A stretch of DNA of 64,000 nt from an uncultured Bacteroidales bacterium (lineage in GTDB: Bacteria; Bacteroidota; Bacteroidia; Bacteroidales; UBA932): NCBI GenBank assembly GCA_900318445.1, contig ONKO01000011.1, positions 1 to 64,000 of the forward strand, read 5' to 3'. The notes under the pieces are model-generated. The model was not told where the DNA came from and ran no database searches. It saw only the letters and a program-made list of their open reading frames with translations. Shown piece after piece: positions 1-64,000 of the stretch (its first letter is position 1; each line of letters opens with the position of its first letter). A program made the position numbers and the translations under genes.

Positions 1-94
1 AAAAATAATAAAAAACACACAATAAAATCGGCTAAAACCACACAAGTTATCAACATTTTTTGGAGGATAGGATGCAGCTTTCGTAACTTACGAT

Positions 95-1906
95 ATGAAA
101 AGACTGTTCATTTCCGTGGTTTTGGGACTCGTCGCCTGGTCCCTGCCGGCTCAGGAGGAGTCGGTCATCAGGGCGGCCTTGTATCTTTCGGGGGCTGCGT
201 CGGAGGAGGAGATTCCGGCCGATTTGCCGGAGCGTCTGGAAGCCGCGGCAGTCGTGCGCATCAACAACCCGCATCTTCGCGCGAACCTGTTAATAAGCGA
301 CTACCAGGCCGCCTCCATCCGCGATTACCGCGCAGCGTACGGCGACATCCTGTCGGCCGAGGAGCTTGCCCTCGTGGACGGCTTCGGCCCCGTCGCCGCC
401 GCTGCGCTCGCCCCCTTTCTCTCCTTCACCTCCTACCGGCTTCCCGGGCAGGCCGATACCGTCCGCACCCGGGCGACCGCGCTCCTCCGCGGGGCGCTCA
501 CCACCCTCGGCGGCAAGCTCAAAGCCGGCGGAGAGCTCCCCCGCGCAGGCATCACCTGGCAGGCCGGCGGCGCCTGGCGAAGGGACGGCGTGTGGCGGGC
601 GCAGGCCGATGGCTCCGGGAAGGCCGATGGCTCGTTCTATGCCGATGCCACCCTCGGCCCCTGGCGCCTTCTCGCCGGCCATTTCAACGCCCGCTGGGGC
701 CAGGGCCTCGCCGCCTGGTCCGGCTTCTCGATGGAGAGCCTCTCCACCCTCGACGCCTTCCTGAAACGTCCCACCGGACTCTCTCCCGTATGGTCGTACG
801 CCCCCTCCGGCGTGCATCGCGGCGTGGCCCTCTCCTACGATAGGGCGCACATCCGCGCGGCGGGGTACATCGGCCAGCACAACGACTACGGCCTCCACGC
901 CGACTACCTCTCCCGCACCGCCCAGCTGGGCATCACCGCACTTTGGGCCGATGCCACCGGCTGCACCCTCGCCCTTGACGGCCGCCTCACCTCCCGCCAC
1001 GCCCTCCTCACGGCCGAACTCGCCTGCCGTTCCCGCTCCGTCGCCTTCAAAACCGCCGCCTCCGGCCGCTGGAACGACTCCTGGAAATGGGCGGCCCAGG
1101 CCCGCGCCCTCCCCCGCCGCTTCACCGGCAAAAAGTACGGCGAATACGGCGCCGCCCTGGGCCTCGCCTACGCCTCCCGAAGGGCCGGCAACACCGCTTC
1201 ATCAACGGCAACGGCCCACCGCGGAACCGACATAAACGGCGGGACGGGCCCGGCTGGCGGGACCCACACGGCATCAGTGACGGTCGACGCCTCGCTCCTG
1301 CCCATTCCAGGCACCGATCCCCGCCGCATCCAGATCCGCATCTACTCGCAGTGGCAGTGGCAGATTACCCCGTTCTGGCTCATCGACACCCGCGTCACCG
1401 AGCGCTACCGCAACTACGAATCGCCCCGCACCAGCCTCCGCGCCGACCTCAAGTTCACCTCCGCACCCACCTCGGCATCGGCATCGGCATCAGCATCGGC
1501 CCCATACACGGCATCGGTCAGCCCGGCCTATTGGCTCCTCACGGCACGGCTGGAGGCAGTCCGCTGCAGCATGTGGGGCTTCCTTACGTATGTGGAAGGC
1601 GGCCGCAAGAACGAGTCATCGGCCCTCTACCTGCGTATAACCGGCTTTTCCATTCCTGTCTGGGATGCCCGCATCTACTGCTACGAGCGCGATGCACCCG
1701 GCACCTTCTCTGTCCCTGCCTACAACGGCCGCGGTATCGCCTTCTCTGCCGTCGGCTCCCTGAAGCTCCGTCCATTCCGCAACCTAAGCCAGAGGCACCC
1801 ACTGCGGTTCTTCAGCCTGAAGGGCAACCTCCGCGCCGCCTGCCAGCTCCGCACCGACCGACGCCCTTCCTACACCCTCGCCCTGCAACTCCAGACCGAC
1901 TTGTAA
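95..1906 (+). CDS. Outer-membrane helix-hairpin-helix / beta-barrel-like protein
   Basis: A 603-residue secreted protein. A signal peptide (about residues 1-19, ending SLPAQ) is followed by a helical region, residues 20-110, with a helix-hairpin-helix-like stretch around the motif VDGFGPVAAAAL. The remainder is rich in alternating aromatic and polar residues and in Ala/Ser/Gly, as in an outer-membrane beta-barrel. Bacteroidota commonly carry proteins of this plan annotated as HhH/ComEA-like, of unknown role. A low-complexity Ser-Ala run (about residues 463-475, encoded by repeats of gcatcg) lies in the C-terminal half. It stands alone, with no operon partner downstream. DNA binding through the HhH is inferred from the fold only. 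The start at 95 gives a good signal peptide; an SD-like TGGAGG at 61-66 serves a tiny 4-codon frame instead. Confidence 0.7.
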   Translation: MKRLFISVVLGLVAWSLPAQEESVIRAALYLSGAASEEEIPADLPERLEAAAVVRINNPHLRANLLISDYQAASIRDYRAAYGDILSAEELALVDGFGPVAAAALAPFLSFTSYRLPGQADTVRTRATALLRGALTTLGGKLKAGGELPRAGITWQAGGAWRRDGVWRAQADGSGKADGSFYADATLGPWRLLAGHFNARWGQGLAAWSGFSMESLSTLDAFLKRPTGLSPVWSYAPSGVHRGVALSYDRAHIRAAGYIGQHNDYGLHADYLSRTAQLGITALWADATGCTLALDGRLTSRHALLTAELACRSRSVAFKTAASGRWNDSWKWAAQARALPRRFTGKKYGEYGAALGLAYASRRAGNTASSTATAHRGTDINGGTGPAGGTHTASVTVDASLLPIPGTDPRRIQIRIYSQWQWQITPFWLIDTRVTERYRNYESPRTSLRADLKFTSAPTSASASASASAPYTASVSPAYWLLTARLEAVRCSMWGFLTYVEGGRKNESSALYLRITGFSIPVWDARIYCYERDAPGTFSVPAYNGRGIAFSAVGSLKLRPFRNLSQRHPLRFFSLKGNLRAACQLRTDRRPSYTLALQLQTDL

Positions 1907-1909
1907 CCA

Positions 1910-2101
1910 CATCTACTACACGAGCGACCTGCAAGCTCATCTACTACACGGGCGACCTGCAAGCTCATCTACTACACAGGCGACCTGCAAGCCCAGCTAC
2001 TACACGGGCGACCTGCAAGCCCAGCTACTACACGGGCGACCTGCAAGCTCATCTACTACACAGGCGACCTGCAAGCTCATCTACTACACAGAGCTGCTGC
2101 C
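1910..2101. repeat. 28-bp tandem repeat array, about 6.8 copies
   Basis: Units start at 1910, 1938, 1966, 1994, 2022, 2050 and 2078 (the last is partial). The core of each is ctactacacgggcgacctgc followed by aagct or aagcc. Units differ by one to three bases. The array begins three bases after the stop codon of the HhH gene. A period of 28 is not a multiple of three, so it is not a coding repeat, and there are no unique spacers, so it is not a CRISPR. Function unknown. Confidence 0.95.
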
Positions 2102-2140
2102 GAACCAGTCCAAAACACACGAAAAAGCCAGCAACGTCAT

Positions 2141-2191
2141 GCCGCGTTGACGAGCAGAACGCACAGAAAGCCGTTTTCCTGTCAACGCGGC
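2141..2191. repeat. Inverted repeat, 11-bp arms (copy 1)
   Basis: The arms gccgcgttgac (2141-2151) and gtcaacgcggc (2181-2191) are perfect reverse complements around a 29-nt loop containing agaacgcacagaa. A related copy follows at 2221-2275. No T-tract follows, so it is not an obvious terminator. Confidence 0.85.
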
Positions 2192-2220
2192 CGGGTTTTG
2201 CGCCGTTTTCGCCAAAATGC

Positions 2221-2275
2221 TTGCCGCGTAGACACGTAGAACGCACAGAATGGCGATTTGGCGTCAACGCGGCAA
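2221..2275. repeat. Inverted repeat, diverged copy 2
   Basis: The arms ttgccgcgtagac (2221-2233) and gtcaacgcggcaa (2263-2275) pair with one mismatch. The loop again contains agaacgcacagaa, so this is a second copy of the element at 2141-2191. Two hairpins of the same family in tandem suggest a dispersed palindromic element. Confidence 0.8.
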
Positions 2276-2371
2276 GGGCGTGTCAGGTGAGCACATGGAA
2301 CGTCGCAGGTGGGTAAGCGAGAAGTAACAGCCATTTATCCCGTGGCGCCTATGGTGCTAATTATCAATTAA

Positions 2372-2418
2372 TTGGCACAACTGACGGGTATGTTTTGAGC
2401 ACCCGTCAGTTGTGCCAA
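2372..2418. repeat. Perfect 18-bp inverted repeat with 11-nt loop
   Basis: ttggcacaactgacgggt at 2372-2389 is exactly complementary to acccgtcagttgtgccaa at 2401-2418, around the loop atgttttgagc. Neither side has a T-run, so it is not a standard intrinsic terminator. It lies in the gene-free repeat cluster and could be an end pair of a small mobile element or a protein-binding cruciform. Confidence 0.9.
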
Positions 2419-2444
2419 CAGACTGAAAATAAGCAGATTAACCG

Positions 2445-2560
2445 CCACGCGTCGCAGGTGGGCGCATGAAACGTCGCAGGTGGACGGTCAGATCGTTGCA
2501 GATGGAACAGCCAAACGTCGCAGGTGGACGCACGAAACGTCGCAGGTGGAGCGCCACCCA
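2445..2560. repeat. 22-bp iteron-like direct repeats, five copies
   Basis: The core gtcgcaggtgg recurs at 2451, 2473, 2517 and 2539, with a degenerate copy (gttgcagatgg) at 2495, giving an exact 22-bp period. An isolated extra copy lies at 2302. The flanking bases acg..gaaac are partly conserved. The array ends about 100 bp before the promoter of the MMPL operon. The spacing, two helical turns, is typical of a protein-binding array. There is no initiator gene nearby. Confidence 0.9.
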
Positions 2561-2660
2561 CCCGCCTGCACCCGTCTTCCAGCCACCCTGCCACCTTGCT
2601 CCCACCTTGCCCCCACCTTGCCCCCACCTCCGCTTCCACAACACATTCCCAAAAAAACAC

Positions 2661-2668
2661 TATATTTG
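2661..2668 (+). promoter_or_regulatory. Bacteroidota -7 box of the lipid operon
   Basis: TATATTTG matches the TAnnTTTG -7 consensus, 24 nt before the ATG of the MMPL gene. No clear -33 TTTG is seen at the expected distance. Confidence 0.55.
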
Positions 2669-2692
2669 TAAAATTTATATACCAAAACTGCT

Positions 2693-5170
2693 ATGCATAG
2701 GATATTCCTTCCATTATACAACTTCTTCCAGGGGCACAAGGCCCTGATGTGGATCCTCCTCATCTCAAGCACGGTCGTATTTGCCTGGTTCGGCATCAAG
2801 CTCCGCTATGAGGAAGACATCATGAAACTCTTGCCGGAGACAGAAGAGTCTACAGAACTGGCTTTCGGCGAAATCGACCTCAAGGAGAAAGTCTTCATCC
2901 AGGTAACCTCGCGGGACACCCTCCATCCGGTGAATCACCTCGTGCTGGGACAGGCCGTGGAGGAGTTCTGCGACCTGCTTCAGAAGCGGGATTCATCCAG
3001 CCACCTCATCAGGGGCATCCTTTCCAGCATGGACATCGAAGCCGGCCTCTCTGCCATGGAATACGGCCTGGCCCACATTCCGTCCTTCATGGACACCACC
3101 TGGTACCCACTCATCGAGAAAGCCCTGACCCCGGAAGCCATCCAGGCCCAGATGCTCGAAAACGCCCACCTCATCATGGAAGATGAAACCGGCGACGACA
3201 CCCAGCTGGTCTCCATGGACCCCCTGGCCCTCAGAAAAATATTCCTGGAGACCCTCTCGGGAGACATGTCCGGCAGCTACAACATCGCAGACGGCCATTT
3301 CTTCTGCCTGGACAAGAGCGTAGCCCTGGCCTTCCTCGCCCCCTCCTTCATCTCCACAGACTCCGGCAAAGGCACCCGCCTTGTCAAGATGATCGACAAA
3401 GCCCGGAAAGACTTCGAAGCCGCCAACCCCGAACTCCGCGTCCTCGTACACGGCAACCCCATGGGCAGCGTCTCCAACGCCGGCACCATCAAACGGGACC
3501 TGGTCTGGACCATCGGCCTGTCCCTCCTCCTCATCCTCATTATCATGGTGCTCAGCTTCCATAACCTCGGCTTCATCCTGCACCAGATCCTCCCCGTCAT
3601 CTACGGCGCCCTCTTCTCCATGGCCTGCATGTACTGGCTCAAAGGCTACATGTCCCTCATGGCCCTGGGCCTTGGCGCCATCATCCTCGGCGTCGCCATC
3701 AGCTACTGCCTCCACGTACTCATCCACTTCTACTACGTAGGAGACGTCCAGAAAATGCTCCGCGACGAGAGCACCCCCGTCGTCCTCGGCTGCATCACCA
3801 CCGTAGGCGCCTTCCTGGGCCTCCTGTTCACCGAAAGCGACCTCCTGAGGGACTTCGGCCTCTTCGCCACCTTCTCCCTCCTTGGCAACACCTTCTTTGT
3901 CCTGGTGTTCCTCCCCCACTTCCTCCACCCCGGCCAGATCAAGTTCAAGCGCACCCACGGTTTCCCCCTCGTCGAGCGCTTCAACGCCCTGCCCTGGGAC
4001 CGCAGCAAATGGTTCATCGGAACGCTCATCGTCCTCATCGTGGTGGGTATCGCCTTCAGCCCCCGCGTCAAGTTTGACAGCGACCTCATGAACCTGGACT
4101 ACGACGACCCCTTCCTTGTGGAAAGCCAGGAACTCTACAACCGCACCAACGCCGACGGCAAAACCCACATGTACTTCGCTGCCTGGGACGACGCCAGCCT
4201 GGATGCCGCCCTCGAATACAACAAGGCCATCTTCCCCGCCCTCGATTCCCTCAAGGCACAGGGCCTTGTCTACTCCTACAGCCCCGTCACCCGCCTCCTC
4301 CTGCAGTCCACCGAAGACCAGAAGACCCGCATCGACGCCTGGAACGCCTTCTGGAACAAAGCCCGCGTAGCCCGCCTCAAACGGGACCTCGGCGCCGCAG
4401 CCGCAGAAAACAACCTGCCCTACAACCTCTTCGACCCCTTCCTGGACATCATCTCGAGGCAATATGAGCCCGACAACCTGTTCGAGTCCGGCGTAGTTCC
4501 CCCGGGCCTTCTCTCCAACTTCGTGGAGAAGCAGGAAAGCGGCCGCTACATGGTATTCACCGATGTCTCCTACGCCCATGAGAACCAGACGGCCGTCTGG
4601 GATGCCCTCACTACCCTGCCCCACGTCTTTGTCCTGGAGCCCTTCTACTACTGCAAAGACCTCGTTCAGGTCATCCACGACGACTTCAGCACCACCCTCT
4701 GGATCTCCAGCCTGTTTGTCTTCATTGTCCTTTTAATCAGCTTCCGGAACATCTGGATCGCCCTCGTGGCCTTCTTCCCCATGTTCATCAGCTGGTACGT
4801 CATGCAAGGCTACATGGCCCTCCTGGGCCTCGAATTCAACCTGATCAACATTGTCATCGCCACCTTCATCTACGGTATCGGCGTAGACTACAGCATCTTT
4901 GTGATGGAAGGCCTGCTCGCCGAAGCCCGAAAAGGCGAAACCCGCATGCTGGACTATCACAAAGCCGCCATCTTCTACAGTGCCCTCATCCTGGGCATCG
5001 TTGTCTTCTCCCTCATCTTTGCCACGCATCCGGCCATCCATTCCATCGGCCTCATCACGCTCATCGGCATGGCTTCCACCATCCTCATCACGTACTCCCT
5101 GCAGCCCTGGATCTTCCGCATGCTCACAAAGATTCCCTTCTTCAGAAAATCCTTCCGAATTCCCGAATGA
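2693..5170 (+). CDS. MMPL/RND-family transporter
   Basis: An 825-residue inner-membrane protein with duplicated RND/MMPL architecture: a first TM helix at about residues 15-36, a large extracytoplasmic loop, a block of five or six TM helices (about 265-425), another helix near 443, a second large loop, and a final TM block (about 660-815). GVAISYCLHVLIHFYY in the first block and GIGVDYSIFVMEG in the second match the TM4 motifs of the family; the second carries the in-membrane Asp expected for proton relay. Family members export lipids or hydrophobic molecules using the proton motive force. It heads an operon of fatty-acid and phospholipid genes and shares ATGA with fakA, so a lipid substrate is a reasonable inference. 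The exact cargo is unknown. Confidence 0.85.
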   Translation: MHRIFLPLYNFFQGHKALMWILLISSTVVFAWFGIKLRYEEDIMKLLPETEESTELAFGEIDLKEKVFIQVTSRDTLHPVNHLVLGQAVEEFCDLLQKRDSSSHLIRGILSSMDIEAGLSAMEYGLAHIPSFMDTTWYPLIEKALTPEAIQAQMLENAHLIMEDETGDDTQLVSMDPLALRKIFLETLSGDMSGSYNIADGHFFCLDKSVALAFLAPSFISTDSGKGTRLVKMIDKARKDFEAANPELRVLVHGNPMGSVSNAGTIKRDLVWTIGLSLLLILIIMVLSFHNLGFILHQILPVIYGALFSMACMYWLKGYMSLMALGLGAIILGVAISYCLHVLIHFYYVGDVQKMLRDESTPVVLGCITTVGAFLGLLFTESDLLRDFGLFATFSLLGNTFFVLVFLPHFLHPGQIKFKRTHGFPLVERFNALPWDRSKWFIGTLIVLIVVGIAFSPRVKFDSDLMNLDYDDPFLVESQELYNRTNADGKTHMYFAAWDDASLDAALEYNKAIFPALDSLKAQGLVYSYSPVTRLLLQSTEDQKTRIDAWNAFWNKARVARLKRDLGAAAAENNLPYNLFDPFLDIISRQYEPDNLFESGVVPPGLLSNFVEKQESGRYMVFTDVSYAHENQTAVWDALTTLPHVFVLEPFYYCKDLVQVIHDDFSTTLWISSLFVFIVLLISFRNIWIALVAFFPMFISWYVMQGYMALLGLEFNLINIVIATFIYGIGVDYSIFVMEGLLAEARKGETRMLDYHKAAIFYSALILGIVVFSLIFATHPAIHSIGLITLIGMASTILITYSLQPWIFRMLTKIPFFRKSFRIPE

Positions 5171-6765
5171 ACTTAGACGCGACACTTTACCTGAACCTCA
5201 TCCGCGGCGGCGCCGCCCGTCTCAGTGAAGACCGCGAGAGCATCAACGAGCTCAACGTCTTCCCCATCCCCGACGGCGACACCGGCGACAACATGTACAT
5301 GACCATCGAGGCCGGCACGCACATCAAGGCCGATGGTACCCTGTCCGAAGCCGCAGAAGCCATCTCGAGGGGCATGCTCATGGGCGCCCGCGGCAACTCC
5401 GGCGTCATCCTTTCCCGCATCTTCGCGGGCCTCACCAAAGGTTTCCAGGGCCTGAAGGAGGCCGATGTCCCCGCCTTCACTGAGGCCATGAAATCGGCCG
5501 TCAGCGAGGCCTACCACGCCGTCTCCCAGCCCGTCGAAGGCACCATCCTCACCGTCCTGAGGGAAGGCGTCGCCGCGGCCGAAGGATCGGCCAGCCTGGA
5601 AGAATACTTTGACCTCTGGATTGCCGGCATGGACCTGAGCCTCCAGCACACCCCCGAACTCCTGGACGTCCTCAAAAAAGCAGGCGTGGTGGACAGCGGA
5701 GGTGCAGGCCTCCTGAGCATTGCCGAGGGCATGCGCGACGCCCTGCACGGAAAATCCCAGATCGAAGTCGGAGAGGAAAAAGCCGTTAAGGCAACCCCTG
5801 TCAACTTCGACGCTTTCACGGAAGACAGCGTCCTGGAGTTTGGCTACTGCACGGAGTTCCTCCTGCGTCTCCAGCGCAGCAAAGTAGACCTGGAGCACTT
5901 TGACGAAAACGTAATCAAGAACTGGCTCCAGGAACAGGGAGACTCCCTCGTGTTCTTCCGCGACGGCAGCATCATAAAAGTGCACGTCCACACCAAAGAC
6001 CCCGGCGCCATCCTCACCCGCTGCCGTGAATGGGGAGAGTTCCTCACCATCAAGGTGGAGAACATGACCCTGCAGCACCACGAGAACCACATGGACGAGC
6101 GCTATAAGCGCGCCCCCAAAGACCTGGCCACCGTCACGGTAGCCGCCGGCAAAGGCCTCACCCAGTGCTTCAAGGACATGGGCGTCGACGCCGTCATCGA
6201 GGGCGGCCAAACCATGAATCCCTCCGTAGAGCGTTTCCTGGAAGCCTTCCGGGAAGTGAACGCCCGCACCATCCTGGTGTTCCCCAACAACAGCAACATC
6301 ATCCTTACGGCCCAGCAGGCCGCCGAGATGTATGCCGATTCCACCGTTGTCGTCATTCCCACCAAAACCCTCGGCGAAGGCTATTACGCGCTCGCAAACC
6401 TGGACGCCAGCCTTCCCGTGGAGGAAATGACCGCATCCCTGACAGAAGCCGCCGCAGCCGTCACCACCGGCGCAGTTTCCCGCGCCATCCGCGACACCGC
6501 CGAGGCCCACGCCGGAGAGTACATCGGCTTTAGCGGGAAAGACATCCTCGTGGCAGCACCCGCCCGCGAAGAAGCCCTGTGTACGCTCGCCCATAAGTTG
6601 AACGCCTCCTCCTCCGACGTCCTCATCCTCTTCTCCGGGGCCGATGCTCCCGCCGACGAAGCCGCCCGCATCAAAGCCCGCCTGGAAAAAGCATACCCCA
6701 TGACCGAAGTCATCCTCCATGACGGAGGACAACCCGTTTACGACTATATTCTCGTTCTATGCTAA
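5167..6765 (+). CDS. fakA: Fatty acid kinase catalytic subunit (DAK2/YloV family)
   Basis: At 532 residues it has the normal length for YloV/FakA. The N-terminal DAK2 (DhaL-like) ATP-binding domain shows ELNVFPIPDGDTGDNM near residue 30, with the Asp residues that coordinate Mg-ATP, and MGARGNSGVILS near residue 75. The C-terminal part (from about 315) is the DegV-like/FakA domain. FakA phosphorylates a fatty acid held by a FakB protein to give acyl-phosphate. The start overlaps the upstream stop as ATGA, and the end overlaps the next gene, a DegV/FakB protein, by 7 nt. That immediate pairing supports the fatty acid kinase assignment over dihydroxyacetone kinase. Confidence 0.9.
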   Translation: MNLDATLYLNLIRGGAARLSEDRESINELNVFPIPDGDTGDNMYMTIEAGTHIKADGTLSEAAEAISRGMLMGARGNSGVILSRIFAGLTKGFQGLKEADVPAFTEAMKSAVSEAYHAVSQPVEGTILTVLREGVAAAEGSASLEEYFDLWIAGMDLSLQHTPELLDVLKKAGVVDSGGAGLLSIAEGMRDALHGKSQIEVGEEKAVKATPVNFDAFTEDSVLEFGYCTEFLLRLQRSKVDLEHFDENVIKNWLQEQGDSLVFFRDGSIIKVHVHTKDPGAILTRCREWGEFLTIKVENMTLQHHENHMDERYKRAPKDLATVTVAAGKGLTQCFKDMGVDAVIEGGQTMNPSVERFLEAFREVNARTILVFPNNSNIILTAQQAAEMYADSTVVVIPTKTLGEGYYALANLDASLPVEEMTASLTEAAAAVTTGAVSRAIRDTAEAHAGEYIGFSGKDILVAAPAREEALCTLAHKLNASSSDVLILFSGADAPADEAARIKARLEKAYPMTEVILHDGGQPVYDYILVLC

Positions 6766-7625
6766 AAATTTACACTGACACTGATACCGATTTCTACCCG
6801 GCCCTGGCTGCCGAGTACGGTTACAAACTCATCTCCATGCCCTACAGCATCGACGCCAAAACCGTGTACCCGTATGTGGATTTTGACAGCTTCGATGCCC
6901 ATGCCTTCTACGACATCCTCCGCGGCGGCGTCCTTCCCACCACCAGCGCCATCTCCCGCGAACAGTACCTCCAGTACTTCGAGGAAGACTTCAAGGCCGG
7001 CAACGAAATCCTCTACGTGCACTTCTCCCGTGCCATGACCAATACCTTCGACGCCATGGACCAGGCCGTGACCCAGCTCAAGGCCCAGTACCCGGCCGCC
7101 CGCTTCGAGGAAATTGACACCAAGGGCATCACCACCATCAGCTACGCCATCGTGCGCGAGGTGGGAGACCTCGTGAAAGCCGGCAAAACCCTGGACGAGA
7201 TCCTGGAATGGGCCAAGGCCGAGGTAGACCACTTCGCCATGTATTTCTTTGCCGATGACCTCAAGTTCTTCCGCCGCAGCGGCCGCGTGAGCGGGCTCGC
7301 CGCCACCATGGGAACCCTCATCGGCGTACGTCCCCTCATCCACATGAGCAAGGAAGGCAAGATGGTGTCCGTGGGTACCGCCAAAGGCCGCCAGAAAGCC
7401 ATCCAGTACCTGGTGGACAAAGTGGGAGAGCTGGGAGACGAGATTGAAAAGCACCGCATCTGCATCGGCCACACCGACGCCCCCGAAATTGCCCGCACCA
7501 TCGCCGGCCTCATCGAGGAGCGCTATGGCAAGCAGGATATCGTATATGTAGACGTGAACCCCACCGCCGGCAGCCACTGCGGCCCCAACGGCGTGGGCGT
7601 CTGTTTCCATGCCAAGAGCCGGTAA
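6759..7625 (+). CDS. fakB: DegV-family fatty acid-binding protein (FakB)
   Basis: A 288-residue DegV protein. It begins with a Dxx(D/S)-type strand (YTDTDTDF), contains TTSAISREQY (fatty-acid carboxylate loop, residues about 65-75) and FFRRSGRVSG with GTLIGVRPLIHM, characteristic DegV signatures. DegV/FakB proteins bind a fatty acid and present it to FakA for phosphorylation. Seven bases of overlap with fakA indicate translational coupling. Chain-length preference cannot be read from the sequence. Confidence 0.88.
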   Translation: MLKIYTDTDTDFYPALAAEYGYKLISMPYSIDAKTVYPYVDFDSFDAHAFYDILRGGVLPTTSAISREQYLQYFEEDFKAGNEILYVHFSRAMTNTFDAMDQAVTQLKAQYPAARFEEIDTKGITTISYAIVREVGDLVKAGKTLDEILEWAKAEVDHFAMYFFADDLKFFRRSGRVSGLAATMGTLIGVRPLIHMSKEGKMVSVGTAKGRQKAIQYLVDKVGELGDEIEKHRICIGHTDAPEIARTIAGLIEERYGKQDIVYVDVNPTAGSHCGPNGVGVCFHAKSR

Positions 7626-7626
7626 G

Positions 7627-8754
7627 ATGATTGAGGTAAGAGAAGTCAAAACCGCGAAGGAACGCAGAGAGTTCCTGAACTTTGCACTGGACCTGTACCG
7701 GGGCAACCCCTTCTTTGTACCGCCGCTGTACGCCGACGAAAAGAAGATGTTCCGGAAAGACTACGTGTACCGCAGCAGCTGCGACTCCGTCTTTTTCAAC
7801 GCCTACAAGGACGGCGTCATGGCGGGCCGCATCCAGGGCATCATCCAGAAGGATGCCAATGCCAAGAACGGGGAAAAGCGCTGCCGCTTCTGCCGCTTTG
7901 ACGCCACCGACGACCTCGAAGTCTCCCGCGCCCTTTTCGGCGCCGTGGAAAAGTGGGCCCGGGAGCAGGGCATGGACACCCTGGTGGGGCCGCTCAACTA
8001 CTCCGACCTGGAGCGGGAAGGCATGTTGGTAGAGGGCTTCGAGGAGCCCGCCACCTTCGAGGAGAACTACAACGCACCTTATTATAAAGAGCACGTGGAA
8101 GCCCTGGGCTTCGAGAAGGAAGTGGACTGGACAGCCAGCCGCCTCTACGGAGCCGAGAGCCCCGAGGCCCTCGAGGAACTGGAGCAGCTGGTAGGCTTTA
8201 TCTTCAAGCGCTACAAGCTGCACTACGGCACCGCCCGCAGCGGACGGGAACTCCTTAAGAAGTATGCCGACGGCATCTTCGACCTCCTGGACAAATCCTA
8301 CGAAGGCCTGTACGGCACCGTTCCGTTTACCGAGGGCATGCGAAAACTGGTGCTGGAAAACTTTGCCATGGTCATCAACCCCGAGCACACGGCCGTCATC
8401 CTGGACGAGAACGAGAAGATCGTGTGCTTTGGCCTGTCCTTCCCCGGCCTGGCCAAGGCGCTGGTGGGAACGCGTGGCAAATACACGCCGCTCACCCTCC
8501 TGAAGCTTCTTCGCGCCATCCGGGATCCGGAAATCCTGGATCTCTGCCTTGTGGGCGTAGAGCCCGAATATCTCAACAGAGGCGTGTCCGGGGCCCTGTC
8601 CCTTGCCATCATGAAGATGCTGCGGGACAACCCGCGCCTGAAGTGGGCCGACACCAACCTCAATCTGGAAGACAACTACGCCATCCTGAACGCCTGGCGC
8701 CGCTTTAGGCGCGAAGAATGCAAGCGTTACCGTTCCTACGTGAAAAAGATATGA
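7627..8754 (+). CDS. GNAT-like acyl/acetyltransferase
   Basis: A 375-residue protein resembling the large GNAT-related proteins of Bacteroidota (start IEVREVKT; DLYRGNPFFVPPLYADEKK near the N-terminus). The motif FFNAYKDGVMAGRIQGIIQ resembles an acetyltransferase beta2-beta3 unit, and LVGPLNYSD follows. The substrate is unknown. Position between fakB and plsX suggests a lipid or acyl-group role, but that is context only. I choose ATG 7627, one base after the fakB stop, over the in-frame ATG at 7609 inside fakB. The end overlaps plsX by ATGA. Confidence 0.7.
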   Translation: MIEVREVKTAKERREFLNFALDLYRGNPFFVPPLYADEKKMFRKDYVYRSSCDSVFFNAYKDGVMAGRIQGIIQKDANAKNGEKRCRFCRFDATDDLEVSRALFGAVEKWAREQGMDTLVGPLNYSDLEREGMLVEGFEEPATFEENYNAPYYKEHVEALGFEKEVDWTASRLYGAESPEALEELEQLVGFIFKRYKLHYGTARSGRELLKKYADGIFDLLDKSYEGLYGTVPFTEGMRKLVLENFAMVINPEHTAVILDENEKIVCFGLSFPGLAKALVGTRGKYTPLTLLKLLRAIRDPEILDLCLVGVEPEYLNRGVSGALSLAIMKMLRDNPRLKWADTNLNLEDNYAILNAWRRFRREECKRYRSYVKKI

Positions 8755-9770
8755 TCAAGATCATTGTTGACTGTTTTGGCGGAGACCACTGCCCCGAAGC
8801 ACCCGTAGAAGGCGCTCTGGCATCCCTGGCGAAGAACCCGGACCTTTCCGTCATCCTTACGGGTGATGAGTCCATTCTGCGCAAGTGCCTGGAGGGAAAG
8901 ACCTACGATGCGTCCCGCCTGGAGATTGTGGATGCGCCGGAGGTCATCGGCTGTGATGAAAAACCCACGGACGTCGTCCGCCTCAAGCGCAACTCGTCCA
9001 TGATGAAAGGCATTATTATGCTAAGGGACCGTGACGACATTGCCGCCATGGTTTCCACCGGCTCCACCGGAGCGCTGGTAACGGGCGCACTGGTGCGGCT
9101 CGGCCGCATCCCGGGGGTCATCCGTCCGGCCTTCTGCCCGCTCCTCCCCACCATGGACGGAGGCATCGTGGGCGTCTGTGACAGCGGTGCCAACGTCGAA
9201 GTGACATCGGCCCACCTCCGTCAGTTCGCCATCATGGCGTCCCTCTACCTGGAGAACGTGTACGGCGTAAAGAGCCCCCGCGTGGCGCTTCTCAACGTCG
9301 GGAAGGAGGCCGAGAAGGGGGACGACATGCGCCGGGACGCCTACCGCCTGCTGAGCGAGACGCCGTCCGTGAACTTCGTGGGCAACATGGAGAGCCGGGA
9401 CCTCCTCAGCGGCCGCTACGACGTAGTGGTGGCCGATGGTTTCTCCGGCAACGTCCTGGTCAAGACCACCGAAGGCACGGCGCTGGAGCTGCTCAAAAAG
9501 CTCAAAAAAGACATCTTCTCCCGCTGGATCTACAAGCTGGGAGCGCTCCTGATGAGCCGCATGTTCAAGGACATGAAGGCCTTCATGAACTACCAGAACT
9601 ATGGCGGAAGCGTGCTCCTGGGCACCTCCAAGGTGGTTGTGAAAGGACACGGCTCCTCCAAAGCGGTGGCGGTGGAGAAGTGCATCGAACAGGCCTACCG
9701 GATGGAAGTGTCCCGCCTGTCGGGCCAGATCGAGACCGAGATTGGAAAATATGAACATTACGAGGAATAA
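8751..9770 (+). CDS. plsX: Phosphate acyltransferase PlsX
   Basis: 339 residues, standard length. It starts IKIIVDCFGGDHCPEAPVEG, the PlsX opening motif (MDAMGGDxAP-like). Later come MVSTGSTGALVTGAL and VALLNVGKEAEKGDD, then VVADGFSGNVLVKTTEG, all family signatures. PlsX converts acyl-ACP and phosphate to acyl-phosphate for the PlsY step of phosphatidic acid synthesis. With fakA/fakB upstream and acpP immediately downstream, both routes to acyl-phosphate sit in one operon. The start at 8751 shares ATGA with the upstream stop; an earlier in-frame ATG (8718) lies inside the GNAT gene. Confidence 0.93.
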   Translation: MIKIIVDCFGGDHCPEAPVEGALASLAKNPDLSVILTGDESILRKCLEGKTYDASRLEIVDAPEVIGCDEKPTDVVRLKRNSSMMKGIIMLRDRDDIAAMVSTGSTGALVTGALVRLGRIPGVIRPAFCPLLPTMDGGIVGVCDSGANVEVTSAHLRQFAIMASLYLENVYGVKSPRVALLNVGKEAEKGDDMRRDAYRLLSETPSVNFVGNMESRDLLSGRYDVVVADGFSGNVLVKTTEGTALELLKKLKKDIFSRWIYKLGALLMSRMFKDMKAFMNYQNYGGSVLLGTSKVVVKGHGSSKAVAVEKCIEQAYRMEVSRLSGQIETEIGKYEHYEE

Positions 9771-9772
9771 TT

Positions 9773-10006
9773 ATGTTTGAAAAAGTACAGACCATCCTGG
9801 CGAAGCAGCTTCGTCTGGACCCCACCCGGATTACGCCCCAATCTCTCATCAAGAAGGACCTCGGCGCCGACTCCCTGGACATTCTGCAGCTTCTGATGCG
9901 CATCGAGGACCAGTACGGCATTGTCATTCCGGACCAGGCCCTGGCCTCCTTTGAGACGGTGGCCGATGTCGTCGAATATCTGGAAAAGCAAGAAGTCAAC
10001 CTCTAG
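9773..10006 (+). CDS. acpP: Acyl carrier protein
   Basis: 77 residues, acidic. GADSLDILQLLMRIEDQYG contains the DSLD phosphopantetheine attachment Ser (about residue 36). It starts two bases after the plsX stop. ACP carries acyl chains for fatty acid synthesis and donates them to PlsX. The helix II pattern (DILQLLMRIED) departs slightly from the housekeeping DSLDTVELVM, so it may be a specialised second ACP; no fabF or fabD follows it here. Confidence 0.9.
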   Translation: MFEKVQTILAKQLRLDPTRITPQSLIKKDLGADSLDILQLLMRIEDQYGIVIPDQALASFETVADVVEYLEKQEVNL

Positions 10007-10009
10007 GTT

Positions 10010-11665
10010 ATGGTACAGGTCTTCTGTAAGAACACGGGCGAAAGCAAGCGCTTCCCGGAGGGCACTTCCCTCCTGCAAATGCTGGGAGAGTTTGACTGCC
10101 ACAGGCCCTACCCCATTGTATCGGCCAAGGTGAACAACGTTTCCCAGGGCCTCAAGTTCAAGGTTTACCAGAACAAGGACATCGAGTTCATCGACGTGCG
10201 GGAGCCCAGCGGCATGCGCGTGTACTGCCGCTCGCTCTATTTCCTCCTGTACAAAGCCGCCTCCGACTGCTTTCCCGGAAGCCGCCTCTACATTGAACAC
10301 CCCATCTCCCACGGATACTTCTGTCATTTGAGGAAGGCCGATGGTGAGATGCTCACACCGGAAGACCTGAAGCAGCTGGAAGCCCGCATGAAGGAGCTCG
10401 TAGAGAGGGACATGCCTTTCCACCGCTACGACGTCCAGACCGACCGCGCACTCAAGGAGTTCCGCAAGGCCGGCTTCGACGACAAGGTGAAGCTGCTGGA
10501 GACAAGCGGAGAAGCTTACACGGACTACTACACGCTGGGAGATACCGTAGACTACTATTATGGCAAGCTGGTCCCCTCTACAGGCTATCTGAAGGTATGG
10601 GGCATCCAGCCCTACCACGACGGTTTCCTCCTGCAGGTTCCTTCGCACGAAGATCCTTCCCGGACTGCCACTTTCATTGACCAGCCCAAGACCTTCGAGA
10701 TGTTCAAGGAAGCTTTGCGCTGGAACATCATCATGGGCCTCAGCACCGTGGGAGACGTGAACGAAGCGTTCCTCAGCGGCCGTGCCAGCGAGCTCATCCA
10801 GATTGCAGAGGCGCTCCAGGAGAAGAAGATTGTCCAGATTGCCGAGGAAATTGACCGCCGGTACCGCAGCGACCATCCCCTGAAGGTAGTGCTCATCACG
10901 GGACCGTCTTCTTCCGGTAAGACTACGTTCTGCAAGCGTCTTTCCATCCAGCTCAAGGCCTGCGGCCTCAAGCCCGTCTCCGTGAGCACCGACGACTACT
11001 TCGTGAACCGCGTGGAGACGCCCAAGTTCCCCGACGGCTCCTACGACTTTGACAACTTTGACACGGTGGACCACGCCCTCATGGAAGAGGACATCATGAA
11101 GCTCATCGCCGGTGAGGAAGTGTCGGTTCCCGAGTACAACTTTGTCACGGGCCTGAGGGAATACAACGGCCGCAACCTCCGCCTCGGAGACGGCCGCATT
11201 CTCCTGATCGAAGGCATCCACGCCCTTAATCCGGCCCTCACATCGCGCATCCCCGAAGAAGCCAAGTTCCGCATCTTCATCAATACACTCACCGGAACCC
11301 TCCTGGACGACCACAACATGATCCCCACCAGTGACAACCGGCTTCTTCGCCGCATTGTCCGTGACTACAACAAGGGCGCCTTCACAGCCCGCGAGTCCAT
11401 CTCCAACTGGCAGAACGTGCTCAACGCAGAGCAGAAGTGGATCTACCCCTACCAGGAAACGGCCGACGCCATGTTCAACAGCGCCTACCTCATCGAGTTC
11501 GCGGTGCTCAAGAACCACGCCGAGCCCATCCTCCGGAGCGTTCCCCAGAACTGCCCCGAGTATTCCGAGGCGCACCGCCTCCTCAAGTTCATCCACTACT
11601 TCACGCCCGTGAGCGACCGCGAAATTCCCGCTACCTCCATGATCCGGGAATTCATCGGCGGATAA
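10010..11665 (+). CDS. Nucleoside (uridine-like) kinase with TGS-type N-terminal region
   Basis: A 551-residue two-part protein common in Bacteroidota. The N-terminal half resembles the TGS and second domain of threonyl-tRNA synthetase (HPISHGYFCHL near residue 100 recalls the ThrRS editing-domain HxxxH region). The C-terminal half is a uridine kinase/phosphoribulokinase P-loop NTPase: Walker A ITGPSSSGKTTFCKRLSIQL near residue 300, STDDYFVNR, and LLIEGIHALNPAL. The domain is expected to phosphorylate uridine or cytidine; the substrate of this long form is not certain. It is the last gene of the lipid operon and is followed at once by a terminator. Confidence 0.85.
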   Translation: MVQVFCKNTGESKRFPEGTSLLQMLGEFDCHRPYPIVSAKVNNVSQGLKFKVYQNKDIEFIDVREPSGMRVYCRSLYFLLYKAASDCFPGSRLYIEHPISHGYFCHLRKADGEMLTPEDLKQLEARMKELVERDMPFHRYDVQTDRALKEFRKAGFDDKVKLLETSGEAYTDYYTLGDTVDYYYGKLVPSTGYLKVWGIQPYHDGFLLQVPSHEDPSRTATFIDQPKTFEMFKEALRWNIIMGLSTVGDVNEAFLSGRASELIQIAEALQEKKIVQIAEEIDRRYRSDHPLKVVLITGPSSSGKTTFCKRLSIQLKACGLKPVSVSTDDYFVNRVETPKFPDGSYDFDNFDTVDHALMEEDIMKLIAGEEVSVPEYNFVTGLREYNGRNLRLGDGRILLIEGIHALNPALTSRIPEEAKFRIFINTLTGTLLDDHNMIPTSDNRLLRRIVRDYNKGAFTARESISNWQNVLNAEQKWIYPYQETADAMFNSAYLIEFAVLKNHAEPILRSVPQNCPEYSEAHRLLKFIHYFTPVSDREIPATSMIREFIGG

Positions 11666-11669
11666 AAAA

Positions 11670-11706
11670 AACCGGAGCCCCCAGAAAGGGTTCCGGTTTA
11701 TTTTTC
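11670..11706. terminator. Bidirectional intrinsic terminator
   Basis: The arms aaccggagccc (11670-11680) and gggttccggtt (11688-11698) form an 11-bp stem with one G-T pair. T-rich sequence follows on the + side, and an A-run (11664-11671) gives a T-tract on the - strand. It lies between the convergent nucleoside kinase and OM protein genes. Confidence 0.85.
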
Positions 11707-11717
11707 CCTGTTATCCA

Positions 11718-12158
11718 TTAAAAGAGGTAGCGGATACCGAGGGCGATTCCCTGCCAGCCGAAGCCGGAAGCGGGAACAATGTCGAAGGAAGGCTTCCAGT
11801 CCAGGGAGAGCTGCAGCGGAATGCTGTCGAAGCAGTATTCGAGGCCGAGCTGGGCACCGACACCGGCCCAGAAGCTGGTTTTGTTGTCGGCATTGGGACC
11901 GAAGCCTACATAGGCCTGGGGACCCGCATAAAAGTTGAGGGGGCCGACGGGAGCGATGAGGAAGTCGTAGGCGGCGCCGATTCTCACGGAACCTACGCTC
12001 CAGCCCAGATCCAGTTCACCGAAGTTGTTGCCACCCAGGGTGTGCTGATAGGAAAGTTCTGCACCGTAACCGGCGCGGACACCGATGGCGCGGGGCTGTG
12101 CGGCTGCCACTGCGGCAAGGCCCAGCACGGCGGCCATGACAAGCATGAATTTTTTCAT
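11718..12158 (-). CDS. Small outer-membrane beta-barrel protein
   Basis: 146 residues. A signal peptide ends at AAAQPRA, followed by alternating strands (VRAGYGAELSYQHTL, LDLGWSVGSVRIGAAYDF, PQAYVGFGP) and a terminal IALGIRYLF with the C-terminal aromatic that BAM recognises. The length fits an 8-stranded barrel of the OmpW/OmpA-like small porin type. It is a single gene, divergent from the deoxyhypusine-synthase-like gene. No specific function can be assigned. Confidence 0.75.
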   Translation of the reverse strand: MKKFMLVMAAVLGLAAVAAAQPRAIGVRAGYGAELSYQHTLGGNNFGELDLGWSVGSVRIGAAYDFLIAPVGPLNFYAGPQAYVGFGPNADNKTSFWAGVGAQLGLEYCFDSIPLQLSLDWKPSFDIVPASGFGWQGIALGIRYLF

Positions 12159-12200
12159 TTGAGTTTGGTTTTAAAGTGTATAAACGTCAAAAACGTAATG

Positions 12201-12228
12201 CGAATTTACATAATTTTTCCTAAATTTG
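12201..12228. promoter_or_regulatory. Divergent promoter region, OM protein / DHS-like gene
   Basis: The + strand box TAAATTTG at 12221-12228 matches the -7 consensus for the gene at 12290. On the - strand, TAAATTCG (12201-12208, one mismatch) faces the opposite way for the OM protein gene. Twelve bases separate the two boxes, the geometry seen at other divergent pairs in this window. Confidence 0.5.
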
Positions 12229-12289
12229 CAATTTGAAGCAGGGGTTGGAGACCAAAGACTGGTTTCGCCCGCTGCAAGTATTTAATAAA

Positions 12290-13264
12290 ATGGAAAAGGG
12301 ACCTATCTCTCAATTCATTACCCACAACTACCGTCATTTCAATTCCGCAGCGCTGGTAGACGCTGCAAAAGCCTATGAAGACCTTCTGAACAAGGGTGGC
12401 AAGATGTTCCTGGCCATGGCCGGCGCCATGAGTACCGCAGAACTCGGCCTCTCCCTGGCCGAGATGATCCGCCAGGACAAGATTTCCTTCGTCTGCTGCA
12501 GCGCCAATAACCTGGAGGAAGACATCATGAACCTGGTGGCCCACAACCACTATTATCGTGTGCCCGGCTACCGTGACCTCACTCCGGAGCAGGAGCAGGA
12601 ACTCATCAACAACCACTACAACCGTGTAACCGACACCTGCATCCCCGAGGAAGAAGCTTTCCGCCGTCTGGAAAAGCACCTCGTGGAGGTTTGGGACAAG
12701 GCCAAAGCAGAAGGCAAGAGATATCTCCCCTACGAGTTCATCTATCAGATGATCCGCAGCGGTGTCCTGGAGCAGTACTATGAGATTGACCCCAAGGACA
12801 GCTGGGTAGTAGCCGCCTGTGAAAAGAACATTCCCATCATCTGCCCCGCCTGGGAAGACTGCACCACCGGTAACATCTTCACCGCCCACGTCATCCGCGG
12901 TGAGTATGACCCGCACATGGTCATCCAGGGCGTAGAGGTCATGATGTTCCTCGTAGACTGGTACAAGAAGAACAGCCAGGGCGCCGGCGTCGGCTTCTTC
13001 CAGATTGGCGGCGGTACCGCCGGTGACTTCCCCATCTGCTGCGTTCCCATGATGGAGCAGGATCTGGGCTGGACCGGCACTCCCCTCTGGGCCTACTTCT
13101 GCCAGATTTCCGATTCCACTACTTCTTACGGTTCCTATTCCGGTGCCGTCCCCAACGAGAAAATCACCTGGGGCAAGCTGGCACCCGAAACGCCCAAGTT
13201 CATCGTAGAGTCCGACGCCACCATCGTGGCACCGCTCATCTTCGCCTATGTCCTGGGCTGGTAA
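12290..13264 (+). CDS. Deoxyhypusine synthase-like protein
   Basis: 324 residues from ATG 12290. Family signatures are MFLAMAGAMSTAELGLSLAEMIR, CPAWEDCTTGN and FFQIGGGTAGDFPICCVPMM. Eukaryotic and archaeal DHS transfers the aminobutyl group of spermidine to eIF5A using NAD. Bacteria lack eIF5A in the usual sense, and some bacterial homologues act in polyamine (homospermidine-type) metabolism, so the substrate is open. The catalytic Lys region of true DHS should lie near the C-terminus (WGKLAPETPKFIVESDATIVAPL), where a Lys is present. I prefer 12290 to the in-frame upstream start at 12233 because the -7 box ends only at 12228. Confidence 0.82.
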   Translation: MEKGPISQFITHNYRHFNSAALVDAAKAYEDLLNKGGKMFLAMAGAMSTAELGLSLAEMIRQDKISFVCCSANNLEEDIMNLVAHNHYYRVPGYRDLTPEQEQELINNHYNRVTDTCIPEEEAFRRLEKHLVEVWDKAKAEGKRYLPYEFIYQMIRSGVLEQYYEIDPKDSWVVAACEKNIPIICPAWEDCTTGNIFTAHVIRGEYDPHMVIQGVEVMMFLVDWYKKNSQGAGVGFFQIGGGTAGDFPICCVPMMEQDLGWTGTPLWAYFCQISDSTTSYGSYSGAVPNEKITWGKLAPETPKFIVESDATIVAPLIFAYVLGW

Positions 13265-13682
13265 GAAGTCCGTCAAAAGCATTTTCGGGAGCCTGTTCCA
13301 TAAAGAGCAGGCTCCTTCTGCTTCTTCCGGCAAAAAGGCGCTCACGGCGCAGCAGCGGAGCCACATCGAAAAACGGCTCCTCCTCTGGCAGGAAGACAAA
13401 GCCTACCGCATCGCAGACAGGACGGTGGCGGAGGCATCGGCCCGCATCGGCACAAGCTCCGTGCTGCTGCACCGGTATTTCGCGGAGAAGGGCCTCGATT
13501 TCCGCACCTGGCGGTCCCGTCTCCGCATCCAGGATGCCATGAAGGAACTCATCGCCTTCCCCGAGGACTCGGCCTCCGTCATCGGCCGGCGGGTGGGCAT
13601 CCCCGACAGGAGCAATTTCAACCGGCAGTTCAAGGCCGTCACCGGCGAATTTCCCGAAAGCTGGAGAAAAAAACAAAAATAA
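13248..13682 (+). CDS. AraC-type HTH protein without sensor domain
   Basis: 144 residues. The C-terminal 100 residues resemble an AraC/XylS DNA-binding domain: a first HTH around VAEASARIGTSSVLLHRYFAEKGLDFRTWRSRLRIQ and a second ending RRVGIPDRSNFNRQFKAVTGEFPESWR. The N-terminal 40 residues are basic and low complexity, and no ligand-binding domain is present. It overlaps the 3' end of the DHS-like gene by 17 nt, so the two are probably cotranslated. Targets are unknown. Confidence 0.72.
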   Translation: MSWAGKKSVKSIFGSLFHKEQAPSASSGKKALTAQQRSHIEKRLLLWQEDKAYRIADRTVAEASARIGTSSVLLHRYFAEKGLDFRTWRSRLRIQDAMKELIAFPEDSASVIGRRVGIPDRSNFNRQFKAVTGEFPESWRKKQK

Positions 13683-13683
13683 A

Positions 13684-13715
13684 TTTGCATAATTAAATAA
13701 TTCTTCCCACCTTTG
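13684..13715 (+). promoter_or_regulatory. Promoter of the ABC/GntR/DUF2807 operon
   Basis: TTTG at 13684-13687 and CACCTTTG at 13708-13715 are 20 nt apart, matching the Bacteroidota -33 TTTG / -7 TAnnTTTG layout with one mismatch. The ATG of the ABC gene is at 13749. Confidence 0.55.
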
Positions 13716-13748
13716 CAGTGTACTAATGAACTAATACACTACAAAGAT

Positions 13749-14573
13749 ATGATCAGCGTACAAGATTTATCCTTCAGCTACGGTTCCAAAGGGGTGCTCA
13801 AGAACATCACCATGGAACTCAAGGGAGGCAATATCTACGGCCTCCTGGGAGAAAACGGAGTCGGTAAAACCACCCTCCTCACCCTTCTGTGCGGGCTCAA
13901 GAAGCCCCTCACCGGCACCATCGACACCGATGGACGCAATCCCTTCGACCGCGAGCCTTCCCTCCTGGCCGAGCAATTCTATCTTCCCGACGAAGTGGCT
14001 CCCCTCCCCAACAAGGCCATCAACTTCGGCAAGGAAACGGGCGCCCTCTGGCCGTCCTACGACCACATCAAGTTTGTCCAGATCCTGCGCGAATTCGAAG
14101 TAGACGAAAACCAGCGGATGGACACCATGAGCGCCGGCCAGCTCAAGAAGACCTGGATTGCCTTTGCGCTCGCATGCAACGCTCGCCACTACTTCATGGA
14201 CGAGCCCACCAACGGCCTTGACATTCCTTCCAAGGCACAGTTCCGGAAGGCCATCATGAAATACACCTCCGAAGAGAGCGCCGTCGTCATCTCCACCCAC
14301 CAGGTAAGGGACCTCGAGGAAATCATCGACCCCATCATCATCCTGGACAAGGAAGACGTACTGGTCAACGCTTCCCTGGAGAAGATTAGCAGCAAGCTGT
14401 TCTTCGACTACGGAACCGAGATCCATCCCGACGCCCTGTATCTGGAACGCACCCCCGGCGGCGCCATCCAGGTATATCCCAACACCACCGGCGAGGATTC
14501 CAAAGTGAACCTGGAAGCCCTTTTCAATGCCGTTCACGCTCACAAAGATGTTGTAAAAGCTTTACTTGCCTAG
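13749..14573 (+). CDS. ABC transporter ATP-binding protein
   Basis: 274 residues. Walker A GLLGENGVGKTTLL (about residue 35), a short signature region MSAGQLKKTWIA, Walker B HYFMDEPTNGLD and a switch His in STHQVRD are all present. The signature Ser-Ala-Gly-Gln is a mild variant of LSGGQ. It belongs to the family of bacitracin/lantibiotic-type or YtrB-like exporters that pair with a GntR/YtrA regulator. It is the first gene of a four-gene operon. Substrate unknown. Confidence 0.88.
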   Translation: MISVQDLSFSYGSKGVLKNITMELKGGNIYGLLGENGVGKTTLLTLLCGLKKPLTGTIDTDGRNPFDREPSLLAEQFYLPDEVAPLPNKAINFGKETGALWPSYDHIKFVQILREFEVDENQRMDTMSAGQLKKTWIAFALACNARHYFMDEPTNGLDIPSKAQFRKAIMKYTSEESAVVISTHQVRDLEEIIDPIIILDKEDVLVNASLEKISSKLFFDYGTEIHPDALYLERTPGGAIQVYPNTTGEDSKVNLEALFNAVHAHKDVVKALLA

Positions 14574-14577
14574 CCTT

Positions 14578-15393
14578 ATGAAATCAGAAGTATTCAACGG
14601 CCAGCGTTTCTGGTCCTATTTCAAATATGACTTTGTCCAGATGTGGCGCAACAACATGAAGGCGTCCGTGGGCATCGGCCTCTCCGGCCTCATCGCCTAT
14701 ATCGTGGTGGTGGCTTTCAGCCTTATCTTCGGTGCCGGCTGGAACGGCCCCGGCGTCGTTGCCCGCTTTGTGGTCTTCATGCTTGCTTCTGCGGCCCTGG
14801 AACTGTATCAGACCCGCACCTACGGCTATCTTACCGACAGGCGCAAAGGTAGTGCCTGGCTCATGAACCCGGCTTCCAGCTTCGAGAAATGGCTGTCCAT
14901 GATTATCATGACCATCATCGTCATCCCCGTCGCTTTCCTGTCCGTATACCTCCTCACAGACCTTGTTGTTGCCTCCCTGGATCCCACGACAGGCTCTTCC
15001 ATGCTGCACAGCATCGGCGGCGGCTTCCGGGAAATCACCGAGGAGCTGGCCAAGGTCAACGCCGAATACAGCACCACCTGGAGCCCCTGGGCGTTTGTCC
15101 CGGCCGCGCTCATGGGCTGCGCCTGCAACTTTATGTACTTCCTCCTCTGCGGCATCTGCTTCAAGCGCTACAAGATCCTCTACGGCCTTGTCATCACGTT
15201 CCTCATCAGCTTCCTCTTCTCCATCCTGCTGTCCCAGTTCGGCATGCAGTATATCAATATGGAGATTGAAGAATTCGCCGATGCCGAGCAGTACATCCGT
15301 TCCGTCTTCAACATCTCCATGTGGGTATCCTTCATCATGACCATCGGAATTGCCGCAGGCATCTTCTACAGAATCAAAACAATTAAACATTAA
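14578..15393 (+). CDS. ABC transporter permease
   Basis: 271 residues with about six hydrophobic segments (GIGLSGLIAYIVVVAFSLIF, VVFMLASAALELYQT, MIIMTIIVIPVAFLSVYLL, ALMGCACNFMYFLLCGICF, LVITFLISFLFSILLSQF, WVSFIMTIGIAAGIFY). It is the membrane partner of the preceding ATPase, with four bases between them. The start at 14578 follows the ATPase stop; the in-frame ATG at 14566 lies inside that gene. No substrate clue. Confidence 0.8.
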   Translation: MKSEVFNGQRFWSYFKYDFVQMWRNNMKASVGIGLSGLIAYIVVVAFSLIFGAGWNGPGVVARFVVFMLASAALELYQTRTYGYLTDRRKGSAWLMNPASSFEKWLSMIIMTIIVIPVAFLSVYLLTDLVVASLDPTTGSSMLHSIGGGFREITEELAKVNAEYSTTWSPWAFVPAALMGCACNFMYFLLCGICFKRYKILYGLVITFLISFLFSILLSQFGMQYINMEIEEFADAEQYIRSVFNISMWVSFIMTIGIAAGIFYRIKTIKH

Positions 15394-15398
15394 TCATT

Positions 15399-15737
15399 AT
15401 GGACTTCCACGGAGAAAAACCCATCTATCTCCAGATTGCCGACGTCTTTTGCGAAAGCATCCTGAGCGGCACTCTGAAGGCGGACGAGCGCATCCCGTCT
15501 GTCCGCGAATACGGCGCCGAGATTGGCGTGAATCCCAATACTGTCATGAGGGTATACGAGAAACTCACCGCTGAAGGAATCATTTACAACAAGCGTGGCA
15601 TCGGCTACTTTGTGTCGCCGGAAGCCCGCGAGAAAATCCTGGACACCCAGCGTACCGACTTCCTGGAAAAGGAAGTACCCGTCATCCGTCGCAAGATGGA
15701 GCTGCTGGGACTGGACGAAAGCATTTTTAAAAAGTAA
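15399..15737 (+). CDS. GntR-family (YtrA-type) transcriptional regulator
   Basis: 112 residues. A winged-helix GntR domain reads PIYLQIADVFCESILSGTLKADERIPSVREY, then NPNTVMRVYEKL and GIGYFV. There is no large effector domain, as in the short YtrA subfamily that controls ABC exporters. It lies within the operon it probably regulates, between the permease and the DUF2807 lipoprotein. Confidence 0.88.
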   Translation: MDFHGEKPIYLQIADVFCESILSGTLKADERIPSVREYGAEIGVNPNTVMRVYEKLTAEGIIYNKRGIGYFVSPEAREKILDTQRTDFLEKEVPVIRRKMELLGLDESIFKK

Positions 15738-15743
15738 ATAACC

Positions 15744-16421
15744 ATGAAGAAACTATTTGCCATTATGGCCGTCCTGGCAACCATTGCCAGCTGCCAGATT
15801 AACATCAACGGAGGAAAAGCCGTCGTTTGCGAAGGCCCCGTTGTAGAAAAGGAAATGGAAGGTCTCACTGGCTACGAGGGCATCACCGTCAACGGCTCTA
15901 TTGACCTGTACTTTAGCCAAGCCAGCACCTACTCGGTTAGCGTGAAAGCCAACGAAGAAGTTTATGACTATCTGGACTACAGAGTAGAAGAAGGTGTCCT
16001 CATCCTGGGAACCAAGGATAACATCAATATCCGCGCAAAGGAATACAAGGTAACCGTTACCCTTCCCACTCTGTCCAAGATTCACGTTAATGGAGCAGCC
16101 GACGTTTACCAGGTAGGAGAATACAGCTCCGACAAGCCCCTGAACATTCACGTGAACGGCGCCGGAGACCTTAATCTCAAGGAAAAGCTGAGCGTTCCTT
16201 CCATCTCCATCCACGTGAACGGTGCCGGTGACATCCGCATCCCCAGCATGGACGTAGACAAGCTCTCCATCAAGGTGAACGGAGCCGGAGATGCCACCCT
16301 CGGCGGCAAGGCTGCATCGGCCCACTTCTCGGTGAACGGTGCCGGCGACATTGACGCCCGTAACCTCGAATGCACCGACGTCACCACCCAGAAGGCAGGA
16401 CTTGCATCCATACGACTCTAG
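15744..16421 (+). CDS. DUF2807 (head GIN domain) lipoprotein
   Basis: 225 residues with a lipobox (ATIASC, Cys about 17). The body is a right-handed beta-repeat typical of DUF2807/head GIN proteins, with the phrase VNGAGD recurring about five times from residue 133 on, one per strand turn. Such proteins are cell-envelope components of unknown function, frequent beside ABC/GntR genes in Bacteroidota. It ends the operon and is followed by a terminator. Confidence 0.85.
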   Translation: MKKLFAIMAVLATIASCQININGGKAVVCEGPVVEKEMEGLTGYEGITVNGSIDLYFSQASTYSVSVKANEEVYDYLDYRVEEGVLILGTKDNINIRAKEYKVTVTLPTLSKIHVNGAADVYQVGEYSSDKPLNIHVNGAGDLNLKEKLSVPSISIHVNGAGDIRIPSMDVDKLSIKVNGAGDATLGGKAASAHFSVNGAGDIDARNLECTDVTTQKAGLASIRL

Positions 16422-16454
16422 TCTAAGTCGTTGTTAGTTAATACTTTGAATTTT

Positions 16455-16489
16455 TCTCTTTAGGCAAATCAGCCTAAAGAGATTTTTTT
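16455..16489. terminator. Intrinsic terminator, 11-bp stem
   Basis: tctctttaggc (16455-16465), a 6-nt loop and gcctaaagaga (16472-16482) form a perfect stem followed by seven T. A T-run upstream makes it usable by the - strand gene only weakly. The same stem recurs at 19553-19588. Confidence 0.9.
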
Positions 16490-16517
16490 AAAATAATATG
16501 AATCAAGGACTTAGGTC

Positions 16518-17447
16518 CTATTCGTAAAAGCGAATGATGTTCTGGGCCATTCCGTGGACGAGGCGGGCGCGGGCCTCGCGGGAGTACCACGCGATGTGCG
16601 GGCTCAGGAGCAGGCGCTCCGGGTGCTGAAGGTGCAGGAGGGGGCTGTCGGCGGGCAGCGGCTCCTTCACATAGACGTCCAAGGCGGCGCCGGCGATGAG
16701 GCCCTCATCCAGGGCGCGGGCGAGGTCTTCCTCCACGGCAATGCCGCCGCGGCCGGTGTTCACGAGGATAGCCGATGGCTTCATGCGCCGAAACTCCTCA
16801 TAGCCGATGAGCCCGGCCGTGCGCTCGTTGTAGGGTGCGTGTATGGAAATGACGTCAGAGCGTTCAAGAAGTTCATCCAGGGAAACGCTGGGGTAATCCT
16901 TGCAGTGCCCGGTACCGGAGGTGGAATAATAGATGACATCCATCCCGAAGGCTTTGCCGATGGATGCGACTTTTTGGCCGATGGCACCCATGCCCACAAT
17001 TCCCAGCGTTTTGCCGGCTGCCTCGGTGAAGGGGTGGTCAAAGTCCACGTGCACGGAACTGTGGCTGTAGGCGCCGCTACTGACAAACTCCTGATAGTGG
17101 AAGGCACGTCCGAGAAGATTGAGGATGTGCATCCAGGTCGTCTGGGCAACGGAGTCGGTGGAATAGGCAGGCACATTTCTGACAGCAACTCCCCGCGCAT
17201 CACACAGCGGGACATTGATGTTATTGATGCCAGTACCAGCCTCGCAGATGAGCTTGAGCTTAGGTGCAGCATCCAGGAAGGCCTGGTCTACGATTACCTT
17301 ATTGAGAAGGGCTACATCTGCATCTTTCACTCTTTCACGGGCTTCTTCTGCCGTAGAAAACGGGTAACAAATAAGTTCACCCAGCGCGGCAATTTCATCC
17401 AGGGGAACGCCTCCCACAGATATTGAATCAAGAAATACAATCTTCAT
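16518..17447 (-). CDS. D-isomer-specific 2-hydroxyacid dehydrogenase
   Basis: 309 residues from ATG 17447. The Rossmann motif GIVGMGAIGQKVA (about residue 145), the catalytic Arg in LVNTGRGGIAVEE, a Glu in DVYVKEPLP and the His in LLSPHIAWYS are all in place. The family reduces 2-keto acids such as hydroxypyruvate, glyoxylate or pyruvate with NAD(P)H. The sequence most resembles glycerate/hydroxypyruvate-type members, but the substrate is not certain. It is a single gene. A 12-bp palindrome, atttcatgaaat (17446-17457), overlaps its start codon and might be an operator. Confidence 0.88.
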   Translation of the reverse strand: MKIVFLDSISVGGVPLDEIAALGELICYPFSTAEEARERVKDADVALLNKVIVDQAFLDAAPKLKLICEAGTGINNINVPLCDARGVAVRNVPAYSTDSVAQTTWMHILNLLGRAFHYQEFVSSGAYSHSSVHVDFDHPFTEAAGKTLGIVGMGAIGQKVASIGKAFGMDVIYYSTSGTGHCKDYPSVSLDELLERSDVISIHAPYNERTAGLIGYEEFRRMKPSAILVNTGRGGIAVEEDLARALDEGLIAGAALDVYVKEPLPADSPLLHLQHPERLLLSPHIAWYSREARARLVHGMAQNIIRFYE

Positions 17448-17486
17448 TTCATGAAATAAAATGTTCAACATTACCCCCTCCCGAAA

Positions 17487-17506
17487 CCCCTCCCCTTGGG
17501 GGAGGG
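17487..17506. repeat. C-rich/G-rich hairpin
   Basis: ccctcccc (17488-17495) and ggggaggg (17499-17506) form a perfect 8-bp stem with the loop ttg, preceded by a partial copy of the left arm (ccccctccc, 17474-17482). It sits between the divergent dehydrogenase gene and the unknown gene at 17571. It has the look of a dispersed palindromic unit. Confidence 0.75.
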
Positions 17507-17570
17507 ACTTAATAAAGAAACTGAGGCTTGCACAAAATTAGTATTTTTTGCGTATATTTACGCAACACTT

Positions 17571-18101
17571 ATGGCTAATACCGCAGAAATACTAACCCGT
17601 ATCGATGAAAAGGCTCCACTCAAAATGGTGCTGGAGGCATCTGTCCGCGACTACTGTATTCTGGCACTGGACTTTCTGAAGGACCGCGCCAGCTTTAGCC
17701 AGTACTTTGCGTCCCCGCTCAGGGGCCCCGCCGCAGAGATCAACGCGGAGGTTGCCCTCAAAAAACACGCCGGCGAGCGCTACTGCCGCCAGCTCTTCCA
17801 GCCCGCGAGTGACCCGCTCCTTGCCGATGCCATCGCAGACCTCGCCTTCGCCCAGTCCGAACGCCTCACGCTCAGCGAACCCTCCGGGCCGCAGGCCGAT
17901 GACCGCGAACGCGCCATGGTTTACATTGTAGCCGTGTATACGCTCTTTGCGCTCACTCTCCATGACCGCACGGATTTCGCTGCCCTGTTCCTTCAGGCCT
18001 GGGACAATTTCAACTGTTTTGCGAGCGCCCGCGTCATCCGGAAACAGTACGACAAAAGCTGGAAAAGTCGCTACGATTCCCTCTTCTATCCGCTGGGATA
18101 A
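17571..18101 (+). CDS. Unrecognised helical protein
   Basis: I do not recognise this 176-residue protein. It is predicted mostly helical, without a signal peptide or TM helix. The C-terminal region (FALTLHDRTDFAALFLQAWDNFNCFASARVIRKQY) resembles the ligand-binding helices of TetR-type regulators, but no N-terminal HTH is visible. A perfect inverted repeat gcgta/tacgc (about 17549-17563) precedes the ATG. Downstream is a 20-bp direct repeat array and an acyltransferase gene on the same strand. Codon use matches its neighbours, so it is likely a real gene. Confidence 0.6.
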   Translation: MANTAEILTRIDEKAPLKMVLEASVRDYCILALDFLKDRASFSQYFASPLRGPAAEINAEVALKKHAGERYCRQLFQPASDPLLADAIADLAFAQSERLTLSEPSGPQADDRERAMVYIVAVYTLFALTLHDRTDFAALFLQAWDNFNCFASARVIRKQYDKSWKSRYDSLFYPLG

Positions 18102-18118
18102 AAGTACGCTCAACCCTT

Positions 18119-18187
18119 CATTCGTCCCTAAATAGGCGTTTTCGTCCCTAAATAGCACTTTTGGTCACTTTCTTTCGTCCCAGATAA
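18119..18187. repeat. 20-bp direct repeats upstream of acyltransferase
   Basis: ttcgtccctaaatag occurs at 18121 and 18141, a degenerate copy (ttggtcactt) at 18161 and a further partial copy (ttcgtcccagata) at 18174. The 20-bp period and the location 30-100 bp before a -7 box (18218) suggest a regulator-binding array for the acyltransferase gene. Confidence 0.75.
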
Positions 18188-18217
18188 CATTTCTTTTTCC
18201 GGACCAATTATGTGCTG

Positions 18218-18225
18218 TAATTTTG
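18218..18225 (+). promoter_or_regulatory. -7 box of the acyltransferase gene
   Basis: TAATTTTG fits TAnnTTTG, 18 nt before the ATG at 18244. Confidence 0.5.
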
Positions 18226-18243
18226 CATAAAACCTGAAAAGAA

Positions 18244-19521
18244 ATGATCGCCACTATTCCTGCCAGACTCCGACTGGACAACGCAGCCAACATTTATCCG
18301 GCATCCATGTCCAAGCACTACAGCAGCTTGTACAGGATGCAAGTCACCCTCACCGACCCTGTCGATACCCATATATTACAGACAGCGCTCCTCCACGTAT
18401 CAGAGCGCATCCCCACGTTCCGCTGCACGCTTCACTCGGGTGCGTTCTGGTGGTATCTGCACCGCTGCAACGCCCTTCCCAGCGTGCAGCCCGTAAAACC
18501 GCTCAAGCACTTTTCATTCAAAGACCAGGACGGCCTTCTCTACCGCGTGAGCGCAGACGGGCGCGCCATCCTGCTTGACGTCTTCCACGCCCTCGCAGAC
18601 GGCAACGGCGCCATGTGCTTTCTCCTCACGCTCGCCGGAGAATACATCCGTCTCCGCTACGGAGTAACCATCGGCTATAATTCCATGGTGTGGGACCCGA
18701 AGGACCGTCCGGCCTATGCCGAGGTGGAGGACAGTTTCAAGACGGTCTTCAGCGGCCGGCACGGAAAACTGGAAAAGAACGTGGACGCCTACCACATCGG
18801 CGGGCACACGCTCCCCTTCCTGGGGGTGAAGGACCTTCGCGCCGTGCTCCAGGCCAATGAAGTAAAAAAAGTATGCCGGGAATACGGCTGCACGGTGACG
18901 GAGCTCATCACCGCCGCCATGCTCTGGGCGCTGCAGGAGGAACATCGGCAAGACCCTTCCAGCCGCAAGCGCTCGGTCCTCAAGGTGTCTGTCCCGGTGA
19001 ACCTGAGGCCCCACTACGGCAGCCGCACGGTGAGAAACTTCTCCTCATACGTGAACCTCGGCGTAGACATCAAGGGCGGATATTACAGCTTTGCCCAGCT
19101 GGTTAATGCTGTTAAAATGCAAAAGGCCAACGACCTTCGCAAAGAGCAGCTGGAGCCCAAGATTGCCGCCAACGTGGAGCTGGAAGAAATGCTCCTCGTG
19201 CGTCTTCTGCCCCTGAAGATCAAGCATCCCATCATCGATATCATCAATCTCCTGCACGGAGACCGCTTCTGCTCCCAGACGCTCTCCAACATCGGCAACA
19301 TCACCTTGCCGGAGGAAATGCAGTCCTATGTCACCGACATCGACTTCAGCCTGGGACGCCAGCGGGGCAACAGCGGCGCCTTCTCCTGCGTGAGCTATGG
19401 CGGGAAAATGTACATCCACATGACCCGAAAAATACAGGAAGACCGTTTTGAAACAGCCTTCCTGCAACAATTGTCTTCCCTGGGGCTCACAATCGGAACC
19501 CAGGTGAGTAATCTCGCTTAG
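18244..19521 (+). CDS. CoA-dependent acyltransferase (condensation/AATase-like)
   Basis: 425 residues. The motif HALADGNG (about residue 118) is the HxxxDG catalytic signature of the chloramphenicol acetyltransferase/condensation/PapA superfamily; VSVPVNLRPHYGSRTVRNFSSYVN near residue 245 corresponds to the structural DFGWG-side region of alcohol acetyltransferase-like members. Such enzymes transfer acyl groups from CoA or ACP to an alcohol or amine. There is no NRPS context, so a stand-alone lipid or alcohol acyltransferase is more likely. It is followed by a terminator. Confidence 0.78.
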   Translation: MIATIPARLRLDNAANIYPASMSKHYSSLYRMQVTLTDPVDTHILQTALLHVSERIPTFRCTLHSGAFWWYLHRCNALPSVQPVKPLKHFSFKDQDGLLYRVSADGRAILLDVFHALADGNGAMCFLLTLAGEYIRLRYGVTIGYNSMVWDPKDRPAYAEVEDSFKTVFSGRHGKLEKNVDAYHIGGHTLPFLGVKDLRAVLQANEVKKVCREYGCTVTELITAAMLWALQEEHRQDPSSRKRSVLKVSVPVNLRPHYGSRTVRNFSSYVNLGVDIKGGYYSFAQLVNAVKMQKANDLRKEQLEPKIAANVELEEMLLVRLLPLKIKHPIIDIINLLHGDRFCSQTLSNIGNITLPEEMQSYVTDIDFSLGRQRGNSGAFSCVSYGGKMYIHMTRKIQEDRFETAFLQQLSSLGLTIGTQVSNLA

Positions 19522-19552
19522 CACCTAACATCCTAATAATCAACAATATAAG

Positions 19553-19588
19553 AAAATCTCTTTAGGCAGAACAGCCTAAAGAGATTTT
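19553..19588. terminator. Bidirectional intrinsic terminator, 15-bp stem
   Basis: aaaatctctttaggc (19553-19567), a 6-nt loop and gcctaaagagatttt (19574-19588) are perfectly complementary. It lies between convergent genes. The inner 11 bp are identical to the terminator at 16455. Confidence 0.88.
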
Positions 19589-19632
19589 AGTAAAACGCTG
19601 AGAGTTAGCTATTTAAATATGGAGCGAAAAGT

Positions 19633-21024
19633 CTAATAGAGTTTAAGACCATTCAGCTTGTTCCACTCTCCACGGGTGAAGTCCGGGATGACAACGGGCA
19701 TGTAACCGTGATTGATGGACACTTCCGTCAGTTCTACCAGAGAACTCCATTCAGCGGCGTCATAGACATCCTGGTCCAGCGGAAGTCCGTTGTGCAGACA
19801 GTAGATGAGGCGGGAATCCATGATATAGTCCATACCGCCGTGACCGCCAACCTCGCGGGCCTTGGTCTCGTACTGTTTCAGGATGGGATGCTTGTATGCT
19901 TCCATGATCTTGTCGCGCTCGGCGTCGCTCATATAATCTTCGGCATCCAGGTCCTCGGAGTCAATTCCCCTGAGATCCTTGCCGCCCAGGGCCAGTCCCT
20001 CGTTCGGATACTTGTTGGCAAAGCCACGGGTGCCCTGAATCTGGAACATGCGGTCATAAGGGCGGGGCGTAACGACGCTGTGCTCTACCAGGATGGTCTT
20101 TCCGTTGTGGGTCCGGATAAAGGTCATGGTATTGTCACCGTTGTCATAGTGATCCACATTGCCTTTTCCATAACGGGCCTCGGCAGCCTCCATACCGGAG
20201 AAAGCGTCCGTATCCATGGAAACCAGCACATCCATCTTGTCTCCGCGATGGATATTCATCACCTGACAGATAGGGCCGATTCCGTGCGTGGGATAGACAT
20301 CCCCATGGTGATCCTTATTATAGGTCATTCTCCAATCTCCCTGATAAACGTCCCAGAAGGGTTCAAGGTTGTGGCAGTAAGAACCTTCTGTGTGTACTAC
20401 TTCCCCGAAGAGGCCTTCCTGGGCCATGTTCAGACAGGTCATTTCGAAGAAATCATAGCAGCAGTTTTCAAGCATCATGCAGTGCTTGCGCGTACGCTCG
20501 GACGTATTTACCAAATCCCAGCACTCCTGAATGCTGGTAGCTGCAGGGACCTCGATGGCCACATGTTTGCCATGTTCCATTGCATATACGGCAATGGGCG
20601 TATGCAGATACCAAGGAACGGCCAGGTATACCAGGTCGATGTCGTCATTTTGGCAAAGGTCCTTATAACCTTCCTCTCCGGAATACTCATAGACAGCACG
20701 CGGAGCGCCCAGGCTCTCAAGGATTTTCTGCCCTTTTTCCACCCGCTCGGGATACAGGTCACAGAGGGCGACGATGGTGCAGTCATCCACGTAAGGAAGA
20801 CGGCCGACGGCACCTGTTCCACGGTCTCCAAGGCCCACAAGGCCGATTCTTACATGCTCGATAGGGTCTGCCGCGAAACCCAGCATGGACTGCTGGTCTG
20901 CCGGCCTTGCCGGAGTATTATAGACAATCTGGTTGTTCTTGACGGTATAGCCGTATTCATCAGCTTTTTTACCGCAGGAAAGGATTAAGGCGGCCATCGC
21001 GGCCAGAATCAATAACTTCTTCAT
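19633..21024 (-). CDS. GH109 alpha-N-acetylgalactosaminidase-like lipoprotein
   Basis: 463 residues. It carries a lipobox (ALILSC), then a Gfo/Idh/MocA NAD-binding fold: VRIGLVGLGDRGTGAVGRL, VALCDLYPERVEKGQ, and LAVPWYLHTPIAVYAMEHGKHVAIEVP. GSYCHNLEPFWDVYQGDWRM and the following HHGDVYPTHGIGPICQ are typical of GH109, which removes terminal alpha-GalNAc by an NAD-dependent redox mechanism. Lipid attachment would place it in the periplasm or on the outer membrane. It is the last gene of the - strand arm of the PUL, 16 nt after the phosphatase gene. The ATG at 21024 gives the signal peptide; an earlier in-frame start (21048) would overlap the upstream gene. Confidence 0.88.
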   Translation of the reverse strand: MKKLLILAAMAALILSCGKKADEYGYTVKNNQIVYNTPARPADQQSMLGFAADPIEHVRIGLVGLGDRGTGAVGRLPYVDDCTIVALCDLYPERVEKGQKILESLGAPRAVYEYSGEEGYKDLCQNDDIDLVYLAVPWYLHTPIAVYAMEHGKHVAIEVPAATSIQECWDLVNTSERTRKHCMMLENCCYDFFEMTCLNMAQEGLFGEVVHTEGSYCHNLEPFWDVYQGDWRMTYNKDHHGDVYPTHGIGPICQVMNIHRGDKMDVLVSMDTDAFSGMEAAEARYGKGNVDHYDNGDNTMTFIRTHNGKTILVEHSVVTPRPYDRMFQIQGTRGFANKYPNEGLALGGKDLRGIDSEDLDAEDYMSDAERDKIMEAYKHPILKQYETKAREVGGHGGMDYIMDSRLIYCLHNGLPLDQDVYDAAEWSSLVELTEVSINHGYMPVVIPDFTRGEWNKLNGLKLY

Positions 21025-21040
21025 ATCTTTTGGTTTGTAT

Positions 21041-22564
21041 TTATTCAAGCATCAGCGTGCGGAAATCATCGATGTCCTGCTGGGACACACCCGCGACATC
21101 CAGGAGATATTTTTCAACGCCCTGGGCAAACGTGCCTTCGCCAGCCAGACTCCAGAAGTACGGGACGACGTCACTGTAAACCCAGGCCAGACGCGTGTTA
21201 TGGAAAGTGGGGATTTTGTTGGAAGCCTTGTCGGAAGAGGACACGCTGTAACCCACGGGGGCGAAGTATGTCACCTCATATTCCTTGGCAATAACGCCTT
21301 CGCGAACGCCCAGAAGGCCCAGGAGCAGGATGTCGAGGGTACCGGTACGGTCGCGGCCCAGTGAACAGTGGAAGTAAACAGGCTTGTTCCCACGGACACA
21401 ATCCAGGACAAATTCAAAGCACTGCTTGGTCTTTGCAGCATCGCTGACAAGCATGGTCTTTCCACCCTCCTCAATGACAGGGGCGCAGTGGGCCAGGCCG
21501 GGAACAGCCGGCTCGAAGATAACGTCCGATTTTCCGCGCAAATCCAGTTCGGCTCCGATTCCCTCGAACAGTACCTCGGCCTGCCCCTTGGCATTGAGCG
21601 GGTAAGGGGTCCATTTTTCGTTCATGCGACCGCCACGATAGATTTTGCGGTATTTCACCTTCTTTCCGTCCAGGCCGGTCCAGCCGCCCAGGTCGCGGGC
21701 ATTACGGCAACCGCTGCCTTTAGCTTCTACACCTTTCTTTTTGGTGGTAGGGCCCGTAAAGAACACCTGGTGCAGGCTGCCGGTGGTCGTGAAGTTTCCT
21801 TCAGAAATGACCTTACCCGTTTCGGTGGTCACTTTATAAGTGTACCGGTCATTCGGGACCAGATTGGTAATATTCACAAAAAGGGAACCGGCGGCAATTT
21901 CCATATCTCCGCTCCAGCCCAGGGCATCGGCAAGATGGAGGTTCATTTTCTTTCCTTTTTCCATATCGGATTCACTCCAACGGATACTGAATGCCTGCGG
22001 TTTGTCGCCGTCCGGCCATTCCGTTTCCCAATTGGCCCAGGTAAGCGTTTTTCCGTCAAAGCCACCGTAATAATCGAAGATTTTGGTGCTTCGGGGAGTG
22101 GCTTCGTCGGGCCAGTCGGGATAATTCACCTCCGTGAGGAACTTCTCCACCAGCGGATTGGTTGCAAGAACCTCGTCCCCGCTCTTGATTTCGGGGGCGG
22201 CCCCGGCAAGAGGGTCTCTGCTCTGGGAAACTTTCACAGGAACGCGAGTCTCTCCAGATACAATCAGGATATACATGTCACGGGCACTGCTCCTGGGGTT
22301 CTTGGCGCAACTGAGACTTACCTGGATACCGCTGCCACTCTTTCCGGCAGCAGGATCTGCGGTAATCCAGTCTTCTTCGATGGACACAGTCCAGTCGTGG
22401 TCGCTGGAAAAAGTCACATTGGCGTTGCCGCCCTCGCAATCCCAGCTGAACTCCCCTGCACCGTCAAGGGTTATAACGGCCGGCGCAGGTTCTACCTCCG
22501 GACCCGGTTTGTTTCCACAGCACAGGGCGAGGAACAGCATGCTTACCAACAATCTAGTTTTCAT
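21041..22564 (-). CDS. BACON-domain tyrosine/dual-specificity phosphatase lipoprotein
   Basis: 507 residues. After a lipobox (LFLALCC) comes a BACON domain (about residues 30-120, SSDHDWTVSIEEDWI), then a Fn3-like segment (about 200-260), then a PtpB/LipA-like phosphatase domain with GCRNARDLGGW and the active site YFHCSLGRDRTG, a complete HCX5R(T) signature with general-acid candidates upstream. Members dephosphorylate phosphotyrosine, phosphoinositides or sugar phosphates. In a PUL, an extracytoplasmic phosphatase beside GH109 and GH36 suggests a phosphorylated glycan substrate (inference). It overlaps the GH36 gene by 11 nt. Confidence 0.85.
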   Translation of the reverse strand: MKTRLLVSMLFLALCCGNKPGPEVEPAPAVITLDGAGEFSWDCEGGNANVTFSSDHDWTVSIEEDWITADPAAGKSGSGIQVSLSCAKNPRSSARDMYILIVSGETRVPVKVSQSRDPLAGAAPEIKSGDEVLATNPLVEKFLTEVNYPDWPDEATPRSTKIFDYYGGFDGKTLTWANWETEWPDGDKPQAFSIRWSESDMEKGKKMNLHLADALGWSGDMEIAAGSLFVNITNLVPNDRYTYKVTTETGKVISEGNFTTTGSLHQVFFTGPTTKKKGVEAKGSGCRNARDLGGWTGLDGKKVKYRKIYRGGRMNEKWTPYPLNAKGQAEVLFEGIGAELDLRGKSDVIFEPAVPGLAHCAPVIEEGGKTMLVSDAAKTKQCFEFVLDCVRGNKPVYFHCSLGRDRTGTLDILLLGLLGVREGVIAKEYEVTYFAPVGYSVSSSDKASNKIPTFHNTRLAWVYSDVVPYFWSLAGEGTFAQGVEKYLLDVAGVSQQDIDDFRTLMLE

Positions 22565-24380
22565 GGCTTATCAGTTTTACTTCAATTAAATAGTTATCTT
22601 TGAAAACGGGAGTAATCACAGGATTTGTACCGCTGAGCGTATAGCTCACAGGCTGGTCTGCCGTATATTCGGTTACAGTATAAGAGCATGCGGAGTCCAG
22701 ACCGCGAAGCGTGATGGGCTCACCCTGCCAGGACGGAGCATAGAAGGAATAGTACATAACACCGCCCTTTTCAATTACGTGGGCTTCCGGCTTGTCAATG
22801 CCGTAGGTATAGAGGTTCAGATACGTTCCTCGGGAAAGCATCTTCTCCTTATAGATAGGAACCCACTTGCGAAGAAGCGCCTCCTTTTCCGGGGTGAGCA
22901 GGCTTCCGCCGCTTTCCGTTGCATCCGGATTGGCCTTTGGCCAAGTGAATTTTGTACCGATGACACCGCCTACGCCCACCTGCGACGCAAAATCCAGCCC
23001 GCCGTCAGAAAGCTCCACGTGGTCTGCATAGTATGCAAGGTCCGGGCACATCGCCGCATAGGCCATGCGTTTCATGCGGATCTGGGCGCTGGACGTGGGG
23101 TCCGAGGCCACGGCCTGGTTCATATACGGCAGGTTAAAGAAATTGATGGCGCATCCGCACGGGCAAATCTGCACAACGGAGCCCGGTTTTTGAAGCTGTG
23201 CGCGTTTGTATAGCTGCTCAAAGAAGGCAGGGAAACGCTCCTGCGCCTCTTCCGGGGCAGAAAGCCCGCTGGCCGGGTTGTAGTCCGGCTCCGACAGGTT
23301 CAGATGCTGTCCGTCCAGCTTGAAGCCGTCAAAGCCCCACTCCCCAAGGAACCGGTCAACGAGAGCAGCCGTATACGCCCAGGTGTACGGGTTCACCGGA
23401 GAAAGGTACCAGCTATCCCACCAAGAAATGTCCTCGTGGGAACCGTCGGCCTTCCGAAGAAGCATCTCCGGATGGGAAGAAGCCAGCGAGCTGGTAGAAT
23501 CGGCCGCCATGGGCGCCCACCAGAGCTTGGCCTTGAGGCCGGCGGCGTGCACGGCGTCGGTCATGCGCCGCATTCCGTCCCGGCCGATGCGCTCGTTCGC
23601 ATCCCAGTCCCCTTCGCAGATCTGGTATCCATCGTCGATGTCCACCCACTGGAAACCGAGTTCGGCCACCTTGGGAAGGGTGCCGATGACCTCGTTCACC
23701 GTGAACGTACGCTCATAGCCCCAGGCACACCAGACGGGCTCGTAAGCCGCATCCGGCGAGACCGGAGCCTGCCAGCCGTAGGAATCGTGCATATAGGACG
23801 CAAAAGCGCGCAGCGGCTGGAAGAAATCTCCCTTTCCGCCGGTCACAAACTGTTTGAAGGCAAAAAGCGTATCTCCCGGCGCAAGTACAACGGGCGTATC
23901 GAATTCCTGCCGGAGCGCAACGCGCGTGCGGTTTCCCTTGCGGCTGACGGGGAAAGACACCTGCCGCAGGACGGGCTCGGCCAGGCCGATGCTCACGCAC
24001 GTATCCCGCGTCCAGAGGCTCACGAGCGGGATTCCTCCTCCGTAGTCTGAGTCGTTCATCCCCATGAAATTACGCTGGTAAAAGCCTTCCCCGACGGGAA
24101 GGACCCAGTCCTTCCGGGCCGAGGTGGAGGAAGGCTGGAAAGACCATACCTCCTCTCCCTTTACCAGGAGGGCCGATGTTTCTATTGCATCTACGGTAAC
24201 ATCCGTATTGCCCGGGTTGACAAAAGCCACTTTCCGGAGCGTCAGCGGACCGGCCGCTTCCGTCCAGGTGACAATGTCCAGGTTGCGGACGGCCTTTCCG
24301 CCCTTGTACGCGCAGTCCTGAGCCGGCTGCTGCGTGCAGGCCAGAGCGGCGAGGCCCATGAGGATCATATATTTTCTCAT
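22554..24380 (-). CDS. GH36-like alpha-galactosidase, lipoprotein
   Basis: 608 residues from ATG 24380, with a lipobox (GLAALAC). A beta-sandwich N-terminal part precedes the TIM barrel: YEPVWCAWGYERTFT, GFQWVDIDDGYQICEGDWDANE, AKLWWAPM, and WGFDGFKLDGQHLN, whose KxDG Asp is the clan GH-D nucleophile. SDPTSSAQIRMKRM and ADHVELSDGG are placed where the acid/base Asp is expected. It should release alpha-galactose (or alpha-GalNAc) outside the cytoplasm. Its start shares ATGA with the pfkB-like stop, so the arm is translationally coupled. Confidence 0.85.
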   Translation of the reverse strand: MRKYMILMGLAALACTQQPAQDCAYKGGKAVRNLDIVTWTEAAGPLTLRKVAFVNPGNTDVTVDAIETSALLVKGEEVWSFQPSSTSARKDWVLPVGEGFYQRNFMGMNDSDYGGGIPLVSLWTRDTCVSIGLAEPVLRQVSFPVSRKGNRTRVALRQEFDTPVVLAPGDTLFAFKQFVTGGKGDFFQPLRAFASYMHDSYGWQAPVSPDAAYEPVWCAWGYERTFTVNEVIGTLPKVAELGFQWVDIDDGYQICEGDWDANERIGRDGMRRMTDAVHAAGLKAKLWWAPMAADSTSSLASSHPEMLLRKADGSHEDISWWDSWYLSPVNPYTWAYTAALVDRFLGEWGFDGFKLDGQHLNLSEPDYNPASGLSAPEEAQERFPAFFEQLYKRAQLQKPGSVVQICPCGCAINFFNLPYMNQAVASDPTSSAQIRMKRMAYAAMCPDLAYYADHVELSDGGLDFASQVGVGGVIGTKFTWPKANPDATESGGSLLTPEKEALLRKWVPIYKEKMLSRGTYLNLYTYGIDKPEAHVIEKGGVMYYSFYAPSWQGEPITLRGLDSACSYTVTEYTADQPVSYTLSGTNPVITPVFKDNYLIEVKLISHEN

Positions 24381-25330
24381 AATGCGATGGTTTGTCCGAA
24401 ATAATCCCGGCAGATGCATTTTACCGACTCAAGGGAGTCAAACGCACCCGTTCCGCCGGCCGCCGTGGTGTTAACGGCCCCGGTAAGGTTCCCCGCCTTC
24501 TGGCACTCCTCCAGCGGCAGCCCCTTGACAAAGGCGCTCACGAAACCGGAATTGAAACTGTCTCCGGCGCCAATGGCATCCACTACCTTTTTATTAATGA
24601 AAGCGGGAAGGAAAGTGCGTGAGCCGTCCTTCTTCACAAGGAGCGATCCCCTGGCGCCGCACTTGACCACCATGACACTGCCAAGGTAAGGAACCACCTC
24701 CCGGACAGCGCTGTCGAGGTCCTTCGTGCCGGTAAGCGCCTGCAGTTCCCTTTCATTGGGAAGGAACACGGTCACCTTGGGAAGGACGGAGCGGTAGTCC
24801 AGCTTCCATTTCTCCTGAGGGTCCCACTGCGTATCCAGCGAAACGGTGATTCCCTTTTCAGAAGCCTTGTCCAGAATCTTATGGATGTCCCGGAGCAGAC
24901 CGCTCTGCATGAAAAGGGAAGAAAGGTGAATATGGGAGCACTCATCAAAGACTTCCGGGGCAATGTCCTCAAAGCCCATCACGTCCATAGCGCCCTGATA
25001 CGTAAGGTTGGCCCGGTCTTCACCATAATTCATGCACACGGTAGCTCCGGTAGGAGTTTCTCCCTTTTTCACATAACGGGTATCCACGCCTTTCGCTTCG
25101 AGGGAAGAGCACACCAGCGAGCCGAAGGAATCCTTCCCCACCAGGCCCACGAAGCACACCCTGCTTCCGAGGGAGGCCGCATTGGCTGCAAAGATGGCGG
25201 TGGACGAGCCCAGGGTGACGGTCATGTCCCTCACGAATTTCTCTTTGCCAATTTCAGGTTCCGAATCGATACGGTTCAGAATGATGTCTACATTTAGTTC
25301 TCCGATGGCTGCAATGTGGAATAATTTCAT
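24377..25330 (-). CDS. PfkB-family carbohydrate kinase
   Basis: 317 residues. The N-terminus IAAIGELNVDIILNR and the C-terminal VVDAIGAGDSFNSGFVSAF (DxxGAGD anion-hole and catalytic Asp) are PfkB signatures. The family phosphorylates ribose, fructose-6-P, tagatose-6-P and others. With AgaS and KbaZ/GatZ across the divergent promoter, tagatose-6-phosphate kinase is the most economical guess, but adenosine or fructose kinases cannot be excluded. It is the first gene of the - strand arm; a CATCTTTG -7-like box lies at 25353-25360. ATG 25330 is chosen over an upstream in-frame start. Confidence 0.82.
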   Translation of the reverse strand: MKLFHIAAIGELNVDIILNRIDSEPEIGKEKFVRDMTVTLGSSTAIFAANAASLGSRVCFVGLVGKDSFGSLVCSSLEAKGVDTRYVKKGETPTGATVCMNYGEDRANLTYQGAMDVMGFEDIAPEVFDECSHIHLSSLFMQSGLLRDIHKILDKASEKGITVSLDTQWDPQEKWKLDYRSVLPKVTVFLPNERELQALTGTKDLDSAVREVVPYLGSVMVVKCGARGSLLVKKDGSRTFLPAFINKKVVDAIGAGDSFNSGFVSAFVKGLPLEECQKAGNLTGAVNTTAAGGTGAFDSLESVKCICRDYFGQTIAL

Positions 25331-25410
25331 TTGGTCATAGTTTTTAGCGGCACAAAGATGAAGATAAAAAGTCAATAATCATAGGAAAGTAGAGTTTTTT
25401 TTAATAAAAA

Positions 25411-25451
25411 TACGTTTCGTTTGGTTTCGTTTCGAAATTTTACTAACTTTG
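25411..25451 (+). promoter_or_regulatory. Promoter and candidate DeoR operator of deoR
   Basis: TTTG at 25420-25423 and TAACTTTG at 25444-25451 are separated by 20 nt, a full -33/-7 match. The -33 box is embedded in gtttcgtttggtttcgtttc (25414-25433), three copies of the GTTTCG half-site typical of DeoR-family operators, followed by gaaa. Binding there would block the promoter, which suggests autorepression. Confidence 0.6.
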
Positions 25452-25485
25452 CCGAGGATATCAAAACCCCAAAACGATATAAACT

Positions 25486-26277
25486 ATGGTATTATTTGAC
25501 TCCGCCCAAGGCCGGCGCTCCGCCATCCTCCAGCGTCTCAAGGAAGATGCGTCCGTCAACGCTGCCGAAATGAGTAAGGAATTCGGCGTATCAGAAGTCA
25601 CCATCCGCAAAGACCTCCGTCTCCTGGAAGAACGCCGCCTGCTCATCCGCGTGCACGGAGGAGCCATCAAGGATACGGCCATCTCGGCCGATGAATTCGA
25701 AGAGCGTAATTTCCACTTCAAGCAGCTTGTCAACGCAAAGGAAAAGCAGGCCATCGGAAGAGCTGCGGCGGCGCATATCAAAAACGGGGACACCATCCTC
25801 ATCGACTCCGGCACCACCGCGCTGCAGATTGTCTACAATTTGCAGAACTTCACGGATTTGACCATCATCACCAACTCGGTCCCCGCCATGCTTGAAGCCA
25901 TCAAATACAAGCGTTTCCGGGTTATCCTGCTGGGCGGAACCGTCCGTGAATCCAGCAATTCCATCGTCGGTCCCCTTGCAGAGTCCAACCTCAAACTCTT
26001 CTACTGCGACAAACTGTTTCTGGGCGTAGACAGCATCAGCGTGGAGGCTGGTCTTTCCACCCCCAGCATGGAAGAGGCCAGCACCAATCAGGTCATGATT
26101 TCCCGTGCCCGTGAAGTCATCGGCGTATTCGATTCCTCGAAAGTAAACAAGCGATCCCTGGCCTTCATCTGCAACCTGGACAAACTGAACACGGTCATCA
26201 CCGACACCCACATCCCGGCCGGGTTCCGCAGCTCCCTGCGCTCGATGAAAATCAACATTGAAACCGTTTCGGTTTAG
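25486..26277 (+). CDS. DeoR-family transcriptional regulator of the PUL
   Basis: 263 residues. An N-terminal DeoR HTH (RRSAILQRLKEDASVNAAEMSKEFGVSEVTIRKDLRLLEERRLL, with the RVHGGA exit motif) is followed by a DeoRC sugar-phosphate sensor domain with IDSGTTALQIV, ILLGGTVRESSNSIVGP and KLFLGVDSI. DeoR proteins respond to phosphorylated sugars. GTTTCG-type repeats lie in its own promoter and before agaS, so it probably controls the two arms of the locus, released by a pathway intermediate such as tagatose-6-P or GalN-6-P. Confidence 0.92.
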   Translation: MVLFDSAQGRRSAILQRLKEDASVNAAEMSKEFGVSEVTIRKDLRLLEERRLLIRVHGGAIKDTAISADEFEERNFHFKQLVNAKEKQAIGRAAAAHIKNGDTILIDSGTTALQIVYNLQNFTDLTIITNSVPAMLEAIKYKRFRVILLGGTVRESSNSIVGPLAESNLKLFYCDKLFLGVDSISVEAGLSTPSMEEASTNQVMISRAREVIGVFDSSKVNKRSLAFICNLDKLNTVITDTHIPAGFRSSLRSMKINIETVSV

Positions 26278-26365
26278 CAGAAACGAAACACCCCGAAGCA
26301 TTTTTTAAAAGTAACGTAGTAAATTGTTAATCAATCTATTAAAGCTGTTCTGAACCAAAATATTC

Positions 26366-26427
26366 CGTTTCACAAAATAAATTCGTGATTCGAAACGAAA
26401 TAATTTATTCGTTTTAGTCTATCTTTG
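26366..26427 (+). promoter_or_regulatory. agaS promoter with candidate DeoR operator
   Basis: TATCTTTG at 26420-26427 is a perfect -7 box 29 nt before the agaS ATG. Just upstream lie ccgtttcac (26374), attcgaaacgaaataa (26388-26403) and ttcgtttta (26408), which share the GTTTCG/CGAAAC half-sites with the deoR promoter. Another cluster, accgtttcgg and gaaacgaaac, lies at 26272-26289 around the deoR stop. Confidence 0.6.
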
Positions 26428-26456
26428 CAGTCGGTAAAATAAAACCACTGCAAAAA

Positions 26457-27572
26457 ATGACACAAGAATTCCACACATACAAAGAAATTCTTCAGCAGCC
26501 CCGAGTCTGGGGCAAAGCCTATGAAATCATCCTTTCGCGGAAAGCCGAGATTCTGGCATTCCTGAAAGCAAACTTCGACAAAGACTACACCATCGTCCTC
26601 ACGGGAGCCGGCACATCGGCCTATATCGGGGACGCCCTGGAACTGGCCCTCTCCAGGATCAACCGGGGCATCCGCTCCATTGCCACCACCGACATCATCA
26701 CCGATCCGGGCATTTATTTCGACAGTGAGAGCAAGGTTCTTCTCGTGTCCTTCGCCCGCTCCGGCAACAGCCCGGAGAGCGTGGGTACGGTAAAGGCCGT
26801 AGAGAAAGCCGCCGGGAAAGTAGCCCACATCTTCATCACCTGCAACGAGGACGGTGAACTGGCCCGCATGAAAGGGGACAACATTCTCACCATCCTCCTT
26901 CCTCCAGAGACCAACGACATTTCCCTGGCCATGACCAGCAGCTACTCGACCATGCTCCTCGTGTGCTCGATGATTGCCCGTATCGGCCATATCGAGGAGG
27001 ACAGGGCCAGCATCGGCCAGCTGTCTTCCTGCGTCGAGGCGGCCATGGCAAAGTATGAGAAAGACCTCTGCGATATTGCCGGAAGAGACTTCCGCCGCGC
27101 CATTTTCCTGGGCTCCGGCCCGCTAAAGGGAGTAGCCGAAGAGTCGCGTCTTAAGCTGCAGGAGCTCACCGACGGCGCCGTCATGTGCACCTTCGACTCG
27201 TTCCTGGGCTTCCGCCACGGTCCCAAGGCCCTGGTCAAGTCCGACGCCCTGCTCGTCTACCTCCTCTCTTCCAACCCGGACGTACAGCGCTATGAGCTGG
27301 ACCTCATCCGCCAGATCCAGTCCAGCAACGAGGTCAAGGCCAGCATCATCGTGTGCCAGGAGAAACCGGCGCAGCTGGAGCGCACCTGCTACGACCTCTG
27401 CGTGGAAATCGGCCTCACGGACGTCGAAGACTACTACGCGTGCGTATCGCACATCTTCGTGGGCCAACTGCTGGGATATTTCAAATCCATTGCGATGGGG
27501 CTCTGCCCGGACTCCCCTTCCGTTTCGGGCAATATCTCCCGCGTCGTGGAAGGCGTCAAACTCTACATCTGA
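26457..27572 (+). CDS. agaS: AgaS-type sugar isomerase/deaminase (SIS domains)
   Basis: 371 residues with two SIS domains. VLTGAGTSAYIGDAL (about residue 48) and VSFARSGNSPESVGTVKAVE are phosphosugar-binding loops; IFLGSGPLKGVAEESRLKLQELTDG and FLGFRHGPKALV match AgaS/GlmS-like isomerases. In Enterobacteria AgaS deaminates and isomerises galactosamine-6-phosphate to tagatose-6-phosphate. This gives the PUL a cytoplasmic GalNAc/GalN route. No AgaA/NagA-type deacetylase is found in the window. kbaZ follows after 28 nt. Confidence 0.88.
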   Translation: MTQEFHTYKEILQQPRVWGKAYEIILSRKAEILAFLKANFDKDYTIVLTGAGTSAYIGDALELALSRINRGIRSIATTDIITDPGIYFDSESKVLLVSFARSGNSPESVGTVKAVEKAAGKVAHIFITCNEDGELARMKGDNILTILLPPETNDISLAMTSSYSTMLLVCSMIARIGHIEEDRASIGQLSSCVEAAMAKYEKDLCDIAGRDFRRAIFLGSGPLKGVAEESRLKLQELTDGAVMCTFDSFLGFRHGPKALVKSDALLVYLLSSNPDVQRYELDLIRQIQSSNEVKASIIVCQEKPAQLERTCYDLCVEIGLTDVEDYYACVSHIFVGQLLGYFKSIAMGLCPDSPSVSGNISRVVEGVKLYI

Positions 27573-27600
27573 AGCAAATAACTAAAGACCTATATTTTCT

Positions 27601-28827
27601 ATGCCTAAAACAGAAGACCTGCTCCATAGGATTGACCTATTGGAAAAAGAAACAGGCGTGCGCCGCACCATCTTTGCGGCCTGCCCTAATTCCACAGCCG
27701 TAATCAGCGCCTCCATCCGTGCCGCCAAGCGCAACAATGCGCCCATCTATTTTGCAGCTACGCTCAACCAGATTGACTGTGACGGAGGCTACACCGGCAT
27801 GACACAGGCGGCATTCACCCGGCTGATTTCATTTGAAGTGGAGCGCAACCATTTCACCGGTCCCGTCATCATCGCCATCGACCACGGCGGTCCATGGCTC
27901 AAGGACAAGCAGCGCACGGAGAAATGGTCGGTCAAGGACGCCATGGACGGCGTCAAGAAATCCTTTGAGGCCGCCGTCCTGGCCGGATACGACCTCATTC
28001 ACGTAGATCCTACCGTAGATATCAATGTTCCCAAGGGCGAAATCATCGACATCCACGTGGTGGCCGCCCGTACCGTGGAACTCATCGACCACGTAGAGAA
28101 ATTCCGTAAGAGTAAAGGCCTTCCGGCCATTTCCTATGAGGTAGGAACCGAAGAGGTCCATGGCGGCCTCGCAGATGAAAAGACTTTTGATACGTTCATT
28201 GAAGAGCTGAAAAAAGGATTGGTTAGTGTTGGATTGCCCGACGTATGGCCCTGTTTCATCGTCGGCAAGGTGGGCACAGACCTGGATACGACCGTTTTTG
28301 ACCCGGTGGTAGCCAGGAAGCTCACCGCAAAGGTACGTCCTCTGGGCAGCTACATCAAGGGCCACTATACGGACGATGTAGCCAACCCGGAGGAGTATCC
28401 TTTGTGCGGCATGGGCGCCGCCAACGTCGGTCCTGAATTTACCATCAGCGAATACCGCGCGCTCTGCGAGCTGGAAGAAATTGAACGGCAGAATGAAAAG
28501 GAAGGCCGTGTCGCCATCCTTTCCAACATAAAGGAAGTGCTCCGCAAGGCTGTCCACGAATCACACCGCTGGGAAAAATGGCTCCACGCCGACGAAGAGG
28601 GCAAGGACCTGAATGAGCTCACGGAAGCCCGCCAGGACTGGATCATTGCCACCTGCTGCCGCTACATCTGGCAGCAGCCCGCTCCCCTGGCCGCCCGCAG
28701 CCTGCTGTACTCCAACCTGTCCCGTCTGGGCATCGATGCAGAGGAAATCGTCCTGGGCCGCATTGAAAGGGACATGGACAAGTATTTCCGCGCGTTCAAC
28801 CTCATCGGACTGAACGACCTGCTGTAA
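27601..28827 (+). CDS. kbaZ: D-tagatose-1,6-bisphosphate aldolase non-catalytic subunit (KbaZ/GatZ)
   Basis: 408 residues, normal length. FAATLNQIDCDGGYTGMT, IIAIDHGGPWLKD and ISYEVGTEEVHGGLAD correspond to the conserved segments of KbaZ/GatZ (TSNQVNQFGGYTGM, LGGDHLGPN, YVIGTEVPVPGG). In E. coli this subunit is required for full KbaY/GatY activity. No catalytic class II aldolase lies nearby, so either a partner is elsewhere or this protein acts alone. It lies between agaS and susC, 51 nt before the latter. Confidence 0.87.
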   Translation: MPKTEDLLHRIDLLEKETGVRRTIFAACPNSTAVISASIRAAKRNNAPIYFAATLNQIDCDGGYTGMTQAAFTRLISFEVERNHFTGPVIIAIDHGGPWLKDKQRTEKWSVKDAMDGVKKSFEAAVLAGYDLIHVDPTVDINVPKGEIIDIHVVAARTVELIDHVEKFRKSKGLPAISYEVGTEEVHGGLADEKTFDTFIEELKKGLVSVGLPDVWPCFIVGKVGTDLDTTVFDPVVARKLTAKVRPLGSYIKGHYTDDVANPEEYPLCGMGAANVGPEFTISEYRALCELEEIERQNEKEGRVAILSNIKEVLRKAVHESHRWEKWLHADEEGKDLNELTEARQDWIIATCCRYIWQQPAPLAARSLLYSNLSRLGIDAEEIVLGRIERDMDKYFRAFNLIGLNDLL

Positions 28828-28878
28828 CGGATGATTATCTTTATTATCTGACCATAAACAATAACCAATCACCAAGCC

Positions 28879-31800
28879 ATGAGAAAAAGTATTTTCCACG
28901 TGCTCGCAGTCGTAGCGGCCTTTTTGCTCGCTATACCTGCAACGGCCCAACAGATTACCGTATCGGGCCAGGTTACTGACGCCACGGACGGCCAGCCCCT
29001 TGTGGGGGTTGGCGTCCTCCTTCCCGGCGCAAAAGGAACCACAACCGATTACGATGGCAAATATGTGATCAAGGTGGACAAGAACGCCACCATCACATAC
29101 TCCTCACTGGGTTACAACACGGTTAAGGAAGCCGTCGGCGGCCGCACCGTGATCAACGTTGCTATGCACCCCGACACCGAATCCCTCGAGGAAGTGGTGG
29201 TCCTGGGTTACACCACGCAGAAGAAAGCCGAGCTTTCCAGCGCAGTCGTTTCCATCAGCGGCGAGAAGCTCCGTGACGTGAGCACCTCCGACGTAGGAAA
29301 CATGCTGCAGGGTAAGGTTGCCGGCGTGGTCGTAATGAACGGCTCCGGCCAGCCCGGTGACAACGCCGACATCCGCGTCCGCGGTACCGGTTCCATCACG
29401 GCCGGCGCTGGTCCCCTCTATGTAGTGGACGGCGTTGCCGGCGGTTCTTTCAACCCCAACGACATTGAGACCATCACGGTCCTCAAGGATGCATCTGCAA
29501 CCGCCCTGTACGGTGCCGCAGCATCCGGCGGCGTTATCGTCGTCACCACCAAGAGCGGTTCCGAGGACAAGACCCACGTGGAATTCAAAGCCAGCGCCGG
29601 TATCAAGAAAGCGCTGATGGGCACCTTCCGTCCCATGAATTCCGAGGAACTGTACGACTACACCCGCTCCATGTACTCCGCAGCCCTTTTTGACCTGCGT
29701 TATCCCGAGTCTCTGCTGGACCAGGATTTCGACTGGGTGAACAACTGCTTCAAGCTGGGCATGGTTCAGGATTACTACGCTTCCGCTTCCGGCAAGGCCG
29801 GCAAGGTGAGCTACTTTGCCAGCGCAGACCACTACAACGAAAGAGGTACTCTCATCAACACCAACTTCAGGAAGACATCGGCCCGCCTTAACCTGAGCAT
29901 TCCCGTTACGGACCGTTTCACCATTGCCATGCGCCTGAATTACGCCAAGTCCTACGACCAGGGCACGTCTTCCTGGCGCACCCTCGAGTATTCCTACTAT
30001 GCCATGCCCTGGGATGTTCCTTACAGGATGGCCCAGGACGAGGAAGGCAACTGGTATTCCACCGGTGAGTACATCTACATGGACGGCAAGGTCCGCTCCG
30101 ACAACTACGGCGGCGGCGCCTGGTGGACCCAGAATCCTTCCAACGTGCTGCACAGCGAGACCTACAACTACTCCAAGGGTCACGGCGACTCCCTCACCGG
30201 AGACCTTCAGCTGACCTGGAACGTGACCGACTGGCTCACCCTCACCTCCATGAACCGCTACGACGCGTCCAACTCCTTCTACGAGTACTACTGCGATCCC
30301 CGCACCTATGACGGCCTCAGCACCGCCGGCTCCCTGGAGAACAGCGACTACGAAGGCTCCGGCTGGGGCACCACCAACCTCGCCAAGTTCCACAAGACCT
30401 TCGGAGACCACGACGTGAACGCCACCCTCGGCTGGGAATACGGCGAAGGTTATTCCCGCAACATGGGCGCCTCCGGAGACCACTTCCCCATCGGCCAGCG
30501 TTCCCTGTCCAATACGGTTGTCAAGGGCGTGTCCGGCTCCGACTACAGATCACGTTCCTGGGCCTGGCTTGCCCAAGCACAGTATTCCTACCTGGGCAAA
30601 TATATCGTGACGGCTTCCATCCGCTACGACGAGAGCTACAAGTTCGGCCCCCTCAACCGCGGCGGTTACTTCCCGGGTGCTTCTGCCGCCTGGATTGTCT
30701 CCAAGGAAAACTTCCTGAAAGACAACCGCGTCCTCAGCTTCCTGAAAGTGCGTGCCGGTTACGGTAAGACGGGCAACGACAACATCCCCGCCTTCCAGTA
30801 TCAGGACACCTTCTCCCTCAGCGGCCAGTACAACGGCGTCAAGACCGCTATCCTGGAACGCATGGCCAACCCGAACCTGGGCTGGGAAGAAGCTTACATG
30901 ACCAGCTTCGGCGTTGACGCCACCTTCCTCAAGAACTGGAACGTGACGGTAGACCTGTACCATACCATCAACAGCAAGATTCTCCTCGAATCCCCCAAGT
31001 CCCCTTCCACCGGCTTCTTCGCCATGATGGACAACGTGGGCAAGGTGCGCAACATGGGCATTGAATTCGCCGTGGACGGCAACATCTTCAACAAGAAGAA
31101 CTTCGGCTGGAACGTAGGCTTCAACCTGGGTCTCAACCAGAACCGCGTCCTCGAGCTTCCCGGCCACAACGACATCGTGATGAACCGCGGTGACGTGAAC
31201 CAGATCATCAAGGAAGGCGAAGACATCTACAGCTGGTATATGCCCAAATGGCTGGGTGTAGATCCTGCCAACGGTCTTCCCATGTGGGAAACCTTCGTCC
31301 CCGACCTTGACGAAGCCGGCAACCCCGTCTACTACATTGACGAGAACGGCAATTCCCAGGTGAAGATGAAAAGCGGTGTCACCAACATGTACACCGAGGC
31401 TCCCCAGCAGCTCGTGGGCAAGGCTTCCCCTGCTTTCAGCGGCGGTATCAGCACTTCCCTGCGCTATGGCAATTTCACCCTCAGCGCCAACGGTAACTTT
31501 GTCGTAGGCAACAAGATCTACAACAAAAACCGTGAGCAGATGGACTCCGACGGTGCCTACACCGGTCTCAACCAGATGTCCATCGACAATGGCCTTGGCT
31601 GGGTACGCTGGGAAGAGGAAGGCGACATTGCCACGCATCCGGCTCTCCTGGCCGGCCGTGCCGACGGCTCCAACGGAACCTCCTCCCGCTATCTGGAGAA
31701 CGGCAGTTTCTTCCGCCTGAGAAATGTCACCCTCTCCTATAACCTGCCTCAGACCTTCCTCCAGAAGATCAAAATTTCCAATGCACGCGTCTACGTATCG

Positions 31801-31947
31801 GCCGACAACGTACTCACCATCTCCCGCTTCTCCGGCATGGATCCCGAAGTGCGCCTGGACGGTGACACCTACCATCACGCCGGTCTGTATGCCAGCAACT
31901 ATCCTGTTCCGCTGTCTGTCGTGTTCGGCATCGACCTCAAATTCTAA
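28879..31947 (+). CDS. susC: SusC-like TonB-dependent outer-membrane transporter
   Basis: 1022 residues. A signal peptide (ends PATAQQ), a carboxypeptidase-D-like regulatory domain (VSGQVTDATDGQPLVGVGVLLPGAKGTTTDYDGKY), a plug domain (from VVLGYTTQKKAELSSAV; VRGTGSITAGAGPLYVVDG and IETITVLKDASATALYGAAASGGVIVVTTK) and a 22-strand barrel ending VVFGIDLKF are all in order. It imports oligosaccharides with energy from TonB. The SusD partner follows after 14 nt. Length and motifs are those of an intact transporter. Confidence 0.97.
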   Translation: MRKSIFHVLAVVAAFLLAIPATAQQITVSGQVTDATDGQPLVGVGVLLPGAKGTTTDYDGKYVIKVDKNATITYSSLGYNTVKEAVGGRTVINVAMHPDTESLEEVVVLGYTTQKKAELSSAVVSISGEKLRDVSTSDVGNMLQGKVAGVVVMNGSGQPGDNADIRVRGTGSITAGAGPLYVVDGVAGGSFNPNDIETITVLKDASATALYGAAASGGVIVVTTKSGSEDKTHVEFKASAGIKKALMGTFRPMNSEELYDYTRSMYSAALFDLRYPESLLDQDFDWVNNCFKLGMVQDYYASASGKAGKVSYFASADHYNERGTLINTNFRKTSARLNLSIPVTDRFTIAMRLNYAKSYDQGTSSWRTLEYSYYAMPWDVPYRMAQDEEGNWYSTGEYIYMDGKVRSDNYGGGAWWTQNPSNVLHSETYNYSKGHGDSLTGDLQLTWNVTDWLTLTSMNRYDASNSFYEYYCDPRTYDGLSTAGSLENSDYEGSGWGTTNLAKFHKTFGDHDVNATLGWEYGEGYSRNMGASGDHFPIGQRSLSNTVVKGVSGSDYRSRSWAWLAQAQYSYLGKYIVTASIRYDESYKFGPLNRGGYFPGASAAWIVSKENFLKDNRVLSFLKVRAGYGKTGNDNIPAFQYQDTFSLSGQYNGVKTAILERMANPNLGWEEAYMTSFGVDATFLKNWNVTVDLYHTINSKILLESPKSPSTGFFAMMDNVGKVRNMGIEFAVDGNIFNKKNFGWNVGFNLGLNQNRVLELPGHNDIVMNRGDVNQIIKEGEDIYSWYMPKWLGVDPANGLPMWETFVPDLDEAGNPVYYIDENGNSQVKMKSGVTNMYTEAPQQLVGKASPAFSGGISTSLRYGNFTLSANGNFVVGNKIYNKNREQMDSDGAYTGLNQMSIDNGLGWVRWEEEGDIATHPALLAGRADGSNGTSSRYLENGSFFRLRNVTLSYNLPQTFLQKIKISNARVYVSADNVLTISRFSGMDPEVRLDGDTYHHAGLYASNYPVPLSVVFGIDLKF

Positions 31948-31961
31948 AAGAGAGTGCAATT

Positions 31962-33722
31962 ATGAAAAAGATATTTGTTACAGTCCTCGCTGCCCTTTCG
32001 CTGGCTTCCTGCAAGATGGATTTCTATTCCTCCGATTCCATGACATCGGCCCAGCTGGCAGCCAACCCTTCCTCCGCCGTATATACGACGGACGGAATCT
32101 ACACCCTGTTCAAGGATAAAATTGCCTACAAGGGTCAGAGCAGCGGAGAAAGCGGCAACTACTACATCCGCCACTACTTCCAGCTCACCGAGCTCCGCGG
32201 AGACAACGTGACCGTTTCCGGCAAGTCCGAAGACCCGTTCACGCTGGCCAACATGTACAGTGACAACCCCACCGAGAAGAACATCTACTATACCTGGTGG
32301 ATTGCCTACAAGATCATCAATGCCGCCAATTCCAACATTGCGGCCATCGTTCCCGGCGCATCGGCCCTCAGTGACCACCTGCTGGGCGAGAACTACTTCT
32401 TCCGCGCCTGCCTGCACTTCCATCTGGTGACGCTGTTCTCCATGCCTTACGTGCAGGGACGTGACAATCCCGGCGTTGTCCTGCGCCGCGGCCTGGACAC
32501 CCAGGTTACCGAGCGTGCCACCGTGGGCCAGATTTACGACGCCGTGGTGGAAGATCTCATAGAGGCGAAGAAGTACCTCGCAAACGGTGAAAGCGAACGC
32601 ATCAAAAATGGTGAGAAGGTCTATGTAGGCCTGGATGCCGCCACCGCCCTCCTTTCCCGCGTATACCTTTATATGGGAGAGAACGAGAAGTGCATCGCCG
32701 AGTGTAACGAGCTGCTCGCCCACGCTCCCTCTTCCGTAACTACCGGCTACGACTACGCCGACTATCCCACCCACACCTACGACCATCCGGAAACCATCTG
32801 GTGCATCCGCCTGGACAACAACGACGACTGGGCCGGCGGTTCCGCCGAGGCTTCCCTCGCCTCCATGTACATCAAGGACGGCAACGGCTGGGGTGAGCAC
32901 TACTGGAATGACAACCTCATTGACAACTTCCGCCGCTATCCCGAGGACAAGCGCTTCGCCGCCTATTTCTCCATGCCGGAGCACAAGACCTACGAGGAAG
33001 GAACAAAGATAACCGTCGTCTTCCCCATCAAGGTGAACGACAAGACCAAGTCCTGCTCCAACGCCTATGCCTTTGACTGCACCAAGGCTCCAGACGGAAG
33101 CATCACCTTCAAGTATTCCGGCAAGAACTACACGGCCGTTCCCACCGTCGTGAACACCTACACCGAATACTATGTGAACGACGCCGCATTCCCCGGCGTG
33201 AAGACCGACGGCAAGGCCCGTGTCTTCATCCGTCCCAACATTACCCGCAAGAACGGCATCCGCACCAACCTGGGCGGTGACTACACCATCTACTACTGCT
33301 CCAAGTACAGCTATCAGGACGGTCTTCCCATGATGACTTCCCCTGTCTTCCTGCGCTGGGGGGAAGTGGTGCTGAACCGCGCCGAGGCCTATGCCAAGAC
33401 CGGCAAGGCGGCCGAGGCCCTGGCCGACGTCAACACCATCCGCAAGCGCGCCGGACTCACCGGAGATGCTCTCATGACGGTGAGCAACATCGGCGCCCGC
33501 GGATATACCGATGCCCTGGAGTGCGTGCTGGATGAACGTCGCCGCGAGCTTTGCTACGAAGGCCACCGCATGTTCGACGTCTTCCGTAACAACCTGCCCA
33601 TGGACCGCCGCTTTGTTGGCTGCCACGACTGGGAGATTCTCCAGCCGAACGATCCCCGCATCGCACTTCTTCTCCCCCTCGACGAGATCAATGCCAGCGG
33701 CATCCCCCAGAACAAGAGATAG
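31962..33722 (+). CDS. susD: SusD-like surface glycan-binding lipoprotein
   Basis: 586 residues. The lipobox is SLASC. The TPR-rich SusD/RagB fold is visible in YKIINAANSNIAAI, GENYFFRACLHFHLVTLFSMPYVQG, ATVGQIYDAVVEDLIEAKKYL, and the C-terminal LRWGEVVLNRAEAYAKTGKAAEALADVNTIRKRAG and DERRRELCYEGHRMFDVFR. It forms the lid on the SusC channel. It is a little longer than average, with an inserted region around residues 285-430. Confidence 0.96.
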   Translation: MKKIFVTVLAALSLASCKMDFYSSDSMTSAQLAANPSSAVYTTDGIYTLFKDKIAYKGQSSGESGNYYIRHYFQLTELRGDNVTVSGKSEDPFTLANMYSDNPTEKNIYYTWWIAYKIINAANSNIAAIVPGASALSDHLLGENYFFRACLHFHLVTLFSMPYVQGRDNPGVVLRRGLDTQVTERATVGQIYDAVVEDLIEAKKYLANGESERIKNGEKVYVGLDAATALLSRVYLYMGENEKCIAECNELLAHAPSSVTTGYDYADYPTHTYDHPETIWCIRLDNNDDWAGGSAEASLASMYIKDGNGWGEHYWNDNLIDNFRRYPEDKRFAAYFSMPEHKTYEEGTKITVVFPIKVNDKTKSCSNAYAFDCTKAPDGSITFKYSGKNYTAVPTVVNTYTEYYVNDAAFPGVKTDGKARVFIRPNITRKNGIRTNLGGDYTIYYCSKYSYQDGLPMMTSPVFLRWGEVVLNRAEAYAKTGKAAEALADVNTIRKRAGLTGDALMTVSNIGARGYTDALECVLDERRRELCYEGHRMFDVFRNNLPMDRRFVGCHDWEILQPNDPRIALLLPLDEINASGIPQNKR

Positions 33723-33757
33723 ACTAAGATTACATAACCAATTTAAGTAAAACAACA

Positions 33758-34498
33758 ATGAAAAAGATTTTTGTACTGCTGGCCATTGCGGCCACCCTGT
33801 CTGCAGTTTCCTGCAGTAAGAACAACGCCAATAAAAAAGATAAGGGCGGTAAAGAACAGACCGAATACGTACAGCCCATCAAGATTGACGGTGACTTCAG
33901 CGACTGGGCCAAACTGGATGCCTCGAAGGTTGCTACTGCCACTTGCGATCCCGATTGTTCCAAGACTGCCTTGAAACTTGTCAAGGTATATGCCGACAAT
34001 GTGTTCATTTTCGTTTACTTCGAGTGGGATAAAGAGCAGATTTCCTATGAACCCGATGTCGACCACGTTCCCTTCCACGTTTATATCAACGGTGACGGCA
34101 ATACGGCTACCGGCGGCTTCGGCGACCAGTGGGCCGATGCCTGCACGGACGTGATGTTCGAAGGTCACCTCTATCCCGACGGTGCTACGCTCGGCTCCTA
34201 TGCGCCCAGCATCTTCAAATGGGTAGGCGAAGTGAATGGTACCGGCTGGGATGGCTGCTGGGAGGACCTTGGCGACATCAACGGCATTACCTCCGGCGCC
34301 GGCATCGAAGGCAAGTATGAGTTCTCCATTGTCCGTGAGCTCTATCCTCTGGGCAAGCTGGCAGACACCTTCTCCATCGGCTTCGACATCCAGCAGAAAT
34401 GGAATTCCGTGGGCATCCTTCCCAACGGTCATGTAGATGAAGCTGTTGAAGGCTCCACCGAACTTGTCAATTCCCTTACGGTCGTTACCGTCAAGTAA
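33758..34498 (+). CDS. Surface lipoprotein with one CBM9/DOMON-like domain
   Basis: 246 residues. A lipobox (SAVSC) and a Lys/Asn-rich linker precede a domain starting IKIDGDFSDWAKL. The pattern [IVL]DGD[FYA][SA][DE]W followed by beta strands (VYADNVFIFVYFEWD) is that of CBM9-like sugar-binding modules. The same module occurs three times in the protein at 39555. Coming directly after susD, it is a candidate surface glycan-binding protein (SGBP). A terminator follows. Confidence 0.78.
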   Translation: MKKIFVLLAIAATLSAVSCSKNNANKKDKGGKEQTEYVQPIKIDGDFSDWAKLDASKVATATCDPDCSKTALKLVKVYADNVFIFVYFEWDKEQISYEPDVDHVPFHVYINGDGNTATGGFGDQWADACTDVMFEGHLYPDGATLGSYAPSIFKWVGEVNGTGWDGCWEDLGDINGITSGAGIEGKYEFSIVRELYPLGKLADTFSIGFDIQQKWNSVGILPNGHVDEAVEGSTELVNSLTVVTVK

Positions 34499-34514
34499 AA
34501 GCAATTATTCACAT

Positions 34515-34548
34515 GCCATGGGCGAGCCCGACCCCGCCCATGGCTTTT
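34515..34548 (+). terminator. Intrinsic terminator after SusCD-SGBP
   Basis: gccatgggcg (34515-34524) and cgcccatggc (34535-34544) form a perfect 10-bp stem with a 10-nt loop, followed by TTTTAAA. The short T-run may allow partial read-through, which would lower expression of the genes below relative to susCD. Confidence 0.8.
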
Positions 34549-34560
34549 AAACAAACAGCC

Positions 34561-35940
34561 GTGAACCGAAATTTCCTTCTTTCATTTCTTTATCTCCCAC
34601 TGGCCCTCGCATGCGGAAAGAATTACGGGGATAACCTCCCGGGGATGGAAGCCGTTTCCTACGTGCCCACCGATGCCATCATCGCCAATCCCGAGCGCGG
34701 CTTTTATTCTGCCCAGGAAATCTTCAGCGTTTCCAGCAAGGGCATCTCCAGGGACGGTGCTGCAGCAAATCGCAAGAACTACCGTACGCTGTATCTTCTG
34801 GAGTTCCATCTGAAAGATTTTGTAAACTCAGACATCTCTGAAGAATACCTTCAGACGGTCCGGACCTATTTCCAGTCCATGCGGGACGGCGGAGCCAAGT
34901 GCATCCTCCGTTTCTGCTACTCAAACGGCATGAATGAGTCTGACAAACCGTGGGATGCCTCTCCCGCCCAGACGCTCAGGCATGTCGCCCAGATCAAGCC
35001 CATTCTCCAGGAATACGACGACATCATTTTCGTGGTACAGGCCGGTTTCATCGGCAGCTGGGGAGAATGGTATTACACAGAAAACTACGACAATGCTTCC
35101 CGGAAAGCACTCCTGGAAGCCCTGCTGGATGCAGTTCCCGCATCACGCCAGATCGAGCTCCGCACTCCGGCCTTTAAAATGAATCTTTACGGCTACTCAC
35201 TAGCCGACACATTAACCCGCGCCACGGCCCATACCACAGACGTAAAGGCCCGCCTGGCAGGGCATAACGACTGTTATCTGGCCAGCGCCAACGACCAGGG
35301 TACATTCAATAACAGTAATGAACGCAAGTTCTGGACGGCCGAATCGGCCTACACCATAATGGGCGGCGAAACCTGCGCAACCTCCGCCTATTGCGACTGC
35401 CAGCCCAAAGAAACGCCCAAGGCGGCCCACGGAGCCCTGGCCGACCTAGCCCAATACCATTTCACCTACATGAACCAGGGATACCATCAGGGCGTCCTGA
35501 ACCGGTGGAAAACCGGCGGCTGCTTCGAGGAAATCCAGAAGCGTCTCGGATACCGCTACGTCCTGGACAAAGGACAGTTCACCGAATTTCCTGCAGCCGG
35601 AGCGGCGTACCGCATTGTCCTGGACCTGCACAACGAGGGCTTCTCCCCCGTCCAGAATCCCCGCGATGCGGAATTCGTGCTAACGGACAAGGGCGGCAAG
35701 GTCCTGGAAACCTATCCCCTGAACTCCGATCCCCGCTACTGGATGGCCGGCGAAAGCGTAACCGTGGACCAGACCCTCACCCTTCCTTCGGGCATCTCCG
35801 GAGAAGTGACGCTGTGGCTGAACCTCCCGGACCCGTGCGAAACCCTTCGCAACAATCCCCTCTACTCCATCCGCCTTGCCAACAAGGACGTCTGGGACGA
35901 GGAGACTGGTTACAATAAACTGCACACACTGACACTGTAA
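34561..35940 (+). CDS. DUF4874/DUF4832 TIM-barrel-like lipoprotein
   Basis: 459 residues if started at GTG 34561, giving the signal peptide NRNFLLSFLYLPLALAC. In-frame ATGs at 34513 and 34540 lie in or beside the terminator stem, so they are less likely. IIANPERGFYS opens DUF4874; AKCILRFCYSNG, IIFVVQAGFIGSWGEWYYTEN (with a strand-end Glu) and QIELRTPAF suggest a TIM barrel; the C-terminal 130 residues (AYRIVLDLHNEGFSPVQNPR) are a beta-sandwich, DUF4832. The layout looks like a glycoside hydrolase, but no activity is known to me. A second, divergent DUF4832-type protein lies at 38242. Confidence 0.75.
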   Translation: MNRNFLLSFLYLPLALACGKNYGDNLPGMEAVSYVPTDAIIANPERGFYSAQEIFSVSSKGISRDGAAANRKNYRTLYLLEFHLKDFVNSDISEEYLQTVRTYFQSMRDGGAKCILRFCYSNGMNESDKPWDASPAQTLRHVAQIKPILQEYDDIIFVVQAGFIGSWGEWYYTENYDNASRKALLEALLDAVPASRQIELRTPAFKMNLYGYSLADTLTRATAHTTDVKARLAGHNDCYLASANDQGTFNNSNERKFWTAESAYTIMGGETCATSAYCDCQPKETPKAAHGALADLAQYHFTYMNQGYHQGVLNRWKTGGCFEEIQKRLGYRYVLDKGQFTEFPAAGAAYRIVLDLHNEGFSPVQNPRDAEFVLTDKGGKVLETYPLNSDPRYWMAGESVTVDQTLTLPSGISGEVTLWLNLPDPCETLRNNPLYSIRLANKDVWDEETGYNKLHTLTL

Positions 35941-35956
35941 AACAATAACTTCACGG

Positions 35957-36652
35957 ATGAAGTATATCCTTAACATCATTCTTTGCCTGGTGCTCCTTGC
36001 GGGGTGCCAGGCGGGGAATGTTGCATCGTTCTGGGACGGGCGCAGCGTCGCTGTGGAAGATATCACCGCCTCCGAGGAGCAGTTCGCCGCCTTTGCTTCC
36101 GCGGCTGTAAAGGCCCCGTCGCAGGACGCCCTCCACGCCATGGATGTTCTCTTTGACAAACTCAAAGAGGATGCTGTGGACTACTTCATCTATGCCGAAT
36201 GGATGGATGCCTTTTATGACATCCTTTCCCCCGCCCGCAACGCCCTCCTGTACGGGAAGGCCGTGGAAAGGCTGGTCTCCGACGGCATCCTGACAGAAAA
36301 CGAATACGCTCCTTTCCTCAGACGCCTGGAATGGATGCAGCTGAATACGGAAGGGTCTCCCGCAACCGTTCCCGGCTGTTCGCACTTTGATACGCGCACG
36401 CTGGTCCTGGTCCTGGACCTCGGCTGCCCCTCCTGCCGCGAAGCGCTGGAAAAACTGGGCGCAGCCCCGGAATGGAACGGCGTCAGAAAAATAGCTGTAG
36501 GCCTCGGAAACGGCCCGCAGCCCACGGTTTCCGGCTGGGAATACCTGTTCCCGGAAAACGGGAACGCCTGTTTTGACTTACACACTTCCCCCGCATATTT
36601 TATCGTAGCCGCCGGCGGGGTTGTTGAGAAAGGCTACACCCCTGCACTTTAA
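35957..36652 (+). CDS. DUF5106/thioredoxin-fold-like lipoprotein
   Basis: 231 residues with a lipobox (LLAGC). A helical N-terminal region (about 35-140) is followed by a short thioredoxin-like domain with LVLVLDLGCPSCREAL (CPSC redox-like motif) and a cis-Pro-like TSPAYFIV near the end. It resembles DUF5106 plus TlpA-like proteins of Bacteroidota. The thioredoxin part is short, about 90 residues. Its role in the PUL is unclear; redox maintenance of secreted cysteine-containing enzymes is possible. Confidence 0.6.
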   Translation: MKYILNIILCLVLLAGCQAGNVASFWDGRSVAVEDITASEEQFAAFASAAVKAPSQDALHAMDVLFDKLKEDAVDYFIYAEWMDAFYDILSPARNALLYGKAVERLVSDGILTENEYAPFLRRLEWMQLNTEGSPATVPGCSHFDTRTLVLVLDLGCPSCREALEKLGAAPEWNGVRKIAVGLGNGPQPTVSGWEYLFPENGNACFDLHTSPAYFIVAAGGVVEKGYTPAL

Positions 36653-36664
36653 CCTGATTTCACC

Positions 36665-38245
36665 ATGAGAAAGAAACTATTCTATACGGCCTTTATTCTG
36701 CTTCTTCCCTGCTGCCAGTTCTGCACGCAGAAAAACGATGCAGAAGAAGAAACAGTCACCGAAAAGGTGAAAGAAGACGACGGAAAGCCCAAGGCCGGAG
36801 AATACACCTTTATCGCCTCTCCCCTGAAGGGCCAGTGGGAAGCGGGAGACCAGATTTACGTCCACGGTTCCTACGGCCCCGCCGCGCAGGTCTTTACCCT
36901 CAAGGCCTCCGATATCTCGGCCGACGGCAAGAGCGCAACGCTCAAACTGGAAAACGGCTTGGACTACGTATCGGCCCCGGATTACCTGTACGCTGCCTGG
37001 CCGGCCTCCTGCGTCATGAAAGAGGACGGTCTCATGGATGCCCATACCACCTTCGAAAAGGCCGACTGCCTGCTCGCCCAGGCTTACCTCGAAGGAACCC
37101 GGTTCCAGTTTGACGATGCATCGGCCCTCATCTCCTTCACCGTAAACGGAGACTTCGACCGCGTGAGCATTGCCGGAGTGCGCCGTCCGGGCCTTCGCTT
37201 TACCGCTTATACCAACCAGCATTCCACGGCCCAGACCAGCTTCAGCAAGGTTGGCACCGACGGTTATCCTTTCCGCGAAGAACCCATCGGCAGCGGAAAA
37301 ACAGAGATCTGGTTCCCCGGCGGCGTTTCGCTGGAAGACGGCTTTACGCTGTATTTCGGGAAAGATGGTTCCTGGCTCAAGTCCTACACTTATTCCGAAG
37401 ACGCAATCCTGAAGGCCGGCAAAAAGCTCGAGCTGGGAGACATCACCTCCAGCCTTTCCGCCTATAGCGGTCCGGCCCCGAAGATGCCGGAAATGGGAAA
37501 CCGTACCAAATACACCATCAAACTCAACGAAGTCTCCGGCCTGTGCCTGAGCGAGGGGAACGATTTCCTCTGGGCGCTTGGCGACGGCAGCGAAATGGGC
37601 AAGATCTCCATCGAGGGAGAGCTGCTTGCAAAAACCAAGCTGCGCACCACCAGCGGTTCTACGCTGGACTCCGAAGGAATCTCCCTGCGATACGACACCG
37701 GCGACCTCCTCATTGGCGGAGAACCGGGCAGCGTCTACAGCATTCCGGCAAAGGATGTCCCTTCCGTCTTTGCCGAAAGCACCTTCAGGGGTGTCGTGAG
37801 CCTTTTCACTATCCCGGATGCCAAAAACTTTGACAACGCCGGCGTGGAAGGCATGACCTACTACAAGGACGGCCTGTGCTATGCCGGTGCCCAGACGGGC
37901 TCCTACCTCTTCTGCTGCAAGGTGGAGACCGGAGAAGTGCTCTGGAAAAAGAACCTGCGCGAGAAGCACCCCGTCATTACGGAAATCGCCGGCCTGTGCT
38001 ACGATCCGCTCACAGACTGGCTCTGGGTCATCGACTCCGAGTCCCGCCGCATGTTCGCCCTCACGGCCGACGCCGAGCAGCTTCTGGGCTTCTATTCCGT
38101 CAAGGGCATCGACAATCCCGAGTCCATCTGCATAGACCATGCGCACAGCAGCATCTGGGTGGGTGACGACTATGGCTCCACCTCTTACCTTTACCGCTAC
38201 GATTTCACCGGTCTGGACGATTTCATCATCAAGAATACAAAATGA
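36665..38245 (+). CDS. Fimbrillin-like plus SdiA-regulated/beta-propeller lipoprotein
   Basis: 526 residues. Lipobox-like LLLPCC. Residues about 45-250 resemble a fimbrillin-type surface domain (WEAGDQIYVHGSYG, SAPDYLYAAWPAS). Residues about 275-520 form a six-bladed propeller of SdiA-regulated/esterase-like type: NEVSGLCLSEGNDFLWALGDG, TEIAGLCYDPLTDWLWVIDSESR and GIDNPESICIDHAHSSIWVGDDYG. This suggests an extracellular phosphodiesterase-like or binding function. Its stop overlaps the next start as ATGA. Confidence 0.68.
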   Translation: MRKKLFYTAFILLLPCCQFCTQKNDAEEETVTEKVKEDDGKPKAGEYTFIASPLKGQWEAGDQIYVHGSYGPAAQVFTLKASDISADGKSATLKLENGLDYVSAPDYLYAAWPASCVMKEDGLMDAHTTFEKADCLLAQAYLEGTRFQFDDASALISFTVNGDFDRVSIAGVRRPGLRFTAYTNQHSTAQTSFSKVGTDGYPFREEPIGSGKTEIWFPGGVSLEDGFTLYFGKDGSWLKSYTYSEDAILKAGKKLELGDITSSLSAYSGPAPKMPEMGNRTKYTIKLNEVSGLCLSEGNDFLWALGDGSEMGKISIEGELLAKTKLRTTSGSTLDSEGISLRYDTGDLLIGGEPGSVYSIPAKDVPSVFAESTFRGVVSLFTIPDAKNFDNAGVEGMTYYKDGLCYAGAQTGSYLFCCKVETGEVLWKKNLREKHPVITEIAGLCYDPLTDWLWVIDSESRRMFALTADAEQLLGFYSVKGIDNPESICIDHAHSSIWVGDDYGSTSYLYRYDFTGLDDFIIKNTK

Positions 38246-39531
38246 GAAAAATGCTCCTGCCACTTTGTCTTCTCCTGACTTTCTGTGAAGGAAAGCCGGC
38301 CGATGAGCCCGTCGTCGGTCCCGGCGGCGAAGTCACGGAAGAAGAATATGGTGTCAAGGTACCCCTTGAGGCATCTGTCACGCATGTGCAGCCCATGACC
38401 GGCATTGTGCTCTGGAACACCAGCAGTTCCGTCAGAAAGAGCTACGTCCAGCTGGAGTTCTCATACATGCTGTACAACGACGTCTGCAAGGAAAAGGACG
38501 TATACGACTGGGCTCCGATGGACAAGCTCCTCAAAGAGGTGGCGGGCCGCGGGCACCAGGCCGTCGTGCGTTTCCGCTACACATATCCGGGCTATTCCTG
38601 CGCCGTACCGGACTACATCAAGTCCTGGCCGGGGTACGAGGCGACCAACGCCAAGAGTGAAGGCCGCAATACCGAATTCCCGGACTGGCGCTGCGAGGAA
38701 CTGCAGCGCTTCCACATGGAGTTTCATCGCCGATTCGCCGAACGTTATGACAAAGATCCGCGCCTCGCTTTTGTGGAAACGGGATTCGGGCTTTGGGCCG
38801 AATATCACATCTATGACGGTCCCTGTGTGATGGGCCGTACATTCCCCTCCCACGACTTTCAGGCTCAGTTCCTGCCCAAAATGGACGAGTGGTTCCAGGA
38901 CACGCCCTGGCTTTTCTCCATCGATGCCGTCGACGCCAAATACGCACCCTTCCACAAGCAGAAAGCCCTGCTGGAGCTGGACTTCGGCAACTTCGACGAC
39001 TCCTTCATGTGTGAGGACTGGAGCGGATACAACTGGGAAAGCTGGTCATTCTTCGGGAAGGACCGCTACAAGAAGGGGCCGGCCGGCGGCGAATTCAGCT
39101 ACTACTCGGACTACGACCAGAAACACGTCCTGGACAAGGGCGGCATGTACGGCCGCAAGTTCGAGGACGTAGTGGCCAAGGTGCACATGAGCTTTATCAT
39201 CGGCAACGACCAGCCCGGAAAACAGACGGAAGAGCGCATCAAAGAGGCAGCCATGTCCATGGGTTATCGCTTCGAGATCCGGGAATTCCGCGTCAAGGAG
39301 GGTGAAGGCGCCCTGGTGCGCATCGCGAACGTGGGCGTTGCGCCCATCTACCGCGACACATACGTGCAGGTGAAGGGGGTCCGGAGCCGCGAGAACCTGC
39401 GGGACCTGATGCCGGGAGAGGAAATGCGCATTCTCATCCCCTGCCGGGCATCGGCCTCATCCATTCCCTCCATTGCCTGCGACCACCTGGTAAGCGGCCA
39501 GCAAATAGAATATGAAGCACACGTCAAGTAA
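38242..39531 (+). CDS. DUF4832-type TIM-barrel-like lipoprotein
   Basis: 429 residues. The lipobox region is LLLTFC, then a linker. TIM-barrel-like strands include HQAVVRFRYTYPGY, LAFVETGFGLWAEYHIYDG (Glu at two strand ends) and WLFSIDAVDAKYAP; VLDKGGMYGRKFED and a C-terminal beta domain with ALVRIANVGVAPIYRDTYVQVKG correspond to DUF4832. It is distantly similar to the protein at 34561 (compare FIGSWGEWYYTE with FGLWAEYHIYDG). Two such paralogues in one PUL suggest successive cleavages of the same polymer. Confidence 0.7.
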   Translation: MRKMLLPLCLLLTFCEGKPADEPVVGPGGEVTEEEYGVKVPLEASVTHVQPMTGIVLWNTSSSVRKSYVQLEFSYMLYNDVCKEKDVYDWAPMDKLLKEVAGRGHQAVVRFRYTYPGYSCAVPDYIKSWPGYEATNAKSEGRNTEFPDWRCEELQRFHMEFHRRFAERYDKDPRLAFVETGFGLWAEYHIYDGPCVMGRTFPSHDFQAQFLPKMDEWFQDTPWLFSIDAVDAKYAPFHKQKALLELDFGNFDDSFMCEDWSGYNWESWSFFGKDRYKKGPAGGEFSYYSDYDQKHVLDKGGMYGRKFEDVVAKVHMSFIIGNDQPGKQTEERIKEAAMSMGYRFEIREFRVKEGEGALVRIANVGVAPIYRDTYVQVKGVRSRENLRDLMPGEEMRILIPCRASASSIPSIACDHLVSGQQIEYEAHVK

Positions 39532-39554
39532 CACAAATTTTAACCAATAACACC

Positions 39555-41582
39555 ATGAAAAGAACCATCAAGTATCTGCTGATCGCCATGGCGGCCCTCG
39601 TGCTCGCCTCCTGCGAGAAAGAGAAGGAGAATCCCATCCTGCACCCCGCCGGGGAGCCGGTCCAGTTCACCTTCACGGCTACTCCTACCTCCGAGACCAC
39701 GGCAGCCCTCAAGATTGTCGCCGACACCCCGGTGCCGGCCGATGTCAAGATCACTCTCGCGGCCGGTACCGGCAACAACATGCCCGGACTCACCTATCCC
39801 TCCGAGCTTGTCATTGCCAAAGGCACCACCGAGGCAACCGGTACGCTCACCGTTGACAAGGATGCCCTCACTCCCGAAGTGAAATATACAGCAGCCATCG
39901 CCGCTTCCCTCGCCGGGACCACCTTTGCCAACGTGACTGTCTTCACCATCACCGTACCCAAACCCGCTCCCGTTACCGTGGACGGCGACGCAGCAGAGTG
40001 GGCTGGTCTCCCCAGCGACTATGTAACCGAAATTACCTGCCCCGACGGTGCGGAATATGCCGGCATCAAGAGCGCCAAGGTATTCTATGAAGACAAGCTC
40101 TACGTGCTGCTTGAGCTCACCGACGACGCCATCGCAAAGGGTGTGGCCGACGGCAAGCTCCGCGCCCACTTCTACTTTGACGGCGACAACAGCAAAACCG
40201 ACGGTTACTACCACAAATGGAACAAACCCGCCATCGACTACATGCTTGAAGGAAAGCTCTCCAGCGGCGGACAGTGGTGCGCCATCAGCTCGGCATACCA
40301 CAAATACACCGGAACCGATCCCAATGTCTGGTCCGGTTCCTGGACTTCCGCAGAGGTGTCCCCCACCTTCACCTTCGCAGGAAAGAACAACTACTACGAG
40401 TGCGCCATGGATTACTCCAACTATCCCGGCGGCCTGGGCAATGTGATTGGCATCGGCTTCGACATCCAGGACGGCAACTACGCCATGCTGGGTTACCTTC
40501 CCTACGGTGGATCCTTGGCCCAGGTGGTCAAAAACGGTGAAGAGATTCCTGCCGTTTCCGAAGTGGAAATCAATATCGACGGTGACTATTCCGAATGGAA
40601 GTCCGTTCCCTCCATCGCCGGCGACGGCGCCATCAAGACCATGAAGATGTACGAGACCGCCGACAAGCTCTACTACTATGTGGAGGTTGACAAGAACAAC
40701 GAGAACATCAAGACCGATGCCACCCTCGACTACGCCCACAAGCTCATGCTCTGCTTTGACAACTGCGACAAAAAGGGAAGCTTCGGCGGAGCCGACTGGG
40801 CCGGTGCCAAGTACGACAAGATGTACGGCATCTGGCTCATGCAGAAGGGCGCAGCCAATATGTCATGCACCGACCTGGAAGGATTTGAGCACGCAGAGAC
40901 CGACGGAGACCTCATGAAGTTCGAGTTTGGCTTCACCAAGCCCAACGAGGCCGTATTTAACGGCGGGGCCTACCTCTACGGTGCCTATGTAAACACGCAG
41001 TATGTTGAGAATGCAACCCCGAACGGGGAAGAAGGCGTGCACGCCGGCAGCGCACCCGCCAGCAACCACTGCCTGGCTTACAAGGGTGAGCCCAGAGCCA
41101 TCACCCTCGACGGCGACTTCTCCGACTGGGTAGCCTATGACGGTGCCTGTGAAGGAAACTGCGGCATCTTCAAGGCCGCTTCTGACGCCGACAACCTGTA
41201 TTTCTACGTACACAGAACCACCGGCGGACGTTACTCTGCCATCTGGAACGGCGCAGGCTATCTCTACATCGCTTTTGAAATCGATGGAGACGCCACTACG
41301 GGTGTCACCTTGAACAGCAACGGCCCTTACGACTACATCGGCTTCTTCTATCCTTACGGAGAGAATGTCATCATCGAAGCTCCCGGTGAAACGGCCGAGT
41401 GCCTGCCTGAAGGAACAACCCTCGCCAATATCAAATGCAAGGGCATCGTCGATGAGACGGGGGCGCATATCGAGTACAGCATTCCCCGCGCAGACCTCCC
41501 TGCAATCCCGAACGCTCCCATCAAAGTAACGTCCTGGGGCAACAAGGATCTCCACAAAGTTACGCTTACATGTACGCTGTAA
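39555..41582 (+). CDS. Surface lipoprotein with three CBM9/DOMON-like modules
   Basis: 675 residues. A lipobox (LVLASC) and an Ig-like/Calx-beta-like domain (about 30-135) are followed by three related modules beginning VDGDAAEWAGL (about 140), IDGDYSEWKSV (about 340) and LDGDFSDWVAY (about 517). Each has the D-G-D-x-x-x-W opening shared with the protein at 33758. Tandem modules suggest avidity for a repeating glycan. It precedes alkaline phosphatase and overlaps its start by 13 nt. Confidence 0.8.
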   Translation: MKRTIKYLLIAMAALVLASCEKEKENPILHPAGEPVQFTFTATPTSETTAALKIVADTPVPADVKITLAAGTGNNMPGLTYPSELVIAKGTTEATGTLTVDKDALTPEVKYTAAIAASLAGTTFANVTVFTITVPKPAPVTVDGDAAEWAGLPSDYVTEITCPDGAEYAGIKSAKVFYEDKLYVLLELTDDAIAKGVADGKLRAHFYFDGDNSKTDGYYHKWNKPAIDYMLEGKLSSGGQWCAISSAYHKYTGTDPNVWSGSWTSAEVSPTFTFAGKNNYYECAMDYSNYPGGLGNVIGIGFDIQDGNYAMLGYLPYGGSLAQVVKNGEEIPAVSEVEINIDGDYSEWKSVPSIAGDGAIKTMKMYETADKLYYYVEVDKNNENIKTDATLDYAHKLMLCFDNCDKKGSFGGADWAGAKYDKMYGIWLMQKGAANMSCTDLEGFEHAETDGDLMKFEFGFTKPNEAVFNGGAYLYGAYVNTQYVENATPNGEEGVHAGSAPASNHCLAYKGEPRAITLDGDFSDWVAYDGACEGNCGIFKAASDADNLYFYVHRTTGGRYSAIWNGAGYLYIAFEIDGDATTGVTLNSNGPYDYIGFFYPYGENVIIEAPGETAECLPEGTTLANIKCKGIVDETGAHIEYSIPRADLPAIPNAPIKVTSWGNKDLHKVTLTCTL

Positions 41583-42733
41583 CCGTTAATACCCTTTCAC
41601 TGCGAAGCCGACTCCAGCGAGCCGGCTTCGCCATCCTCTGCCTGGTCGCTTCGTGCAAACCGGCAGAGCCATCCCTCCAGTATTACACCACGCCATCCAC
41701 CTATGAGACCGTCAATGTGAAGATGCCGCCGGCTGGCAATGAGGTACGCAATGTCATTCTCATGATTGGAGACGGCATGGGACTAGAGCAAGTGAGCTGC
41801 GCCTGGGTCCTGAACAAAGGGAAGCTCAACCTGGATCTGTTTCCTTCCGTCGGCCTGTCCCGCACATACTGCACGGATCGGCTTATCACGGATTCCGGTG
41901 CAGGCGGAACCGCACTTGCCGCAGGCGTAAAGACGGCCGAGAGCCATGTGGGAACCGCCGCCGATTCCACCGACCTGGAATCCTTTCTGGTAAAGGCAAG
42001 GAGGCTGGGGAAAAAGACCGGCGTCGCGGTAACCTGCCACTTGGCCGATGCCACCCCATGCGACTTCTGCTGCCACAACGAGTATCGCTACAACCAGGAG
42101 GATCTCATCGCCGACTACCTGGAGTGTGGCGTAGATTATATCAGCGGCGGAGGCCTGGACTGGTTTACCGTAAACCGCCGGGACGGCCGGGACATCTCGA
42201 AGGAAATGGCTGGGAAAGGCTATACCGTAGCCCTTACGGAAGAGGAGCTCATGAAAGCCGGGCTGCCTGTTATCGGCATACTGGCCCCCGACAACCTTCC
42301 CGTCGCACAGGAAAGGGGCGACCTTTTCCGTCACACCGTCCGCCGCGGCCTTGACATCCTTTCTGCCGAAAGCGGCGAAAACGGCTTTGTCATGATGCTG
42401 GAAGGCTCATGCATCGACGACTGGCTGCACGGCAACGACATCGGCAAGGCTATGGAAGAACTCCTGGACTTTGACCGTACCATCGGCGACGTCCTGACAT
42501 GGGCGGCAGCCGACGGTCACACGCTCGTAGTAGTGACGGCCGACCATTCCACCGGCTGTCTCACCCTGCAGGACGGCGACCTTGAGAAAGGAGAGATTGG
42601 CGTATTCTTCGCCAGCGAAAGCCACAACGGCATCGCCGTCCCCGTCTATGCGTGGGGCCCCGGCAGCGATGCCTTCACGAGCATCCGTGAGAATGACGAA
42701 TGGGGCAGAATCCTAGCATCTTATATCCAATGA
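41570..42733 (+). CDS. Alkaline phosphatase family lipoprotein
   Basis: 387 residues. The lipobox is CLVASC. VILMIGDGMG (metal-binding Asp), ITDSGAGGTALAAGVKT (nucleophile Ser in TDS[AG]), and the C-terminal VVVTADHSTG and SESHNGIAVPVYAWG (metal His residues) are all present, so the enzyme looks active. It would hydrolyse phosphomonoesters outside the cytoplasm. The product is slightly shorter than E. coli PhoA. It overlaps both neighbours (13 nt upstream, ATGA downstream), so it is an integral PUL member and not a phosphate-starvation gene by context. Confidence 0.9.
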   Translation: MYAVTVNTLSLRSRLQRAGFAILCLVASCKPAEPSLQYYTTPSTYETVNVKMPPAGNEVRNVILMIGDGMGLEQVSCAWVLNKGKLNLDLFPSVGLSRTYCTDRLITDSGAGGTALAAGVKTAESHVGTAADSTDLESFLVKARRLGKKTGVAVTCHLADATPCDFCCHNEYRYNQEDLIADYLECGVDYISGGGLDWFTVNRRDGRDISKEMAGKGYTVALTEEELMKAGLPVIGILAPDNLPVAQERGDLFRHTVRRGLDILSAESGENGFVMMLEGSCIDDWLHGNDIGKAMEELLDFDRTIGDVLTWAAADGHTLVVVTADHSTGCLTLQDGDLEKGEIGVFFASESHNGIAVPVYAWGPGSDAFTSIRENDEWGRILASYIQ

Positions 42734-43590
42734 AAAAGCAACATAACTGGCTGCTGTATGCCATCATCACCATGGTGATCTGGGGTATCTGGGGCGCCTT
42801 CAGCGATCAGACCACCCTGCCCAAGACGCTGGTTTACGTAGTCTGGGCCCTCAGCATGGTCCCTTGCGCCCTGGTGGCCCTTATCAATATCCGTTTCAAG
42901 TGGGATGTGCGTCCCAAGGCGGCCCTCCTCAGCATGGGCGTAGGCCTTCTGGGCGCCGGCGGACAGCTGGTGCTCTTCCTGGCCCTGGACTATGCGCCCG
43001 CCTACCTTGTCATGCCCATGATTTCCGTCGCGCCCATCGTGACGGTGCTGCTGTCGGCCACTTTCCTGAAAGAGAAAGTGTCACGACTGGGAGTCCTCGG
43101 CATTGTGCTGGCCTTCGTTGCGCTCGTCTGCTTTGCCCTGCCGGACAATACGGACGGAGCCGTGAGTAGCTGGATCTGGATTGTCTATGCCTCCGTCGTC
43201 TTTATCGCGTGGGGCGTTCAGGCCTTTGTGATGAAACTGGCGAACAACAATACACCGGACGCAGAGAGCGTGTTTGTATACATGGCCCTCTCGGCCGTCG
43301 TGCTCATTCCCCTCGCCCTCCTGATGGGAAAAAGCTCCGGAGAAGGGGTTACCTTTCCGGAGCTTACCAAAGTTTTTTTCGTACAGATTCTCAATGCGGT
43401 GGGAGCGTTCACCCTGGTGTATGCCAACCGTTACGGGAAAGCGATGGTGATTGCTCCGCTGGCAGATGCCTGCGCACCTGTCATCATGTGCGTCATCTCC
43501 CTGATCCTATATTCGGCCGTGCCTACGGTGCCACAGTGCATTGGCATTGTCGCCGCCATCAGCTGCGTGCTTATATTCTCACGGGAGTAG
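42730..43590 (+). CDS. DMT/EamA-family transporter
   Basis: 286 residues with ten hydrophobic segments in two EamA repeats (first: WLLYAIITMVIWGIWGAF; second starts at about IWIVYASVVFIAWGVQAF). It probably moves a PUL product, such as a sugar, across the inner membrane; DMT carriers are diverse, so the substrate is inferred from position only. ATG 42730 overlaps the phosphatase stop as ATGA. It is the last gene of the + arm, and the convergent icd gene ends only 6 nt away with no visible terminator. Confidence 0.8.
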   Translation: MKKQHNWLLYAIITMVIWGIWGAFSDQTTLPKTLVYVVWALSMVPCALVALINIRFKWDVRPKAALLSMGVGLLGAGGQLVLFLALDYAPAYLVMPMISVAPIVTVLLSATFLKEKVSRLGVLGIVLAFVALVCFALPDNTDGAVSSWIWIVYASVVFIAWGVQAFVMKLANNNTPDAESVFVYMALSAVVLIPLALLMGKSSGEGVTFPELTKVFFVQILNAVGAFTLVYANRYGKAMVIAPLADACAPVIMCVISLILYSAVPTVPQCIGIVAAISCVLIFSRE

Positions 43591-43596
43591 AGCATT

Positions 43597-44811
43597 TTAG
43601 GCGCCCAGACGCACTTCCAGACGCTTGCGGATCTCCTGCAGGAACTGGAGGGAGGTGAGGCCCTTCGGGGTAATGCCCTCGGAGAGGTTCACCAGGTCCT
43701 TGGTCTCGAGGCCCTCGTTCAGGGTATCGAAGCAGGCAGCCTCCAGCTGGTTGGCGTAGTTGATGAGCTCCGGGAGGTTGTCCATCTCACCTCTCTTACG
43801 GAAAGCACCGCTCCAGGCAAAGATGGTAGCCATGGGGTTGGTGGAAGTCTCTTCGCCCTTGAGGTACTTGTAGTAGTGACGGGTGACGGTGCCGTGGGCG
43901 GCCTCGTACTCGTACTTGCCGTCGGGGCTGACGAGAACAGAAGTCATCATGGCCAGGGAACCGAAGGCGGTGGAGACCATGTCGGACATGACGTCTCCGT
44001 CGTAGTTCTTGCAGGCCCAGATGAAACCACCCTCGGAACGCATCACACGGGCGACGGCGTCATCGATAAGGGTGTAGAAGTACTCGATGCCGGCGGCCTC
44101 GAACTGCTCCTTGTAGTCACGCTCGTAGATTTCCTCGAAGATGGCCTTGAAACGGCCGTCGTACTTCTTGGAGATGGTATCCTTGGTAGCGAACCACAGG
44201 TTCTGCTTCAGGTCCAGTGCGTACTTGAAGCAGGCGTGGGCAAAACTGCTGATGGACTTGTCGGTGTTGTGCATGCCCTCGATCACACCAGGGCCGGCGA
44301 ACTCGTGGATCACTTCCTCAATGCGCTGGCCGGATGCACCTTCAAACACCAGCTTGGCCACACCGGGCTCGGTGGTCTGGATTTCCACGTCGCGGTACAC
44401 GTCACCGTAAGCGTGACGGGCAATGGTGATGGGCTTCTTCCAGAACTTCACGGCAGGGTGGATGGAAGGGATGGTGATAGGTGTACGGAACACGGTACCA
44501 TCCAGCATGGCACGGATGGTGCCGTTCGGGCTCTTCCACATCTGGTGCAGGTTGTACTCGCTCATGCGCTGCACGTTGGGGGTGATGGTCGCGCACTTGA
44601 CGGCAACGCCCAGGCGCTTGGTGGCATTGGCAGAGTCAATGGTCACCTGGTCGGAAGTCTTGTCGCGGTACGGCAGACCCAGGTCGTAGTACTCGGTCTT
44701 GAGGTCTACGAAGGGCAGGATGAGCTCATCCTTGATCATTTTCCAGAGGATTCTGGTCATTTCATCGCCGTCCATCTCTACGAGCGGCGTGGTCATTTTG
44801 ATTTTTTCCAT
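43597..44811 (-). CDS. icd: NADP-dependent isocitrate dehydrogenase
   Basis: 404 residues. This is the eukaryote-type [68 protein letters not shown] (phosphorylation-loop Ser region), [35 protein letters not shown] (metal Asp) and [23 protein letters not shown] (NADP-binding). It oxidises isocitrate to 2-oxoglutarate, supplying glutamate synthesis. It lies five bases after the hydratase gene and closes the citrate operon. Confidence 0.95.
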
Positions 44812-44816
44812 GGCTT

Positions 44817-47114
44817 TTATTTGCGGTTTTTGTAATAATTCATGAGGCAGCCGTCGGCAAGAATCTGACGCTCGTCAGCGGTGAGCGGCTTAAAGTACAG
44901 GGTAATGGGCGTGGTGCGGCCGTCGCGGGAAATCACGCGTGCTTCAATTTCCTCGGCGCCGCCCAGGATAGCCTCGCGGATGCCGGGAACAAACACATAG
45001 TCCCCCACCTCGTACTCAAAGGGAGTATCCGGGCCGATGGTAAACGGCACAATACCCCAGTTGATGCAGTTGGAGCGGTAGCGCTTGGTAGCGTACTCGT
45101 AGCAGATGTTGGCGTCTCCGCCCAGCACCTTCTGGCAGGAAGCGGCCTGCTCGCGGGCGCTGCCGTCACCGGGCTTGTTGGCAAAGACGCAGGAGCCGAA
45201 GGAAGTGCTTTCGGCCGATGCACCGGCCACGCTCAGCACACGCTGCAGATCCTCCGTGAGTACTCCGGCGCGGCGGTTGCGGTCGTCCTCCTGGATGCGC
45301 TTGGAGCGGCCCACGTACTCGGGCACGCGGCGGCTCAGGGCAAACTCGGAGAGCTTGAGCGGGTTGGAACGGTAGCTGGACGTCTCGCCGGAAGGGATGA
45401 GTTCGTCGGTGGTGGTCACGGGGTCGTGGATCACGGCAGCCAGCTCCAGCAGCATGTTCTCCTGCATGGCAGGCATTACGGGCCAGTCCTTGATATTGGG
45501 GCCGTAACGCAGTTCTACAGAGAGGTCCGCCTTGCCGTAACCGTTGTAGACGCGCTTCTCGTAGATGCGGCCGTCAAACTGATAAGGCTTGTGGGTGTCT
45601 TCGTATTCGATATCGGTAGCAGCGGTGATGACGCCACCGTTTGCAGCCGTAGCGGCAATGGAACGGGCATCCATCAGGGCCACCATGGAAATCTGTCCCT
45701 GGCCGGGCTTGGAGCCTTCACGGTTGGGGAAGTTGCGGGTGGTGTGGCGGATGGACAGGCCGTTGTTGGACGGCACGTCACCGGCGCCGAAGCAAGGGCC
45801 GCAGAAAGCGGGCTTGATCACTACACCGGCCTCCAGCAGTTCCTCAGCAATGTGGTTACGGGTGGTAGCCAGATACACGGGCGTGCTCTGCGGATAGGCG
45901 CTCATGGTGAAGTAGTCGTTGCCGATGGACTTGCCCTTCAGGATGGTCGCGGCCTCGGAGAGGTTGTCGTAGGTACCGCCGGAGCAGCCGGCAATGATGC
46001 CCTGATCGGCATAGACCTTTCCGTCCTTGATCTTGGACAGAAGATCCGGATGCACTTTCTCGCCAAAGCGCTTGATGGTATCTTCCTCAATGGCTTTCAG
46101 CACTTTCTCCGGATTGGCCTGCAGCTCGTGGATGGTCACGGCGTTGGACGGGTGGTAAGGAAGTGCAATCATGCTCTCCTGAGAGGACAGGTCGATGGTA
46201 ATCATGGCATCGTAGTAAGCCACCTTGCCGGGAGCCAGGGTCTTGTAGGCCTCCGGACGGTTATGCATTTCGAAGTACTCCTTCACCTTCTCGTCGGTAA
46301 TCCAGATGGAAGACAGGCAGGTGGTCTCGGTGGTCATCACGTCAATTCCGTTACGGAAGTCGATGGGAAGGCTGGCCACGCCAGGGCCGGCAAACTCCAG
46401 CACCTTGTTCTTCACGAAACCGCTCTCGAACACGGCCTTCACCAGGGAGATAGCTACATCGTGCGGGCCGATACCATGCTTGGGCTTACCCTCCAGCCAT
46501 ACCAGCACGACCTCGGGAGCATTGATGTCCCAGGTGTTCTTCAGGAGCTGCTTCACCAGCTCGCCGCCGCCTTCGCCTACGCCCATGTTACCAAGGGAAC
46601 CGTAACGCGTGTGCGAGTCGGAGCCCAGGATCATGTTGCCGCAGGCGGTGAGGGCCTCACGGGCATACTGATGGATAACAGCCTGGTTGGCAGGAACATA
46701 AATACCGCCATACTTCTTGGCGGCGCTGAGGCCGAACACGTGGTCGTCCTCATTGATGGTGCCGCCCACTGCGCACAGGGAGTTGTGGCAGTTGGTCATG
46801 GCATACGGCAGCGGGAACTTCTCCAGTCCGCTGGCGCGGGCCGTCTGGATAATGCCCACATACGTGATGTCATGCGACACCATGGCGTCGAAGCGGATGT
46901 GAAGCTCCGCTCCACGAGCTTTATTGAGGGGGCTCTGCCCCCTACTATCCCCCGCGGCCTCCGGCCGTTGGTCGCTCGCGGCACCGACATCATGTGCGCG
47001 CAGAATCTGGTAGGCAATGGTGTTTTCACGGGCCTCATCTTTGCCAAGAGGTCCTTCCGGGGCGATGGTCTTTCCATCGAGGAGATAAACTCCATTCGGA
47101 TTGAGTGTTATCAT
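44817..47114 (-). CDS. Aconitase-superfamily hydratase, probable aconitate hydratase
   Basis: 765 residues. Motifs are [74 protein letters not shown] and [16 protein letters not shown] and CGPC provide the [4Fe-4S] cysteines. It belongs to the YbhJ-like hydratase branch, not to AcnA/AcnB proper. Position directly before icd argues for citrate-isocitrate conversion. Residues about 44-68 ([20 protein letters not shown] region) are an apparent in-frame insertion encoded by a GC-rich repeat at 46911-46985. The start overlaps the CitC-CitG stop by ATGA. Confidence 0.82.
46911..46985. repeat. GC-rich palindromic insertion inside the hydratase gene
   Basis: agggggc (46927-46933), loop tct and gccccct (46937-46943) form a hairpin, and cggcc (46955-46959) with ggccg (46963-46967) a second one. 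The segment encodes about 25 residues between ILRAHDV and LHIRFD, where I recall related hydratases having only a few. It keeps the frame open. Confidence 0.65.
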
Positions 47115-48883
47115 AGGTTAATATATGAGATAAATATTGTCAATGCAAGCATGTCGGCTGCACCGCCGGGAGAAATCCCCTCCGATGCATAGCGGTTACA
47201 CATTTCCATCAGTTTGTCATTCTGAGCGCAGCGAAGAATCTCATCGGCCTCCCGCTTCACTTCCTGGGCCCTATCGGCCCCAACCCGCTTCACCACGCAA
47301 GTATCATCGAGCGTACTCATAATCCTGAGCAGCGTCTTAAGCTCCCCCGCCCCGCTCCGGTAGTACGGCAGCCAGTCTTCAAACACTTGCCGATACCCAT
47401 CGGCCGCCATTGCCCTCGCCCCGCGTGGAGCTAACTCACTATCTTTCAATTGATAACGCAAAATCGCCTTTGAAATTTCGGCTATGCGTTTTCGCGCAAC
47501 TTCCTCATTATCAACACCTTCCCTCCACGCCCCCAGCGCATTCAGCACAATGCCCATGCAGAAAATAGCCCCGCGGTGCGTATTTACCCCGCCCGTCGCG
47601 GCCAGCATGTCCTTCTCTGCGGCGACACCCAAATCAATAAGCTCGCGGGCCGATGCTGCCTGCGCCAGCCTGGGCCACCAGGGACGAAGCGCATCGATGC
47701 CCGCACGCATGGTGCGATAATCCATATCCCTATGTGCACCCGCCGATTCCGGACACACGAGGCCCGGCTTATGCGGCGTATCGAGTTCCTTACGCAATGC
47801 CTTATCGGCCAGATACGCGAGCAGATACGCGTGCGTGGAGGCCGGGCACAGAGATGCCGCTTCAGGGAAGCAGCCCTTCTCCAGTGCCCGGCGTACGCGG
47901 GAGGCCGATACCACTTCGCCGTGGATTGAGAGCCTCTCAACAAGGGTTGGATTGGTTATTAATTGGTTGTAACGGTTTGTAAGTGCGTCCAGGGGTTCAG
48001 ACCCCACAAAGCGGACCGTGGCGCCCAGCGCCGGAGCAATCCACTTATCAAACAAGTCCACATCCAGCAGCATCTGCGTCTCCGCTGCCGTGGACAGATC
48101 TTTCAGAAAATACGTCGGGAACGTCGCCGCCGATATCACATAGTCCGACCCCTCCAGTACGGTAATACCCTTAGATTCTTCGCTACGCTCAGAATGACAT
48201 TCCTCTCTGCGCGAGGGCGTTGCGATGGCCGAAGGAATTTGGTTTTTCGGGCCCCGCCCCGAAAAATAAATTCCTTCGGCCGCAGGCCCAGCGGAGCCAG
48301 CACAAATCATAGCACGCCTTTCCTCATAAGAAAACATGGACACATCCTCCTTCACAGGAATGACGAACAAGTGATCCACCTGCGAAGCAGCCTGCTGCAG
48401 GAGGTACTGATGCCCCAGGGTGAACGGATTGGCATTCATCACCACAACGCCATTGCGGCCAGGGCGGCGGAAGGAGCGAAGGTAGCTGCAATAGTCTTCG
48501 AGGCCATGTCCCTTTTCCAGCAGAACAGCCAAAGGTGCAGAAGCGAGAAGCCGAAAGCCCAGGCTCTCGAACACCGCCTGGTACTCCGGCTTGGTGAACA
48601 CCTTGAAAGAAGGACGGGCATGGTCGCTCATGATGCGCGACACCAGCGGGACCAGGAGTCCTTCACTGCGCACTTCCGGGGCTACAGCCAGGCATTTGAG
48701 GACATCACCGGCAATGCCGGCACCTGCCACAATGGAGCCAGCGGCATCCTCCATGACATAATAAGAATCAAGCGATTCCATTCGGAGCCCATTGGCCTCG
48801 AGGAACCGCTTTATCTTATCACGGAAGAAGGGAGAGCTCAATGGCACCTCCACTATGTCCTTAGTAATCTCGTATGTATTCAT
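47111..48883 (-). CDS. citCG: CitC-CitG fusion: citrate lyase ligase / triphosphoribosyl-dephospho-CoA synthase
   Basis: 590 residues. Residues 1-130 are the GNAT-like N-terminus of [citrate (pro-3S)-lyase] ligase. VVMNANPFTLGHQYLLQQAA, VKEDVSMFSYEERRAMI, EGSDYVISAATFPTYFLKD and SASRVRRAL form the CitC nucleotidyltransferase domain, which acetylates the lyase ACP. From about residue 365, TPHKPGLVCPESAGAHRDMD, AEKDMLAATGGVNTHRGAIFCMG and EGISPGGAADMLALT are CitG, which makes the prosthetic-group precursor. Two in-frame repeat insertions are present: residues about 199-238 (GIYFSGRGPKNQIPSAIATP then CHSERSEES) and a short one near residue 550 (EILRCAQNDK). Both lie where family members have turns. 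Confidence 0.9.
   Translation of the reverse strand: MNTYEITKDIVEVPLSSPFFRDKIKRFLEANGLRMESLDSYYVMEDAAGSIVAGAGIAGDVLKCLAVAPEVRSEGLLVPLVSRIMSDHARPSFKVFTKPEYQAVFESLGFRLLASAPLAVLLEKGHGLEDYCSYLRSFRRPGRNGVVVMNANPFTLGHQYLLQQAASQVDHLFVIPVKEDVSMFSYEERRAMICAGSAGPAAEGIYFSGRGPKNQIPSAIATPSRREECHSERSEESKGITVLEGSDYVISAATFPTYFLKDLSTAAETQMLLDVDLFDKWIAPALGATVRFVGSEPLDALTNRYNQLITNPTLVERLSIHGEVVSASRVRRALEKGCFPEAASLCPASTHAYLLAYLADKALRKELDTPHKPGLVCPESAGAHRDMDYRTMRAGIDALRPWWPRLAQAASARELIDLGVAAEKDMLAATGGVNTHRGAIFCMGIVLNALGAWREGVDNEEVARKRIAEISKAILRYQLKDSELAPRGARAMAADGYRQVFEDWLPYYRSGAGELKTLLRIMSTLDDTCVVKRVGADRAQEVKREADEILRCAQNDKLMEMCNRYASEGISPGGAADMLALTIFISYINL
47215..47241. repeat. 27-nt module in the citG part
   Basis: tgtcattctgagcgcagcga followed by agaatct. 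It is the same 27-nt module found at 48173, 58534 and 61432, here alone, without the 55-nt palindrome. Read on the - strand it encodes EILRCAQND. Confidence 0.85.
48173..48281. repeat. In-frame palindromic element, copy 1 (in citC part)
   Basis: A 27-nt module (48173-48199) and a 55-nt palindrome (48227-48281). The outer arms ggccgaaggaattt (48227-48240) and aaattccttcggcc (48268-48281) are perfect; the inner arms tttttcggg and cccgaaaaa (48243-48251, 48258-48266) extend the stem to about 23 bp. The adjacent flank gcgttgcgat is shared by all copies. On the - strand it encodes AEGIYFSGRGPKNQIPSAIA. Confidence 0.95.
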
Positions 48884-48976
48884 CCTGCCGCAAGCTTTCC
48901 AATACTCCCGGTTCCGCCTGCTATGGAATTAACGAGTGCGAAGTTACTCAATAAAAACCGATTTCCCAAGAAATAA

Positions 48977-50959
48977 TTACACATTCCGCAGGCGGCCCAG
49001 GAGTTCATCTCCCAAGGCCTCTTTTACGCGAATATGTTCCAGCACAGCAGTCACAAAAGAATTGGACTCGAAGTCTCCGCGGACCTCGGAGAAATCCTTC
49101 TCTTTTACTTCCTGGGAGCCATCGGCCCCGAATCCCGTCTGGGAGGCCAGGTTGAATTCCTTGCGGGCATCCTCGTAGAGCTCGCGGTCCAGGCCGATGA
49201 CCGCCTCTTTCCAGCTCTTTACAATCTGCGCCACCTCAGCAGCCGTAATGGTTTCCAGCGGCATGCCAAAGAAGGTCTCAAACTTGTCGTAGGCCCAGGT
49301 CCACTCGGCGTCGTAATACCCCTCGTGCAGCTTGTGGAAAGCGTCGGAGACGGCCCAGATATCCATTTCCCCGCGCTCCACCCGGTCCAGGATTTCGGAG
49401 ACGGCGTCCCGCGGAACGATGAGGCCGCTCAGGTCGGCCCACTGTCCCTTTCCCACAGCCGAGGTAGGACGCAGCATGGCGCGGATTTCCTCGTCGGAAG
49501 CACCAGCCGGCAGTTTCTCCAGGCGCTTGATGAGGGAATTGCCCAGAAACTTGGTAATGGCCGTCTCGTAGTAACGGATGCCCTTCCGGAGCGCTCCGTT
49601 CCGGATTTTGGTGCTGTGGTAGGAATAGATGTCGGACAGCTCGCCGGAGGAATACAGGAGGTTTTTCAGAAGCTGAATGCCCTTGAACATCTTCTGGATG
49701 GTGTACGGGCTCAGGAGATTGTAGTTGATGCAGTCCAGGCGGTCGGGGTCTTTCCGGGCATCACGCTTGGGCCACTTCTGGGCGTCGCGGACCGTACCCA
49801 CGCTGCGAAGGTTCACGCCCGGCACCAGATAGGTGGTGTTCTGCTGCTCGATCAGGTACGAGAACGGCAGGTTGGACGTGTCGGAATGCGTCACATGGCG
49901 TCCCATCACCAGCGAGAACGCGCCCACGCGGGAAGGCCACAGGATATAGGAGTCGGAGGCCGTCTTGGAGCCGCGTTCCATCACGCCCTGGTGGATGGGG
50001 CCCAGCTTGTACATGTGGTTGCTCTGGTTGGAGCCGGAGCCGGCATTCATGAACGAGAACATGCCGGCAATGAGCAGCGTGCTCTTGTGGTGAGTAACAG
50101 TGAACGGACCGGCGAAGATGGCGCAGGCCTCTCCGTTTTCCTCCTGGCAGTTGCTGAAAAACAGGGAGTCGGAGGCGCTGTAGCCATGGCCCAGGTGGCA
50201 GCACTGTCCAATGAAGCAGCGCTCGACGGACGTATTGTCGCTCACGTGGGAGCCGCTGCAGATGATAAAGTCGTCGGCAATGACTCCGTGCGCAATGGTT
50301 ACGGGAGCCGTCCGGTTGCTGTGCACGGAGCCGTTTCGGAGCCGGCTGGCACCGCTCACCACGGCATAGTCTCCGATGCGCACGCCATTGATGTGGCGCG
50401 TATTGCGGATAGACACACAGTCTCCGATCACGCCCCGCACGCTCTCCTGAGCGGCGGCATAGGCGTCGATATCGGCATTGAGCCGCGCAATGAGCCCGGG
50501 TCTGTGGCGATAGAGGGCCAGGAGGTAGGCGATCTGGGCGCTGAGGCGGTCGTAGATCTTCACCTCGCGGCCGCCGGTCTCATTGAGCACCGACACCTCC
50601 ACGCCGTTACCAAAGCGGCAGGGCCCCTCCGTCACCATGAGGTCCACATTCTCAATGTAAGTGTGCCGGCCGATGTCGTAGTTGGCAATGTAGTTGGAGA
50701 CGTTCTCGATGAGCGAGTCGTCCCCCACCGTCACGTTGTGGAGAGTGGCGTTGCGAAGACCGGAATGCTTCTTTACGCCGCCGGGGAGCTCGAACACTTC
50801 GTTGAAGCTTCCCCACCGCACCGTGCCGGAAAAACGCACGTTGCGGACATACTGGAGCGATTCGGGGTCAGTGATTTCCACGGCGGACCAGTCATCGGCC
50901 CGGCAGTCGCGGGAAAGGAGAAAATCAATCTCTTCGGGGGTCAGTTTTCTGAATTCCAT
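48977..50959 (-). CDS. DUF4954 family protein (left-handed beta-helix-like)
   Basis: 660 residues from ATG 50959. EFRKLTPEEIDFLL opens the family. Residues about 70-330 hold hexapeptide-like turns (NVTVGDDSLIENVSNYIANYDIGRHTYIENV, VIADDFIICSGSHVSDNTSVERCFIGQCC), as in LbH acyltransferases and sugar nucleotidyltransferases, and GPFTVTHHKSTLLIAGMFSFMNAGSG is strongly conserved-looking. No enzyme activity is known to me. It overlaps citX by 35 nt and lies inside the citrate operon, which hints at a link to citrate or acyl metabolism. Confidence 0.8.
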   Translation of the reverse strand: MEFRKLTPEEIDFLLSRDCRADDWSAVEITDPESLQYVRNVRFSGTVRWGSFNEVFELPGGVKKHSGLRNATLHNVTVGDDSLIENVSNYIANYDIGRHTYIENVDLMVTEGPCRFGNGVEVSVLNETGGREVKIYDRLSAQIAYLLALYRHRPGLIARLNADIDAYAAAQESVRGVIGDCVSIRNTRHINGVRIGDYAVVSGASRLRNGSVHSNRTAPVTIAHGVIADDFIICSGSHVSDNTSVERCFIGQCCHLGHGYSASDSLFFSNCQEENGEACAIFAGPFTVTHHKSTLLIAGMFSFMNAGSGSNQSNHMYKLGPIHQGVMERGSKTASDSYILWPSRVGAFSLVMGRHVTHSDTSNLPFSYLIEQQNTTYLVPGVNLRSVGTVRDAQKWPKRDARKDPDRLDCINYNLLSPYTIQKMFKGIQLLKNLLYSSGELSDIYSYHSTKIRNGALRKGIRYYETAITKFLGNSLIKRLEKLPAGASDEEIRAMLRPTSAVGKGQWADLSGLIVPRDAVSEILDRVERGEMDIWAVSDAFHKLHEGYYDAEWTWAYDKFETFFGMPLETITAAEVAQIVKSWKEAVIGLDRELYEDARKEFNLASQTGFGADGSQEVKEKDFSEVRGDFESNSFVTAVLEHIRVKEALGDELLGRLRNV

Positions 50960-51446
50960 AAATATACTTGCTAACGATTTCTTCGATTTTTGAAAGGAGT
51001 TCCTCCCGGGTATGGGACTTTGCCCGCATGCAGTAGCGCACTTCGTTGCCGCAGAGGAGGCATCGGCGAGGCGCCAGGCCGATGTCGGCCCGCGAGACAG
51101 GTCCCTCCGCCCCCACGACATCAATGTCCATGAGCCGTCCCAGCGGGTGCGTCTCCTCCAGCTCGCAGGTGATGCGCTTGGCGTCCCGCGGCGGCATCGG
51201 GAGCGGGAGATAAGCCTCGTACCCCGTGGGAAGGTCCCGTTCGGTGAGCAGCGCGTGGGGGAATCTCGCGCGGAGGGCATCGGCCCCGGCTTTCCCGATG
51301 GCAAGGGAGGTGGCGTTCCGCTTGACGGGCCCCGGCAGCTGCACGGTGAGGCACACGATGCAGCAGCCCGGATTCTCATCCAGCATCTTCCGCTGGAGGG
51401 CGGCACGCGCATCACGACTGGCAAGGAGTTGTTCTAAGCTTATCAT
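50925..51446 (-). CDS. citX: CitX, apo-citrate lyase phosphoribosyl-dephospho-CoA transferase
   Basis: 173 residues from ATG 51446. ISLEQLLASRDARAALQRKML, TVQLPGPVKRN, ELEETHPLGRLMDIDVV and APRRCLLCGNEVRYCMRAKSHT match CitX from enterobacteria (ELEHSHPLGRLWDIDV, PPRRCLLC). CitX attaches the prosthetic group to the citrate lyase ACP. It is the first gene of the operon. A -7 box, TAATTTTG (- strand, 51453-51460), ends 6 nt before the ATG, so the transcript is almost leaderless; an upstream TTG would lie within the box. Confidence 0.9.
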   Translation of the reverse strand: MISLEQLLASRDARAALQRKMLDENPGCCIVCLTVQLPGPVKRNATSLAIGKAGADALRARFPHALLTERDLPTGYEAYLPLPMPPRDAKRITCELEETHPLGRLMDIDVVGAEGPVSRADIGLAPRRCLLCGNEVRYCMRAKSHTREELLSKIEEIVSKYIYGIQKTDPRRD

Positions 51447-51452
51447 ATCCTG

Positions 51453-51481
51453 CAAAATTAAAAAAAATCTTTATAACTTTG
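51453..51481. promoter_or_regulatory. Compact divergent promoter, citX / kdsC
   Basis: Outward-facing -7 boxes: TAATTTTG on the - strand (51453-51460) and TAACTTTG on the + strand (51474-51481), 13 nt apart. Confidence 0.6.
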
Positions 51482-51506
51482 CACGCGCAAAACGCAATCG
51501 CATCCC

Positions 51507-52028
51507 ATGGACCTTACCCAGATCAAAGCTTTCGCATTCGACATAGATGGCGTCGCCACCGACGGCGGCGTCCAGTGCACCACGGACGGAGACCTCCTCC
51601 GCACCTACGACGCCAAAGACGGATTCGCCATCAGAATGGCTTCCATGAACGGTTTTCCCATCGCCGTCATCACGGGCGGCAGCTCGGAAACCATCCGTAA
51701 ACGCATGATCGTGAGCGGTGTCAAACCCGAAGACGTGTTCCTGCACTGCCGCGACAAACGCATCGAATTCGGCCTCTTCTGCGAACGCTACCACCTGGAC
51801 CCGAAGGATGTCATGTACTTTGGAGACGACGTCCCGGATCTGGACCTCATCAAGGCCGCCGGCTGCGGCGTATGCCCCGCCGACGCCGTAGACGAAGTCA
51901 AGGAAGCCGCCGACTGGACCACCACCCACCCCGGTGGCAAGGGCTGCCTCCGCGAGGGCATTGAAACCACCCTTCGCGCACAGAACCGCTGGATCTTCAA
52001 CCCCACCCTTTACAAGGAAAAATTCTAG
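51507..52028 (+). CDS. kdsC: KDO-8-phosphate phosphatase (HAD)
   Basis: 173 residues. HAD motif I FDIDGVATDGG, motif II AVITGGSS, and motif III/IV VMYFGDDVPDLDLI. It is a capless KdsC/YrbI type that dephosphorylates KDO-8-P in lipopolysaccharide core synthesis. Maf follows after 4 nt. No kdsA or kdsD is nearby. Confidence 0.9.
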   Translation: MDLTQIKAFAFDIDGVATDGGVQCTTDGDLLRTYDAKDGFAIRMASMNGFPIAVITGGSSETIRKRMIVSGVKPEDVFLHCRDKRIEFGLFCERYHLDPKDVMYFGDDVPDLDLIKAAGCGVCPADAVDEVKEAADWTTTHPGGKGCLREGIETTLRAQNRWIFNPTLYKEKF

Positions 52029-52032
52029 GCCG

Positions 52033-52629
52033 ATGGATCTTCGGGGAAAACACATCATCCTGGGCAGCGCCTCCCCCCGACGGAAGGAGCTCCTGAGCGG
52101 CCTCGACATCAATTTCGAGGTAGACACGCAAAACAGCTTCGAAGAGCGGTTCGGCCCCGAAACGCCCTACGACCAGGTGCCGCTTCTGATGGCACAGGGC
52201 AAGTCGCACGGCTTCCATCGGCCCCTGAAGGAAAACGAAATCCTCATCACCGCCGACACCATGGTCATCCTGCCGGCCTCCGACACCCGTCCCGGGGAAA
52301 TCCTGGGAAAGCCCAAAGACCGTGAGGACGCCTGCCGCATGCTGCGGGATCTCTCCGGCCGCAACCACCATGTGACTACGGCCGTTACCATCCGGGACGC
52401 CCGCAACGAGAGCTCTTTCTCCGTTACCACACAGGTGTGGTTCAAGGCGCTAAGCCAGGAAGAGATTGACTATTACGTGGATACTTACAAGCCCTTTGAC
52501 AAGGCCGGCGCCTATGCCATCCAGGAATGGATCGGGCACATTGGCATCACCCGCATAGAGGGTTCCTATTTCAATGTAGTGGGATTTCCCGTCCAGCGCG
52601 TGTACGAAGCCCTGCAGCGCTTTCTTTAG
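52033..52629 (+). CDS. maf: Maf-family nucleotide pyrophosphatase
   Basis: 198 residues from ATG 52033. IILGSASPRRKELLSGL (Maf N-terminal motif SxSPRR), ITADTMVIL (catalytic Asp), LGKPKDREDACRMLRDLSGRNHHV and FDKAGAYAIQEW are diagnostic. Maf proteins hydrolyse non-canonical or methylated nucleoside triphosphates. An upstream in-frame ATG lies within kdsC and is rejected. The stop overlaps the convergent ThrE-like gene by 4 nt. Confidence 0.92.
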   Translation: MDLRGKHIILGSASPRRKELLSGLDINFEVDTQNSFEERFGPETPYDQVPLLMAQGKSHGFHRPLKENEILITADTMVILPASDTRPGEILGKPKDREDACRMLRDLSGRNHHVTTAVTIRDARNESSFSVTTQVWFKALSQEEIDYYVDTYKPFDKAGAYAIQEWIGHIGITRIEGSYFNVVGFPVQRVYEALQRFL

Positions 52630-53915
52630 TGCGTAGCCTTGCGGTGGCGGGAGAACAGGCGCTGCGGCAGTTCCATGGCAAAGACAATTCCAAGAACAAT
52701 GGCAATGGCCACTTTCACGGCCATGAATCCGCTGTGCATACCCAGGTCAAACTGACTGGAAGTAAGGTAGTAAGAGAACCAGAACACGCCGGCGCCGGGC
52801 ACCAGGGTAAAGATGCCGCACACGATGAACACCTGCGCCGGGCAGCGGTTGGGAACGGCCGCAAAGCGGGACAGGATGCAGATGATGAGGGCGGCGCCGA
52901 GGGATGCTACGGGGGCTGTGAGAGAGGCAAAGCGCACCAGCATGAGATAGACCATCCAGCCGGCTACGCCAATGATGCCCGAAGACAGGTAGTGCTCCCG
53001 GTCCACCCCATATATTATGGTAAAGCCCAGCGTGCCCACGAAGGCCGCGACTGCCTGCCAGAAGAAGCCGGCGGTCTCGGGGTTGGCCGTCACGCCCGTG
53101 AGCTTGATGAATTCCCCAAACAGCGCGCTGTCCAGCATGAAGGCCACCGACACGCCCAGGGCAATGCACACAAAGCCCAGCATGGCGTCGGTCAGGCGTG
53201 TGAGGCCGGCCAGGTAGTCGGAGTTGGCGAGGTCCCTGACGCCATTGGTGAAAGGCACACCGGGAATAAGGGGCATTACTGCGCCAATGACAATGTCGCT
53301 GAGGCTGGTGCCAAGGCCCAGGCGCCAGCACAGGATGGAGACAAGGGTAGCCACAAAAGCATTGGACACGCCCGCCACGATACGGGACATGTAGCGGGAA
53401 CTCACGAAGAAGATGTACAGGTACAGGATGAGTCCGGCAATGGCTGCTGCCGCACAGTCCTCGAAGCCGCCGCCGAACACGGCCGAGAATGCCGCCGCGC
53501 TCAAGGAAGTGGCGACGAGCTGTTCCCAGAAGGGTTTGACCGGCATTTTCTTAATCTGCTCCAGGCGTTCCCGGGCCTCATCCAGATTGCACCGGCCGGC
53601 CGAAATGTCGTAGCTGAGACGGTTGACGGCCGTAACGCGGGAGAACTGCGTGGCCCGGATGGGAATAAAGGCCACGTTGGCGTAGGTAGAAGCCTGGCCG
53701 CCGGCCTTGTGCACTTTCTCGGCCTTGCCGGAAGTGAAGATGCCGTTGGAAAGGATGAAAAAATGACCGGAGCTCACACCGAAATGGGTGGAAATCCGGT
53801 TCATGATATCTTCTACGCGGGAAAGTTCCGCACCGTTTTCGAGGAGGATGTGGCCGGCCTCGGAGGCTACCTCCAAGACCTCGGCAAAATCGGGGATCTG
53901 TTCGTTCTGTTCCAC
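52626..53915 (-). CDS. Threonine/serine exporter family (ThrE) membrane protein
   Basis: 429 residues from GTG 53915. The soluble N-terminal region (about 1-110) holds ENGAELSRVEDIMNRI, then come about ten TM helices in two parts (DUF1212 / ThrE and DUF3815 / ThrE_2): LSAAAFSAVFGGG, AVMPLIPGVPFTNGVRDLANSDY (conserved PGxP), LVPGAGVFWFSYYL. Fused ThrE-type proteins export small amino acids. The GTG lies 4 nt after the -7 box TACTTTTG (53920-53927, - strand), implying a leaderless mRNA. Confidence 0.85.
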   Translation of the reverse strand: MEQNEQIPDFAEVLEVASEAGHILLENGAELSRVEDIMNRISTHFGVSSGHFFILSNGIFTSGKAEKVHKAGGQASTYANVAFIPIRATQFSRVTAVNRLSYDISAGRCNLDEARERLEQIKKMPVKPFWEQLVATSLSAAAFSAVFGGGFEDCAAAAIAGLILYLYIFFVSSRYMSRIVAGVSNAFVATLVSILCWRLGLGTSLSDIVIGAVMPLIPGVPFTNGVRDLANSDYLAGLTRLTDAMLGFVCIALGVSVAFMLDSALFGEFIKLTGVTANPETAGFFWQAVAAFVGTLGFTIIYGVDREHYLSSGIIGVAGWMVYLMLVRFASLTAPVASLGAALIICILSRFAAVPNRCPAQVFIVCGIFTLVPGAGVFWFSYYLTSSQFDLGMHSGFMAVKVAIAIVLGIVFAMELPQRLFSRHRKATH

Positions 53916-53919
53916 GGTG

Positions 53920-53948
53920 CAAAAGTACACAAAAAATTCGTATTTTTG
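53920..53948. promoter_or_regulatory. Compact divergent promoter, thrE-like / mutY
   Basis: TACTTTTG on the - strand (53920-53927) and TATTTTTG on the + strand (53941-53948) face away from each other across 13 nt. In both directions the GTG start lies exactly 4 nt beyond the box. Confidence 0.65.
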
Positions 53949-53952
53949 CGCC

Positions 53953-55026
53953 GTGAACGCATTTACCCGGAACATTCTTTTATGGTACTCGGAAAACGGG
54001 CGGGACCTTCCCTGGCGCCGTACCCGGGATCCGTATGCCGTCTGGCTCAGTGAGATTATCCTGCAGCAGACGCGCATCGCACAGGGAACGGCCTACTGGC
54101 ACCGTTTCATGGAGCGGTTCCCCACGGTGGAGCAGCTGGCCGGTGCCTCCGAGGACGAGGTGTTAAGGCTCTGGGAAGGCCTGGGCTACTATTCGCGCGC
54201 CCGGAATCTCCATGCCGCCGCCAAACAGATTGTTGCCGCCGGCGGGTTCCCCACCACCCTGGAAGGCATCAAGGCGCTGAAAGGCGTGGGTGATTACACG
54301 GCTGCCGCCATCGGGTCCATCTGCTTCGGACTTCCCGCCGCCGTCGTGGACGGCAATGTGTATCGGGTGCTGGCGCGCTATTTTGGCCTTGCCACCCCCG
54401 TTGGCACCACCGAGGCCAAGAAAGAATTCACCGCGCTGGCCCAGCAGCTGTTACCGGAAGAAGACCCCGCCGCCTTCAACCAGGGCATGATGGATTTTGG
54501 CGCCATGCAGTGCACGCCGCAGAGCCCGGGCTGCCTCACCTGCCCCCTTCAGAGCACCTGCAATGCCTTCCGCACCGGCCGCATCGCGCTCCTCCCCGTC
54601 AAAAAAGCGCCCGTAGCCGTGCAGGAACGCCACTTTGACTATATTTACGTGCGCTGTAACGGCTACACCGCCATCCGGCGCCGCGGCCCCGGTGACATCT
54701 GGCAAGGGCTGTATGAGCCGGTGGTGATGGAGCGCGAAAGTTCATCTATGCGCGCGGGCGTTGCGATGGCCAAAGAAAAATGGTTTTTCGGGCCCCTCCC
54801 CGAAAAATATTTTTCTTCGGCCGGTGGCCAGGCAGAACCAAAATTAATCAAAAAAGGCGTGAAGCACCAGCTCACGCACCGTACTTTGATTGTAGATTTC
54901 TACGTTTGGGAAACATCGGCCCGTCCTTCCCTTCCTGACGGCTACATCTGGATCCCCGAAACCACCCTTGACACCTACGCCAAGCCCCGACTTTTCGAAC
55001 TTCTCCTGGAGGCCGTACGATCTTAA
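53953..55026 (+). CDS. mutY: A/G-specific adenine glycosylase MutY
   Basis: 357 residues from GTG 53953; the residues NAFTRNILLWYSENGRDLPWRRTRDPYAVWLSEIILQQTR align with the normal MutY N-terminus. LKGVGDYTAAAIGSICFG is the HhH, VDGNVYRVLAR carries the catalytic Asp, and CTPQSPGCLTCPLQSTC is the CX6CX2CX5C iron-sulfur cluster. The C-terminal domain recognises 8-oxoG. It contains a repeat-derived insertion (about residues 263-294, GVAMAKEKWFFGPLPEKYFS). The final codons, including the TAA, belong to a 94-bp repeat. Confidence 0.93.
   Translation: MNAFTRNILLWYSENGRDLPWRRTRDPYAVWLSEIILQQTRIAQGTAYWHRFMERFPTVEQLAGASEDEVLRLWEGLGYYSRARNLHAAAKQIVAAGGFPTTLEGIKALKGVGDYTAAAIGSICFGLPAAVVDGNVYRVLARYFGLATPVGTTEAKKEFTALAQQLLPEEDPAAFNQGMMDFGAMQCTPQSPGCLTCPLQSTCNAFRTGRIALLPVKKAPVAVQERHFDYIYVRCNGYTAIRRRGPGDIWQGLYEPVVMERESSSMRAGVAMAKEKWFFGPLPEKYFSSAGGQAEPKLIKKGVKHQLTHRTLIVDFYVWETSARPSLPDGYIWIPETTLDTYAKPRLFELLLEAVRS
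54768..54822. repeat. In-frame palindromic element, copy 2 (in mutY)
   Basis: A 55-nt palindrome with arms ggccaaagaaaaat (54768-54781) and atttttcttcggcc (54809-54822), one mismatch, and inner arms tttttcggg/cccgaaaaa. The flank gcgcgggcgttgcgat precedes it. Relative to the gene it is in the opposite orientation to the other three copies, yet still open. The 27-nt module is absent. Confidence 0.93.
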
Positions 55027-55110
55027 GCGTAATTCGCGGCAAATCCTGCTTTAGATCGTCAGTGCTTACGATCTAAAGCATCTTTTCCGGCAAATCCTGC
55101 TTAAGATTGT
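55017..55110. repeat. 94-bp two-hairpin element, copy 1
   Basis: Modular structure 12-19-12-8-12-19-12: two hairpin units with arms of the type acgatcttaagc/gcttaagatcgt, separated by 8 nt. It lies exactly between convergent mutY and the YgjP-like gene; both stop codons and the last residues of each protein are within it. A second copy, inverted, is at 57883-57976. Confidence 0.95.
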
Positions 55111-55537
55111 AAACGGTTCCGGTTGCCGTTATCTTATACCCCTTCAACTCCTTCTCCAGGGCCCGGTGTCCGGGGCATACACTTTCCAAAAGGGCATGGA
55201 ACGGCTTGCCGTGGTTCATGTAACGGAGGTGGCACAGCTCGTGGAGCATGACGTAATCGGCCAGGTGTGCGGGAAGCGCCACCAGCCGGAGGTTCAGGTT
55301 GATATTGCCAAGGGATGAGCAGCTGCCCCAGTTACTCACATTGTTCTTGATGAATACCTTATTATATATAAAGCCATGCTGCGCGGCCAGGGTCCGGAGG
55401 CGTGGCGGCAGCTCGGCCTTGGCCCGTACGCGGAGCGCTTCCACTTCTGCGTTCACCGGAGCCTTGCGGGGTTTCCGGCGGCGGGCGATGAGCGTAAAGA
55501 ATTTGCCGGTGATGGGATTGAAGAAAAGCCTACTCAT
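55073..55537 (-). CDS. YgjP-like metallopeptidase (DUF45/SprT-type)
   Basis: 154 residues from ATG 55537. WGSCSSLGNINLNLRLVALP and YVMLHELCHLRYMNHGKPFH, with the HExxH zinc motif and a third His, identify the YgjP/DUF45 family, zinc peptidases of unclear substrate. It is shorter than full YgjP (about 220-240) and lacks part of the N-terminal region. The last ten residues (KQDLPEKML end) are encoded by the 94-bp repeat. It overlaps the CNNM gene by 8 nt. Confidence 0.85.
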   Translation of the reverse strand: MSRLFFNPITGKFFTLIARRRKPRKAPVNAEVEALRVRAKAELPPRLRTLAAQHGFIYNKVFIKNNVSNWGSCSSLGNINLNLRLVALPAHLADYVMLHELCHLRYMNHGKPFHALLESVCPGHRALEKELKGYKITATGTVYNLKQDLPEKML

Positions 55538-56591
55538 CTTCTTCCTCGGGCAGGACAATCTGCTTGTACTGGTTCTTTCTCTTGAGCCAGCGTTCCTTGG
55601 CATACTGCTGCATGTCGGTGATGGTGTCGTTCTCGTCAATGATTTCCATGCCCAGGATGGTTTCCATGATGTCTTCCAGCGTAATGATGCCCTGGAAGCA
55701 GCCGTAGTCGTCTATGATGCAGGCAATCTGGTCACGGGTTTTGAGGAGGCTTTCCCAGATGTCTCCCACGGCGGTTTCCTCGTGGAAAGCGGCAATCTTA
55801 CGCTTGATGGACTTCAGGCGCATGTCAAACTTGTCCTCGGCCAGGTTCTCCAGGACATCGTAGCGCATGACATAGCCGGTAATGAATTCGGGAGAGTCCG
55901 AATAGACGGGAATGCGGGAGTTGTGGGAAAGGTCTTCCTGCTTGTAGAACTGCTTGAGCGTCATGCTCTCGGGCGCAATGGCCGCAACTACACGCGGAGT
56001 CATGACATCGTAGGCCTTGATGTCGTCCAGCTTGATGATGTTCTGGATGACCTTGTTCTCCGAGTTGTCCAGCACGCCTTCTTCCTCACCCATATTGGCC
56101 ATGGCGCTCACTTCCTCGCGGGAGATGCCAAGGTCGGGGTCTCCGCTCGTGATGGTGTCATGGATTTTATCCACCAGCCACACAATGGGAAAGAGGACGA
56201 ATACCAGCACCTTCATGATACGGGAGAGCCACAGAAGGCCTTTCCAGTGCGTTGTACCGATGGTTTTGGGAACAATCTCGGAGAAAACCAGGATAAGAAG
56301 CGTCATGGCGGCGCTGATGATTCCGAACCAATGGTCTCCGGAGAGCTGCGTAGCCTGATGGCCCACGGCAGCGGCACCCAGCGTGTTGGCAATGGTATTG
56401 AGAGACAGGATGGCAGACAGGGGGCGGTCCGGGTCCTGCTTATACTTCATGAAGAGGGCGGCGTTGCGGTCTCCCTCTTCTTCCTTCATGGAAATGTAGG
56501 AGATGGGGGTGGACATAAGCACCGACTCCAGCAATGAGCACAGAAAGGAAATGCCCATTGTGAGAAGTAAATAGATGATAAGAAGCGTCAT
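55530..56591 (-). CDS. CNNM/CorC-family (hemolysin-like) membrane protein with CBS domains
   Basis: 353 residues. A DUF21/CNNM membrane domain with three or four TM helices (LLIIYLLLTMGISFLCSLLES, then SAAMTLLILVFSEIVPKTIG with the family EIVPK motif) precedes a CBS pair (about residues 195-320; DVMTPRVVAAIAPES, CIIDDYGCFQGIITLEDIMETILG). These proteins move Mg2+ or Na+. ATG 56591 is chosen because the -7 box TAAATTTG (56609-56616, - strand) lies downstream of the alternative start at 56639. Confidence 0.9.
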   Translation of the reverse strand: MTLLIIYLLLTMGISFLCSLLESVLMSTPISYISMKEEEGDRNAALFMKYKQDPDRPLSAILSLNTIANTLGAAAVGHQATQLSGDHWFGIISAAMTLLILVFSEIVPKTIGTTHWKGLLWLSRIMKVLVFVLFPIVWLVDKIHDTITSGDPDLGISREEVSAMANMGEEEGVLDNSENKVIQNIIKLDDIKAYDVMTPRVVAAIAPESMTLKQFYKQEDLSHNSRIPVYSDSPEFITGYVMRYDVLENLAEDKFDMRLKSIKRKIAAFHEETAVGDIWESLLKTRDQIACIIDDYGCFQGIITLEDIMETILGMEIIDENDTITDMQQYAKERWLKRKNQYKQIVLPEEEDE

Positions 56592-56608
56592 AAATATGTA
56601 ATATCCGA

Positions 56609-56636
56609 CAAATTTACCAAATTTTCCGTAAATTTG
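56609..56636. promoter_or_regulatory. Compact divergent promoter, CNNM gene / serB
   Basis: TAAATTTG on the - strand (56609-56616) and TAAATTTG on the + strand (56629-56636) are 12 nt apart and face outward. The serB ATG at 56643 lies 6 nt beyond its box. Confidence 0.6.
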
Positions 56637-56642
56637 CATACT

Positions 56643-57872
56643 ATGAACATGGAACAGATCTTAATTCGCATTTCCGGCAAAGACCGCGTAGGCCTTACGG
56701 CCGAGGTCATGGCCATTCTGGCCCGGTACGACGCCCAGATCCTGGACATCGGCCAGGCCGACATCCACAGTACCCTGTCGCTGGGCATCCTCATCCGAAT
56801 AGACGACAAAGCGTCGGGGCAGGTGATGAAGGAACTCCTGTTCAAAGCCACCGAGATTGGGGTGAACATCGGCTTCGAGCCCATCACCGACGACGAATAC
56901 GAGGCCTGGGCCGGCCGCCAGGGCAAGAACCGCTACATCCTTACGGTCATCGGCCGCAGCCTCAGTGCCGGGCAAATCCAGTCGGCCGCAGAGATCGTCG
57001 CCCGCCACGGCCTCAACATCGATGCCATCAAACGCCTCACCGGCCGCATGAGCGTCAAGCACCCGGAACGGAATGTCCGCGCCTGCGTGGAATTCTCCAT
57101 CCGGGGCACGCTGGAAGACAAACGCGCCTTCCAGAAGGAGCTCATGGCCCTTTCCTCCGACAGCGGCATGGATTTCTCCTTCCAGAAGGACGACATGTAC
57201 CGCCGTATGCGCCGGCTCATCTGCTTTGATATGGACTCCACGCTCATCCAGGCCGAGTGCATCGATGAGCTCGCCCGCCGTCATGGCGTATATGACAAAG
57301 TTGCGGCCATCACCGAGCGCGCCATGCGGGGAGAGATCGATTTCAAAGAGAGCTTCACCGAGCGCGTGGCACTCCTCAAGGGCCTTGACGTTTCCGTCAT
57401 GCGGGACATCGCCGAGAATCTGCCCATTACCGAAGGCACCGACCGCCTTATGAGCGTTCTCAAGACCTGCGGCTACAAGATTGCCATCCTCAGCGGCGGA
57501 TTCACTTTCTTTGGAGAGTACCTGCAGCGCAAATACGGCATTGACTACATCTATGCCAACGAACTGGAAATCGGAGAGGACGGCAAGCTCACCGGCCGCT
57601 ATGTGGGAGACGTCGTGGACGGCCGCCGCAAGGCAGACCTCCTCAAGCTCATCGCCCAGACAGAGAAGGTGAACATTGCCCAGACCATTGCCGTAGGAGA
57701 CGGTGCCAACGACCTTCCCATGCTGCTGGAAGCCGGCCTGGGCATCGCGTTCCATGCCAAACCGCGCGTGAAGGAAACCGCCCGCCAGAGCCTGAGCACC
57801 ATCGGCCTGGACGGCGTGCTCTACTTCCTGGGCTTCAAGGACAGCCACCTGGGAGAGCAAGGCCGGCTTTAA
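56643..57872 (+). CDS. serB: Phosphoserine phosphatase with N-terminal ACT domains
   Basis: 409 residues (an alternative ATG is two codons later). Two ACT domains: EQILIRISGKDRVGLTAEVMAIL and a second from YILTVIGRSLSAGQIQSAAEIV. HAD phosphatase motifs: CFDMDSTLIQAECIDELA (DxDxT), AILSGGFTFFGEYLQ, and VGDGANDLPMLLEAGLGIAFHAKP. This is the last step of serine synthesis; the ACT domains suggest serine feedback. A 94-bp repeat begins 11 nt after the stop. Confidence 0.95.
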   Translation: MNMEQILIRISGKDRVGLTAEVMAILARYDAQILDIGQADIHSTLSLGILIRIDDKASGQVMKELLFKATEIGVNIGFEPITDDEYEAWAGRQGKNRYILTVIGRSLSAGQIQSAAEIVARHGLNIDAIKRLTGRMSVKHPERNVRACVEFSIRGTLEDKRAFQKELMALSSDSGMDFSFQKDDMYRRMRRLICFDMDSTLIQAECIDELARRHGVYDKVAAITERAMRGEIDFKESFTERVALLKGLDVSVMRDIAENLPITEGTDRLMSVLKTCGYKIAILSGGFTFFGEYLQRKYGIDYIYANELEIGEDGKLTGRYVGDVVDGRRKADLLKLIAQTEKVNIAQTIAVGDGANDLPMLLEAGLGIAFHAKPRVKETARQSLSTIGLDGVLYFLGFKDSHLGEQGRL

Positions 57873-57882
57873 CGCCGCCCCG

Positions 57883-57976
57883 ACGATCTTAAGCAGGATT
57901 TACGGCAAATTACGCTTTTGTTCGTCAGCACTGACGATCTTAAGCAGGATTTACGGCAAATTACGCTTAAGATCGT
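57883..57976. repeat. 94-bp two-hairpin element, copy 2
   Basis: Same 12-19-12-8-12-19-12 layout as copy 1, opposite orientation. Unit arms are acgatcttaagc and gcttaagatcgt; both 19-nt loops are aggatttacggcaaattac. The linker region cgtcagcactgacg is itself palindromic. It is placed between serB and the flavoprotein gene. Confidence 0.95.
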
Positions 57977-57990
57977 AAAACACAGAATTA

Positions 57991-59316
57991 ATGAAGAGAA
58001 TTGCCATCATCGGAGCCGGAGCGGCGGGGTGCTACTGCGCCGCGCAGCTTCGTCAGATGAAGGCCGATGCTGAGATCACCGTCTTTGAAGCGGGGAGCAA
58101 ACCGCTCGCCAAAGTAGCCATCACCGGCGGCGGAAGGTGCAACCTCACCAACGATTTCGAAGGAATCAGGAGCCTGGCCGATGCCTACCCGCGGGGCGAA
58201 CGCCTCATGAAACGCGCCCTCAAGGCCTTCTCGCAGCACGACACCATCTCCTGGTTCACCGCCCAGGGCGTTCCCTGCGTCCTGCAAGACGATCACTGCT
58301 GGTTTCCGCAGTCGCAGGATGCCATGGACGTTGTCCGGGCACTCCTCAGGGCCATGAAGGGGGTTGACCTTAGACTCAATACTAAAGTTGTAAGTATCTC
58401 TTGTCATTCTGAGCGAAGCAATCCCGCTGGGCCATCGGCCGAAGGAATTTATTTTTCGGGCTTGCGCCCGAAAAACCAAATTCCTTCGGCCATCGCAACG
58501 CCCGCGCGCGCCTGTCATTATGAGCCTTCCTTCTGTCATTCTGAGCGAAGCGAAGAATCTACGGGTTATCTTGTCAATGGCGAGCCGTTCGATGCGGTGG
58601 TGGTGACAACGGGCGGGGCGCAGCGGTTTCCGTTTCTGGAGGGGCTGGGGCTGGAGATGGTGGAGCCGGTGCCGTCGCTGTTTACGTTCAATGTGCCGGA
58701 CAAGGGTCTCAGGGCGCTGATGGGCCTGGTGGTGGAGGCACAAGTGGGGCTGCAGGGCACGGCGTTCAAGGCGGAGGGGCCGCTGCTCATTACCGACTGG
58801 GGGCTCAGCGGGCCGGCGGCGCTCAAGTTGTCGTCGTATGCGGCACGGTATCTGGCAGAAAACGGGTATCAGGGAACGGTGGGCATCAACTGGCTCAGCG
58901 CCAACGAGGGCGAGGTGCGGGCACGGCTGCAGGAGGCATCGGCCCGGAATCCGCAGAAGCAGATGTCCAACACGCCCCTGCTGCAACAGCGGCTGTGGGA
59001 GCACCTGGTTCAAAGGGCGGGCCTCAGGCCGGATATCCGCTGGGCGGAGCTCGGGAGCAAGGGGCTCAACCGGCTCACGGCGGTGCTCACCAACGACACG
59101 TACCCGGTGAGCGGCAAGAGCAAGTTCCGGGAGGAGTTTGTTACGGCGGGCGGCGTTGCGCTGTCGCAGCTGGACCTGGGAACGCTGGAGTGCAAGACGC
59201 ATCCCGGCCTCTATTTTGCCGGCGAGGTGCTGGACGTGGACGCCATTACCGGCGGGTTCAACCTGCAGGCGGCGTGGAGTACGGCTTTTTTATGTGCAAA
59301 AGCGCTTGCTAAATAA
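57991..59316 (+). CDS. BaiN/HI0933-family FAD-dependent oxidoreductase
   Basis: 441 residues. IAIIGAGAAGCYCAAQL (FAD Rossmann), KVAITGGGRCNLTND (family signature) and the C-terminal GLYFAGEVLDVDAITGGFNLQAAWSTAFLCAKAL are diagnostic for the HI0933/YhiN/BaiN family, flavoproteins of mostly unknown substrate. Residues about 138-190 are an in-frame repeat insertion, CHSERSNPAGPSAEGIYFSG..., ending CHSERSEES, inserted within the middle domain after the strand ending LNTKVVSI. The rest of the fold appears intact. Confidence 0.9.
   Translation: MKRIAIIGAGAAGCYCAAQLRQMKADAEITVFEAGSKPLAKVAITGGGRCNLTNDFEGIRSLADAYPRGERLMKRALKAFSQHDTISWFTAQGVPCVLQDDHCWFPQSQDAMDVVRALLRAMKGVDLRLNTKVVSISCHSERSNPAGPSAEGIYFSGLRPKNQIPSAIATPARACHYEPSFCHSERSEESTGYLVNGEPFDAVVVTTGGAQRFPFLEGLGLEMVEPVPSLFTFNVPDKGLRALMGLVVEAQVGLQGTAFKAEGPLLITDWGLSGPAALKLSSYAARYLAENGYQGTVGINWLSANEGEVRARLQEASARNPQKQMSNTPLLQQRLWEHLVQRAGLRPDIRWAELGSKGLNRLTAVLTNDTYPVSGKSKFREEFVTAGGVALSQLDLGTLECKTHPGLYFAGEVLDVDAITGGFNLQAAWSTAFLCAKALAK
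58402..58560. repeat. In-frame palindromic element, copy 3 (in flavoprotein gene)
   Basis: The longest copy: a partial 27-nt module (58402-58419), the 55-nt palindrome (58437-58491, arms perfect), the conserved flank catcgcaacgcccgcgcg, a degenerate module (58513) and a full 27-nt module (58534-58560). The + strand reads AEGIYFSGLRPKNQIPSAIA, the same peptide as copies 1 and 4. Confidence 0.95.
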
Positions 59317-59324
59317 AAAATGAT

Positions 59325-59376
59325 TATCTTTGCGCACGTAGAAACAAGCACTAAATCAATTTTTACCGTATCTTTG
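59325..59376 (+). promoter_or_regulatory. Two tandem -7 boxes before rmuC
   Basis: TATCTTTG occurs at 59325-59332 and again at 59369-59376. The second ends 5 nt before the rmuC ATG, so it would give a nearly leaderless mRNA; the first would give a leader of about 45 nt. Confidence 0.5.
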
Positions 59377-59381
59377 TACTT

Positions 59382-60632
59382 ATGGATACGGTAAATCTCA
59401 TCATCATAGTGGCTGCGGCAATCCTCATTGCCGTAGCCATTGTCGTTACGTGGCTCGTCATGCGCACGCGGCAGGTAAAGGCCTGCAACGCCCTGGAGAA
59501 CGAACTCATTGCCACTAAGGCTGCCCTCGAAAACGAGAAAAAACTGCACCAGCTGCAGCAGGAATCCTTTGACCGCCAGCTGGAACTGGTGAAAAGCCAG
59601 CTGTCGGCCCAGACGGAAAAGCTCCTCCAGCAGCGCGAGGAAGCCCTCCAGAAGAAGGCCGAAGAAACGTTCAAGAACATCGCCGGCCCGCTGGGGAAAG
59701 ACCTCAAAGCCATGCAGGAGAGTTTCGAGGCATCCAAACGCACGCAGGCCGAGGGCAACGCCACCCTCAAGACCGCCGTGGAGCAGGCCGTCAAGCACCT
59801 GCAGGACCAGACTTCCAGCATCGGCAGCAAGGCCGACAACCTGGCCCAGGCCCTCAAAGGCCAGAACAAGATGACCGGCATCTGGGGAGAGACCATTCTC
59901 TATAATATGCTGGTAGCCGAAGGCATGGAAGAAGGCCGCGACTTTGACCGCGAAGAAACGCTGCGGGACCAAAGCGGCGCCATCGTCCTTAACGAGGACA
60001 GCGGAAAACGCATGAGACCCGACTACATCCTCCACTACCCGGACAAAACCGAGGTCATCGTAGATGCCAAAACCTCCATGGAAGCGCTCTCGGACTGGTA
60101 TGCCACCGAAGACCCCGCCCAAAAGGAAGACGCCGCCCGCAGGAACCTCCAGGCTGTCCGGGCCCAGATCCGGGGCCTCTCCGGCAAACGCTATCAGGAT
60201 TACGTGCGGGACGGCTACAAGACGCTGGACTACGTCATTATGTTCATCCCCAACTACGGCTGCCTGCAGCTGGCCAAGACCCTGGCTCCCAACATTTTCC
60301 AGGAAGCCTACCAGCAGGGCGTCCTCCTCACCACAGAGGAAACCCTCATGCCGTTCCTCCGCATGATCCGCATCGCCTGGACCAACTACGACCAGGCCCG
60401 CAACCAGGAAAAGATTATCAAGGCCGCCCAGACCATGGTAGACCGCGTGGCCGACTTCGCGAAGGCGCACGCCGCCATGGGAGACAAGCTCCACGCCGCC
60501 CTAGAAGAATATGAAAAGGTAAGCGCCAAGATCAGTGATTCGGGGAATTCCATCCTCACGTCGGCCCGCCAGCTCATCAAGCTGGGCGTCCCGAAGAACC
60601 CTAAGAAACCGCTTCCGGACTCAGAAGAATAA
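59382..60632 (+). CDS. rmuC: DNA recombination protein RmuC
   Basis: 416 residues. One N-terminal TM helix (about 5-27), a long coiled coil (about 35-165), then the RmuC nuclease-like core: GIWGETILYNMLVAEGM, RPDYILHYPDKTEVIVDAKTSMEAL (PD-(D/E)xK-like D...DAK) and FIPNYGCLQLA. RmuC limits DNA inversions at repeats, of interest in a genome with many inverted repeats. Its 3' end overlaps the convergent heptose gene by 32 nt. Confidence 0.93.
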   Translation: MDTVNLIIIVAAAILIAVAIVVTWLVMRTRQVKACNALENELIATKAALENEKKLHQLQQESFDRQLELVKSQLSAQTEKLLQQREEALQKKAEETFKNIAGPLGKDLKAMQESFEASKRTQAEGNATLKTAVEQAVKHLQDQTSSIGSKADNLAQALKGQNKMTGIWGETILYNMLVAEGMEEGRDFDREETLRDQSGAIVLNEDSGKRMRPDYILHYPDKTEVIVDAKTSMEALSDWYATEDPAQKEDAARRNLQAVRAQIRGLSGKRYQDYVRDGYKTLDYVIMFIPNYGCLQLAKTLAPNIFQEAYQQGVLLTTEETLMPFLRMIRIAWTNYDQARNQEKIIKAAQTMVDRVADFAKAHAAMGDKLHAALEEYEKVSAKISDSGNSILTSARQLIKLGVPKNPKKPLPDSEE

Positions 60633-61884
60633 ACTGCATGCCGCAGTTCCGTGCAAAAGCAGCGTCGGAGGGGCTGTCCCCTACCATGACGCTGCTTTTC
60701 GCGTCAATCTCCGGGAACAACTGCTGCGCCTCCAAAAACATGCCGGTGTTAGGCTTGCGACGGGCGTCATCGTCCGAGACCGCCGTGCAGTAGAGCGCCA
60801 GGTCCAGCCGCCCGCCGGCCGCAAGAATATCGGCCATCATCCCTGCGTGGATGCGCGAAAGGTCCTCGTCCGACATCACGCCCTTCCCCACCCCGCGCTG
60901 GTTGCTCACCAGCACGATGCGCCGGAACTTGCCCGCCCACCGGGGGAACTCCTCCAGCACGCCGGGCATCCATTCCCACATCGCGGGCGTGCGCACATAA
61001 TCCCCCGGCAGATGCCGGTTGAGCACCCCGTCGCGGTCCAGGAAAAGGGTATCGGCCGATGCTTCCATGAGGGCCGATGACACCCGCTTCACCGCTTTCC
61101 ACGCCGGCAGCGCCCACTGCGCCCGCTCGTAGTCCTCGGGAACGCCGATGTCGATGAAATACGCGTCGGAAACCACGCCACCCACCTCGCCGATGGCCGC
61201 ACCCGGCTCCAGCACCTCCTTTTCGAAGGAGAACCGCTCCGGCAAACTGCTCAGATCCAGCCTGCTGCGGTCAATGGCATACACCCCGCCATTAATGAGC
61301 CCTTCAGCGCAATGCTGCTTCTCCTTAAACGCGATAATATTGTGCGTTGGCGTTGCGATGGCCGAAGGAATTTGGCTTTTCGCAAAGCCTTGCGAAAAAT
61401 AAATTCCTTCGGCCGCAGGCCTTTCGGAAACAGATTCTTCGTGGCGCTCAGAATGACAATTATCAATAACCACCGTACCATAGCGGTCAAAGTCCTTCAT
61501 AGGCTTGAGGGCCAAGGTAATAGGTTTATCGAAAGAAAAAAACGTAAGGTCTACCGGATAGAACGTATCGCCATTCACCACAAATACGTGGTCCCCCTTG
61601 CACATATCCAGCGCCAGGCGAATGCCGCCTCCCGTTCCGAGGGGTTCCTCCTCCACGGCAAAGTCGTAGGAAAAGGGCCACTCATGGTCCTTAACAAAGT
61701 CGATAATCTGCTCCCGCAGATATCCCACAGAGAACACCACATGCTCTACCGGATAGGCCGACAGCCAGTCCAGGAGATACTGAAGGAAAGGCACACCGCC
61801 AACGGGTGCCAGACACTTAGGAATTTCATGGATAACGGAGCGGAGCCTCGTACCCAGGCCGCCGGCAAGGACTATAACTTCCAT
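60601..61884 (-). CDS. HddC-GmhB fusion: heptose-1-P guanylyltransferase and heptose bisphosphate phosphatase
   Basis: 427 residues. The N-terminal nucleotidyltransferase starts VIVLAGGLGTRLRSV and continues with CLAPVGGVPFLQYLLDWL and FVVNGDTFYPVDL. The C-terminal HAD-IIIA phosphatase starts near residue 282: LFLDRDGVLNRHLPGDYVR, VLVSNQRGVGKG, KPNTGMF and VMVGDSPSDAAFARNCG, as in GmhB. Together they perform two non-consecutive steps of GDP-D-glycero-alpha-D-manno-heptose synthesis. Residues about 143-179 are a repeat-derived in-frame insertion (CHSERHEES, then AEGIYFSQGFAKSQIPSAIA), at the beta-turn between VVIDN and IIAFKEK. Confidence 0.9.
   Translation of the reverse strand: MEVIVLAGGLGTRLRSVIHEIPKCLAPVGGVPFLQYLLDWLSAYPVEHVVFSVGYLREQIIDFVKDHEWPFSYDFAVEEEPLGTGGGIRLALDMCKGDHVFVVNGDTFYPVDLTFFSFDKPITLALKPMKDFDRYGTVVIDNCHSERHEESVSERPAAEGIYFSQGFAKSQIPSAIATPTHNIIAFKEKQHCAEGLINGGVYAIDRSRLDLSSLPERFSFEKEVLEPGAAIGEVGGVVSDAYFIDIGVPEDYERAQWALPAWKAVKRVSSALMEASADTLFLDRDGVLNRHLPGDYVRTPAMWEWMPGVLEEFPRWAGKFRRIVLVSNQRGVGKGVMSDEDLSRIHAGMMADILAAGGRLDLALYCTAVSDDDARRKPNTGMFLEAQQLFPEIDAKSSVMVGDSPSDAAFARNCGMQFILLSPEAVS
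61360..61458. repeat. In-frame palindromic element, copy 4 (in heptose fusion gene)
   Basis: 55-nt palindrome at 61360-61414 (arms ggccgaaggaattt and aaattccttcggcc perfect; the inner loop differs from the other copies, ttttcgca/tgcgaaaa, a compensated change) and a 27-nt module at 61432-61458. The gttgcgat flank is present. On the - strand the peptide is AEGIYFSQGFAKSQIPSAIA. Confidence 0.95.
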
Positions 61885-62885
61885 GCGACGGCGCCTTTTT
61901 CGGTGAACTGGAAGGGCACCACTTTACCCGGGAGCGCCTGGAGGGCTTCGATCACCTCCACGCGTCTGGTGGGATTGACCATGAACATCATGAAGCCGCC
62001 GCCACCGGCACCGGAGACTTTTCCGGAGATGGCGCCGGCCGACATGGCCACGTCAAAGGCCTCCTGGATCATGGGATTGGTAATGGCATCGGCCATCTTC
62101 TTCTTCTCTTCCCAGGCCAAGCCCAGGATGGTGGCAAAGGCCGCCATGTCTCCGCGAAGGAGAGCCAGTTTCATCTCGATGGTGCTCTGCTTGATGCGGT
62201 GCATGGCCTCAATGGCGGTCTCGGAGCCTTCACGGGCGGCTTTTTGCTGCTCGGCAATGATGTGCGCGCCCTCGCGGCTACGACCAGTGAAATAGAGAAC
62301 CATACTACCCTCGAGCTCTGCCACAATCCAGGGCTTTACCCGGAGCGGGTTCACAATCACCATGTCGGAGGGCAGGAATTCCATAAAGTTGAAGCCGCCA
62401 AAGGCAGCGGCATACTGGTCCTGCTTGCCGCCGGCAAGAGCAAGGTCTTTCCGTTCAATTTCGTAGGCGAGACGCGCTAGCTCGTAGTCTCCAAGGGGAA
62501 GTCCCATCCACTCGGCGAAGCACTTGATAATGCAAACAACCATAGTGGACGACGTTCCCAGACCGGAGCCGGCAGGGGCGTCATTGTAAGTAGTAATGGC
62601 AAAGCCGGCCGATGGTACCGGGCCGAAGTCCTTCACGATGCGGGCGTAGACCCCGTCAATCAGACGCGCCCCGGAAGGCTGCCCCACGGGGACCACGGCC
62701 TTCACGGAAGCATCGGCCGCATTGACCTGCATGACGGGAGTATCCAGCGGCTCGATGGTGCAATAGGCCGCCAGGTTGATGGTGGCATTGAGGACGTAAC
62801 CGCCGAACATATCGGAATAGGGCGACACATCGGTTCCGCCGCCGGCCAGTCCCAGCCGGAGGGGGGCTTTGCTGCGGATGATCAT
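61872..62885 (-). CDS. hddA: D-glycero-D-manno-heptose-7-phosphate kinase (GHMP kinase)
   Basis: 337 residues. IIRSKAPLRLGLAGGGTDVSPYSDMFGG is the HddA-type N-terminus; APAGSGLGTSSTMVV is the GHMP ATP-binding motif 2, and GKVSGAGGGGFMMFM is motif 3. It forms heptose-1,7-bisphosphate from heptose-7-phosphate. It overlaps the HddC-GmhB gene by 13 nt, so three of the GDP-heptose steps are in two genes; the isomerase GmhA is outside the window. Heptose would go to LPS core or surface glycoprotein. Confidence 0.9.
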   Translation of the reverse strand: MIIRSKAPLRLGLAGGGTDVSPYSDMFGGYVLNATINLAAYCTIEPLDTPVMQVNAADASVKAVVPVGQPSGARLIDGVYARIVKDFGPVPSAGFAITTYNDAPAGSGLGTSSTMVVCIIKCFAEWMGLPLGDYELARLAYEIERKDLALAGGKQDQYAAAFGGFNFMEFLPSDMVIVNPLRVKPWIVAELEGSMVLYFTGRSREGAHIIAEQQKAAREGSETAIEAMHRIKQSTIEMKLALLRGDMAAFATILGLAWEEKKKMADAITNPMIQEAFDVAMSAGAISGKVSGAGGGGFMMFMVNPTRRVEVIEALQALPGKVVPFQFTEKGAVAWKL

Positions 62886-63647
62886 TTACTGAGCCAGTTT
62901 TTCTTCGACGGCGGAGATGCGGTAGGCGGCTTCGGGATAGCCGGCAGCCTGGGCCTGGTTGTAGTAGACAATGGCCTTGCGGTACATGGCCTCACGGAAC
63001 TCGGCCATCTTGCGCTTGTTCTTTCTCAGGCTCACCTCGGGAGCTTCATCCCCCAGGTCTTCAAAGTCTACACCGGCCTGGAAGAGCATCTGGGCCTGCT
63101 CGGCCAGAAGCGCGCGCAGGTTTTCCTGCTGGGCAGAGATGGTGGCATTCTGGTTTTCGATGGTGCCGCTCTGCTCGGTGATGGTCTTGTGCTGCTCACT
63201 GATGGTAGCGTCGCGTTTGGCAATCTCGGCCTTGAGGTCTTCGATTTCGGCCTCTTTCTGGGCAATCACTTTCTTGAGGCTTGCGACCATGCCGCGAAGC
63301 TGCCTGTTGCTCTTTGTAGCTTTTTCCAGCTCATCCAGCTGGTCTTTGATATTGTCCAGGCCGTCTTCGATCTGCTGCACCTGGGTCATCTGGGCCGTGC
63401 CGCGCTCCATGTCGGAGCGAAGGACTACCGTACTGCCGCTGATCTGGGACAGTTTCTCGAGGATGTTGTCCACGGACTTGGCCTGCTGGGCATATTCTTC
63501 CCGGATGGCGGCAGAGCCGGCCTGCAGGTCTTCATATTCTTTCATGAGGGCGTCGTAGTCCTGGCGGGACACGAAGTTGGGGTCTTTACAGGAGGCCACC
63601 ATGAAGATGGCCAGTGCCGCTGCAAGGATTATTTTGACAGTTCGCAT
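62886..63647 (-). CDS. Coiled-coil lipoprotein
   Basis: 253 residues. The lipobox is FMVASC. Residues about 30-185 are a long coiled coil with heptad-like repeats (QKEAEIEDLKAEIAKRDATISEQHKTI and similar). The C-terminal 60 residues have a Sel1/TPR-like helix pair (AMYRKAIVYYNQAQAAGYPEAAYR). The stop TAA directly abuts the hddA ATG. It probably spans the periplasm as an envelope structural protein; the real function is unknown. Confidence 0.72.
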   Translation of the reverse strand: MRTVKIILAAALAIFMVASCKDPNFVSRQDYDALMKEYEDLQAGSAAIREEYAQQAKSVDNILEKLSQISGSTVVLRSDMERGTAQMTQVQQIEDGLDNIKDQLDELEKATKSNRQLRGMVASLKKVIAQKEAEIEDLKAEIAKRDATISEQHKTITEQSGTIENQNATISAQQENLRALLAEQAQMLFQAGVDFEDLGDEAPEVSLRKNKRKMAEFREAMYRKAIVYYNQAQAAGYPEAAYRISAVEEKLAQ

Positions 63648-64000
63648 AGGGATCCTCCTTTTTCAAAACTGATGGTTGTCTTCTTGATGCCGGGGGTGTA
63701 GGTAACGGCGCCGGTGCCCAGTTCTTCGGACTCGACGGCGGCGTGTTCCCCCAGTTTGAAACCGTACAGGACGGGGCCGTATACGGTTACGCGGGAAATC
63801 TGATACTCACCGGAGGCAATCTGCGTGACCACGGCGGTGGAATAGCGTACGCTGTCGTCTACGGTGGTTTTGAGGGTGTAGTTGCCCGGGAGGGTCTCCA
63901 GCACGGAGGCCGGAGCCTCAATGGGCACGTTGTTGTTTTTGGGAGCGCAGCCGGACAGTGCCATGACCGTCAGGGCTGCCAATATGATTGTGTTTCTCAT
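63629..64000 (-). CDS. Small lipoprotein
   Basis: 123 residues, with the ATG at the last three bases of the window. The lipobox is LTVMALSGC. The body is a small beta-rich domain (YTLKTTVDDSVRYSTAVVTQIASGEYQISRVTVYG). It overlaps the coiled-coil lipoprotein gene by 19 nt and is presumably upstream in the same operon. Not recognised; the start could lie further upstream outside the window, but the signal peptide fits this one. Confidence 0.65.
   Translation of the reverse strand: MRNTIILAALTVMALSGCAPKNNNVPIEAPASVLETLPGNYTLKTTVDDSVRYSTAVVTQIASGEYQISRVTVYGPVLYGFKLGEHAAVESEELGTGAVTYTPGIKKTTISFEKGGSLCELSK

Follow-up and report, generated by a model that had tools for sequence, protein, structure and literature searches.

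The window analysed here, 64,000 nucleotides in length, comes from the genome of an uncultured Bacteroidales bacterium belonging to a branch found mostly in the ruminant gut. Near its left end lies a gene whose 603-aa product has, as judged by eye, a signal-like N-terminus and a barrel-like remainder, together with a helix-hairpin-helix (HhH) stretch that matches PF12836/ComEA weakly. Dispersed through this gene and the rest of the window, from position 604 to position 62718, are 64 copies of a non-palindromic octamer, 33 of which read as CATCGGCC and 31 as the different word GGCCGATG on the plus strand; among 100 dinucleotide shuffles the mean was 3.9 copies and the largest number 10. The first-pass annotation had estimated about 58 copies (31 and 27), real and slightly understated, against roughly three expected, and had remarked on the near-equal orientations and on a density like that of the DNA uptake signals DUS and USS. 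The HhH gene and the copies are listed below; every copy is CATCGGCC on the strand given.

95..1906, plus, HhH gene, 603-aa product; six motif copies inside
604..611, minus, A-D frame
622..629, minus, A-D frame
868..875, plus, I-G frame
946..953, minus, A-D frame
1494..1501, plus, x-S-A frame
1617..1624, plus, x-S-A frame
3511..3518, plus, I-G frame
5044..5051, plus, I-G frame
5328..5335, minus, A-D frame
5460..5467, minus, A-D frame
6639..6646, minus, A-D frame
7463..7470, plus, I-G frame
9205..9212, plus, x-S-A frame
9431..9438, minus, A-D frame
9961..9968, minus, A-D frame
10336..10343, minus, A-D frame
13435..13442, plus, x-S-A frame
13580..13587, plus, I-G frame
14673..14680, plus, I-G frame
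16315..16322, plus, x-S-A frame
16976..16983, minus, I-G frame
17894..17901, minus, A-D frame
23582..23589, minus, I-G frame
23984..23991, minus, I-G frame
24171..24178, minus, x-S-A frame
25686..25693, minus, A-D frame
26614..26621, plus, x-S-A frame
27011..27018, plus, I-G frame
29876..29883, plus, x-S-A frame
30489..30496, plus, I-G frame
32044..32051, plus, x-S-A frame
32359..32366, plus, x-S-A frame
34132..34139, minus, A-D frame
37119..37126, plus, x-S-A frame
38298..38305, minus, A-D frame
39449..39456, plus, x-S-A frame
39737..39744, minus, A-D frame
42043..42050, minus, A-D frame
45032..45039, minus, I-G frame, aconitase-family gene; shared by 7 of 30 orthologues, counting this one
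45213..45220, minus, x-S-A frame, aconitase-family gene; shared by 16 of 30 orthologues, counting this one; first residue A/S/T
47242..47249, plus, in ORF 47111-48883 (minus), missed by the gene caller
47398..47405, plus, in ORF 47111-48883 (minus)
47648..47655, minus, in ORF 47111-48883 (minus)
49120..49127, plus, A-D frame
49192..49199, minus, I-G frame
50668..50675, minus, I-G frame
50893..50900, plus, A-D frame
51077..51084, minus, I-G frame
51278..51285, plus, A-D frame
52028..52035, minus, spans the junction of two genes
52216..52223, plus, H-R-P frame
54914..54921, plus, x-S-A frame
56747..56754, plus, I-G frame
56948..56955, plus, I-G frame
57800..57807, plus, I-G frame
58062..58069, minus, in ORF 57991-59316 (plus)
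58176..58183, minus, in ORF 57991-59316 (plus)
58433..58440, plus, in ORF 57991-59316 (plus)
58937..58944, plus, x-S-A frame
61054..61061, minus, x-S-A frame
61072..61079, minus, x-S-A frame
62087..62094, plus, A-D frame
62607..62614, minus, x-S-A frame
62711..62718, plus, A-D frame

Abundance and placement of the word

The density seen in the window extends to the whole of the bacterium's own genome (2.31 Mb), which holds 2058 copies of CATCGGCC/GGCCGATG (1037 and 1021 in the two orientations), or about one per 1.1 kb, compared with 222 for a reversed control word. By first-order z-score no other 8-mer of the window ranks higher than CATCGGCC. It also leads, by second-order z-score, in 753 kb sampled from the own genome (687 copies against 66.9 expected), a Markov-model comparison of the general kind that the annotation had proposed for the whole genome. 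Higher-order Markov expectations are larger (132 at order 3, 242 at order 4 and 551 at order 5) because such models absorb the word itself, a fault from which the codon-shuffle tests described below are free.

Strand polarity is absent. Over 18 contigs the two orientations are balanced (chi-square 18.4, p 0.43), and a 314-kb contig carries them in a ratio of 144/136, with no clear bias in its 50-kb blocks; on these findings we reject a polar word of the Chi/KOPS type, in line with the annotation's remark that the octamer is unlike such motifs. Spacing is nearly random (CV 1.13), with no sign of the regular spacing that we sought, and the 7.7 kb of DNA between convergent genes, with 1 copy, are not enriched in the word. 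Among plus-minus pairs within 120 bp, six share a 4-bp overlap and the remaining 16 lie at 16 different distances; the DUS/USS trait of pairing inverted copies in the terminators of convergent genes was not found. In 16.9 kb of strictly intergenic DNA the word occurs 4 times, where 0.36 copies were expected and the reversed control word occurs once. This figure replaces a first one (43 in 96.7 kb against 3.0), which was contaminated by genes that the gene caller missed and is unreliable because 6 of the 7 uncalled copies in the window sit in missed ORFs. The word occurs twice in 9.6 kb of L039, a phage-like contig, which is too few for a conclusion.

Codon use, conservation and core of the word

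After synonymous shuffling, about 102 coding copies were expected and 640 were observed, with an excess in all six frame/strand classes; for the form nCA-TCG-GCC, the figures were 3.9 and 179. Under a stricter null that keeps two bases of context on each side, the expectations rose to 126 and 85, against 342 and 298 observed, and that for nCA-TCG-GCC to 26.7, so that the excess outlasts the codon-pair bias that the annotation had named as a possible refutation. (In the I-G and A-D frames the word is written mostly in preferred codons.) The window holds 18 x-S-A sites, among them, to within 3 bases, all nine at which the annotation had pointed to unusual serine codons. In [A/T/S/P]-Ser-Ala contexts, TCG makes up 265 of 423 serine codons, compared with 14.0% of all serine codons and 12.9% outside the motif, which is the enrichment that the annotation had asked about. 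The least codon-adapted genes carry the word most densely (1.29 vs 0.69 per kb).

The annotation had further claimed that the DNA rather than the protein is conserved, and comparison of orthologues upholds this. TCG is retained at 339 of 416 motif serines compared with 951 of 3716 other serines, and where an nCA codon has come to encode a different residue its CA ending is kept at 128 of 226 motif sites compared with 124 of 2683 others; at the aconitase site, for example, orthologues carry GCA, ACA or TCA followed by TCG-GCC, encoding A/T/S-S-A. As a complete 8-mer, however, the word is retained in orthologues no better than many others (384 of 1076 and 942 of 1916, ranking 1351 and 793 among 2272 words). 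The sequence flanking motif sites changes at an above-average rate, and the sites therefore turn over.

The consensus is H-ATCGGC-C, with C or T and less often A as its first base, and the inner core is the part least tolerant of change. One-off variants are enriched at positions 1 and 8, and several one-off core variants fall under expectation (CATCGGAC, 11 vs 32.1; CATCAGCC, 20 vs 45.7). Of 479 orthologous one-mismatch sites, 148, 139 and 134 deviate at positions 1, 2 and 8, respectively. By frame, and with a pattern partly confounded by codon preference, third-codon changes in the I-G frame number 129 at position 1 compared with 0 and 3 at positions 4 and 7, deviations in the A-D frame number 3 at position 5 compared with 119 and 60 at positions 2 and 8, and those in the x-S-A frame 13, 20 and 54 at positions 5, 2 and 8. 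Codon preference can account for much of the position-5 retention in the A-D frame. The much stronger retention of position 5 relative to positions 2 and 8 that the pooled sites suggested therefore holds in the A-D frame and only weakly in the x-S-A frame. T is about as enriched as C at position 1 (196/32 and 640/103 in the own genome, G000; 58/6.3 and 107/15.9 in G019), and A about as enriched as C at position 8 in G051/54/57 only (24/5.6 and 20/4.1, from 56 kb of coding DNA); dialect differences between clade members are thus slight at best. Relative to matched dipeptide controls the flanks favor particular bases only weakly, chiefly at -2, -1 and +8, the single large value (-1 in the I-G frame) being based on just 97 controls.

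Spread among relatives and possible explanations

In a survey of the genus, 46 of 400 genomes had 900 or more copies (hand count). The comparison with relatives that the annotation had suggested confines the excess to one nested clade, which contains the word-rich species (2 changes, vs 11.3 for shuffled labels) and within which the density ratio is 3 to 14; one member of the clade, G034, is poor in the word. A search of five groups of poor species found no comparable second word, the best alternative by z-score being TCCGGAA in group P4 (113 vs 38), and no clade-specific gene was found. Because genomes near background, intermediates and genomes with about 2000 copies coexist in the same genus, the gain and spread of the word could be traced on a tree; known uptake-signal cases are, to our knowledge, old and family-wide. 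The word may thereby bear on the old question of how genomes acquire uptake-signal-like words, and whether drive or function comes first. The evidence for a mosaic ancestry of the aconitase gene of G051 is only suggestive (topologies 33 log units apart, p-AU 0.102, in a case chosen after data inspection).

Candidate uptake genes give a mixed picture. None of 28 word-rich genomes has a type IV pilus/T2SS ATPase (PF00437) over cut-off, and the five of 52 genomes that do are all motif-poor; uptake by a type IV pilus was rejected on this result. ComEC, one of the competence genes that the annotation had recommended looking for, occurs in 117 of 121 genomes and does not separate rich from poor. The own ComEC is short at its C-terminal end (361 aa), its competence domain stopping at model position 234 of 270, and close to ComEC L037 encodes a helicase whose sequence looks AddA-like by eye. 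A regular-expression scan for DprA, ComM, ComF, HhH proteins and TonB barrels matched RecA alone, and carries little weight because its patterns were crude (the HhH gene of the window was missed) and it covered a third of the own genome. The product of 95..1906 might, speculatively, be a candidate DNA-uptake protein, and is not part of the motif; relatives of it were sought in plasmids and solved structures and none was found. The uptake-signal reading of the annotation thus holds as regards density, use of both orientations, lack of polarity and conservation of the DNA. A classical uptake signal is unsupported because no type IV pilus/T2SS ATPase lies over cut-off in the 28 rich genomes tested, ComEC is found in rich and poor species alike and is short in the own genome, and the word shows no excess between convergent genes.

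We propose, tentatively and with a probability of roughly 40%, that the octamer is a word for self-recognition and that biased exchange of DNA has spread it; we read it as a word that may work like an uptake signal, without filing it as DUS or USS. The clade-specific, non-palindromic octamer would be a DNA recognition word, which a putative DNA-binding protein of these Bacteroidales would read in double-stranded DNA on either strand. Related cells would take up or recombine fragments bearing the word in preference to others, and copies would spread and then be kept by biased homologous replacement (molecular drive), up to about one per kb. The uptake machine would not be a type IV pilus, in keeping with what has been proposed for Riemerella. 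(One conceivable non-pilus route is an outer-membrane barrel whose partner is a helix-hairpin-helix or TonB-receptor protein.) The data show a genome-wide excess beyond codon use, conservation at the level of the DNA, a core stricter than the ends, a lack of polarity and restriction to one clade, all of which speak for this reading; a protein that reads the word, DNA exchange as the drive and a non-pilus machine are inferred. The prevalence of ComEC and the HhH gene of the window would favor exchange, as would, by analogy, a transformation machinery in Riemerella unlike known ones. Against it count, on the gene side, the lack of a pilus ATPase over cut-off in the 28 rich genomes, a ComEC that does not tell rich from poor and is short in the own genome, and the lack of a clade-specific gene; further points against it are the ordinary 8-mer retention, the turnover of sites, the part of the position pattern that codon preference confounds, the small difference between positions 5 and 2 in the x-S-A frame, the density peak in the least codon-adapted genes, the slight dialects and the only suggestive mosaic ancestry. 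Somewhat more doubtful still is the suggestion that a DNA-uptake signal has here arisen independently once more, in Bacteroidota, without type IV pili and mid-spread in one genus. (Sister species without the word, plus intermediates, make up the mid-spread picture.) Should the word serve as a mark of self DNA, this would point to gene exchange that is sequence-selective, within a large group of gut bacteria for which the search for a uptake ATPase of the pilus type found none.

The main rival, which we consider unlikely, is an intracellular repair drive like that of the HIP words, in which mismatch repair or gene conversion, with no uptake, would turn near-matches into the word and protect them, the word itself being perhaps a by-product. 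In Elhai's account of cyanobacterial HIP1 (PMC4390886), the model saturates at one copy per 1000 nt, close to the one per 1.1 kb found here, and deviations occur mainly at the first and last base; the depletion of core variants also speaks for such a drive. HIP words are, however, palindromic and generally paired with a matching methyltransferase (some HIP1-rich genomes without a CGATCG methylase are described in the same paper), whereas this word is not palindromic and the rich genomes G169, G411 and G417 (MAGs 87-92% complete) have none of six DNA-methyltransferase families. We reject the six families as driver. In the own genome PF00145, PF01555, PF02384, PF20473 and PF02086 are without a match and PF07669 has one weak match (E 8e-5); across genomes the distribution of the six does not track word richness, PF01555 and PF02384 being rarer in rich genomes. 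These results leave the annotation's alternative of a methylation site unsupported, and a restriction-modification or methylation site is in our view very unlikely. An asymmetric 6-7 bp core suits a type IIG, III or BREX enzyme, as the core here would; sites under restriction are avoided, not enriched, and we see the opposite of avoidance, a tenfold excess over the second-order model.

A site for a nucleoid or chromosome-organising protein, selected copy by copy, is improbable. It would accord with a genome-wide, nearly random distribution in both orientations that includes strictly intergenic copies, but the spacing is not regular, no gene was identified, and selection strong enough to alter codons and residues at some 2000 mostly coding sites seems implausible without drive. 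Slightly less probable again is a Chi-like site, read on single-stranded DNA by an enzyme of the RecBCD/AddAB type and selected genome-wide because it stimulates recombination. A non-palindromic word of about 8 bp that lies in coding sequence and is kept at the DNA level is what such a site might look like, Chi words are clade-limited as this one is, and the AddA-like helicase near ComEC would supply a candidate enzyme; Chi words are usually leading-strand biased, however, and this word is not. Least probable of all is that the word merely reflects codon or codon-pair bias, or is an artefact of assembly. The mostly preferred codons of two frames, and the higher expectations of the context-keeping null, lend bias some substance, but the synonymous and context-keeping shuffles rule it out and the DNA of the word is kept where the residue changes; an artefact is ruled out by the occurrence of the word in MAGs from several separate projects.

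Comparison with known systems

Chi/KOPS-type words are, like this one, short, non-palindromic and in genome-wide excess in coding DNA; unlike them, the word has no polarity. HIP1 (GCGATCGC, cyanobacteria) is similar (PMC4390886) in its density of about one per kb, its clade-limited occurrence and its end-position variants, and differs in that the word here is non-palindromic and has no matching methyltransferase among the six families.

DUS of Neisseriaceae and USS of Pasteurellaceae resemble the word in being short, non-palindromic and present in hundreds to thousands of copies (PMC2346458), in both orientations and inside genes, and DUS have a strict inner core as well (core and dialects are treated in PMC3630211). 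The word differs from both in that no pilus/T2SS ATPase lies over cut-off in the rich genomes, there is no convergent-gene excess, dialects are slight at best and the phylum is another. In Riemerella, also of the Bacteroidota, the natural-transformation machinery is unlike known ones (PMC8459023), and the proposed set comprises ComEC, DprA, ComF, RecA, an HhH protein and a barrel that has a TonB-receptor-like domain. Neither 'uptake sequence' nor 'DUS' appears as a term in the Riemerella transposon-screen paper, nor does 'uptake sequence' in the Riemerella TonB paper. The likeness may lie in a possible non-pilus route, the own genome having both ComEC and an HhH protein with a weak PF12836 match.

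Abundance and arrangement of the octamer

The octamer CATCGGCC or its reverse complement GGCCGATG occurs 64 times in the window, compared with 3.9 copies expected from 100 dinucleotide-preserving shuffles (maximum 10 in any shuffle), and the whole source genome, G000 (2,308,810 bases in 32 contigs, 88% complete), contains 1037 forward and 1021 reverse copies, against 222 of a reversed-letter control word. These counts bear out the first-pass annotation, which had proposed a density like that of DNA uptake signals with the two orientations about equal. A Markov model, too, placed the word far above expectation: in a 753-kb sample of G000 (the window and further stretches), CATCGGCC was the top 8-mer, with 687 copies against 66.9 under a second-order model. 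In strictly intergenic DNA (no ORF of 100 aa), a small base, we found 4 copies against 0.36 expected, and one of the control word. The window's genes include those for SusC/SusD-type proteins; judging by titles, the records closest to it in our named collection come from uncultured Bacteroidales, for the most part of ruminant-gut origin.

Spacing of the copies is near random (CV 1.13; gaps shorter than 50 bp number 42, with 32 expected), and strand polarity was not found, either in a 314-kb contig (144/136), over 18 contigs (chi-square 18.4, p 0.43) or relative to coding strands (342 against 298), which agrees with the earlier remark that the word is unlike Chi or KOPS. Density falls from 1.29 per kb in the least codon-adapted fifth of genes to 0.69 in the most adapted, and the ratio to the null drops alongside (7.4 to 4.4). 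The biggest motif-free gap is 9.9 kb, with genes that by eye resemble a V-type ATPase operon.

Relative to the codon null, C (640/103), T (196/32) and A (92/25) are taken at position 1 and G is not (43/42), whereas at position 8 C is favoured, then A (215/86) and T (111/50), and G least (192/124). Under the second-order model, most one-off variants of the inner core do not exceed expectation (CATCGGAC, 11 versus 32; CATCAGCC, 20 versus 46; CATGGGCC, 41 versus 72), except those at position 6 (1.5-2.4 fold up), and position-2 variants are mildly up (1.5-1.6 fold). We write the word H-ATCGGC-C.

A dispersed repeat separate from the octamer, ACCTGCGACG, forms intergenic arrays in the window (2300-2546, minus strand) and in stretches L033, L034, L035, L036 and L038, with many copies 22 or 44 bp apart and an inverted GTCGCAG nearby; the second-order model predicts 1.6 copies in the 753 kb, and 41 are present, 38 of them outside called genes. 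In the same sample (window and L031-L070), GATC-containing words are scarce in some contexts: CGATCG occurs 32 times where the second-order model predicts 320 and the third-order one 207, and GGATCC 296 times against 684 by the second-order model, yet without depletion by the third-order one (246).

Codon use and conservation in orthologues

For the 572 genes called in the 753-kb sample with a simple codon-model caller, synonymous shuffles inside each gene gave 59 coding-strand copies of CATCGGCC and 43 of GGCCGATG, compared with 342 and 298 seen; under a stricter null that kept two context bases on each side of the shuffled codon, the expectations were 126 and 85. Codon-pair bias, which the first-pass annotation had held would undo its reading if it explained the enrichment fully, thus does not do so. 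The excess over the plain synonymous shuffles is found in each main reading frame (nCA-TCG-GCC, that is x-S-A, 179 versus 3.9; I-G, 155 versus 54; A-D, 283 versus 40) and in the three rare ones (8 versus 1.2, 9 versus 0.6, 6 versus 2.4). TCG makes up 14.0% of Ser codons overall and 12.9% without the motif; in [ATSP]-Ser-Ala it accounts for 265 of 423, an enrichment at the motif that had been proposed as a check. The tripeptides, too, are bent toward the motif, with 423 [ATPS]-S-A against 301 from residue frequencies in this genome and 880 other x-S-A against 905.

We compared orthologues in two sets chosen by motif ratio from 80 loci, whose pairs are not independent: the window together with 24 named loci rich in the motif (2998 directed reciprocal-best pairs; 24 of the 27 loci with ratio at least 6.7, leaving out L302, L322 and L331) and 25 motif-poor loci (2642 pairs; ratio at most 2.5, including L286, the locus of G034). 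In rich pairs with a conserved Ser, TCG was retained at 339 of 416 motif sites, compared with 951 of the 3716 TCG codons elsewhere and 216 of the 506 TCG-GCC that lack CA. At nCA codons whose residue had altered, the CA ending was kept at 128 of 226 motif sites versus 124 of 2683 codons elsewhere, as expected from the earlier claim that the DNA rather than the protein is conserved. Retention was likewise higher at motif sites for GAT (1125/1575 versus 7773/16703) and ATC-GGC (295/351 versus 1793/2314). The effect was absent at the few motif words of the poor set (GAT 11/44, ATC-GGC 20/47, nCA-TCG-GCC none).

At residues 631-633 of the aconitase-family gene (window 44817-47114), 16 of 30 genomes have GCA, ACA or TCA followed by TCG-GCC; the first residue varies and the DNA is constant. 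Among 479 orthologous sites with one mismatch, positions 1, 2 and 8 account for 148, 139 and 134 changes and the five inner positions for 58. By frame, third-base changes number 129, 0 and 3 at positions 1, 4 and 7 (I-G), 119, 3 and 60 at positions 2, 5 and 8 (A-D), and 20, 13 and 54 at positions 2, 5 and 8 (x-S-A), a pattern partly due to codon preference. Since retention of the whole octamer is ordinary (384/1076 and 942/1916; median word 40%) and the sequence flanking motif sites evolves at an above-average rate, sites turn over, with the core guarded while present.

The aconitase gene of L249 (G051) looks mosaic, its first 750 bp being closest to G054 (and G057) and the remainder, in most windows, to G169, G341 or G265, with a topology test that is not significant. 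The ORF at window 47111-48883 (minus strand) is by its sequence an apparent fusion of an N-terminal citrate lyase ligase and a C-terminal CitG-type triphosphoribosyl-dephospho-CoA synthase.

Distribution, methyltransferases and uptake genes

Motif counts range from 7 to 2061 among 400 genomes of the genus, G000 included, with at least 900 copies in 46 (hand count). Among 71 sampled genomes (G025 and G067, which had no sequence sample, lie outside them), 13 surpass the first-order expectation threefold or more (highest ratio 14.2), and the rest have ratios of 0.6-2.0. On a midpoint-rooted tree of 68 genomes, built by a quick method from five proteins around ComEC, the 12 rich species require two changes versus 11.3 with shuffled labels and form one nested clade containing one poor species, G034. 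The picture is alike in the named collection, where 27 of 80 loci reach a ratio of 6.7 or more, but that collection is not independent, as 21 of 29 unnamed relatives' aconitase loci occur there letter for letter. The suggested comparison with relatives finds richness limited to a clade, near-background counts in some genomes of the genus, and intermediates. Differences between sub-clades are slight: G051, G054 and G057 have CATCGGCA (24/5.6) enriched equally with CATCGGCC (20/4.1), and in G019 the enrichment of TATCGGCC (58/6.3) equals or exceeds that of CATCGGCC (107/15.9), G000 being roughly alike. No comparable word was found in five groups of poor species. In one of them, P4 (G007, G021, G026, G066, G056, G032, G024, G039, G059), TCCGGAA/TTCCGGA occurs 113 times versus 38, three times beyond codon use, inside the palindromic TTCCGGAA (24 versus 6.1).

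Six methyltransferase families (matches accepted at E up to 0.001) were sought in rich and poor genomes picked by hand from motif counts, the poor ones more complete on average. The proportions of rich and of poor genomes with a match were 11/33 and 13/31 for PF00145, 9/33 and 18/31 for PF01555, 9/28 and 15/24 for PF02384, 8/26 and 5/14 for PF20473, and 7/26 and 5/14 for PF02086; PF07669 passed the cut-off in 28 of 52 genomes altogether. G000 has one weak match to PF07669 and, in its 88% complete assembly, none to the other five, and no match to any of the six turned up in G169 (2061 copies), G411 or G417. These families do not follow richness, which argues against the methylation site offered earlier as an alternative.

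ComEC (PF03772) is present in 117 of 121 genomes and therefore does not discriminate rich from poor, and the secretion-type (II/IV) ATPase PF00437 passed the cut-off in 5 of 52 genomes, all poor, most others having a sub-threshold match (E near 1e-4). The ComEC of G000 (L037, 4085-5170, plus strand) has 361 aa, its competence domain match ending at model position 234 of 270; across the genus, most ComEC-like open frames are short, at about 350-430 aa. In Riemerella, transformation is reported to require ComEC, DprA, ComF, RecA, a helix-hairpin-helix protein and an outer-membrane protein bearing a TonB-receptor-type carboxypeptidase-regulatory-like domain, and to be lowered in SusC/RagA mutants (PMC8459023); tonB mutants are reported to be likewise impaired, one probably via iron (PMC8383284). 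One gene in the window is a lead here, not evidence:

Window 95-1906: candidate helix-hairpin-helix protein gene with six motif copies (PF12836 E 3e-4, below cut-off; ComEA model E 0.057)

By eye, its product has a signal-like start and a barrel-like remainder.

A proposed drive and its precedents

The presence of the word is best explained by a drive, because its roughly 2000 sites are mostly genic and bend residues, show no polarity, regular spacing or methylase (six families), and belong to one clade. Such a drive may be biased exchange of DNA between cells, for which the precedents are best; an internal repair drive, like that of the highly iterated palindrome (HIP) of cyanobacteria, comes next. 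In the open-licence literature searched, neither CATCGGCC nor GGCCGATG appears as a whole word, and a search for DUS in Bacteroidetes gave no match; three papers listed by another search deal, by their titles, with different subjects. The abundant octamers of PMC2843746 are purine and pyrimidine tracts, different from CATCGGCC. We do not file the word with DUS/USS, because one of their defining features was sought and not found. The P4 palindrome of the related species is HIP-like, though weaker.
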